This document shows, piece after piece, positions 1-29,515 of a stretch of DNA of 29,515 nucleotides. A program made the translations under genes and the position numbers. Each line of letters starts with the position of its first letter. The first letter of the stretch is position 1. The notes beneath the pieces are model-generated. The model was not told the DNA's origin and ran no database searches. It saw only the letters and a list, made by a program, of their open reading frames with translations. This stretch comes from a virus, in IMG/VR virus record IMGVR_UViG_3300025168_000432, positions 1 through 29,515 of that record, one strand, 5' to 3'.

Positions 1-9
1 ACTGATTAA

Positions 10-2760
10 ATGACTCAAATTATCCCCGCCTCACAACTATTTGCGCCACAAGACGAAAAAGAAATTGCGCCTAGTGATACTCAGACAACAGACGTAACAA
101 TTATTCCACGATCCGCTCTTTCAGATGCTATCCCAACAGAAGAGGCTCCTCAGACTGATAAAGAAAAATCTAAATCGTGGTATCAGGATCTTTATGGCAG
201 TTTTGAAAAGTCCTATTTGGCTGGATTCAACGAGCAAGTAGCGGATATGTTGCAGACCCCAATCTCAGCGGGGTTAGAGCTTTACCAAATGGGATTTGGT
301 GGCAATGTAAATCCTAATTTGCCGAATTACGACCCAGACGATCATGTAATGGGTACAAGGGCGGTTAAAGACCTTTTTGAAGGAATCGGAATAAATGTTA
401 CCCCCAAAGAGGATTCTTTAGGAGCCAGAATCGGACAAGAAACCGCCTATGGTCTAGCTGGATACGGTGTGGTGGGAGCGGCTGCAAAAGGAAGTAAATA
501 CACCTACGGAGTGTTTGAGCCTGTCTTATCCTTTGTTCGCTCAAAACCGCTGACGGCTTTGCTGACTGATGTGGGCATATCCGTCCCTGCTGGAAGTGGT
601 GGATATGTGGGAGAAAAAATCGGTGGGGAAACAGGCGAGGCATTAGGTGTTATCGGCGGCGCTACCCTTGGTGCTATGTCACCATATTTTATAAGCCCAA
701 CATATACCGCAGCGAAAGGTTTATTTCATGGAGCCAAACGCGCTAAAACAGCTTTAGGTTTAGGTCAGGAAGGTAAGACTAGGCAAGCCAAAGATACACT
801 TTTGGCAAATATGTCGGATCAGTCTGTGGAAAAATTGCGGTCAGGCGAGCTAGATGCTCCCTCTGTTGGAAAGTACACAACCGCAGAACTTCTGGATGAT
901 CCAAGTTTGCTGGAAGCGCAAGCGGCTGTTAGTGCGCGATCTCCGGATTCCAGAATTACTGCTAATACCTCTAGGCTTGAAACCTCTCAGGTTTTAAGAA
1001 GTGAGCTTGATCAACTAGATCCTGGTGTAGTCGGCCCGACGAACTATGTCAAGACGAGAATCGCAAGTGCAGCTAACGCCGTTCAAAAACGAATGGAATT
1101 AGCCGTTGCAAGAGCGCAGTCAAGAATTGATCAGCTTACCCCTAATAGTTCTATAGACGTTGTTGGAAAGATTGCGCGGGAGGAATTCGACAAGGTTTAT
1201 GGTACTGCCAGAGAAGGTGAAAAATCTATTTGGGACAAGGTTGGGAATGGGCAATTTGAGACTGACACGATAACTCGCGCAGCTAGAGAGATTGTAGAAA
1301 CGACTCCTAGACTTTCAGGTGAAGGAGGTAAAGCAGACATCCCACTTGCGATACGAGAGATTGCTGGGAAAGATGCTGTTATTGACTCCAGCACTGGTAA
1401 AGAGGTGGAGAAGGCTGTTCCAAGCATTTTAAACAGTAGAGAAAGTGCGGGCGAAATTCAGGCGTTGATGTCTCGTTTAAGTAATGATCAACGGATCGCT
1501 CGGGCTGAAGGAAATTTGAACCGGGCAAGGTTGCTAGGTGAGCTAAGAGATTCAATCTTTGAGAAGATTATGCCTACCTCTGGAGCTTCACCTGAGTTGT
1601 CTGCTGCACGGGCGTATTCCAGACGGTTGAACGAGGTTTTTTATCACGGGCCTGTAGGTCAGTTGTTGGATAAAACCACGAAAGGGGGATACACAGTATC
1701 TCCGGAACTCACGCTGGAACGTCTTATTGGTTCTGGCACTAGCGGAAAAGTTGGCGCACAAAGCCTAAGAGATGCTGCCGCGCAATACGGCGGGACTGAA
1801 AAAGTCGATTCTCTCATTTCAGAGTTTTTAATCGCTAAGTTCTCGGCGAACGTGATGGCAGGGGGTCAGTTTAATCCTTCTTCAGCGAACCGCTTTGTGT
1901 CAAGCAACACTGCTTTAGAATTCTTCCCACAGTTAAGAGCACAGATGTTGGATGCGGCTCAAGCACAAAAGCTGGCGAATTCAGTAAGTAAATCAAAGTC
2001 TGCCTTAATTAAACGAGTTGAAAATCAGTCTCTCGCGTATAAATTCTTAGAAGGTGTAGAACCATCAGCAGCAATAAGCGCAGCATTAAAGTCTAAAAAT
2101 CCTACAAAGGACATTAACAGCCTTGTTACTTTGGCAAAGAAAGATCCTAGCGGGAATACTCTAAAAGGAATTCAAAGCGCATTGTTTGAAGTTCTTACTG
2201 ATAGATTTGGTAGACAAGAAGTTGGCGAGTTTGTGCTTACCCCTAACCGAATGAAAACCTTTTTGGACAACAAAACAAATCAGCACATGATTAGATCTGT
2301 ATATGGTAATGACGCTATCAAGATGCTGAATCAAGTTGTTAGGGGAGCATCCTTTAAAGACAGGTCACGCTCTGTTGCTCAGAGTCTCCGTGGCACTGAA
2401 GATCAAACCTTGCAGAAACTAAGAAGTAGTGCTGGGACGTTAGGGGTTATTTTAGGCGTGAAAGCGTCTACGCTTGCTGGCCCTTCTGTTCAAGGCAGGG
2501 GATTGTTGGCGGCGGGTATCGGGCGAAGGTGGCTTCAGAAGTTAGTTGACCGCATTTCAGACGGAAGCAAGGAAGATGTTATGGTTATCGTTGAACGTGC
2601 TTTGTCCGATCCTGAGTTTGCTAGAGAACTTATTAAGCCTATTTCCCAGATAGACACTGCCAGAGGCGAAATGTCGCTGAAACGGTTTGGAATACTAAAC
2701 GAACTACTTGGCGAAACCCCAGATGCAATCTTCGCCACTTCAGAGGAGCTAATGCCCTGA
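10..2760 (+). CDS. Large virion-associated (ejection/internal virion type) protein
   Basis: A 916-residue protein lying just before the lysis-like cassette, where many podoviruses place their last structural gene. The N-terminus (about residues 1-60) is polar and rich in Glu, Asp and Thr. Residues about 135-235 are rich in Gly and Ala with hydrophobic runs. From about residue 300 onward the protein is strongly helical, with a basic, Arg/Lys/Gln-rich look typical of internal virion or DNA-ejection proteins. I see no lysozyme or transglycosylase motif. The start ATG at 10 follows closely behind stop codons in the few bases available. It ends 2 bases before the next gene. The ejection role is inferred from size, composition and position, not from a recognised domain. 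Confidence 0.5.
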   Translation: MTQIIPASQLFAPQDEKEIAPSDTQTTDVTIIPRSALSDAIPTEEAPQTDKEKSKSWYQDLYGSFEKSYLAGFNEQVADMLQTPISAGLELYQMGFGGNVNPNLPNYDPDDHVMGTRAVKDLFEGIGINVTPKEDSLGARIGQETAYGLAGYGVVGAAAKGSKYTYGVFEPVLSFVRSKPLTALLTDVGISVPAGSGGYVGEKIGGETGEALGVIGGATLGAMSPYFISPTYTAAKGLFHGAKRAKTALGLGQEGKTRQAKDTLLANMSDQSVEKLRSGELDAPSVGKYTTAELLDDPSLLEAQAAVSARSPDSRITANTSRLETSQVLRSELDQLDPGVVGPTNYVKTRIASAANAVQKRMELAVARAQSRIDQLTPNSSIDVVGKIAREEFDKVYGTAREGEKSIWDKVGNGQFETDTITRAAREIVETTPRLSGEGGKADIPLAIREIAGKDAVIDSSTGKEVEKAVPSILNSRESAGEIQALMSRLSNDQRIARAEGNLNRARLLGELRDSIFEKIMPTSGASPELSAARAYSRRLNEVFYHGPVGQLLDKTTKGGYTVSPELTLERLIGSGTSGKVGAQSLRDAAAQYGGTEKVDSLISEFLIAKFSANVMAGGQFNPSSANRFVSSNTALEFFPQLRAQMLDAAQAQKLANSVSKSKSALIKRVENQSLAYKFLEGVEPSAAISAALKSKNPTKDINSLVTLAKKDPSGNTLKGIQSALFEVLTDRFGRQEVGEFVLTPNRMKTFLDNKTNQHMIRSVYGNDAIKMLNQVVRGASFKDRSRSVAQSLRGTEDQTLQKLRSSAGTLGVILGVKASTLAGPSVQGRGLLAAGIGRRWLQKLVDRISDGSKEDVMVIVERALSDPEFARELIKPISQIDTARGEMSLKRFGILNELLGETPDAIFATSEELMP

Positions 2761-2762
2761 CC

Positions 2763-3155
2763 ATGAAGAAACTCCTACTGACCGGCCTGTTGGCCGGTTT
2801 TTTTATGCCCGTTCACGCTCAACAGGCTCCAATTGGAATCAAACCTATGACGGTGCCATTCCAAATCTTTTGCGCGGATAGTTTTGAATTTTTAATGAAT
2901 GTGCTGGGAGCGGATTTCGGCGAAGCGCCTGTCGCAATGGGTTACCTGAAAGAAGGTGACGAACCTACGACGATGGTGATCTTTACAAATGAGAAGAACA
3001 CTCGGTCCACGATTGTTATAACCAAAAAAACAAAGTACGAGGAATCAGCGTGTATTGTCTGGAGCGGTGGTTCTCCTAGCGGAATGGCACTAAGCCTATC
3101 ACCAGACCCCCAATTTCCTCCAGAACCTGTTAAGAAAGATGGGGAAGAGATGTAA
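2763..3155 (+). CDS. Small secreted hypothetical protein
   Basis: A 130-residue protein with a textbook Sec signal peptide: MKK, a hydrophobic core about residues 4-15, then VHA before QQ, the likely cleavage point near residue 20. The mature part has two cysteines (about residues 38 and 97); the second lies in ACIVWSGG, which I associate with small exported proteins of marine podoviruses. Part of the signal peptide (TGLLAGFF) is encoded by an intrinsic-terminator hairpin, and an in-frame ATG (2805, Met15) follows its U-tract directly. ATG 2763 is preferred because only it gives a complete signal peptide. The stop overlaps the next start as TAATG. Function unknown; probably periplasmic, acting late in infection. 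Confidence 0.65.
   Translation: MKKLLLTGLLAGFFMPVHAQQAPIGIKPMTVPFQIFCADSFEFLMNVLGADFGEAPVAMGYLKEGDEPTTMVIFTNEKNTRSTIVITKKTKYEESACIVWSGGSPSGMALSLSPDPQFPPEPVKKDGEEM
2781..2804 (+). terminator. Intrinsic terminator inside a signal-peptide coding region
   Basis: Perfect 7-bp stem ACCGGCC/GGCCGGT with loop TGTT, then T7 ending at 2804. An in-frame ATG follows at once at 2805. The hairpin lies wholly within the coding sequence of the secreted protein that begins at 2763. Confidence 0.75.
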
Positions 3156-3367
3156 TGGAGCCATCCATGATGGTCGATGTTTTGATGGCCCTAGTTTTGT
3201 TTACAGGCGGGTGGGTTGTGAGAAGGATTTTCTCGCAGATTGATCGACTTCATGCGCGAGTTACTGATCTAGCGACGGTCACAGTTAGCCGACAGGAGCT
3301 AGACACTCATATAGACCGAATCATAAGCCGCATTGACACGCTTGAGCAACGCTTGCTGAGTAAATGA
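3155..3367 (+). CDS. Small membrane-anchored coiled-coil protein
   Basis: A 70-residue protein with an N-terminal transmembrane segment (about residues 5-22, LMALVLFTGGWVV) followed by a heptad-patterned helix (about 26-68, with regular Ile/Leu and charged residues). The ATG overlaps the previous stop (TAATG) and the stop overlaps the next start (ATGA), so it is translationally coupled. The layout resembles inner-membrane proteins of phage lysis cassettes such as holin-associated or i-spanin-like proteins. No partner outer-membrane lipoprotein is nested within it, so a specific role is not assigned. Confidence 0.6.
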   Translation: MEPSMMVDVLMALVLFTGGWVVRRIFSQIDRLHARVTDLATVTVSRQELDTHIDRIISRIDTLEQRLLSK

Positions 3368-3810
3368 ACGACGAGGACTCACTCAATTTATCGTCGAATA
3401 CGCGAGTGGGAATGCCGATTAGAAACTTGGCATTCATCGTGTCTGTCGCGGCGGGGGCCGTGGTCGGATACACGCAACTGGAAGGCCGTATCGGCGATTT
3501 AGAGACTGCCTATAAGCTAAGTTCAAGCGATCTCGTGGCCGTGACGAAATGGTCGGACGAGCTTCAACGAGGGGAGTTATCAACGGCGGCCACACAGGAG
3601 TTGTTCTTGCTCTTGGAGATGACCAGTAAGCAAGTCCAAACGCTTGAAGCAGACCTCGCCACTTTTGGGAAAGCAGTGTCCGTGAATGAACAACAAGATT
3701 TGAAAATTCAGTTCTTGCTTGACCGGGTTCGGGCAAGTGAGGCAAGGCTTGAGGCGTTGAGAGATTCGTTCTCGGACCTCAAGGCCAACGGAAATGGTGG
3801 GAGCCACTAA
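3364..3810 (+). CDS. Membrane-anchored coiled-coil protein
   Basis: A 148-residue protein with a short polar N-terminus, one transmembrane helix (about residues 20-37, NLAFIVSVAAGAVVGY) and a long, mostly helical remainder with Leu/Glu heptads (about 40-135). It ends in a Gly/Asn/Ser-rich tail. Its architecture repeats that of the gene before it in a longer form. The start overlaps the previous stop (ATGA) and its stop overlaps the next start (TAATG). Type II topology with a periplasmic coiled coil would fit an i-spanin-like or envelope-associated lysis role, but this is inference from architecture and position. Confidence 0.6.
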   Translation: MNDEDSLNLSSNTRVGMPIRNLAFIVSVAAGAVVGYTQLEGRIGDLETAYKLSSSDLVAVTKWSDELQRGELSTAATQELFLLLEMTSKQVQTLEADLATFGKAVSVNEQQDLKIQFLLDRVRASEARLEALRDSFSDLKANGNGGSH

Positions 3811-4064
3811 TGCAGACAGTATCAATGATTGTGCTGGTTCTTTATCTCAATGGGAGTCCTATTGAATTTCTCGGACACACCGAGAGGGCAGACGGCACTT
3901 GGGCGCGTATTACCGTAAGTGAATGTTTGTCCTACAAGAGAACTCTGAAACGTAACGGTTGGAAGGACAACGCTTCCAAAACAACACGATATTCGTGTGA
4001 GGAACGAACGGTAAAAGTCGGGCCGAACTACGAAGGGAAAGAAATCGTAAAGGGATTGAAATGA
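3810..4064 (+). CDS. Small hypothetical protein of the lysis-like cassette
   Basis: An 84-residue protein with a short hydrophobic N-terminal stretch (about residues 4-13, VSMIVLVLYL), then a basic, polar domain with two cysteines (about residues 39 and 62). The start overlaps the previous stop (TAATG); ATG 3825 is an alternative. The stop overlaps the next start (ATGA). It is a member of the same coupled set, but I do not recognise a family. The N-terminal run is too short for a clear signal peptide or full membrane span. Confidence 0.55.
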   Translation: MQTVSMIVLVLYLNGSPIEFLGHTERADGTWARITVSECLSYKRTLKRNGWKDNASKTTRYSCEERTVKVGPNYEGKEIVKGLK

Positions 4065-4276
4065 CAGTTTTCGACTCTACCCACGCCAAAGGAAATTTTT
4101 GGGGACACGCAAAACGGGCTGGATTTATTTCCGGCCTTTTTCTTGGGGCCGGGTTACTAGGACTCGTCCACATGATTTTCCCCTTTTTTCTGCCGGAGGT
4201 TATGACCTTGGCTAACAAGAGGATAAGCCAAGAGCTTGAAGTTGCGCTTTGTGCTTGCCCAGAGGAATGGAAATGA
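4061..4276 (+). CDS. Small membrane protein, holin candidate
   Basis: A 71-residue protein with a basic N-terminus (HAKRAG) and a long hydrophobic region at about residues 20-46 (GFISGLFLGAGLLGLV then IFPFFLP). The Gly-rich helix could span the inner membrane once or make a short hairpin, and the C-terminus is polar with two cysteines. Size, hydrophobicity and place among coupled envelope genes make it the best holin candidate here, but no holin family signature is recognised. Its stop overlaps the start of the next tiny gene (ATGA at 4273). Confidence 0.5.
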   Translation: MTVFDSTHAKGNFWGHAKRAGFISGLFLGAGLLGLVHMIFPFFLPEVMTLANKRISQELEVALCACPEEWK

Positions 4277-4368
4277 AGGAAAAATGGAAAACCCTAGATT
4301 ACAAGACAAAGAACCTCATCATCGCTGGCATCGTGGTATTTGTGTTTGCCTCTATGCTCTGGGGCTGA
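4273..4368 (+). CDS. 31-aa single-span membrane peptide
   Basis: The ATG overlaps the upstream stop as ATGA. It encodes 31 residues: a charged N-terminus (MKEKWKTLDYKTK) and one membrane span (NLIIAGIVVFVFASMLWG). A second reading frame opens 11 bases later at 4284 and runs on as a lipoprotein, so most of this gene is overlapped out of frame. Frame-overlapped membrane genes are typical of phage lysis cassettes. A pinholin or antiholin-like role is possible but unproved. Confidence 0.5.
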   Translation: MKEKWKTLDYKTKNLIIAGIVVFVFASMLWG

Positions 4369-4691
4369 TCGGATGCGGGACGATAAAGAAGGCGGGGATA
4401 GTCGCAACAGCGGCAGGGACGGGTGCGGTTGCGGGGAGTGTTGTCAGTGGGGGTGTGATTGCACCTATAGCGGGAGCCATGACAAGTGCCTTTGTGGCCG
4501 ATGTGGTGACGGAGGTGACGGATACGTCGCCTACTACTATGGGTAGTGGCTCATGCGCTCCTGATAACTTCTGGACCTTACTTGGGTCTATGACTGAGAT
4601 GGGGGGATGGCTTCTTATTCTAATAATATTAATTCCCATGGTGCTAGGATGGTTTCTTCCTGGTCCGTTGGAACGTAAAAAGAAAGGGTGA
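4284..4691 (+). CDS. Lipoprotein with C-terminal transmembrane helix (u-spanin candidate)
   Basis: A 135-residue protein. ATG 4284 is chosen because AAGGAA lies just upstream and a plausible lipoprotein signal follows: a basic N-region, hydrophobic core at about residues 19-30, and lipobox L28-I-G-C31. The mature N-terminal half is rich in Gly, Ala and Val (about 37-76), like a glycine-zipper segment. A second hydrophobic span, GGWLLILIILIPMVLGW, lies at about 107-123, followed by a basic tail ending RKKKG. An outer-membrane lipid anchor plus a C-terminal inner-membrane span, at about 130 residues, is the architecture of unimolecular spanins such as T1 gp11, which fuse inner and outer membranes at lysis. 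The role is inferred from architecture only. Confidence 0.55.
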   Translation: MENPRLQDKEPHHRWHRGICVCLYALGLIGCGTIKKAGIVATAAGTGAVAGSVVSGGVIAPIAGAMTSAFVADVVTEVTDTSPTTMGSGSCAPDNFWTLLGSMTEMGGWLLILIILIPMVLGWFLPGPLERKKKG

Positions 4692-5677
4692 GAAAAGCCC
4701 TACTTCTTCTTTTAAGTTGCTTCATTCCCCTCGCAGCAGCAGACATATTCGGTTCAAAAGCGAGCTTCCTTCTACACAACGATTTACGAAACTGGATGTC
4801 CTTGTCCTACCTGTCTACTAACGTAGACGATGTGTGGAGACAGCGCGTTGAAACTGCACTGATCGCGCAAGGCGACACCCATATTTATGTTTATTCCCAG
4901 AACGGAGATGACGGCATCGGGAATGTTTCTCCGCAACCAGACTGGGAAGTTCGTTTAGACCATCTAAATAACAGGGGTCTGCGTCCTGTCATGTGGCTGA
5001 TGGCAGATGACTCTCCAAACCTAGCTTCCAAGCCTCTCTCAGCCCACAAAGCGCACAACGCGGAGATGGTTCGTAGGTTTGACAACAAGGTGGATGGCTA
5101 CGTTATCGGTTTAGAGGTAGACGAGTATTGGTCTGCTGCACAAGTCAGAGAGATGGTCGCAGATCTCAAAGCCAAAACGAACAAGCCTGTAGGTGTCCAT
5201 CTTAGTCCCGGTGTTAAGCCAGGATATTTCGACAACGCCGACATCATCTACCTACAAACAGGTTTCGGCCTGAACGAAGCCCAGTTCCGGGCAAGGGTCA
5301 ACGAGGCTCTAACTCTCGGTAAGCCAGTAGTGGTAGCCGAATATCACATGGACTCTTCTTCAACTGTTGCAAAACGATACGGAGACATAGCTTGCGAAAT
5401 GGGAGCAGTGGGAACTGGCAACGGCAGAAACGTAGAGTTTTGTGGGCAACGCCAAGCCAAGAAACAGAAGTGGTATCAGAAATACGAAACAGAGATGGTA
5501 GTCGGTGGAGTGGCTATGGCTTCCCTTTTTCTTGTATCACGGTACGACTTACCTCTAACTCTCCGGGCTACAGAAGACTCCTACGAGATCGGGACGAAGA
5601 GGCGGTTTGGGAATCATTCAGTTGGCGTGACCTATAGCGAAAACCGGACTATGGCAACTTACTCATTTCAGTTTTAA
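4688..5677 (+). CDS. Secreted TIM-barrel-like protein, possible glycosidase
   Basis: A 329-residue protein starting with GTG that overlaps the previous stop (GTGA). Residues 1-18 form a signal peptide (MRKALLLLLS, then LAAA). Residues about 25-245 alternate β-strand and helix as in a (β/α)8 barrel. Acidic residues sit at strand ends: GLEVDEYW (E143, E146) and VVVAEYH (E218), a spacing reminiscent of acid/base and nucleophile glutamates in clan-A glycosidases. A hydrophobic span lies at about 269-284, and the C-terminal 35 residues look like β-hairpins ending in Phe (YSFQF), as in outer-membrane proteins. No other endolysin is visible in this cassette, so a wall-degrading role is possible. Both the fold and the role are inference. 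Confidence 0.4.
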   Translation: MRKALLLLLSCFIPLAAADIFGSKASFLLHNDLRNWMSLSYLSTNVDDVWRQRVETALIAQGDTHIYVYSQNGDDGIGNVSPQPDWEVRLDHLNNRGLRPVMWLMADDSPNLASKPLSAHKAHNAEMVRRFDNKVDGYVIGLEVDEYWSAAQVREMVADLKAKTNKPVGVHLSPGVKPGYFDNADIIYLQTGFGLNEAQFRARVNEALTLGKPVVVAEYHMDSSSTVAKRYGDIACEMGAVGTGNGRNVEFCGQRQAKKQKWYQKYETEMVVGGVAMASLFLVSRYDLPLTLRATEDSYEIGTKRRFGNHSVGVTYSENRTMATYSFQF

Positions 5678-5947
5678 ATGGAACTTGTAATCGTAGAGTG
5701 GCGAGACATTATTGCCTGTTCCGGATGGGAGAAGGCAGACGAGATCAAATGCCCCACGTTGCAAAGCGTTGGCTGGCTTGTCAAACGTGACCAAGAAACG
5801 GTAATGATCGCCAACACACTCGATCCGGATGATTTCACGGGTGAGGCAAAAGACCAAGAAAAACCCGTGCCGTATGGGATTACTGCATTTCCTACCGGCT
5901 GCGTGGTAAATGTCCAATGTGTATCAGATTCCCTCAACAAGCCTTAA
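5678..5947 (+). CDS. Small phage hypothetical protein
   Basis: An 89-residue soluble protein that begins directly after the preceding stop (TAAATG). It contains VEWRDI, SVGWLVKRD and a later IPYG-like turn (VPYGITAF). This pattern is common in short phage accessory proteins of unknown function. The sequence is β-rich and has no membrane segment or signal peptide. It precedes the metallophosphoesterase in the same transcript. The function is not known. Confidence 0.6.
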   Translation: MELVIVEWRDIIACSGWEKADEIKCPTLQSVGWLVKRDQETVMIANTLDPDDFTGEAKDQEKPVPYGITAFPTGCVVNVQCVSDSLNKP

Positions 5948-5956
5948 AATTGCCCT

Positions 5957-6691
5957 ATGCGTATCCTTGTGATACCGGACACTCAGGTAAAGCCTGATGT
6001 CCCTATACACCACCATACCTGGATTGGAAGGTTAGCCGCCGATAAACGGCCTGATGTAATTGTCCATCTAGGTGATGCTTACGACTTTTACTCTCTCAAC
6101 TCATATATCTCTAAAAAGGAGATAGAAGGGCAGAGGATCATTGAGGACATAGAAGCCGGAAACAAGGCTTTTGAAACCCTCATGGCCCCGCTGAAGAAAA
6201 AGCGGAGCTACAAACCGAAATTACACTACCTGTTAGGCAATCACGAAAACCGCCTAGTAAGGTATGTAAATGACCATCCAGCCGTTGAATCACTCATAGG
6301 CTTACACTTGTTAAACCCGTCCGTTCTGGGCTGGGAAACACACCCCTTTCTTAGACCTTTAAGAATTCAGCAAATTTACTTTGCTCATTATTTTTCAAAC
6401 CCCAATTCCGGCAGACCGTGGGCCGGAACGTGTCATACCAAACTCAAGAATATCGGCCTATCTTTTGTGATGGGTCATCAGCAAGGATTAGACCTTGCCG
6501 TGCGCTGTCTGCCTAACGGACAACAGCAGCGTGGTTTGGTAGCTGGATCTTGCTACCTTCATCACGAGGAGTACAGAGGATTCCAAGGTAAAGAAAGTTT
6601 CCAAGGCGTAATTATGCTGAACGATGTACGGGGAACTTCCTATGACCTTATGGAACTGTCTCTTCGGTATCTAGAAAAAAGGTATGGATGA
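5957..6691 (+). CDS. Calcineurin-like metallophosphoesterase
   Basis: A 244-residue enzyme of the metallophosphoesterase superfamily. The metal-binding motifs are in order: D8-T-Q10 after the first strand, G39-D40 in VHLGDAYDF, GNHE (94-97), a histidine at about 144 and GH at 173-174 (MGHQQG). They predict a dinuclear metal site cleaving phosphomonoesters, diesters or nucleotides; the substrate is not predictable. No signal peptide, so cytoplasmic. The start follows a 9-base gap without a clear ribosome-binding site. Its stop overlaps the next ATG. Such enzymes are frequent in phage genomes, with suggested roles in nucleotide or RNA-end metabolism. Confidence 0.85.
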   Translation: MRILVIPDTQVKPDVPIHHHTWIGRLAADKRPDVIVHLGDAYDFYSLNSYISKKEIEGQRIIEDIEAGNKAFETLMAPLKKKRSYKPKLHYLLGNHENRLVRYVNDHPAVESLIGLHLLNPSVLGWETHPFLRPLRIQQIYFAHYFSNPNSGRPWAGTCHTKLKNIGLSFVMGHQQGLDLAVRCLPNGQQQRGLVAGSCYLHHEEYRGFQGKESFQGVIMLNDVRGTSYDLMELSLRYLEKRYG

Positions 6692-6969
6692 ATACCAACA
6701 CTATGAGACATTACAAACCCGACAGGTACGAAAAAGATCCCGAGAAACGGGTCACTCATTGCCCTGTCTCACTTGCCCAGGAGAAGAATGTGCAAATAAA
6801 TATCCCCGAAGCCCAGCAGATGATATTGGCGGCTAAGACCCAACGCGAAGAAGCAGCGGTTCTTGCCCATATTGCGAAGAGCATGGGGATATGCTCAAAC
6901 TCTCCGGAAACGTACTTTAAACTGCAAGAAATAGAGGAAAGAGCGGAAACGAAACGCACGGGGACATAA
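6688..6969 (+). CDS. Small hypothetical protein adjoining attP
   Basis: A 93-residue, charged, mostly helical protein with no recognised domain. The start overlaps the preceding stop (ATGA). The C-terminal codons (RTGT and the TAA stop) are contributed by the first GGGGACATAAT element of the attP arm region, so coding sequence and integration site overlap. It may be a late gene, since it ends the cassette before attP. Confidence 0.5.
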   Translation: MNTNTMRHYKPDRYEKDPEKRVTHCPVSLAQEKNVQINIPEAQQMILAAKTQREEAAVLAHIAKSMGICSNSPETYFKLQEIEERAETKRTGT

Positions 6970-6979
6970 TGCGGGGACA
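6960..6979 (+). promoter_or_regulatory. Paired GGGGACA element, left arm of attP
   Basis: GGGGACA (6960-6966), a 5-base gap plus C, then GGGGACA (6973-6979). It lies about 30 bp left of the tRNA-like core. A matching pair is on the right of the core and an inverted pair lies near the terminase. Probable integrase arm-type or regulatory binding site. Confidence 0.55.
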
Positions 6980-7007
6980 AAGCCGTAACTATATGATTTA
7001 TAAAGCC

Positions 7008-7031
7008 GTTCGAATCCCTCCCTCTCCGCCA
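7008..7031 (+). other. attP: attP core: 3' end of a serine tRNA gene
   Basis: These 24 bases match the 3' end of a bacterial tRNA-Ser gene: T-loop TTCGAAT, T-stem CCCTC, acceptor CCTCTCC, discriminator G and CCA. No matching 5' tRNA half (GGAGAGG with D and anticodon arms) precedes it, so it is not a gene but the phage copy that would restore the host tRNA on integration. It sits about 145 bp upstream of the integrase start. Orientation and distance are those expected for tRNA-targeting phages. Confidence 0.8.
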
Positions 7032-7124
7032 TTTACGTTAGTATTTACAGAGTAAGTCTCTAAGTACCTGAAAATAAAGGATACGATAGAGTAGGAAAGA
7101 GTATGTTGTTCCCTTATTTTGTTA

Positions 7125-7153
7125 TTGCTTGGGGACAAAAACGGGGACATAAT
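7125..7153 (+). promoter_or_regulatory. Integrase promoter
   Basis: -35 TTGCTT (7125-7130), a 17-base spacer, and -10 CATAAT (7148-7153), giving a start near 7160. CGGAGG and the integrase ATG follow at 7164 and 7176. The spacer is occupied by the GGGGACA pair, so a protein bound there should block or adjust integrase transcription. Confidence 0.55.
7131..7149 (+). promoter_or_regulatory. Paired GGGGACA element in the integrase promoter
   Basis: GGGGACA (7131-7137), AAAA, C, GGGGACA (7143-7149). It is the second member of the attP arm set. CGGGGACATAAT (7142-7153) is an exact 12-base repeat of 6959-6970. Confidence 0.6.
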
Positions 7154-7175
7154 AAAGCCTAACCGGAGGCTTACT

Positions 7176-8537
7176 ATGACTCGACCTACTATGTTCACTG
7201 CGAAAGCGATTAACGCAGTTATACGGAAAAACAAACCTAGACCGAAGCCGTATGGTGTTGGGGCAAAGGGCAGGTTAATAAGGATCAATTCTGACAGTGT
7301 TAAGCTTTTGTACCGTGATAGAAAACACGGGGATGGCTTAACGACGCTAGGCACTTGGGGCGGTGTCTACGGGATTACCTGTAAACAGGCAGAGGAAAAA
7401 ATAGAGGAGTTGCAGGGCGAGTTAAAAGAGAAAAAGGCCCAAGAGGTTCTTCAGCACAATACGTTCAAAGCTGTAGCAGAGCGCTGGCTTAAACATAGAA
7501 AAAAAGAGTGGTCTGTTGGTTACTACGAAGATAAGGACCAGCAGCTGACGAACCATGTCTATCCCGTGATCGGAGATTTAGATTTAAGGGAGTTGACTAA
7601 GTACCACGTCTTAGAAGTTGCTGAGAGTTTGAACGAAGCTGAAAAACTTGAAACTCGGAACAGAGTCCACGGGTTGATTAGGAGAGTTCTGGAGGAGGCA
7701 GTCTTTGATGACTGTCATCCTAAACACCCCACTGGTCTGCAACACAACGTAGCAGCTTTTAACCTAAGTTCTGCTCCACGCATGACCAAGCGGGAAGGGG
7801 AGTTTGCCCCGAAACATTATAAAGCTATGCGGCTTGATCGGATTCCGGAATTCCTCTCAGACTTACGGTTAAGCCGGTCAGACCCTATTGTTAAGATACT
7901 GGTAGTCTTCCAGCTTTTAACGATGACCAGACCCTCTGAGGCCAGAGAAGCCCTCTGGGAGCAGATTAACTGGAAAGAGAGGTTGTGGAAGATACCTGGC
8001 GGTACAAGAAAGGAGCTAGGCGTAGGAAATCACATGAAGAAGAACCGGGAGCATTGGATACCGCTATCGGACCAAGCTGTCAGGGTACTTAAAGAACTGT
8101 GGGAGATTACTGGGGAATACGGAATGTTGTTCCCGAAAGTGAAGTCGTCTTCCTACTACGGGGGTAATGCCAAGATAAAAGGCCAGAAGTTAGACCCTGA
8201 CCGTTTTGACTCCACCGACCACCTTTCCTATAACGCTGCCGGATTTGCCATTCACGATCTGGGAGGGACACCGGGAAACTGGAAGTACGACGAACACCCT
8301 CACGGGTTTAGAAAGACTGCTTCTACCTACCTACACGGGCTGAAAGATAAAAGCGGGAAACAGGAATTCGCTTCCGAGTGGATCGAATATCAGTTAGCCC
8401 ACACGGATGAAAACAAGGTAAGAGATACCTATATCGACAAGACTCCAGACCTTTATATGGAGTCACGCCGAGATATGATTCAAGTCTGGGGCGATGTCGT
8501 TATGCCTCGGAAACTTTCTGTTGTGAAAGTTGCCTGA
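7176..8537 (+). CDS. int: Tyrosine recombinase, phage integrase
   Basis: A 453-residue P4-like integrase. ATG 7176 is chosen for CGGAGG six bases upstream. Residues 1-90 form the N-terminal arm-binding part, about 95-200 the SAM-like core-binding domain (TFKAVAERWLKHR), and 215-435 the catalytic domain. Catalytic residues are visible: R252 in TMTRPSEA, a lysine near 288-289, H376 and R379 in HPHGFR, H409 in YQLAHT and nucleophile Y419 in DTYI. It would recombine the attP core at 7008-7031 with a host tRNA-Ser gene. The 3' end overlaps the convergent excisionase gene by 38 bases, so int and xis transcription would oppose each other. Confidence 0.93.
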   Translation: MTRPTMFTAKAINAVIRKNKPRPKPYGVGAKGRLIRINSDSVKLLYRDRKHGDGLTTLGTWGGVYGITCKQAEEKIEELQGELKEKKAQEVLQHNTFKAVAERWLKHRKKEWSVGYYEDKDQQLTNHVYPVIGDLDLRELTKYHVLEVAESLNEAEKLETRNRVHGLIRRVLEEAVFDDCHPKHPTGLQHNVAAFNLSSAPRMTKREGEFAPKHYKAMRLDRIPEFLSDLRLSRSDPIVKILVVFQLLTMTRPSEAREALWEQINWKERLWKIPGGTRKELGVGNHMKKNREHWIPLSDQAVRVLKELWEITGEYGMLFPKVKSSSYYGGNAKIKGQKLDPDRFDSTDHLSYNAAGFAIHDLGGTPGNWKYDEHPHGFRKTASTYLHGLKDKSGKQEFASEWIEYQLAHTDENKVRDTYIDKTPDLYMESRRDMIQVWGDVVMPRKLSVVKVA

Positions 8538-8694
8538 CCCATTTGTCTATATGGTCCGAATTCCAAACGTGAGTCCTTGTGCCTAATACTATAGGCTTCG
8601 GAAATCGGTTTGTCCTCGCCATCTCTCGTATAGTTTTAGGGGAGAGGGTGGTTAGTCCCTGTACTTCCTTTATGCGTAGCAGCCTAGTCGTCAT
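8500..8694 (-). CDS. xis: AlpA-like excisionase / MerR-type DNA-binding protein
   Basis: A 64-residue winged-helix DNA-binding protein of the AlpA/excisionase type: LLRIKEVQGLTTLSPKTI (helix-turn-helix), then FPKPIVLGTRTHVWN and DHIDKWVRQ, the usual AlpA wing and C-terminal helix. Proteins of this type act as recombination directionality factors or activate integrase genes. It overlaps the end of the integrase gene tail to tail, and its ATG lies inside the end of the gene upstream (ATGACTAG), which implies coupling. It is the last gene of the leftward operon, so it should be expressed on induction. Confidence 0.85.
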   Translation of the reverse strand: MTTRLLRIKEVQGLTTLSPKTIREMARTNRFPKPIVLGTRTHVWNSDHIDKWVRQLSQQKVSEA

Positions 8695-8899
8695 TTAACA
8701 ACTCGTCTTCCAGCTTATGCATTTCAAATATCGCGTCTTCCAAGTGCTTCATGGTTTCTTTTAGTTTCTGCTGATAGAGGAGAGCGCGGCACTCAACGCA
8801 TTCCCCGTTAGACACATACCGCATCCCGTTGTGCCCCCTTCTACATGGATCTGTAAAATACACTTCCGCACCAGTGTCGGTGTGCGTTATATCTCCCAT
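8684..8899 (-). CDS. Small zinc-binding protein
   Basis: A 71-residue protein. The centre reads CRRGHNGMRYVSNGECVECR: Cys-x3-His and Cys-x2-Cys about 15 residues apart. This is a compact zinc-knuckle pattern common in short phage proteins and related to the treble-clef core of HNH proteins. A helical, acidic C-terminal tail follows (about residues 42-71). No catalytic HNH histidine pair is seen, so a structural or nucleic-acid-binding role is more likely than nuclease activity. It overlaps both neighbours in the leftward operon. Confidence 0.65.
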   Translation of the reverse strand: MGDITHTDTGAEVYFTDPCRRGHNGMRYVSNGECVECRALLYQQKLKETMKHLEDAIFEMHKLEDELLNDD

Positions 8900-9102
8900 T
8901 CAGAAATCTCGTGACCACCGGGTATCGCAAAAACCAGATAACCGAAATCTCTTTTTGGGGACTGGACACTGTTCAGAACTTTTGCCCGTCCTCTTGTGTT
9001 ATCCACATCAAGTTTCACGGGTAACATGACTCCGCGCCATTCTCGGTGGAGAATCCAGCCTTCTGTCGTAAGTGTTTTCATTTCTTCTGTTATTAAACTC
9101 AT
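8887..9102 (-). CDS. Small hypothetical protein
   Basis: A 71-residue protein with no recognised family. It is β-rich (WILHREWRGVMLPVKLDV, then FGYLVFAIPGG). ATG 9102 overlaps the upstream stop (ATGA). An internal ATG (Met8) preceded by AGAAGAA could also be used. Coupled member of the leftward operon. Function unknown. Confidence 0.5.
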   Translation of the reverse strand: MSLITEEMKTLTTEGWILHREWRGVMLPVKLDVDNTRGRAKVLNSVQSPKRDFGYLVFAIPGGHEISEWEI

Positions 9103-9263
9103 TTTGTAAATAGCTCCTCGATTAACTTTTCTGCTACAAGATCATGGACCATGTATTTATCTTCATGGCAAGTGACGGTTGCGGCTCTATCACCGTTTCG
9201 GGAGATGGAATAAATCGCAGAGGCATGAATCTGTACAGTCTCTCCCTCTATGGTTGCGAACAT
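9099..9263 (-). CDS. 54-aa FlbD-like hypothetical protein
   Basis: Start at 9263 is preferred (MFATIEGE) because AAGAAGAG lies just upstream. The longer frame from ATG 9281 would start directly on the terminator U-tract with no ribosome-binding site. The sequence (VQIHASAIYSI, then YMVHDLVAEKLIEEL) has the two-strand plus helix pattern of FlbD-like or other small β-hairpin proteins common in phages. The terminator just upstream means expression needs read-through or antitermination. Confidence 0.5.
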   Translation of the reverse strand: MFATIEGETVQIHASAIYSISRNGDRAATVTCHEDKYMVHDLVAEKLIEELFTK

Positions 9264-9277
9264 GACCATCTCTTCTT

Positions 9278-9442
9278 TCATAAAAAAAGGGCGGGGCGAA
9301 CCCCGCCAAGTTCTGAAGTAGACGTAGTAAAAAGACTATCGGTTACACATTCTCCTTTTGGTTGTTGAACAAGAAGGTGGCCCATACCCCCCTCATAAAG
9401 CGGAGGAGGAGGACAGAGAGGGGCAGGGCCGTACTTAGTCAT
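9278..9442 (-). CDS. Possible 54-aa proline-rich peptide ending in the terminator
   Basis: An open frame of 54 residues with start ATG 9442 overlapping the end of the preceding gene (ATGACTAA). The N-terminus is proline-rich (PAPLCPPPPLYEGG). Its last codons (GGVRPALFL) are the terminator hairpin and U-tract, and its TGA overlaps ATG 9281. Coupling at both ends favours a real gene, but composition is odd and the ribosome-binding site weak. It may be only a frame open by chance. Confidence 0.3.
   Translation of the reverse strand: MTKYGPAPLCPPPPLYEGGMGHLLVQQPKGECVTDSLFTTSTSELGGVRPALFL
9282..9307 (-). terminator. Intrinsic terminator, leftward operon
   Basis: On the minus strand: stem GGCGGGG/CCCCGCC with loop TTCG, a C, then T7 ending at 9282. 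ATG 9281 follows immediately. The stem is made of the same two heptamers as the terminator at 10599-10624, in the opposite order. Confidence 0.8.
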
Positions 9443-9677
9443 CCCAAGGGTCTTTTTCTTGGGGCTTTTCGTTCGCTGGCTTAAAACCGCCTTCTTGTGG
9501 CGGTTCATATTTCAAACTCAAATATTTTTTCCCAGCCTTACTGGTTGTTTTCCACGCCGCGACTTTCCACATTGTTCCTTCGACGTTTGAATCACCTTTA
9601 AAGTGAGGAGCCTTATCGCTGGTTCTGTTTTCGTTGGGGAATAGTGCGCCGGTCATGTTTTTTGTTTCGTATGCCAT
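9435..9677 (-). CDS. DUF736-like small protein, possible ssDNA-binding accessory
   Basis: An 80-residue protein. ATG 9677 is chosen because AGGA lies seven bases upstream. MTGALFPN, SDKAPHFKG, then WKVAAWKTTSKAGKKYLSL follows the DUF736 pattern (a D-KAP segment, then W-KT---YLS). The C-terminus is disordered and acidic, ending KDPWDD, somewhat like the acidic tip of single-stranded DNA-binding proteins. It lies downstream of a RecB-like nuclease, which suggests a recombination or DNA-processing pair. The family match is by eye and the function is not established. Confidence 0.5.
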   Translation of the reverse strand: MAYETKNMTGALFPNENRTSDKAPHFKGDSNVEGTMWKVAAWKTTSKAGKKYLSLKYEPPQEGGFKPANEKPQEKDPWDD

Positions 9678-9738
9678 GTTCAATTCCTAGTTCAAAGTAA
9701 GCCATGCAGAGGTCTTTGACCTCTTTCCTAATACCCAC
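9613..9738 (-). CDS. Possible 41-aa basic helical peptide
   Basis: GTG 9738 preceded by AAGGGTGA opens a frame of 41 residues (GIRKEVKDLCMAYFELGIEHGIRN, then a basic tail). It fills the 65-base gap between the nuclease stop and the next start and then overlaps that gene out of frame. The amphipathic sequence looks protein-like. The long overlap and lack of a known family keep confidence low. Confidence 0.3.
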   Translation of the reverse strand: MGIRKEVKDLCMAYFELGIEHGIRNKKHDRRTIPQRKQNQR

Positions 9739-9742
9739 GGTG

Positions 9743-10597
9743 TCACCCTTGCTCCATGTGGTTTGAAAACTGTTTGCACCACTGGCTGACATCGCAGTAA
9801 TCCTCGCATCTCGTAAATCTTCCCTTTCGATGCTGTATAAAGTTGTCTGGTCCTCCGTACTGGTTGTAGGCATCTTGTATTTCCTTGTCTGATTTAAAAA
9901 GCTTGACCGCGCTCTTACGGCCTTTCTTCATCAACGCCCAGGTATCCTCTTTTTTCCACATTTCCTGATCTGTACAGGATGGGAAGTCTGAGAAATGCCT
10001 TTTTAAGCGGTTCCGGACGTACTGCTCAGTCGTGTCCATGTCCCACATTGGGATATCGACCGTGCAGATAGGAGCAACGGGGTAGTTATCTCCCGCTTTA
10101 CTCTTCTGCCAATCGCGTAAAAAGGTGATGATCTGGAGGGAGTCAATCGGGCTACCGCCTTCTTTCTCCCATAACCATCTGTATACATTTAACTGCCTAT
10201 CCCATTCGGGTTTCCCGTAAATGACACTCCATACGGAAGTGACCTTGTAATCCGCTAAAACCCGCTGGGTGACAACAGGAATTTTTTTGGTGTAGATAAG
10301 ATCTATCGCCCCGGAAAGAACCTTGTCATCAATCTTGGTAGAGACTCGTTGCTCACGAAGCATCCCTTCAACCTCAGGTATGCGTTCCAGCATGGCGTGA
10401 ACAGACTGCCCGAAGAACGCCCACACCATGTCGCTAACGTCTGCCTCCCGGTCTGGGTGCTTCTGTCTCAGGAAACGGACCTGTGGCGAGTCAATAAGCT
10501 GTGTAACGGATATATCTGCATCCCCTTTCGTGTAGGGGTCGTTCTCTATTGCAGAAACCAGAACTTCCGGTAAATTGTGTTTATTAGTCAGTTTCAT
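9743..10597 (-). CDS. RecB/Cas4-like PD-(D/E)XK exonuclease
   Basis: A 284-residue nuclease. ATG 10597 (MKLTNKHN) is preferred over the longer frame, whose first 28 residues are terminator and low-complexity sequence. RecB-family motifs are in order: H67 (GQSVHAML), D99 (SGAIDLIY), D116-Y-K118 (LADYKVT) and Q135-x3-Y139 (QLNVYRWL). A C-terminal cluster RCEDYCDVSQWCKQF gives three cysteines like the Fe-S motif of Cas4/AddB, though the fourth ligand is not certain. It probably trims DNA ends for phage recombination or replication. The start codon abuts the U-tract of a terminator, and the only G-rich sequence upstream is the hairpin arm. Confidence 0.8.
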   Translation of the reverse strand: MKLTNKHNLPEVLVSAIENDPYTKGDADISVTQLIDSPQVRFLRQKHPDREADVSDMVWAFFGQSVHAMLERIPEVEGMLREQRVSTKIDDKVLSGAIDLIYTKKIPVVTQRVLADYKVTSVWSVIYGKPEWDRQLNVYRWLWEKEGGSPIDSLQIITFLRDWQKSKAGDNYPVAPICTVDIPMWDMDTTEQYVRNRLKRHFSDFPSCTDQEMWKKEDTWALMKKGRKSAVKLFKSDKEIQDAYNQYGGPDNFIQHRKGRFTRCEDYCDVSQWCKQFSNHMEQG

Positions 10598-10871
10598 TAA
10601 AAAACCCCCCGCCCGTAGGCGGGGTAATAGTTGGAGGAGGAGATGTCGGCGTATTAGCCCCCGCCGACAGGGTAGTTTCATAAATCTTTAGTAAGTCTTT
10701 GGTGTCTATACCTCTTCTGTCCGCCACTTCCTGTATGCTATATCGGACAGCATAGGCATAAAAATCCTGTAAATCACCATTCAAACCCGACCGCATCCAA
10801 TATTCGATGTAGTCGTTGGTACACTGGTCAACCTCCCAAGTGGCTTTATCAAGGGCATCGCTATACTCCAC
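10584..10871 (-). CDS. Small hypothetical protein ending through a terminator
   Basis: About 95 residues; GTG 10871 (or TTG 10874) lies just after AGGAGG. The N-terminal 70 residues are acidic and helical (VEYSDALDKATWEVDQC, then YAYAVRYSIQEVADRRGI). The C-terminus is proline/threonine-rich (SPPPTITPPTGGG). The coding sequence reads through the terminator hairpin (encoding GGGFF) and overlaps the nuclease start. It overlaps the upstream gene by about 11 bases. No family recognised. Confidence 0.5.
   Translation of the reverse strand: MEYSDALDKATWEVDQCTNDYIEYWMRSGLNGDLQDFYAYAVRYSIQEVADRRGIDTKDLLKIYETTLSAGANTPTSPPPTITPPTGGGFFNETD
10599..10624 (-). terminator. Intrinsic terminator abutting the nuclease start
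   Basis: On the minus strand: CCCCGCC, loop TACG, GGCGGGG, GG, T6, A, then ATG at 10597. It lies inside the 3' end of the upstream gene. The 3' arm (GGCGGGGGG) is the only G-rich sequence upstream of the nuclease ATG at ribosome-binding distance. Confidence 0.8.
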
Positions 10872-11178
10872 CAACCCTCCTAGAAGCCTCTAAACTTCGC
10901 CAGTGTTCCCATCTAAGCCTAGCAGTCTCTCTTTTTGCTGAAAGGATCTCGGATTCGTTGAAGGCTTTTAGATATTGCCTCTTGGCGTAAAGAACGTCTT
11001 TATCGACTTCTGAAGCCTGTTTCCGGGTTTCCCCTGTTCCTGTTTCGTTTAAGAATGCCTGGGCCATACGTTTCTTAATTAAAAATGCTTTCGCCTTGGC
11101 TGCTGTAATCGCGTTAGCGAACTCTTCGTCGGTTTCAGACAGGAAATCAAGGTGTTTTTCTGCTTCGTACTGGTTCAC
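10861..11178 (-). CDS. Helical hypothetical phage protein
   Basis: A 105-residue, highly charged and almost wholly helical protein (EAEKHLDFLSETDEEFANAI, then KAKAFLIKKRMAQAFL). It starts with GTG overlapping the previous stop (GTGA). Its position between a DUF1364-like gene and the nuclease gene suggests a DNA-metabolism accessory role. I know similar all-helical proteins next to phage recombination genes but cannot name a family with confidence. Confidence 0.55.
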   Translation of the reverse strand: MNQYEAEKHLDFLSETDEEFANAITAAKAKAFLIKKRMAQAFLNETGTGETRKQASEVDKDVLYAKRQYLKAFNESEILSAKRETARLRWEHWRSLEASRRVGGV

Positions 11179-11516
11179 GATACGGTCAAAATCCCTTTAT
11201 CAAGCAGTATGGCGACAGTGCGTACACAGCCCTCTAGCTCTCGTTCCCAGACCCAATTAGGGTCTAAGTCTGTGTTTACCCTGCCGTCAATAACATCATG
11301 GCAACGATTACAGGCATAACTGCCTATTGGCTTGCCTTTTGTACCCATCCCACCCCCTGTAATCCGTTTACTGGAGAGATGGGCAAACACCGTTGTTTCT
11401 GGATCATGGCAGCATCCCGGTAGTTCTATTTGACACTTCTCACCCCTCGCGCTGTTCATAACCTTCCGAATATCTGGCTTAGAAAGCTTGTTTAGTTTGG
11501 CTGAGAGAAGGTCCAC
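11175..11516 (-). CDS. DUF1364-like putative HNH-type nuclease
   Basis: A 113-residue protein with the DUF1364 pattern: RGEKCQIELPGCCHDPETTVFAHL near residues 24-48, GGGMGTKGKP, then YACNRCHDVIDGR at about 89-101. The cysteines and histidines form a zinc-bound treble clef like HNH nucleases. DUF1364 genes occur in the nin-like regions of lambdoid phages. It starts with GTG 11516 and is the first gene of the leftward operon. The intergenic stretch 11517-11583 upstream should hold its promoter, though no convincing -10/-35 pair was found. Confidence 0.7.
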   Translation of the reverse strand: MDLLSAKLNKLSKPDIRKVMNSARGEKCQIELPGCCHDPETTVFAHLSSKRITGGGMGTKGKPIGSYACNRCHDVIDGRVNTDLDPNWVWERELEGCVRTVAILLDKGILTVS

Positions 11517-11583
11517 GATTAGACTCTACAACTGTATTTAATAAAGTGCAAGCCGTGTCGGCTGAAACATACAAAAAAAAGTA

Positions 11584-11612
11584 TTGTGTCCTTTACGAGC
11601 ATCTGCTATTGT
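11584..11612 (+). promoter_or_regulatory. Possible weak promoter for the PAS gene
   Basis: -35 TTGTGT (11584-11589), 17-base spacer, -10 TATTGT (11607-11612). The hexamers are poor matches, but the spacing is ideal and a PAS-domain gene follows about 40 bases on. Confidence 0.3.
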
Positions 11613-11651
11613 GGTAATTACCGACGCAATTTTAGTGGAGAAATATGAAAA

Positions 11652-12062
11652 GTGGACGATTTAAGCCTTAAATGCCACCTGATATCGGTGGTGAGATCGT
11701 TAAATAAGCCAAAAATTGGCAAACATTTAAAAGACAGGCTGGTGGTTGGAGTTTCTCTGACCGGGGAAATCCAGTTCTGCAATCCAGCGTTTGAAAAACT
11801 TGCTAATCAACCAATGGGTGAGTTAGTTGGCACTTCTTTTTTTGCACAGGCCGACGATGACATTGACAGGATTAAAGAACACCTCGCTATCGCTTTTGAC
11901 ACAGGTGTTTCGATAGATACAGGGTTGTTCTCAGGCAACAACAAGATCAAGTGGAAAATTGATCTTATCTCGCCCGGAGATGCCTATCTTCTTTGCTCCG
12001 GGGAGATCCTTTCTCGCGCAAACAGCGTTATCGGCTTTCCAGTGAAACAATCTTCAGCATAA
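11652..12062 (+). CDS. PAS-domain protein in the immunity region
   Basis: A 136-residue protein made of little more than one PAS domain. LVVGVSLTGEIQFCNPAFEKL (about residues 32-52), the short helices of PMGELVGTSFF and the later strands KWKIDLISPGDAYLLCSGE follow the PAS order β-β-α-α-β-β-β. PAS domains sense redox state, light or small ligands, or dimerise with partners. No output domain is present, so it must act through another protein. It is convergent with the repressor gene and overlaps its 3' end by 35 bases. GTG 11652 lies rather far from GGAG (11637-11640). That GGAG is better placed for ATG 11645, an 8-codon frame (MKSGRFKP) that overlaps the start. Confidence 0.65.
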   Translation: MDDLSLKCHLISVVRSLNKPKIGKHLKDRLVVGVSLTGEIQFCNPAFEKLANQPMGELVGTSFFAQADDDIDRIKEHLAIAFDTGVSIDTGLFSGNNKIKWKIDLISPGDAYLLCSGEILSRANSVIGFPVKQSSA

Positions 12063-12450
12063 TAGAGTCTTCTAGTTCCTTATCTTCCGTGCAGAAAGCA
12101 TAAGCGATATCCATCAGATTTACTTTCTGTTTTATGTTAGCTCGGGGAGCTAGACGCTCTGCTGCCGAGACTGCTTTGGTCAGACATTCCTTGTCGAGAA
12201 CTCCGGAACCTTCTCTCCCGGTTGTTAGAAAGTCCAAACTGATTCCAAGCTGAGAGCAGAGTCGCATAGCATTCTCAAGCGTCATTTTGTGAGCGTTCTT
12301 GTTTTCCCAATGTGAACACGCGCCCCTTGTAGCATCTATTGCGCGGGACATTTCAGACTGTGACCAGCCCAGCTTATCCCGACTTTCCTTAATCCTCGCG
12401 GAAATCTCCGCAGCACGATCCTTAGTTATGTACGAACTTTTAGTTTTCAT
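12028..12450 (-). CDS. XRE-family (CI/Cro-like) repressor without peptidase domain
   Basis: A 140-residue repressor; ATG 12450 (MKTKSSY) is chosen over an upstream in-frame start because it follows the promoter. Residues about 16-72 hold the XRE helix-turn-helix: RIKESRDKLGWSQSEMSRAI, then ATRGACSHWENKNAHKMTL and LGISLDFLTTG. The remainder is short and helical. A LexA-type S24 peptidase domain (Ala-Gly cleavage site, Ser/Lys dyad) is absent, so RecA-driven self-cleavage is not expected. Its promoter reads leftward from a -10 TACAAT at 12489-12484, divergent from the early rightward promoter. The leader lacks a clear ribosome-binding site. Likely lysogeny repressor. Confidence 0.8.
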   Translation of the reverse strand: MKTKSSYITKDRAAEISARIKESRDKLGWSQSEMSRAIDATRGACSHWENKNAHKMTLENAMRLCSQLGISLDFLTTGREGSGVLDKECLTKAVSAAERLAPRANIKQKVNLMDIAYAFCTEDKELEDSIMLKIVSLESR

Positions 12451-12473
12451 ATTTTTTTTTAAATTTACTCTGG

Positions 12474-12489
12474 TGTCGGACAGATTGTA
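12474..12489 (-). promoter_or_regulatory. Repressor promoter -10 with operator-like palindrome
   Basis: Minus-strand -10 TACAAT at 12489-12484 with no good -35. The palindromic TGTCGGACA (12474-12482) covers the expected transcription start. A weak -35 overlapping an operator resembles the activated or autoregulated maintenance promoters of temperate phages. Confidence 0.45.
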
Positions 12490-12500
12490 CACCACAAATT

Positions 12501-12514
12501 TACCATGATTGGTA
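12501..12514. promoter_or_regulatory. Candidate repressor operator, inverted repeat
   Basis: TACCA-TGAT-TGGTA, a perfect 5-base inverted repeat between the divergent repressor and early promoters. Confidence 0.4.
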
Positions 12515-12540
12515 GGAATATCTTATATCAGCAGTTTTTT

Positions 12541-12569
12541 TTGCTTATACGTCCGATAGAACATACAAT
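12541..12569 (+). promoter_or_regulatory. Early rightward promoter giving a leaderless mRNA
   Basis: -35 TTGCTT (12541-12546), exactly 17 bases, -10 TACAAT (12564-12569). The expected start, 6-7 bases on, falls on the ATG at 12576, so the first gene would be translated without a leader. CGTCCGATA (12550-12558), related to the palindrome at 12474, sits in the spacer as a likely operator. The -35 is the same as that of the integrase promoter. Confidence 0.65.
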
Positions 12570-12575
12570 ACAAAG

Positions 12576-12908
12576 ATGGATGTACCGGGCGCAATAGAAT
12601 TCACTGAACAGAAAGGTCTTAAAAAGCAGTGGTTTGGTGGGGGTAACTCCGAAAGTCGGACTCTTACGGTGTTGGTTGGAATGACGGCTCTAAAGTGGCA
12701 GTTGATGTTGGAAAAGACGCACTTATGCGTTTATATCACCGAATCTCCGGATAAATACGACTGGACCTTTACGGATGGACATGACATTTGGATACGTCCC
12801 TGCGGTTTTGTCCAACGGTCAACCATCAGAAAACTAGCAGACCAGGTTAAGCCGTATGCGGCGCGAATTCTTTATCACATGGAGGACGATTTGAAATGGA
12901 GTATTTGA
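12576..12908 (+). CDS. First early gene, hypothetical, leaderless
   Basis: A 110-residue protein of unknown family. The central part alternates short strands and helices and is rich in Trp (WQLMLEK, TESPDKYDWTFTDG, then DIWIRPCG). Its ATG lies directly at the predicted transcription start and has no ribosome-binding site. It overlaps the next gene by 13 bases. First position in the early operon, the place of Cro or other early regulators in λ, but it has no recognisable helix-turn-helix. Confidence 0.55.
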   Translation: MDVPGAIEFTEQKGLKKQWFGGGNSESRTLTVLVGMTALKWQLMLEKTHLCVYITESPDKYDWTFTDGHDIWIRPCGFVQRSTIRKLADQVKPYAARILYHMEDDLKWSI

Positions 12909-13321
12909 GAATCGCAAATTGGGAGAAATATCAGCATTACAAGAACCGAAATCCACGATGGGTGAAGCTCTACATCGACATATTTAATCGCCCGAATTGG
13001 ATAAGTTTGGACGATAAATCGAAGTTTCTCTTACTCATTTGCCTCGGAATTGGTGCGATTTGTGACGGGAAAATACCAAAATGTGCCAAAACTTTACAGA
13101 AAATTTCAAATTTGCGGAGGAAACCAGACATTAAACCACTGATAGATATAGGTTTCTTGATTCCGGATGCTAGCACGATGCTATACAGAGAAGAGAAGAG
13201 TAATAAAAAGAGAAGAGAAGAGGATAAAAAACCATTTAATGAATTAACAGAGGATGAATTATTTGAACTGAAAGCTATGCGTCAATACGAACTTGACAGG
13301 TCACGATCCCTTGATTCCTGA
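12896..13321 (+). CDS. Replication-organiser-like winged-helix protein
   Basis: A 141-residue protein. Its N-terminal 100 residues match a common phage early protein pattern: RIANWEKYQHYKNRNPRWVK, LDDKSKFLLLICLGIG, DGKIPKCAKTLQKISNL, IDIGFLI. This is a small helix-turn-helix-like fold found in front of helicase genes and thought to bind DNA at the origin. The C-terminal 40 residues are lysine/glutamate-rich and probably link to a partner. The DnaB-like ATPase gene overlaps its end, so an initiator/loader pair is likely. Origin binding is inferred from context. Confidence 0.6.
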   Translation: MEYLRIANWEKYQHYKNRNPRWVKLYIDIFNRPNWISLDDKSKFLLLICLGIGAICDGKIPKCAKTLQKISNLRRKPDIKPLIDIGFLIPDASTMLYREEKSNKKRREEDKKPFNELTEDELFELKAMRQYELDRSRSLDS

Positions 13322-14249
13322 TAGCTTGATTTTAAATAACGTGCCGTGGCGCGAATATTTGGAAGAGAACGTAACCGGCGACATACGACACCCCCACGAT
13401 TACAAGGATGCCGCCCGTAGTTTTCTACAAGGCGAGGAAAACAGGGTAGGGGCAAGGCTTCCGTTCACTTGGGATAGTGAATTCCGCGTTCTGCCGAACT
13501 CTCTAACTCTCTGGAGCGGTATAAACGGACACGGGAAAAGCCTGATCACCCAACAGGCAGCACTTTTCTTCCTGAACGAACAGTTCTCCTCCCGACACGA
13601 AAAGATCCTGATCTGGTCGCCTGAACTTCCCCCGGAGGCCACGGTAGCTCGGATTCTCAAACAAGCGACTGGAATCGCCAATCCCACAGAAAAGTTCCAA
13701 GATGAGATATTCGATTTCATAGAGGATCGGCTGTACCTCTACGTCCGGGAACATAACGTCACGCCGAACGAACTGATTGGAATGATCCGCTTCGCGGTCC
13801 AAGAACTGAAAGTCACCACGATCATCCTCGACAGTCTGATGAAGGTCCGATTAACGGACAGATCCGACAACCTCAACCTCCACCAGAAGAACTTTTGCAA
13901 CACCCTAGCCAACGAGTGCCGGGGATCAGGTTTAAGTATTTTTCTGGTCGTTCACTCCCGAAAACGGGAAAGTGAAAACCAACGTATAGGAAAGTTTGAC
14001 GTTAAAGGCAGCGGGGATCTTGTGGACTTGTGCGACTGCTTGGTCGCAATTTCCAGAAACAAAAAGAAAGAAGCCTCCCAGACAATCGGAGACACGGATA
14101 GGGATGACGAGCCTGACGGGTGGGTTTCTGTGCAAAAAAACCGACACGGGGGAGTAGAGCCGACTTTTCCGGTCTGGTTCTTGCCTGGTCCTATGCAATT
14201 TGTCAAAAGTGACAGGGAGAGGCCGCTTTGTCTGACCGGACGTATCTAG
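13293..14249 (+). CDS. DnaB-type helicase ATPase domain protein
   Basis: Up to 318 residues with a RecA-fold hexameric-helicase core: Walker A GINGHGKS (76-83), catalytic E in WSPELPPEA (about 111), Walker B TTIILDS (about 175-181) and FLVVHSRK, the sensor strand with an H/Q-like switch. It lacks the DnaB N-terminal primase-binding domain, so it resembles standalone phage helicases or loaders. The start is uncertain: TTG 13293 overlaps the previous gene, and TTG 13311, TTG 13326 or GTG 13341 are possible. The next gene starts within its end at 14228. It should unwind DNA at the phage fork together with the upstream protein. Confidence 0.82.
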   Translation: MTGHDPLIPDSLILNNVPWREYLEENVTGDIRHPHDYKDAARSFLQGEENRVGARLPFTWDSEFRVLPNSLTLWSGINGHGKSLITQQAALFFLNEQFSSRHEKILIWSPELPPEATVARILKQATGIANPTEKFQDEIFDFIEDRLYLYVREHNVTPNELIGMIRFAVQELKVTTIILDSLMKVRLTDRSDNLNLHQKNFCNTLANECRGSGLSIFLVVHSRKRESENQRIGKFDVKGSGDLVDLCDCLVAISRNKKKEASQTIGDTDRDDEPDGWVSVQKNRHGGVEPTFPVWFLPGPMQFVKSDRERPLCLTGRI

Positions 14250-14563
14250 AAGCTCCTGCTGGCTTGCCTGAATGGGCGTATTTAGAAAATGCCCCCAAAT
14301 ATCTTTTCGATTGGACGCATTTGAAAGATCACCCGCAATACGAGCTATATAAAAAAGCTCTAAATGTTCTGACAACCTTAAAAGGCGACACTCCGAACGC
14401 AATTATCAAATATTTTCACTGGATCGAAATCACCTGTGCCTACATTCAAAAGCAAAGAAGCCACTCCCTCCCAAAAGAAGGCGTTTTGGACATATTTGAA
14501 GAGGGAAAAGCCATCCTTCGCCCAAGTCCTGAAGGACGTAAAGAAAGTTTTTGGACCAGTTGA
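14228..14563 (+). CDS. Early hypothetical protein
   Basis: A 111-residue helical protein starting with TTG 14228, five bases after AGGGAGAGG, and overlapping the helicase end. Aromatic-rich N-terminus (YLEAPAGLPEWAYLENAPKY). No family recognised. It is tied to the helicase by overlap and to the methyltransferase-like gene by a 13-base overlap at its end, so it is a true member of the early operon. Confidence 0.5.
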   Translation: MSDRTYLEAPAGLPEWAYLENAPKYLFDWTHLKDHPQYELYKKALNVLTTLKGDTPNAIIKYFHWIEITCAYIQKQRSHSLPKEGVLDIFEEGKAILRPSPEGRKESFWTS

Positions 14564-15213
14564 GATTGAGTACCGAGAAAAGGATCGTAGTTAGCTTGTT
14601 TGACCTTACGGGGAACTTTGTGCGCCCGTGGGCAGATAACGGCTTCGACTGTTTCGTTCTGGATGTGCAGCACAAGCTGGAAACGTCAAAAGTGCCATAT
14701 ATGAATAACGGCTCTATGCTGAAAGTGAATTGGGATCTATCTACACCCTGGTTGCCTCCTTTTGACCGGGACGATATCGCTTTCGTAGCTGCTTTCCCGC
14801 CTTGTGACCATCTGGCGGTTTCTGGCGCACGGTGGATGAAGGGTAAAGGTCTTAGGCGACTGTCCAACGCGATACAACTGTTCGCCTCTGCTGCTGAATT
14901 CTGTGAATGGTCTAAAGCTCCCTATTTCATAGAAAACCCCATGTCCACGATATCAACGTACTGGCGCAAGCCGGATCACACTTTCGACCCGTTTAATTAC
15001 TCCCTGTTTGAACCGGAGGATCATTACACGAAAAAAACTTGTCTCTGGGTAGGGGGCGGGTTTGTCATGCCGCCAAAACAGCAGGGTGATTTCGGGGAGC
15101 CGGATGACCGAATTCACAAGGCTGCACCCGGCCCCGAAAGATCCAATTTTAGAAGCCAAACACCATTAGGGTTCGCACGGGCCGTTTATGAGTCCAACAG
15201 CACGAACAATTAA
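14551..15213 (+). CDS. Mini C5-cytosine methyltransferase-like protein
   Basis: About 220 residues carrying reduced C5-methyltransferase motifs: VSLFDLTGNF (motif I, about 14-23), AFPPCDHLAVSGARW with catalytic C85 (motif IV) and YFIENP (motif VI, 125-130). A late QTPLGFARAVYES resembles motif X. It is much shorter than true methyltransferases and has no obvious target-recognition region or RxR motif. Related phage proteins exist as stand-alone versions whose activity is unclear. The start is uncertain (TTG 14551, 14560 or 14566). It overlaps an endonuclease-like gene by 26 bases, which is suggestive of a paired DNA-modification function. Confidence 0.65.
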   Translation: MDQLRLSTEKRIVVSLFDLTGNFVRPWADNGFDCFVLDVQHKLETSKVPYMNNGSMLKVNWDLSTPWLPPFDRDDIAFVAAFPPCDHLAVSGARWMKGKGLRRLSNAIQLFASAAEFCEWSKAPYFIENPMSTISTYWRKPDHTFDPFNYSLFEPEDHYTKKTCLWVGGGFVMPPKQQGDFGEPDDRIHKAAPGPERSNFRSQTPLGFARAVYESNSTNN

Positions 15214-15496
15214 AAAACTGCGAGAGGAGGGTTGGATACCGGACGTTGTTGAACGGTGGATACCAGGGGCAAACATACGAAGGGACTTGTACGGTTTTAT
15301 AGACGTTTTAGCAATAAAAGACACGGAGACAAAAGCGATCCAATGCACCAGCAAGGGAAATATGTCCTCACGGATACGAAAAATCGAAGATTCTGAGACT
15401 GTAGACGCAGTTAGGAAAGCGGGATGGTCTATAGAGGTCTGGGGATGGTTCAAAAAGGGCCGTTTCTGGGAAGTAAAAATCACGGATTGCAGCTAA
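15188..15496 (+). CDS. Endonuclease-like phage protein
   Basis: A 102-residue protein with the pattern ARTIKKLREEGW, NIRRDLYGFIDVLAI, AIQCTSKGN, and AGWSIEVWGW. This is a small restriction-endonuclease-like (PD-(D/E)XK type) family seen in phage early regions. The Asp of GFIDVLAI (about residue 38) is the likely metal ligand, but the second acidic position reads Gln-Cys-Thr instead of the usual E-x-K, so activity is uncertain. It could be a Holliday-junction-type or VRR-like nuclease. It overlaps the methyltransferase-like gene and precedes the Q-like gene after 116 bases. Confidence 0.6.
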   Translation: MSPTARTIKKLREEGWIPDVVERWIPGANIRRDLYGFIDVLAIKDTETKAIQCTSKGNMSSRIRKIEDSETVDAVRKAGWSIEVWGWFKKGRFWEVKITDCS

Positions 15497-15510
15497 TTGG
15501 AAATACACAC

Positions 15511-15577
15511 AAAGTGATTCGAGTAATGGGTGCATTTTTTGAGTTGTGGACGTTACAAAAAGTGTTTCCAGTAATGG
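15511..15577 (+). repeat. 19-bp imperfect direct repeat upstream of the Q-like gene
   Basis: AAAGTGATTCGAGTAATGG (15511-15529) and AAAGTGTTTCCAGTAATGG (15559-15577), two mismatches, 48 bp from start to start. Followed by a small hairpin GGCGA-CATA-TCGCC (15576-15589). It lies in the only gene-free stretch of the early operon. May be a binding site (origin iteron or regulator). Confidence 0.5.
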
Positions 15578-15612
15578 CGACATATCGCCTCGGTTAAATA
15601 TAGGTTTTTTTT

Positions 15613-16116
15613 TTGGAAATACTTAAATTGCTCCTTCCACAATGTTCAGACTTGTCACGGGTCCGAACTGGTGGAAAGCCGGAAATAACAAGCGAGGACG
15701 TATCCGCTGCCCTCGCACGGTTGCCTGTAGAAGCGAGTCTCTACGGGCGTTATTTAATCCTAGACGATCAGATAGCTCGGGATTTGTTAAACCGTATGCT
15801 GGTGGAGGTCTGTTTAAATTTGGGATTTGAAGGCGATTTAAGACGGCTCACGCAGCTTGTCAATTTAGGACTTTCCGAATCACACGGGCGAAACAAATGC
15901 CCACAATGTAAGGGCATCGGCAAACTAGGAATTCAAAAGTGCGAACACTGCCACGGGTCCGGGTTAAAAAGACCCACGGAGGCATCCCGCGCTCAAGCGT
16001 TGGGAATTGCACGGGGTAAGTTTAAAAAAACTTGGCAACACAGATACGAACAGATCGTTTTACCCGTTATTACCTATTTAGAAATGGAGCTTTCCGAACT
16101 GCGCCGATATTTGTAG
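15613..16116 (+). CDS. Q-like late antitermination protein
   Basis: A 167-residue protein. Residues 96-117 (CPQCKGIGKLGIQKCEHCHG) form a zinc finger of two CxxC pairs with following Gly, as in Q antiterminators of λ and 82 type. The flanks are helical (YGRYLILDDQIARDLL, WQHRYEQIVLPVITYLE). The start is TTG 15613: TATAGG plus a T-run serves as ribosome-binding site and spacer. It is the last gene of the early operon, directly followed by a gene-free leader and an intrinsic terminator, which is the λ Q-pR'-tR' order. Q loads onto RNA polymerase at its late promoter and makes it ignore terminators. A DnaJ-type zinc-finger protein is the alternative. Confidence 0.7.
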   Translation: MEILKLLLPQCSDLSRVRTGGKPEITSEDVSAALARLPVEASLYGRYLILDDQIARDLLNRMLVEVCLNLGFEGDLRRLTQLVNLGLSESHGRNKCPQCKGIGKLGIQKCEHCHGSGLKRPTEASRAQALGIARGKFKKTWQHRYEQIVLPVITYLEMELSELRRYL

Positions 16117-16177
16117 CCGTGTGTAGTTGTTAGGTCACGGATATGATAAATTATTAGTACGATGAGAAAGTTGAGAT
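16117..16177 (+). promoter_or_regulatory. Candidate late promoter/leader region (pR'-like)
   Basis: A 61-base AT-rich gap between the Q-like gene and the terminator. It holds TTGTTA (16127-16132) and TATGAT (16142-16147) but no well-spaced -35/-10 pair. By analogy with λ this should hold the Q-utilisation site and a late promoter with an early pause. Identified by position only. Confidence 0.35.
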
Positions 16178-16201
16178 AACCCGCTAACTGCGGGTTTTTT
16201 T
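16178..16201 (+). terminator. Intrinsic terminator after the Q-like gene (tR'-like)
   Basis: Stem AACCCGC/GCGGGTT with loop TAACT and T7 ending at 16201. A GTG start follows at 16202. The position fits the first late terminator over which Q would act. Confidence 0.8.
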
Positions 16202-16423
16202 GTGCCTCCAAGATTTCTGGATGCAATTACGGGCGATACATTTGACCTTGACATAGACCCGACGCTGGCGAACGAATACGGCTACAAGTTAGTGAAGGGT
16301 TCTCGCACGGCTAATATCACGGACAGTGAGTTTTACGGCGCACAAGATCCGGCGTGGCTGGAGCGGGAGAGATTAGAAAAAGAAGGAACCTTTTTTCACC
16401 ACATAAAAAAAAGACCCGGTTAG
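16202..16423 (+). CDS. Small hypothetical protein starting on a terminator U-tract
   Basis: A 73-residue acidic protein (FLDAITGDTFDLDIDPTLAN, then a Lys/Glu-rich end). GTG 16202 follows the U-tract, with GCGGG of the hairpin arm seven bases upstream as the only ribosome-binding candidate. Its TAG stop lies in the loop of the oppositely oriented terminator at 16405-16429. If real, it would be made only by RNA polymerase that passes the Q-controlled terminator. No family recognised. Confidence 0.5.
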   Translation: MPPRFLDAITGDTFDLDIDPTLANEYGYKLVKGSRTANITDSEFYGAQDPAWLERERLEKEGTFFHHIKKRPG

Positions 16424-16429
16424 ACCGGG
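16405..16429 (-). terminator. Terminator of the minus-strand accessory operon
   Basis: On the minus strand: CCCGGT-CTA-ACCGGG followed by TC and T8. It closes the leftward operon 16472-19546. The plus-strand gene's stop codon is its loop. Confidence 0.8.
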
Positions 16430-16471
16430 CCTTAGTGTGACTTTAAAACTTTCGTTTCAGACTTCGCCGCA

Positions 16472-16762
16472 TTAATCCTCCGATTCGTAGCGGCTTAAAT
16501 ATTCACTGATTTCATCATCCAGCGTTTTTAGGATTGATTTATCCCAATCGGGATTAAATGGGCTTAACTTTTCCGGGATATTCGTCCACGGTTCGCCCCA
16601 TATATCCCCGCCTTTAGGGTTATGTATACAATCAATGTCGTTTTCGTTAGGGTCTTTGACAAAAAGCCAGTTTCCCCTTAATCGACACCGGCCCGGACCT
16701 ATAGGACGGCCCCATGCTTCGGAAATCCAATAAGCGGCTTGCTTAACGGTAAGTTTACTCAT
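16472..16762 (-). CDS. Hypothetical protein, last gene of accessory operon
   Basis: A 96-residue protein; ATG 16762 (MSKLTVKQAAYW) is chosen because GGAG stands upstream and it overlaps the preceding stop (ATGA). N-terminal helix of helix-turn-helix type length (LTVKQAAYWISEAWGRPIG), then LRGNWLFVKDPNENDIDCI and an acidic C-terminal helix. The first helices resemble small DNA-binding or excisionase-type proteins, but the match is too weak to name. Confidence 0.5.
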   Translation of the reverse strand: MSKLTVKQAAYWISEAWGRPIGPGRCRLRGNWLFVKDPNENDIDCIHNPKGGDIWGEPWTNIPEKLSPFNPDWDKSILKTLDDEISEYLSRYESED

Positions 16763-16875
16763 TCTTCTAGCTCCGGGAAAAGTGTAATTATAAGCCGCTC
16801 CAATACAGCGCAAAATGCGAACAGCGCAAGAGAAGGAATGGCGACTAACAGCAGCACTATTAAATTGCTAATCAT
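16759..16875 (-). CDS. 38-aa single-span membrane peptide
   Basis: ATG 16875 after CGAGG opens a 38-residue frame: MISNLIVLLLVAIPSLALFA, then FCAVLERLIITLFPELEE. One strong transmembrane helix (about residues 4-24) and a short amphipathic tail. The stop overlaps the next start (ATGA). The ribosome-binding site and coupling support it. A role in altering the host membrane is possible but unknown. Confidence 0.55.
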   Translation of the reverse strand: MISNLIVLLLVAIPSLALFAFCAVLERLIITLFPELEE

Positions 16876-16889
16876 TTGACATACCTCGT

Positions 16890-17045
16890 TTAATGAATCC
16901 GACGCTGGGGGCGTGACAATGCCCGTTGTGCTTTTCGTTCCAATTCCTTATGGAGGATCACAGACCGGTATTGCGGGCACTTGACCGAATAAGGGGCTTC
17001 CAGGATTTCTTCTAGAATCCGGCGTAGTTCTTTTTCACGGCTCAT
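16890..17045 (-). CDS. 51-aa basic helical protein
   Basis: ATG 17045 follows AAAGGAGACACC, a strong ribosome-binding site, which is why the longer upstream frame is rejected. The product is a charged helix (MSREKELRRILEEILEAP) and a basic end (RALSRPQRRIH). No family recognised. It lies 10 bases past the stop of the gene before it and is part of the accessory operon. Confidence 0.55.
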   Translation of the reverse strand: MSREKELRRILEEILEAPYSVKCPQYRSVILHKELERKAQRALSRPQRRIH

Positions 17046-17055
17046 GGTGTCTCCT

Positions 17056-17478
17056 TTAGTCAACGGGAACGCAGACTTCGTATGGTTGGGAACGCATACA
17101 TCTATCGGGTTTGTAATCCGGCGCGGGAACAAGACGAACAACCGTGCCACGGGGATCTCCTTGCCAATGAATACCGGCAATCCCGTCTATCGTCTCGACT
17201 AGTTTCTCTATCCGATTTCTTGCGCGGGTATCGCTTTTCTCTAAATGAGCGTGAAACCTTTCTTGCATCTCGGCTTCTTGTTCGGAGGTTAAGCTTCTCA
17301 GATAGCTTTGCGCGCTCGGTTCGTAATAGATGGGATGCCCGTTGCACTCCGCGACTGCGTTGTTTTGCACGGTCTGAGAATGTCGCGCAATTAAAGAACA
17401 AGTTTCGATATCGGCTGCAACGCCACGACTCGCGAGTGATTCGGCTAGTTGATAGCCTTTTAGTGTTTTTTTAGCCAT
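17056..17478 (-). CDS. Phage hypothetical protein with QGDPRG motif
   Basis: A 140-residue protein. The N-terminal half is helical and the centre reads IAGIHWQGDPRGTVVRLV (about residues 98-115). The GDPRG turn between strands is one I have seen in many short phage proteins of unknown function. ATG 17478 follows CCGGAGATAAACA, part of the operon's repeated ribosome-binding pattern. The C-terminus has two cysteines. Function unknown. Confidence 0.6.
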   Translation of the reverse strand: MAKKTLKGYQLAESLASRGVAADIETCSLIARHSQTVQNNAVAECNGHPIYYEPSAQSYLRSLTSEQEAEMQERFHAHLEKSDTRARNRIEKLVETIDGIAGIHWQGDPRGTVVRLVPAPDYKPDRCMRSQPYEVCVPVD

Positions 17479-17481
17479 TGT

Positions 17482-17673
17482 TTATCTCCGGCACTCTTCA
17501 TAACCATCGAACCATGGACCATTAAGCCGGGTTATGCGTTTAAGGTGTGGACGGGTACAAGTGCTAGAGGATGTTTCCGGGTCGTTACAGTGGGCACGGG
17601 CCTCTTTTAGGGTTAGGCCCGTTTTAATGGTGCGATTGCCCCCGTTAAAATGCATCCGTATTATTTTGTACAT
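17482..17673 (-). CDS. Conserved 63-aa phage protein (TIKTGLTL family)
   Basis: A 63-residue protein: YKIIRMHFNGGNRTIKTGLT, then EARAHCNDPETSSSTC and GPWFDGYEE. This strongly conserved small family is well known from actinobacteriophages and other tailed phages. Its function is not known; composition suggests a small two-strand plus helix fold. The ATG follows GATAGCGGAGAAACACC, one copy of the operon's repeated ribosome-binding segment. Seeing the family in what looks like a Gram-negative phage suggests wide exchange of early genes. Confidence 0.8.
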   Translation of the reverse strand: MYKIIRMHFNGGNRTIKTGLTLKEARAHCNDPETSSSTCTRPHLKRITRLNGPWFDGYEECRR

Positions 17674-17709
17674 GGTGTTTCTCCGCTATCAGGTCGGAAT
17701 TGACCCGCA

Positions 17710-17732
17710 TTAGCCCGCTCTGACCGGGCTAA
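17710..17732. terminator. Intergenic hairpin in the accessory operon
   Basis: TTAGCCCG-CTCTGAC-CGGGCTAA, an 8-bp stem between the β-clamp-like gene and the 63-aa gene. Neither strand has a U-tract after it, so it may be an RNA-stability or attenuating hairpin instead of a terminator. Confidence 0.4.
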
Positions 17733-17738
17733 AACTGA

Positions 17739-18272
17739 TCAACTGCGGCAGGGCATCAAAATACCTATGTTTTCGCTGTTGTTCGTCACCTCGATTCCAG
17801 GATGATCCGAGAAGGTTAATTTGACCTTTCCGGCTTTACCGTCCTTCGATAACGCCGCCGCAAGATCATGTAATAGCTGGGCGTCGATCGTTGTCGTGAA
17901 GGTTTCTTTGCTATCAGAGATATTGTTAAGAATCTCGGCGGCATCTGGAAACTTGGTTTCTGGCCGCGGGAAACTCGGGCCGTGAGGTATAGCTAAACTA
18001 CCGTTTGCGATAACTTGCGCTATCGGTTTAGGTGTAGCTCCATTACGGTTTTTTGCAACCGCTACCGCGGCGGTAATACTGTCCTGCGATATCGGACCGC
18101 TGGTGTCGCTATCATCTGTCACGACCTTTAAACGGGCAGCAATATGTCCGTTAGTAGCCCACAAATAACCTCTGTCCGCGTCCAGTTCGCAGTGGTGCAG
18201 CTGTACCCGGTGGTCTGATGGTTTTGAACAGACTTTTTTAAGAGTTTTTTCAGCTTTGTTGGGAATAATCAT
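17739..18272 (-). CDS. β-sliding-clamp-like domain protein
   Basis: A 177-residue protein. It reads YLWATNGHIAARLKV (as in the DnaN strand where clamp proteins have ATDGHRLA), then ISQDSITAAVAVAK. The C-terminus is VKLTFSDHPGIEVTNNSENIG and ends ILMPCRS, close to the DnaN terminus (VMPMRL). It is about half the size of DnaN (around 370 residues) and would supply one to two clamp domains. It might form a phage clamp, a clamp decoy or an inhibitor of host replication. The clamp relation is by motif only. It follows a repeated ribosome-binding segment (AATAGCGGAGAGAGAAA). Confidence 0.55.
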   Translation of the reverse strand: MIIPNKAEKTLKKVCSKPSDHRVQLHHCELDADRGYLWATNGHIAARLKVVTDDSDTSGPISQDSITAAVAVAKNRNGATPKPIAQVIANGSLAIPHGPSFPRPETKFPDAAEILNNISDSKETFTTTIDAQLLHDLAAALSKDGKAGKVKLTFSDHPGIEVTNNSENIGILMPCRS

Positions 18273-18287
18273 TTTCTCTCTCCGCTA

Positions 18288-18512
18288 TTAAAATGTGTAT
18301 TGGGCCGCTACTCCGGCCGCTTTTTTGTATCCGTTCCAAATTGCATTGGCGCGAAAATTTGAAATGCGGTATGCCTTCTCCGCAGCTGCGCCAGTAATGC
18401 CGTAATCGTCAGACAGTGAATCCAACGCCGCTTGCTTTTCGTTACCGCAAAAATCGCGCACGTTGATAATTTGATCCGTGATATCTGCAATCACGTTTTC
18501 TTCTATGTACAT
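18288..18512 (-). CDS. Small hypothetical protein of accessory operon
   Basis: A 74-residue, mostly helical protein (MYIEENVIADITDQI, then RISNFRANAIWNGYKKAAG). ATG 18512 follows AATAGCGGAGAAACAAT, the best copy of the repeated ribosome-binding segment. Its stop codon overlaps the equivalent segment of the next gene. No family recognised. A promoter/operator region lies just upstream (18513-18632). Confidence 0.55.
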   Translation of the reverse strand: MYIEENVIADITDQIINVRDFCGNEKQAALDSLSDDYGITGAAAEKAYRISNFRANAIWNGYKKAAGVAAQYTF

Positions 18513-18632
18513 ATTGTTTCTCCGCTATTCGGGCCTTATTGCCCGCGCTTGCCTACTCAGAGAATAGGCAAAAACGGACATTTATAAACGTCTCTAATTG
18601 GTTAATAAAACGGACAGTCAAAACGTAAAAAT
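18513..18632 (-). promoter_or_regulatory. Intergenic control region of accessory operon
   Basis: 120 gene-free bases. They hold AACGGACAGTC (18609-18619), repeated exactly at 19613-19623, and AACGGACA (18573-18580). On the minus strand, TTGACT and a TATAAA element (near 18579-18584) suggest a second internal promoter. Two small hairpins (GCCTA/TAGGC and GGGC/GCCC) follow before the ribosome-binding site. Confidence 0.4.
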
Positions 18633-18917
18633 CTATTCAGCTATCCAAAAATGTTTAGCGATGAGACCATCTGGATATTCGCCGCAGCTTGCGTTATCCC
18701 GCGCTGAATCTAGCAATTCTGAAATACCGGATTCGCTATCTTCTCGGCGGGAAACAAAAACATCTGCGCCGTTATAAAAATCGTAATCGACCAGATCCCC
18801 GGTTTTACTTTCAAAAGCCGCTTCTATATGTGTGACATTTTCCGGCACGGCTAAACAGGACCAAGATTTTCTAAAATCGTCGATAAAGGTTTTTTCTATC
18901 GTAACGTGTTTAATCAT
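18633..18917 (-). CDS. Hypothetical protein of accessory operon
   Basis: A 94-residue acidic protein (TIEKTFIDDFRKSWSCLAVP, VDYDFYNGADVFVSRREDSE). The start overlaps the upstream stop (ATGA). The mix of β-strands and acidic surface recalls small phage inhibitors or DNA mimics, but no family is recognised and none is claimed. Confidence 0.55.
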   Translation of the reverse strand: MIKHVTIEKTFIDDFRKSWSCLAVPENVTHIEAAFESKTGDLVDYDFYNGADVFVSRREDSESGISELLDSARDNASCGEYPDGLIAKHFWIAE

Positions 18918-19546
18918 TGCGCCGCCTCTATGGTGATCTGCGTGTTTTGATAAGTGACAATGATATTTTCAGCAGCCGGAAACACTTCGCCAATCTTTTT
19001 GCTATTTATATCTATAACCGGATGCAGCTTACCGCCTTTTGTTTTCTTGCTTACTTTGGTTTTGCCCTCAGGGTTTAAACGCAAAACGATCATTCCGTTA
19101 GATACTGCATTTACCCCCTGCACATAATCGGCGGTATATGTCGCGCCGGGAAGAAACCCAGCAGCAGACAAATATTCAGAGTGATCTAACCAGATACGTC
19201 TGTTGCCTCTATGTGTACCCAGCTTGAGGGTCTGAGTAGCTATAGCCATAGCCTCCATTTCAGATTCTATAAATTCGGCTAGTTGCTCGGAGTTATCCCA
19301 CCACCGGTAATCAGCACCGATTTGTTGTTTAACTGCGCCTTCGCAATCAGACCGATAATCGCGATAGATTTTGGTGACTTGAACGAACTGTTTAATAGAT
19401 GTAATTTCTTCTTTGAGGATGAAGTCGACTAAATCGGAGAAGTCGTAGGCTTCGACGTAGTAATCAAAGCCGGCGTTATAGACTTTTGGGATTTCGCAAA
19501 ACTTCGTGATCTCGGACGCCAGCATTTTGTAATCTGTATCGGTCAT
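18914..19546 (-). CDS. First gene of accessory operon, possible AbrB/SymE-like C-terminal domain
   Basis: A 210-residue protein; ATG 19546 (MTDTDYK) follows ACGGAGAGAGAGAAA, so the longer frame is rejected. The N-terminal half (1-115) is helical and acidic. The C-terminal 90 residues read RIWLDHSEYLSAAGFLPGAT, then GKTKVSKKTKGGKLHPVIDI and end ITIEAAQ. This is a swapped-hairpin β pattern as in SymE/AbrB-type domains, which in some phage proteins sit in front of DNA methyltransferases. It could bind DNA or RNA and control the operon. Family placement is tentative. Confidence 0.5.
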   Translation of the reverse strand: MTDTDYKMLASEITKFCEIPKVYNAGFDYYVEAYDFSDLVDFILKEEITSIKQFVQVTKIYRDYRSDCEGAVKQQIGADYRWWDNSEQLAEFIESEMEAMAIATQTLKLGTHRGNRRIWLDHSEYLSAAGFLPGATYTADYVQGVNAVSNGMIVLRLNPEGKTKVSKKTKGGKLHPVIDINSKKIGEVFPAAENIIVTYQNTQITIEAAQ

Positions 19547-19612
19547 TTTCTCTCTCTCCGTGTTGTTTACAGAAGGCGCCAAAATAGCAGAAAAAGACCG
19601 ATTGCACAATAT

Positions 19613-19623
19613 AACGGACAGTC
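19613..19623. promoter_or_regulatory. Operator-like AACGGACAGTC upstream of accessory operon
   Basis: An exact 11-base copy of 18609-18619. Both are upstream of minus-strand gene starts and overlap AT-rich promoter-like sequence. The CGGACA core also occurs in the repressor region (12474-12482). Confidence 0.4.
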
Positions 19624-20111
19624 TAATTGCATCAGGATTGCTAATTTTTTCGCCCGGAAAGATAAGGTTAAATCTAGATCAAACTAAGCTTCTAGCCTTC
19701 TATATATGTACAGGTATAGAGAGAGACATATAAGGACAGAGAACCGTCTATGGGGTACTTACAGTTTCGTCATATCCTGCGAGTTATGCGCCCTAATGAA
19801 GGTAAGCAGGAAACGTGTCCTGTGAAATTATGTCCTTCACACGCACACACACGGTCTTCCCAAGCTCGATAGTGCAGCTTATACACCTTGCTCCAGGAAT
19901 AAGTAATCCCTGATGGCTCCTCTACGGGGAGTCACAGACACTGGGATATAAGGATAAACAGGGCATTGTCCCCGTAAATGTCCCCGGTAGGGGTCCGATT
20001 CGTGCATCCGGGCAGGGGGGGGCGACCCCCTCGCGTAAAAATAAATACACACATATGTCCTGCCCACTCACTGGGGGGGGAAAATACCCTTTATAAGTGA
20101 TTGCTAATTTT
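19624..20111. other. Gene-free region before terminase: candidate packaging/late-control site
   Basis: Nearly 490 bases with no supportable gene. It contains TGTCCT at 19816, 19831 and 20056, its reverse at 19733, an inverted GGGGACA pair (19967-19985), two G8 tracts (20015-20022, 20073-20080) and a GGGGG-CGA-CCCCC hairpin (20018-20030). Location just ahead of the small terminase gene is usual for cos or pac. A late promoter for the head genes should also lie here, but none is clear. Confidence 0.45.
19967..19985 (-). promoter_or_regulatory. Third paired GGGGACA element
   Basis: On the minus strand: GGGGACA, TTTA, C, GGGGACA. Same spacing as the integrase-promoter copy (7131-7149), but about 12.8 kb away and inverted, before the terminase. 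Confidence 0.55.
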
Positions 20112-20498
20112 ATGATCAGAACAGAAAAACAGCAGAAGTTTGTAGAGTTCTACGTTATGACGGGGAACGCTAAAAAATCAGCGATTATGGCTGGGTATTC
20201 GGCAGCTACGGCAGAGGTAAATGGGCCTAAATTGCGGAAGCAGTTGTCTGCTGAAATAGACCAGGAAACGAGGACGGCGATAGCACATCATGCGGCAACG
20301 TCTGTTAAAAACCTGGTGGATCTGGCAAACAGTGCAGAGTCAGAAACCGTGAGATTACAGGCGAATAAGGACATTCTGGACCGTGCGGGGTACAAGCCTA
20401 CGGACAGGGTGGAACAGACCGTTACTTATGATGACAAGTCTACGGAAGAGCTTGTAGCTGAATTAAATGACCTGATGGGGGATCAACGGTTGCAGTGA
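20112..20498 (+). CDS. terS: Terminase small subunit
   Basis: A 128-residue protein of the terminase_2 type. ATG 20112 gives the classical beginning RTEKQQKFVEFYVMTGNAKK; GTG 20097 is an in-frame alternative. The N-terminal helix-turn-helix (AKKSAIMAGYSAATAEVNGP) binds the packaging site. A central helical oligomerisation region (about 60-100) is followed by an acidic C-terminus. It works with the large subunit to recognise and package concatemers. The candidate recognition region lies directly upstream. The stop overlaps the next start (GTGA). Confidence 0.85.
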   Translation: MIRTEKQQKFVEFYVMTGNAKKSAIMAGYSAATAEVNGPKLRKQLSAEIDQETRTAIAHHAATSVKNLVDLANSAESETVRLQANKDILDRAGYKPTDRVEQTVTYDDKSTEELVAELNDLMGDQRLQ

Positions 20499-20866
20499 AT
20501 GGTTCCATTATGCCGTTCTGGTGGCAACGGGCGATGGGTCAGACCCAATCCCCATATATAAACCAGATGTACCTTGAGCATCCTGAAACCGGGTATCCGC
20601 AGACGATCTACAGCGCAACTCACCCGACGGGGGATATCAGCACTCCTCCGTACCAATACACGCCAGGGGAAAATACGGAAGCCATTATGTACCCCCAAAT
20701 CCGGTTACGCTCACCGGGGTTTCTGGAAAGGCTTGGAGAAGAACAAGCATATCGGGAGGCAATGCAGAAACAGGACTATCTGACATTCCCGACACTGTGG
20801 GATGCCAATACCTACGCCGAGAACTTTAGCAAGGGTATTAAGCGAAAGAAGAAGAAAAAAGAGTGA
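20495..20866 (+). CDS. Small hypothetical protein between terminase genes
   Basis: A 123-residue protein starting with GTG (GTGA overlap), rich in Tyr, Pro and Gln in its first 80 residues. The C-terminus YREAMQKQDYLTFPTLWDAN, then TYAENFSKG and a lysine tail resembles a motif repeated in many phage structural or accessory proteins (A----tGd-ltFpT---A--ya). Its stop overlaps the large terminase start. Probably accessory to packaging or the head; function unknown. Confidence 0.55.
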   Translation: MNGSIMPFWWQRAMGQTQSPYINQMYLEHPETGYPQTIYSATHPTGDISTPPYQYTPGENTEAIMYPQIRLRSPGFLERLGEEQAYREAMQKQDYLTFPTLWDANTYAENFSKGIKRKKKKKE

Positions 20867-22314
20867 ACCTCGCAGAAGTAAATAGAGCGGTAGAAATAGC
20901 GAGGGTTATAAAAAATCGGGAGAGGTTTGAAAGACTCTACGCTTACGACCCTTATCCCTACCAGCAGAGATTCCATGAGACTGGAAGCCAAGCTAACCAA
21001 CGGTTACTCATGGCTGCTAACAGAATTGGAAAATCCTTCTGTGGGGCTATGGAGATGGCCTATCACCTTACCGGCATATATCCGGACTGGTGGAAGGGGA
21101 GAGTTTATAAACGTCCGATAACCGCGTGGTGTGGTGGAGTAAGTAACGAAACCACCAGGGATATCGTACAGGCAGAACTTTTAGGTTCTCCGGATGACCC
21201 AGAGGCATGGGGTACAGGTTCTATCCCGAAAGACTGTTTAGTAAAAAGCGAAAGAAAACCCGGAGTCCCAAACGCCAAATCCGTCGTACTGGTGAAACAT
21301 AAGTCCGGTAGTAACTCTTCTCTCTTTTTTAAAGCCTATGAGATGGGGGTGGAGAAATGGCAAGGGAGATCTGTAGATTGCATTTGGCTAGATGAGGAGC
21401 CGAGTAGGGAGCTTTATTCCCAAGCTGTCACTCGTACTTTAGATAGACGGGGGATGGTGTATATGACCTTCACCCCGGAGCAGGGGATGACGGAGACAGT
21501 TGCGGGGTTTATGAACAACCTCCAACCCGGACAGTCTCTGGATAACGCTACTTGGGATGATGCGTCCGAAAGGATAACCACTAAGAATGGTAATCCGGGG
21601 CATTTGGACGAAAACATTATGGCCCAGATTCTCTCTGCTTACTCTCCCCATGAGAGGGAGATGCGGAAGAACGGAAGACCCTCTATCGGAAGTGGTCTTG
21701 TCTTCCCGGTAAATGAATCTGAATTGATTGTAGAACCCTTTTCCATACCTGAGTCTTGGCCCCGCATAGCGGCGATAGATTTTGGCTGGGATCACCCTAC
21801 GGCTGTCGTATGGGTGGCGTGGGACAGGGACGAAGACTGCGTATACGTTTATGACACCTATCGACAAAGCAAAGCCCCGCCACACGTTCATGCGGCAACA
21901 ATTAACACAAGAGGTCCGTGGAATATCGTCTGGCCTCACGATGGTCACAGAAAAGACTCGATGGGCAATCCGGGCCTTGCGGAGCAGTATCGGACGCTAG
22001 GCTGCAACTTACTCCCGTTTCATTTTGAAAACCCTCCTGCTTTGGGAGAGAAGAAGGGGGGTAACTCCATAGAAGTCGGCATTATGGATATGTTGCAAAG
22101 GATGGAAAAAGAACAATTTAAGGTATTCGCCCCCCTTGTAGATTGGTGGGAGGAATTCAGGATGTATCACAGAAAAGAGGGAAAGATCGTACCGCTACGG
22201 GATGATCTTATGTCTAGCACTCGTTATGCAGTCATGTCCCTCAGATTCGCAACACAAGGAAAAGACCCGATTTGGGACGAGGATATTAAGTACCCACAGC
22301 TAGGAATAATATGA
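20863..22314 (+). CDS. terL: Terminase large subunit
   Basis: A 483-residue packaging motor. ATPase domain: Q-motif region YPYQQRFHE (about 31-39), Walker A AANRIGKS (51-58), Walker B CIWLDEEP (173-180) and coupling motif TFTPEQG (about 202-208). Nuclease domain of RNase H fold: D306 in IAAIDFGWDHP, the central PHDG segment and a late aspartate in DDLMSSTRYAV. It translocates DNA into the prohead and cuts concatemers. It starts with GTG overlapping the gene before (GTGA) and its stop overlaps the next ATG. Together with the portal it places this phage near P22-like podoviruses. Confidence 0.95.
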   Translation: MNLAEVNRAVEIARVIKNRERFERLYAYDPYPYQQRFHETGSQANQRLLMAANRIGKSFCGAMEMAYHLTGIYPDWWKGRVYKRPITAWCGGVSNETTRDIVQAELLGSPDDPEAWGTGSIPKDCLVKSERKPGVPNAKSVVLVKHKSGSNSSLFFKAYEMGVEKWQGRSVDCIWLDEEPSRELYSQAVTRTLDRRGMVYMTFTPEQGMTETVAGFMNNLQPGQSLDNATWDDASERITTKNGNPGHLDENIMAQILSAYSPHEREMRKNGRPSIGSGLVFPVNESELIVEPFSIPESWPRIAAIDFGWDHPTAVVWVAWDRDEDCVYVYDTYRQSKAPPHVHAATINTRGPWNIVWPHDGHRKDSMGNPGLAEQYRTLGCNLLPFHFENPPALGEKKGGNSIEVGIMDMLQRMEKEQFKVFAPLVDWWEEFRMYHRKEGKIVPLRDDLMSSTRYAVMSLRFATQGKDPIWDEDIKYPQLGII

Positions 22315-23213
22315 ATCAGGGAAGAATTTTAGAGGACGACGAGGATTTTTATGTTGGAGGACTCGCCCCATCTTTCATGCCGGAATCGGGGTATGAATAT
22401 ATAGCTGGTGTATCCGGGTGGCCCCGTCCCATTACGCCTGGTTTGCTGAGTAAGCCAACAGTACCAACAACAGGACAACAGCCTCCTCCTAAGTCTCCTG
22501 TAACTGGTCAAACTTCTCCCACTGTCCCTGTAAAAACTGATCCGGGAACTACTAAGGGACCGCCCTCAACCGGCAATGCGGCTTTAGCAAGTGTTCTTTT
22601 CCCAATGGAACCCCATAAACCGTGGGGTGGATTACCTGCAAGGAGTGTGCGATTAAGTCCTACATCCGCATTTATCCAAGATTACTGGACTCCTTCTGCC
22701 GACGCCGATCCGAATATGGCGAGATTCAATTTTGAAAAGGGTGGTTACGGTTTCTCAACCGGCCCTGATGCGGGATCAGGTAGAGAGGTAAGGCTTGCTA
22801 ACCAGGGAATATTTGTAGATAACACGGCAAGAGATTATCTCGCTTTAGGAGGCTCAGATTGGTGGGCCGACGCTAAAAATGACCCACATTATTCTCCGAT
22901 TGATCTTGACGCTGCTTCAGGTTCATACACTTACGCTGATTTACCGACAGAGAGCAAGTATTACGATCCTGTAACGAAGGATTGGACTAAAACTTGGGAA
23001 GAAGCTGCACAAGAGGCTGCCGATCAGTACGCCAAAGATATAGCGGTTTACGATAAAAAATATTCGGAGTATGTGGATCAAATGTCGGACTATACAGATT
23101 ACTTAGAGAGTTTAGGTTACTCAACCTACAGTGATGATTTTGGTCCGGCTGAACTTTCAAAAATGCCAGAAGGTTACGGCCTTATTCCCAAATCTGTTGA
23201 CCCGGCACTGTAA
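22311..23213 (+). CDS. Hypothetical head-region protein with P/T-rich segment
   Basis: A 300-residue protein between terminase and portal. An acidic start (EDDEDFYVGG), a proline/threonine-rich low-complexity stretch at about residues 46-88, then a globular Tyr/Asp/Ala-rich part to the end (EEAAQEAADQYAKDIAVYDK, predicted helical). AGGA just upstream supports ATG 22311. No domain recognised. Location suggests a head or portal-associated virion protein. Confidence 0.55.
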   Translation: MNQGRILEDDEDFYVGGLAPSFMPESGYEYIAGVSGWPRPITPGLLSKPTVPTTGQQPPPKSPVTGQTSPTVPVKTDPGTTKGPPSTGNAALASVLFPMEPHKPWGGLPARSVRLSPTSAFIQDYWTPSADADPNMARFNFEKGGYGFSTGPDAGSGREVRLANQGIFVDNTARDYLALGGSDWWADAKNDPHYSPIDLDAASGSYTYADLPTESKYYDPVTKDWTKTWEEAAQEAADQYAKDIAVYDKKYSEYVDQMSDYTDYLESLGYSTYSDDFGPAELSKMPEGYGLIPKSVDPAL

Positions 23214-23225
23214 TGGAAACCGCGT

Positions 23226-25124
23226 ATGGATGAACTGAAAGCAAGAATAGACTCTGAGATAACGCAAGCTCTCGGTTTTGACGATGAAATTTCTGACCAG
23301 CGCAGACTTGCGATGGAGTATTACTACGGGCTTCCGTTCGGTAACGAGGTAGATGGCCGTTCTCAGATCGTAGACACCACCGTTGCAGATACGGTTGAGT
23401 GGATTAAACCTTCTCTTATGAGAGTGTTTGCTTCTGGTGACAGGATTGTGGAATTTCATCCTACAGGTCCAGAGGATGTTGCTTCAGCGGAACAGGCTTC
23501 GGACTATGTTAATCATATCTTCAATAAAGATAATCCAGGATTTGAGATCCTGTATTCGTGGTTTACGGACGCACTTCTCCAAAAGAATGGCATCGTAAAG
23601 TGCTGGTGGGATGAAACAGACGAAAACGACAGGGAAACGTATACAGATTTAACTGATCTTGAATTAGAAGCCCTTATTGCGCCTGAATCTGTCGAAGTTC
23701 TAGAACATACCGAAAATACGGAAGGTCTGGAAGTTACGCATGACGTAGTTATCACCCGTAAAGTCTTATCGGGAAGGGTCAAAATAGAAAACGTCCCGCC
23801 GGAAGAGTTTTTAATCTCTCGGGAAGCGAAAAGTATTCCAGATGCACGATTCGTCTGTCATCGCAGCCGTAAGACCTTCTCCGAACTTCGAGAAATGGGT
23901 TACGAGTTTGACGAAGACGAAATAGGTAGCAGTAACCACGAATACTCTTCTGAAAGGCTGGCAAGGTTTGAGTTTGACGATTCTTCCCAGATTGGCCGAG
24001 ACAGTGTAGAAAAAGCACTGCAAGAGGTTTGGGTTTACGAAAGTTACTTAAAGTCTGACCAAGACGATGATGGTATTGCGGAACTGTTGCGTGTTGTTAC
24101 CGCAGGGAATGTGATTCTCGACCAAGATCCTGTTGACCGAGTACCTTTCGCCACTCTTACCCCCATAAAAATCCCGCACAAGTTCTTCGGGATGTCTATG
24201 GCAGATCTGACTATGACGCTGCAACTCCAGAAAAGCACGTTACAAAGATCGCTTCTAGACAATATGTATATGCAGAACCACGGGCGTTATGCAGTCATGG
24301 AAGGTCAAGTGAATCTGGACGATCTTTTATCAAGTCGCCCAGGGGGAATTGTCAGAACAAAAACCCCCAACGCTGTGACACCTTTGCCGACACCTCCGCT
24401 ACAGCCGTATGTGTTTGAAACACTCAAATACCTAGACGGCATACGAGAGGAACGCTCTGGGATGACGAAATACTCCCAAGGTCTGAACGAGGGAACTCTT
24501 ACCTCTCACACTACGGCAAGCGCAGTCTCACAAACGATGACGGCAGCGCAACAGCGTGTAGAACTTATCGCACGTTGCTTTGCGGAAACGGGAGTGAAAG
24601 ATCTCATGCGGATGATTTACGAACTTGTCCAGAAGAATCAGGACAAGTCCAGAATCGTCAAGCTGAGAAACGAGTTTGTCCCTGTTCGTCCAGATATGTG
24701 GCGAGACAAGATGGATTGCACCGTATCTGTTGGGTTGGGCCATAGCAACCGCGACCAACAGCTTATGCACATTTCTAGCCTTATGCAGTTCGCCGCCCAA
24801 GCTATGAAAGGAGGACTGTCCATTATCAACGAACAGAATCTCTACAACTTGAGCGCGGAGATGATCAAGAACATGGGCTTCAAGAATGTGGATGACTTCT
24901 TGACCAAGCCTAATCCTACCGATAAAGAACCCGGACCTAGAGAGCAGATGGCTCAAGCCGAGATGCAACTCAAGAAAGGCGAACTAGATGTAAAGGTAGC
25001 AGAGACACAGATCAAGCAACAGAAACTGCAACTGGAAGCTCAGAAGATGCAGCAAGACAACGCGCTTAAAGTTGCGGAACTCCAACTAGAAGCGGTACAA
25101 AACAGACCCGTAGGAATCGGCTAA
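23226..25124 (+). CDS. P22-type portal protein
   Basis: A 632-residue portal. N-terminal GLPFGNEVDGRSQIVDTTVA, VEWIKPSLMRVFASGD and GFEILYSWFTDALLQKNGIV follow the pattern of P22-like podovirus portals. The middle part includes GMSMADLTMTLQLQKSTLQ, the stem/channel region. The C-terminal 70 residues are a Gln/Lys-rich coiled coil (MAQAEMQLKKGELDVKVAE), like the barrel of long portals. Twelve copies form the DNA entry vertex, contacting terminase outside and scaffold inside. Its stop overlaps a tiny frame (TAATG). Confidence 0.9.
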   Translation: MDELKARIDSEITQALGFDDEISDQRRLAMEYYYGLPFGNEVDGRSQIVDTTVADTVEWIKPSLMRVFASGDRIVEFHPTGPEDVASAEQASDYVNHIFNKDNPGFEILYSWFTDALLQKNGIVKCWWDETDENDRETYTDLTDLELEALIAPESVEVLEHTENTEGLEVTHDVVITRKVLSGRVKIENVPPEEFLISREAKSIPDARFVCHRSRKTFSELREMGYEFDEDEIGSSNHEYSSERLARFEFDDSSQIGRDSVEKALQEVWVYESYLKSDQDDDGIAELLRVVTAGNVILDQDPVDRVPFATLTPIKIPHKFFGMSMADLTMTLQLQKSTLQRSLLDNMYMQNHGRYAVMEGQVNLDDLLSSRPGGIVRTKTPNAVTPLPTPPLQPYVFETLKYLDGIREERSGMTKYSQGLNEGTLTSHTTASAVSQTMTAAQQRVELIARCFAETGVKDLMRMIYELVQKNQDKSRIVKLRNEFVPVRPDMWRDKMDCTVSVGLGHSNRDQQLMHISSLMQFAAQAMKGGLSIINEQNLYNLSAEMIKNMGFKNVDDFLTKPNPTDKEPGPREQMAQAEMQLKKGELDVKVAETQIKQQKLQLEAQKMQQDNALKVAELQLEAVQNRPVGIG

Positions 25125-25168
25125 TGGCATACAAATACAAAAAACCAAAACCCCCAAAACGGAAATAA
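25124..25168 (+). CDS. Possible 14-aa basic peptide
   Basis: ATG 25124 overlaps the portal stop (TAATG) and encodes MAYKYKKPKPPKRK. Very short lysine/proline peptides at this spot occur in other podoviruses, as far as I recall. It may be a real peptide or just a re-initiation relay to the next gene. Confidence 0.35.
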   Translation: MAYKYKKPKPPKRK

Positions 25169-25170
25169 AA

Positions 25171-25350
25171 ATGGGTGCAAAACAGAAACATTACTTGCCT
25201 GATGGCATTTTGTTTAAAGGCAAGTCTCATAAGATGGCAAACGGAGTTTTGCACTCTGGGGTAACGCATACTGCGTCTAGCAAAGTGTTAAAGCACTATG
25301 GACAGCTATCCAAAAAAGCACAGGCAAAAGCTAGGACTCAGTGGTCTTGA
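25171..25350 (+). CDS. 59-aa conserved small protein after portal
   Basis: ATG 25171 to TGA 25350, 59 residues: KHYLPDGILFKGKSHKMANG, LHSGVTHTASSKVL, and a basic end with AQAKARTQWS. Basic and Gly/His-rich; the pattern (KHY-PDG-L-KG--HKM-NG-LHSG-THT) is a small conserved protein found next to portal genes in podoviruses, probably virion- or DNA-associated. Its stop overlaps the next start. Confidence 0.65.
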   Translation: MGAKQKHYLPDGILFKGKSHKMANGVLHSGVTHTASSKVLKHYGQLSKKAQAKARTQWS

Positions 25351-25595
25351 ACGAAGAACAACGCGCGAATAACGCCAAACGGATTCTTGACGATCCCCTA
25401 GTTCAAGAAGCGTTTGACACCCTACGACAAGAATTTTTGGACAGGTGGGAAAACTCACCGGCCCAGGATACGGATGCAAGGGAAACCTTGTGGCTAGGAT
25501 TAAAGATCCTTTCACGGCTTCAAGTCCATTTTGAATCACTTATCGCAAGTGGTCAGATGGCTAAAGCACAAAGAGATTCTAAGATCCTATTTTAG
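25341..25595 (+). CDS. Small helical head-region protein
   Basis: An 84-residue protein (82 from the alternative TTG 25347, which overlaps the previous stop as TTGA). Fully helical, with LVQEAFDTLRQEFLDRWENS, ARETLWLGLKILSRLQVHFE. This resembles a small conserved protein preceding the scaffold gene in marine podoviruses. It may help head assembly. Its stop is 25 bases before a terminator that abuts the scaffold start. Confidence 0.6.
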   Translation: MVLNEEQRANNAKRILDDPLVQEAFDTLRQEFLDRWENSPAQDTDARETLWLGLKILSRLQVHFESLIASGQMAKAQRDSKILF

Positions 25596-25619
25596 AAAAC
25601 TACCTACAAGGATGTAGGG

Positions 25620-25642
25620 GAGGGCCATTCGGCCCTCTTTTT
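25620..25642 (+). terminator. Intrinsic terminator abutting the scaffold start
   Basis: GAGGGCC-ATTC-GGCCCTC, T5, C, then ATG 25644. The only purine-rich ribosome-binding candidate (GGGGAGGG) overlaps the 5' arm of the stem, so folding would hide it or bring it close to the ATG. Confidence 0.75.
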
Positions 25643-25643
25643 C

Positions 25644-26624
25644 ATGGAGCTAATTGTGGACACTCAAGCAGAACCCACAGGCACGATTGCGGAAGCGCAA
25701 ACGGCCATTCTCGGACTAATGGACTCGCAAGAAACCCCGGAAGTTGAGGAGGTCGAACCTTCAGAAACGGAAATCCCGTTTGAAGCGTCAGAGGAAACTG
25801 AGGAAGAAGGCGAAGAGCTTGAAGCCGAAGAAGAATTTGAGGATGAAGTTACCGAAGACGAGGAAGCAGAATTCCTATTTGAAGTTGATGGACAGGAACT
25901 CTCTGCTGACGAACTCAGGAAAGGCTATTTACGCCAAAGTGACTACACCAAAAAAACGCAGTCTCTTTCAGAACAACGCAAGGAGATGGAGAATCTTACC
26001 CAACAGTATGGTTCTCAACTCCAACAGATTCAGGCAGAGAGACAACAGTACATCCAGCACTTGCAAGCCCTTTCCGAAAATCAAGACACTACGAAGTTTA
26101 ATATTGATTGGGAAAGGTTACGCTTGGAAGATCCCCTAGAGTACGTCACAAAAAGGCAAGAGGTTCAGGAAGCCAAAGAAAAGGCTGAAGAATTCAAGAC
26201 TAGAGCGAAACAAGCTAACGCAAGGACAGCGGCTGAAGAAGAACAGAAGTGGGCCAAGGTAGTAGAGGATGAGAAGATAAAACTTCTCGCTGCTCTACCG
26301 GAATGGGGCGAACCAGACTCCCAGAGGCAGCTTGCAACGGAACTCAGATCGTATGCCCAAACCCAAGGCTATCAAGAACTTGAAATCGACTCTCTTGCTG
26401 ATCACCGTTCGTTTCTGATGTTACGCAAGGCCATGCTGTACGACCAGATGCAGAACGCGAACCCGAAAGCAAAAAAGCTCAAAGGTAAACCCAAAGTGAT
26501 CCGTGCCGGAAAAGGGGCATCCAGAACGCGAGAGCAAAGAGATGCACTTAAAACCAAACGTAACCAACTTAAAAACACGGGCCACGTCAGAGATGCGGCC
26601 AAGGTTTTTGAGGATTTCATTTAG
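25644..26624 (+). CDS. Scaffolding protein
   Basis: A 326-residue protein with typical scaffold make-up: a highly acidic region (residues about 33-80, mostly Glu), GQELSADELRKGYLRQSDYT (about 89-108), a long coiled coil with Gln/Glu/Lys (about 110-200), and a basic C-terminus (KAKKLKGKPKVIRAGKGASR, then TREQRDALKTKRNQLK) suited to bind the capsid's inner face. It directly precedes the capsid gene. Needed in many copies, so the terminator at its start is striking. Confidence 0.85.
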   Translation: MELIVDTQAEPTGTIAEAQTAILGLMDSQETPEVEEVEPSETEIPFEASEETEEEGEELEAEEEFEDEVTEDEEAEFLFEVDGQELSADELRKGYLRQSDYTKKTQSLSEQRKEMENLTQQYGSQLQQIQAERQQYIQHLQALSENQDTTKFNIDWERLRLEDPLEYVTKRQEVQEAKEKAEEFKTRAKQANARTAAEEEQKWAKVVEDEKIKLLAALPEWGEPDSQRQLATELRSYAQTQGYQELEIDSLADHRSFLMLRKAMLYDQMQNANPKAKKLKGKPKVIRAGKGASRTREQRDALKTKRNQLKNTGHVRDAAKVFEDFI

Positions 26625-26634
26625 GAGTTAAATA

Positions 26635-27603
26635 ATGGCAGTTCCAACAAATACCCGTGAGGTACATAGTGCCATCGGGGTACGCGAGAACTTGGCAAAT
26701 GTTATCTACGACATTTCGCCTACCACGACTCCATTTCTGACAGGATGTGGCCGCGACTCTGCGGATAATGTTCTGTTTGAATGGCAGACTGATACTCTCG
26801 CAGCAGCCGCCGCGAATCGTCACGCTGAAGGTGATGACTCAACGGCAGCAGCTATCGTAGAAACCACCCGCCTGACGAACCTAACGCAAATTTCGAAAGA
26901 AACTGTGTCAATCTCAGGAACCGCAGAATCGGTCAATTTCGCCGGAAAATCCCGGAGTGAAGTTGCCTATCATATGGCCCGTGCCGCGCAGACACTAAAG
27001 CGTGATATGGAAAAGATGTTGATGGATAACGTCGCCAAAGCTGCTGGTTCTTCTGGTTCTGCTCGTTCAACCGCTGGTCTAGGGTCTTGGGTGGCTTCCA
27101 ACTATCACTCGCTAGGTACGTCTTCGGTAGGTACGGCAAGTGCCGGAACCGGAACTAACACCGCGACTGCTGCTGGTACTCCCGGCGCAATCACGGAAGC
27201 CGGTATGAAAACGGTAATCCGCGAGTGTTTCGATAATGGTGGTGAGCCTGACACCATTATGGTCGGCGCTTTTAACAAACAGGCAATCTCTGATCTCACA
27301 CAGTCAGTTTCGTCACTGAGTACCGCTGCCGATAAGGTAGCCCCGGCTCATGTTGTAGCTTCTGTTGATGTCTATGTTTCGGATTTTGGAACCATGAAAA
27401 TTGTTCCCAATCGTTTTCAACGAGCGGGTGACTGTTGGTTCTTGGATTTCGACTACTGGACAGTCTGCTACTTGCGTGATTTCAAAACTGAAGATCTTGC
27501 AAAAACGGGTGATAGCCAGAAAAAGCATATCCTCGCTGAGTACGGTCTGAAGTCGAAAAACCAGAAAGCCTCCGGTTTCCTGGCTGACCTCACTACTTCC
27601 TAA
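26635..27603 (+). CDS. Major capsid protein (SU10-like, DUF5309 type)
   Basis: A 322-residue capsid protein. AVPTNTREVHSAIGVRENLA, VIYDISPTTTPFL and EWQTDTLA---NRHAEGDD are the beginning of the SU10/DUF5309 capsid family. The later IVPNRFQRAGDCWFLDFDYW and LRDFKTEDLAKTGDSQKKHI (capsid core P-domain and C-terminal strand) fit the same family. An HK97 fold is expected. TAGGAG six bases before ATG 26635 is the best ribosome-binding site in the window, as expected for the most abundant virion protein. Two terminators follow directly. Confidence 0.92.
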   Translation: MAVPTNTREVHSAIGVRENLANVIYDISPTTTPFLTGCGRDSADNVLFEWQTDTLAAAAANRHAEGDDSTAAAIVETTRLTNLTQISKETVSISGTAESVNFAGKSRSEVAYHMARAAQTLKRDMEKMLMDNVAKAAGSSGSARSTAGLGSWVASNYHSLGTSSVGTASAGTGTNTATAAGTPGAITEAGMKTVIRECFDNGGEPDTIMVGAFNKQAISDLTQSVSSLSTAADKVAPAHVVASVDVYVSDFGTMKIVPNRFQRAGDCWFLDFDYWTVCYLRDFKTEDLAKTGDSQKKHILAEYGLKSKNQKASGFLADLTTS

Positions 27604-27622
27604 TAGGAAGTAAAACCGGGAG

Positions 27623-27648
27623 AGGGGGCTTCGGCCCCCTTTTCTTTT
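27623..27648 (+). terminator. Intrinsic terminator after the capsid gene
   Basis: AGGGGGC-TTCG-GCCCCCT followed by TTTCTTTT. Very stable UUCG-type hairpin; the normal stop for capsid mRNA and protection for its 3' end. Confidence 0.85.
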
Positions 27649-27650
27649 GC

Positions 27651-27673
27651 GCCCCCATTAGGGGGCTTTTTTT
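27651..27673 (+). terminator. Second capsid terminator, running into the next start
   Basis: GCCCCC-ATTA-GGGGGC, then T7, then ATG 27674. Its arms can also pair with those of the first hairpin. AGGGGG of the 3' arm lies at ribosome-binding distance from the ATG. Confidence 0.8.
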
Positions 27674-27823
27674 ATGGCTAAGAAAAAGAAATCTAAAGAC
27701 TTCCAAAAGGTTCTTGAAAAGGAATTTGAAAAAGCGGAACAAGAGCGCAAGGAACGTGAACTCTGGACAAAACCTGGCCCCCGTGAAGTGGGCGGTATGA
27801 AACGGTACTGGACAAATGGATAG
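27674..27823 (+). CDS. 49-aa basic helical protein
   Basis: ATG 27674 to TAG 27823, 49 residues: MAKKKKSKDFQKVLEKEFEK, then EQERKERELWTKPGPREVGG. Lysine-rich, then an amphipathic helix. It overlaps the next gene by 8 bases (ATGGATAG). The ATG directly follows the T-tract of a terminator. A minor head or DNA-binding protein is possible; no family known to me. Confidence 0.55.
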   Translation: MAKKKKSKDFQKVLEKEFEKAEQERKERELWTKPGPREVGGMKRYWTNG

Positions 27824-28142
27824 AAAACCTCTTGAGCGTGTATCTCAGATATATACGGATTGGATAGATGAACCAGATGGAACGGTCACTATCGAAACGT
27901 ACCAAGATGCTGGACCGATAATCGAGGCAAACAAACGCCGGTACAACGATCACGGCGATCTACGAACCCCCGGAAAACTCAACTATGACGGATTCGGTCA
28001 CAAAGCGGCTTCCATTCCGATGACTGTATGGCAGCAATGGGTAAAAGAAGATCCGGAAATTGTCGATAACCCGAAATTGGTTCTCAGGAAACTCAACGAT
28101 CCTGAGTTTCGTTACTTTAAAACCACCCCTTTAAGGCTTTAA
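27816..28142 (+). CDS. Hypothetical head-region protein
   Basis: A 108-residue protein. N-terminal LERVSQIYTDWIDEPDGTVT (β-hairpin like), then YQDAGPIIEANKRRYNDHGD, and a conserved-looking WQQWVKEDPEIVDNPKLVLR before the end. The pattern (GP-IE-NKR--NDH) occurs in short proteins next to capsid genes of podoviruses, as far as I recall. No clear ribosome-binding site, so translation is probably coupled to the 49-aa gene. Confidence 0.6.
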   Translation: MDRKPLERVSQIYTDWIDEPDGTVTIETYQDAGPIIEANKRRYNDHGDLRTPGKLNYDGFGHKAASIPMTVWQQWVKEDPEIVDNPKLVLRKLNDPEFRYFKTTPLRL

Positions 28143-28144
28143 CT

Positions 28145-28456
28145 ATGTATAGACGCGATGATTCTGGTGCATACAACAAATGGGATGTGCAAAGCGCAGT
28201 AACAGTAGGTGCTGCTGCCTCTGCGACAGACGTATCGGGAGCCAAGTTACTTGGCATCCATACGGACGGAGAAATCTACTTTAACTTCTCCACCGCATCC
28301 GTAGCTGCTGTAAGCACCGCAAATGACCTCAAGCTCGGCTCTGGACTTACGTTTATCAACGTACCCCGGAATATGTCAGTCACTAACCCTGCTGCGTACA
28401 TTCATGCACAGAGAGTAGGTTCTTCTGATGTAACCATGAGACTTGTCGTTCTCTAA
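28145..28456 (+). CDS. β-rich virion protein, possible head decoration protein
   Basis: A 103-residue protein, almost entirely β-strand with Ser, Thr, Ala and Val (GEIYFNFSTASVAAVSTAND, then LTFINVPRNMSVTNPAAYIH and VTMRLVVL). The small β-sandwich look and the place between capsid and adaptor genes fit a head decoration or head-fibre protein. Its stop overlaps the next start (TAATG). The role is inferred from composition and place. Confidence 0.55.
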   Translation: MYRRDDSGAYNKWDVQSAVTVGAAASATDVSGAKLLGIHTDGEIYFNFSTASVAAVSTANDLKLGSGLTFINVPRNMSVTNPAAYIHAQRVGSSDVTMRLVVL

Positions 28457-29082
28457 TGGCAATAAATTCCTACGCCAACCTCAAGACGGCTCTTGCCAAC
28501 TGGTTAGACAGATCTGATCTGACTTCTCGGGTGGATGAGTTTATAGAACTGGCAGAGGCACGATTTGCAGATGAAATTCGTATCCGCGCTATGGAAACCG
28601 CTGCGACCCAGGTTTTAACTCCCGGAACTCGCAGCTACGCACTTCCCACAGGTTACTTACAGGGAAGAAACTTTCAGATAACCACAGATCCTATTACGGC
28701 GTTGGAATACATCACGCCAGAGATTATGGATCGTATCTGGGCGGGGAGTGCAACGGGAAGGCCGAGAACTTACACCATTATTGGTGACAACTACCATCTT
28801 GGCCCTTCGCCAGATAATGCAGATACCGTGAAGATTACCTACTACAAGGAATTTACTCCCTTATCTGGGAGTGCGACAACTAACTGGGTCATCCTCAACA
28901 GGCCAAACCTTTATCTGTACGCCTGTCTTTTGGAGGCTGCACCTTTTCTTGGAAACCCGGAAGAAGCTTCAGTCTGGGCAAGGTATTACTCGGAAGCCCT
29001 TGAAAGACTCCATGAGGCAGACGCAAGAGATCGTTTCTCCGGATCTGCCCTGACTATTAGAACAACGGCGGGGAACCCGTAA
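28456..29082 (+). CDS. Head-tail adaptor protein (SU10-like)
   Basis: A 208-residue protein. INSYANLKTALANWLDRSDL, VDEFIELAEARFADEIRIR and VLTPGTRSYALPTGYL, then GRPRTYTIIGDNYHLGPSPD, NADTVKITYYKEF and NLYLYACLLEAAPFL form the signature of the adaptor family in phages with SU10-type capsids. It binds below the portal as the first tail ring. ATG 28456 overlaps the previous stop and its stop overlaps the next ATG (TAATG). Confidence 0.88.
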   Translation: MAINSYANLKTALANWLDRSDLTSRVDEFIELAEARFADEIRIRAMETAATQVLTPGTRSYALPTGYLQGRNFQITTDPITALEYITPEIMDRIWAGSATGRPRTYTIIGDNYHLGPSPDNADTVKITYYKEFTPLSGSATTNWVILNRPNLYLYACLLEAAPFLGNPEEASVWARYYSEALERLHEADARDRFSGSALTIRTTAGNP

Positions 29083-29515
29083 TGTTAAGCAATTTTTTAA
29101 TTTCGCAAAGTGGTGGTGTTGCAGACGATTCTGTAACAAGTGACAAAATTCTCGACGGAGAAATCGTTAATGCAGACGTAAATGCAAGCGCGGCGATTGT
29201 AACTTCCAAATTGGCTGACAACGCTAACTTTGGACTTAAAAACGCTGTTGGAACTTGGACTGCAGGACAGCGTGGCGAGATTACAGCGTTAACTTCAGCA
29301 ACAACTATTACCATTGATATGGCTAATAGTAATAACTTTAGTGTAACACTTGCTCATAATGCGGCATTTGCAAATCCATCAAATGACACAGCAGGACAGA
29401 GCGGCAGCATCTTTATCACTCAGGATGGCACTGGGTCGAGGACGGCTTCGTGGGGAACTGACTGGGACTTTGCAGGAGGTACTGCACCAACTCTAACAAC
29501 CACAGCCGCCGCTGT
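29082..29515 (+). CDS. Tail-fibre-like structural protein, partial
   Basis: ATG 29082 opens a frame that runs off the end of the window after about 144 residues. VADDSVTSDKILDGEIVNAD (fibre-type repeat start, D-V-s-aKi-dg-i), then GQRGEITALTSATTITIDMA, SGSIFITQDGTGSRTASWG, and WDFAGGTAPTLTTTA match the β-rich fibre/receptor-binding proteins of many phages. The host-binding end is not in the window. Confidence 0.75.
   Translation, partial: MLSNFLISQSGGVADDSVTSDKILDGEIVNADVNASAAIVTSKLADNANFGLKNAVGTWTAGQRGEITALTSATTITIDMANSNNFSVTLAHNAAFANPSNDTAGQSGSIFITQDGTGSRTASWGTDWDFAGGTAPTLTTTAAA

Follow-up and report, generated by a model that had tools for sequence, protein, structure and literature searches.

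Terminator-like hairpins at near-unspaced gene boundaries, and within a signal peptide, of an uncultured phage

Genes and hairpins of the window

The window, i.e., the whole stretch of viral DNA that was analysed (29,515 nt), contains an integrase and a CI-like repressor, which point to a temperate phage, and a series of hairpins with T-runs placed at or inside the ends of its genes. The genes and elements considered here are the following, with positions numbered from the first nucleotide of the window.

2763–3155, plus: gene of a secreted 130-aa protein with signal peptide MKKLLLTGLLAGFFMPVHA
2780–2804, plus: putative intrinsic terminator within the signal peptide; stem 2780–2799, T-run up to 2804
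9099–9281, minus: 60-aa gene starting at the T-run end, without a Shine-Dalgarno sequence (SD)
9282–9307, minus: putative terminator GGCGGGG-TTCG-CCCCGCC, then C and T7, abutting ATG 9281
9743–10597, minus: exonuclease (phrog_2139), starting 1 nt past the T-run and inside the upstream ORF
10599–10624, minus: putative terminator CCCCGCC-TACG-GGCGGGG, then GG and T6, also coding for ITPPTGGGFF of the upstream ORF
10584–10874, minus: upstream ORF (start approximate), its C-terminus encoded by the hairpin and its stop beyond ATG 10597
15613–16116, plus: Q-like antitermination protein, 167 aa (phrog_127, weak match)
16144–16152, plus: extended -10 promoter-like element TGATAAATT (TGCTACATT in L113, TGGTATATT in G001)
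16178–16201, plus: putative terminator (tR'-like) downstream of both the Q-like gene and the promoter-like element, abutting GTG 16202
16202–16423, plus: 73-aa ORF with a GTG start (TTG in G001) at the T-run end
16405–16433, minus: putative convergent terminator of the minus-strand block, T8 followed by ATG TGG TGA
25603–25618, plus: hairpin CCTACAAGGATGTAGG with the CsrA SELEX core UACAAGGAUGU in its loop
25619–25642, plus: terminator-like hairpin GGAGGGCC-ATTC-GGCCCTCT and T-run, followed by CATGGAG
25646–25649, plus: GGAG SD of the scaffold, overlapping a second A-N-GGA motif (AUGGA)
25656–26624, plus: head scaffolding protein, corrected GTG start
26635–27603, plus: major capsid protein
27624–27648, plus: first post-capsid hairpin GGGGGC(TTCG)GCCCCC, then TTTTCTTTT
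27651–27673, plus: second putative post-capsid terminator GCCCCC-ATTA-GGGGGC and T7, abutting ATG 27674
27674–27823, plus: 49-aa lysine-rich gene, its ATG kept in relatives 7 nt past the hairpin

Terminators and the codons behind them

A terminator scan identified nine strong terminators in the window, against a mean of 0.6 in 20 dinucleotide shuffles, and at seven of the nine an ATG or GTG (RTG) lies within 1 nt of the T-run; TTTTTATG occurs seven times where 1.75 would be expected. Because the scanner thresholds were set once the sites were already known, comparisons between phages carry more weight than those with shuffles. A preliminary description of this DNA had listed six sites at which a hairpin and T-tract run into an ATG or GTG, and had proposed counting them against shuffled controls and looking for them in close relatives. 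All six were recovered at their positions, the terminators proved to be kept in close relatives, and a seventh site absent from that list was found at 16433–16405 on the minus strand. As judged from orthologs, real start codons follow the T-runs only at 9281, 10597, 16202, and 27674, leaving four of the six as originally conceived; ATG 2805 encodes a Met inside the signal peptide, the true start of the secreted-protein gene being 2763, and ATG 25644 is out of frame in relatives.

Close relatives retain long T-runs, and alignments of the signal-peptide, scaffold, and post-capsid regions retain the stems despite sequence change, with paired changes few in number, as are independent ones. The hairpins look like real intrinsic terminators, kept across relatives, and would be expected to terminate transcription in vivo. 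No description of terminators within signal peptides or abutting start codons was found in the open-licence literature searched.

The RTG behind the T-run had been taken for a special signal, but it is common behind phage terminators, where it mostly starts no gene. It lies within 1 nt of the T-run at 8/46 strong terminators of other phages, at 10/53 and 7/33 in two sets with T>=6 (together 17/86), and at 31/75 in a class chosen by stem sequence alone, that is, behind about 20% of phage terminators and 41% of one class. The proportion in the window (7/9) exceeds that of the T>=6 sets (Fisher p = 0.0008) and, less clearly, that of the stem-picked class (p = 0.04). As a mark of gene starts the codon failed in the larger sample, since only nine of the 31 RTGs in the stem-picked class open ORFs of at least 50 codons, about equal to the control rate of 34%; within the window, the ATG TGG TGA behind the 16405 terminator opens no gene. 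The RTG is thus largely a feature of the terminator tail that tightly packed genes can recruit, and such recruitment should be easy because tails often read T-run and RTG and the genes abut. If this is right, what looks like a start codon behind a phage terminator would in many cases be tail sequence, with consequences for gene calling.

Ribosome sites and coding overlap at the hairpins

The minus-strand hairpin at 9282–9307 is identical in L114, L074, and L115, and is unchanged although the downstream protein is only 51% identical; in the 76-aa ORF at 9278–9508 an in-frame 3-nt gap separates the window from L114. No SD was detected at ATG 9281 (anti-SD energy +1.5), and its 3' arm reads CCCCGCC, likewise in relatives. 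At 10597, anti-SD pairing supplied by the 3' arm reaches -10.1 kcal/mol, the strongest match; together with 27674 (-9.3) it is about the strongest among 41 starts tested, and the G-rich 3' arms at both junctions persist in close relatives. A ribosome site in the 3' arm, formerly claimed as the only G-rich sequence at ribosome-binding distance for 10597, 16202, and 27674, is therefore plausible at 10597 and 27674 only, pairing at 16202 being weak (-3.2) and its G001 counterpart having no SD. The general model of the preliminary description, in which the 3' arm is the ribosome-binding site, the U-tract its spacer, and termination and translation are jointly controlled at each junction, draws on these two strong cases; 9281, 16202, and the scaffold, which does not start at 25644 and has its own SD, all stand against it, and we hold it to be very improbable.

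Hairpins that double as code were borne out at the signal peptide (2780–2804) and at 10599–10624, the upstream ORF C-terminus, and a third overlap was found on the opposite strand, where the complement of the 16405–16433 terminator codes for KKRPG, the C-terminal end of the 16202 ORF. The wider claim, that at every site a single element is at once a terminator, a ribosome site, and code, is not supported, given the 3' arm at 9281 and a scaffold gene that has a separate SD and a GTG start. Ribosomes that translate the upstream ORF, which overlaps the exonuclease gene at 10597, might melt the hairpin there and thereby suppress termination, and melting would expose the G-rich 3' arm so that exonuclease translation could start. 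Ribosomes are known to suppress terminators within ~27 nt of a stop codon, and a terminator can still function when it lies within the first 100 bp of a gene (PMC4824070).

Scaffold leader and post-capsid junction

ATG 25644, previously assigned as the scaffold start, is rejected because one extra base between it and the GTG in L012, L013, and L014 puts it out of frame; every sequence retains GTG 25656 (VDTQ; distant relatives have MADTQ) and a GGAG placed 6 nt before it. A split ribosome site at 25644, in which an SD 5' of the hairpin would be brought near by folding, was considered and discarded, as GTG 25656 has its own SD; such a site was also entertained for the post-capsid junctions of distant relatives. 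In the terminator-like hairpin, three sequences show one pair altered in both arms, a paired-change value matched by 37 of 500 shuffles. The hairpin preceding it matches 11 of 12 positions of the CsrA SELEX core RUACARGGAUGU (consensus from PMC7652899), with the GGA in the loop. A CsrA-type core was found at 19 loci of close relatives, and AUGGAG, in which the second GGA overlaps the SD, is conserved in all. This CsrA-like leader suggests a phage that may read a host regulator; scanning of genome contigs with the capsid alignment identified no host.

Beyond the capsid gene, relatives differ in the length and loop of the 27651 hairpin but keep 7 nt between it and the ATG. Distant relatives conserve a post-capsid hairpin beside the start codon that lacks a T-tract and so may not terminate there, and pair counting gave no covariation signal in it. 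This distant hairpin, and the UUCG loops of hairpins 9307–9290 and 27624–27639, would suit elements serving chiefly in RNA processing or 3'-end stabilisation and not as terminators, an explanation that the long T-runs of the close group make very improbable overall.

A terminator inside a signal peptide

The most unusual feature is the conserved predicted terminator encoded inside the signal peptide. Its hairpin begins at 2780, 17 nt inside the gene, and four distinct sequences retain every pair of the stem, two pairs having changed in both arms (a value matched by 68 of 500 shuffles). Synonymous recodings attained the observed terminator score in only 6/5000, 4/5000, and 3/5000 cases (~0.1%). 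The secreted protein has no family match, and its gene, present in the window, G001, and the L171 group, sits at different positions in related phages; G001 also carries the leader, truncated, at another place. The same ~25 nt would encode both the hydrophobic signal-peptide core and the terminator, so that the gene would be silent unless an antiterminated polymerase passes. We offer only tentatively the reading that this is a mobile phage gene with its own transcriptional gate in the secretion leader. Were it correct, terminator and signal peptide would be co-evolving within one stretch of nucleotides, both preserved by paired changes.

A Q-like module and late control

The Q-like protein matches phrog_127 at 1.6e-7 in the window and 5.7e-6 in G001, whose protein also matches PF03589 Antiterm at 0.011; control genomes gave matches to the phrog_127 profile as well, in 11 of 14, DnaJ-type zinc fingers being the probable cause. 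Searches for this protein gave no real PDB relative and no match in phage records, and of further Q relatives only G001's own contig was found. In the window, L113, and G001 a TGNTANATT extended -10 lies ~50 nt before the T-run end, with the terminator next, and the order of Q-like gene, promoter-like element, and terminator is kept in all three; the window has a poor -35. The three elements appear to form a Q/pR'/tR'-like module in which the 167-aa protein would be the Q. On this reading the earlier idea of an antiterminated polymerase gains support and a candidate agent upstream of 16178, the Q match itself staying weak. If right, the module would also open the late control of uncultured phages of this group to experiment.

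As regards a Q binding element and sigma-dependent pause, a second -10-like stretch can be seen, and a five-codon ORF (MRKLR; MKKLR in L113) precedes the 16178 hairpin, for which an attenuator leader peptide was considered.

We favour, with a probability of roughly 0.64, ordinary intrinsic terminators at the near-unspaced gene boundaries of a temperate lambda-like podovirus, whose late genes would stay off until the Q-like protein antiterminates. Where genes run end to end, the RTG that often ends a strong terminator tail would become the next start (four cases); alternatively, the terminator would fall inside coding sequence, as in the signal peptide and the C-termini. Plus-strand genes beyond ~16150 (scaffold, capsid, and post-capsid gene) would be mostly off by default, and the same late control probably extends across the contig gap to the secreted gene and what follows it. 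RNA polymerase from the promoter behind the Q-like gene, modified by the Q-like protein, would then read through every terminator. The Q-like gene just upstream of a terminator suggests a way of keeping late genes silent until needed. A minus-strand block of 3 kb (16472–19609) separates the promoter-like element from the plus-strand late genes, which begin at 20097, and since the contig is a fragment we infer late-operon continuity from G001. Scaffold and capsid are normally highly expressed; a terminator right before them is odd, and was counted against the late-control explanation.

Compact packing together with a generally RTG-rich terminator tail could also produce such boundaries as punctuation only, devoid of antitermination or regulatory role, and would explain both the RTG frequencies in other phages and the many RTGs there that open no gene. 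It is nevertheless unlikely in light of the excess in the window over both sets, the module order common to three sequences, and the retention of the signal-peptide terminator with paired changes.

Comparison with known systems

Late control by antitermination, the favoured reading, has its closest counterpart in the lambda-type Q/pR'/tR' arrangement (Q families PF03589, PF06323, PF06530), where Q loads near the promoter (PMC7171158). As in the window, an antiterminator-like gene is directly followed by a promoter-like element and intrinsic terminator, in a phage with integrase and repressor. In contrast to lambda, the window protein matches Q weakly, its terminator lies ~20 nt past the presumed transcription start, a minus-strand gene block precedes the late genes, and the T-run leads straight into the next gene. 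AlpA of Pseudomonas aeruginosa acts on promoter-terminator pairs in which an intrinsic terminator follows the transcription start by 26 or 54 nt, ahead of the regulated genes (PMC7969949), and the candidate pair in the window resembles these in layout. Terminators in or beside coding sequence with ribosome-dependent efficiency (PMC4824070) resemble 10599–10624, which is translated in the upstream ORF, and the 2780 hairpin, 17 nt inside its gene, whereas those of the window are natural and conserved, one of them inside a signal peptide. Finally, the scaffold leader recalls the glgC-type CsrA leader (PMC7652899) in having a UACARGGAUGU core in an upstream hairpin loop and a GGA motif over the SD; here the gene that follows is a phage scaffold gene, and a terminator-like hairpin separates the two motifs, the likeness being one of sequence.

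Terminators, T-runs and start codons

As read from its sequence, the window consists on the whole of ordinary elements that are packed unusually tightly. An integrase and a CI-like repressor, together with genes for terminase, portal, scaffold and capsid, identify it as a temperate podovirus-like phage, and because IMG/VR classes its 29,515 bases as linear it is probably a fragment. No close isolate was found, capsid identity being below 60% throughout the phage records; related capsids occur at 72 IMG/VR loci, some 20 of them close (82–100%) and most others near 65%. The near-relative contig G001 (39,874 bases, loci L164 and L165) was examined over its entire sequence.

The six hairpins with T-tracts listed in the preliminary description are real. 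A scan of the window gave nine strong terminators, where shuffled versions averaged 0.6, and seven of the nine have an ATG or GTG (RTG) at most one base from the T-run. In the other phages compared, RTG was similarly placed at 8/46 strong terminators and, for T-runs of at least 6, at 10/53 and 7/33. The window rate exceeds this background (p = 0.0008 against the two T-run sets taken together) and that of the stem class described below (p = 0.04). One terminator was missing from the original list:

16433-16405, minus strand: strong terminator with T8, then ATG TGG TGA and no gene; kept in locus L166.

A single stem class, scanned regardless of context, gave a sample of at least 75 distinct sites. 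Among the matches listed, RTG occurred at 31 of 75 and in 22 of these 31 opened fewer than 30 codons, long ORFs following in 9/31, a fraction that does not exceed the 34% seen for RTGs lying farther from the terminator on its downstream side; common tails were RTG or CG, then YCTG. Thus, with RTG also frequent in other phages' terminators, RTG past the T-run is largely a property of the tail that close gene packing allows to be taken over as a start. A TCTG conserved past the hairpins of terminators is known from earlier work (PMC8355165). Among the matches listed for loci L209–L288, GCCGCC-N6-GGCGGT7 terminators were often followed by RTG or CG and YCTG. UUCG tetraloops occur in the terminator hairpins at 27624-27639 and 9290-9307.

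Gene starts and ribosome sites

Judged from orthologs, the T-tract does run into a start codon at 9281, 10597, 16202 and 27674, but not at 2805 and 25644. ATG 27674 lies 7 nt past the hairpin in all close relatives while the hairpin sequence varies; hairpin, T-run and ATG at 9281 are retained in three relatives with downstream proteins 51–85% identical; a related locus, L074, holds an ortholog of 10597 in identical arrangement; and GTG 16202 is retained in L113, the aligned position being TTG in G001. ATG 2805 was rejected as encoding a Met internal to the signal peptide of a gene that starts at 2763, and ATG 25644 as scaffold start, since an extra base in three loci puts it out of frame; all relatives compared retain GTG 25656 with GGAG ahead of it. 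In L021 and its relatives a hairpin without T-tract (GTGGGGG...CCCCCAC) follows the capsid gene, with roughly 8 nt separating it from the next ATG, and the genes after it differ among relatives.

That the hairpin 3' arm serves as ribosome site does not hold generally: this arm gives 10597 the best anti-SD match of all and 27674 one that ties for second, but 16202 has a weak match and 9281 none. Coupled ribosomes on the ORF upstream of 10597 would open the hairpin, since that ORF continues through it; ribosomes suppress terminators close to stop codons, and terminators within 100 bp of a gene's beginning can escape such suppression (PMC4824070). Several minus-strand genes at 17056-18512 share an RBS-like GCGGAGA (TAGCGGAGA in three) at equal spacing to ATG.

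Terminators within coding sequence

Dual use of the hairpin as code, proposed for three sites, stands at 2781, where the secreted-protein gene encodes a terminator within its signal peptide, and at 10599, where the hairpin encodes the upstream ORF C-terminus in the window and L074. On sequence grounds, the signal-peptide terminator is the one clearly unusual feature. The same device occurs at different genome positions in G001 (AALVGGFFM) and the L171 group (AALIGGFFS), and is absent from lineages with other signal peptides. G001 also carries it in a truncated leader followed by a stop, apparently a secreted-protein gene remnant:

L164:16115-16176: 20-codon leader standing by itself, MKIKALALTAALMGGFFMSI, again with this terminator.

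All 8/8 stem pairs form in four distinct sequences, among which two pairs are altered on both sides, most clearly between the window and G001 (codons GGC...GCC to GCC...GGC). Random synonymous recoding matches the observed strength in about 0.1% of cases (0.8% for the truncated leader), and produces the 10597-type hairpin more often (2%). In the window and G001 the convergent terminator 16433-16405, read on the opposite strand, supplies the end codons of the 16202 ORF.

Scaffold leader

Hairpin 25619 is preceded by a further hairpin, CCTACAAGGATGTAGG (25603-25618), whose loop holds the CsrA SELEX core (PMC7652899), and ATGGAG at the scaffold SD (25644-25649) supplies a second GGA motif. Both are kept in all close relatives having that stretch, and the hairpin was not found in the group of distant relatives; pair counts are uninformative because the stem does not vary. 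A CsrA-like leader is a candidate side lead.

A putative Q-type controller and known systems

The protein encoded at 15613-16116 matches the Q-like family phrog_127 (1.6e-7; G001 counterpart 5.7e-6, which also matches PF03589 at 0.011). As the match spans a DnaJ-type zinc finger, the family matches control genomes too, and neither PDB nor phage records held a helpful relative, the Q assignment is a lead supported by context. Directly behind this gene, at some 50 nt from where a T-run finishes, the window, L113 and G001 all carry the promoter-like element TGNTANATT followed by a terminator, of differing sequence in G001. A five-codon ORF, MRKLR (MKKLR in L113), occupies 16162-16179 directly before the 16178 hairpin. 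A Q-type controller of the window terminators is plausible: the plus-strand terminators would keep late genes low until polymerase is modified at the putative TGNTANATT promoter. The order of promoter and terminator resembles that of AlpA-controlled promoters, where the terminators follow the transcription start by 26 and 54 nt (PMC7969949), and the succession of Q-like gene, element and terminator is compatible with Q systems, in which Q loads near a promoter (PMC7171158).
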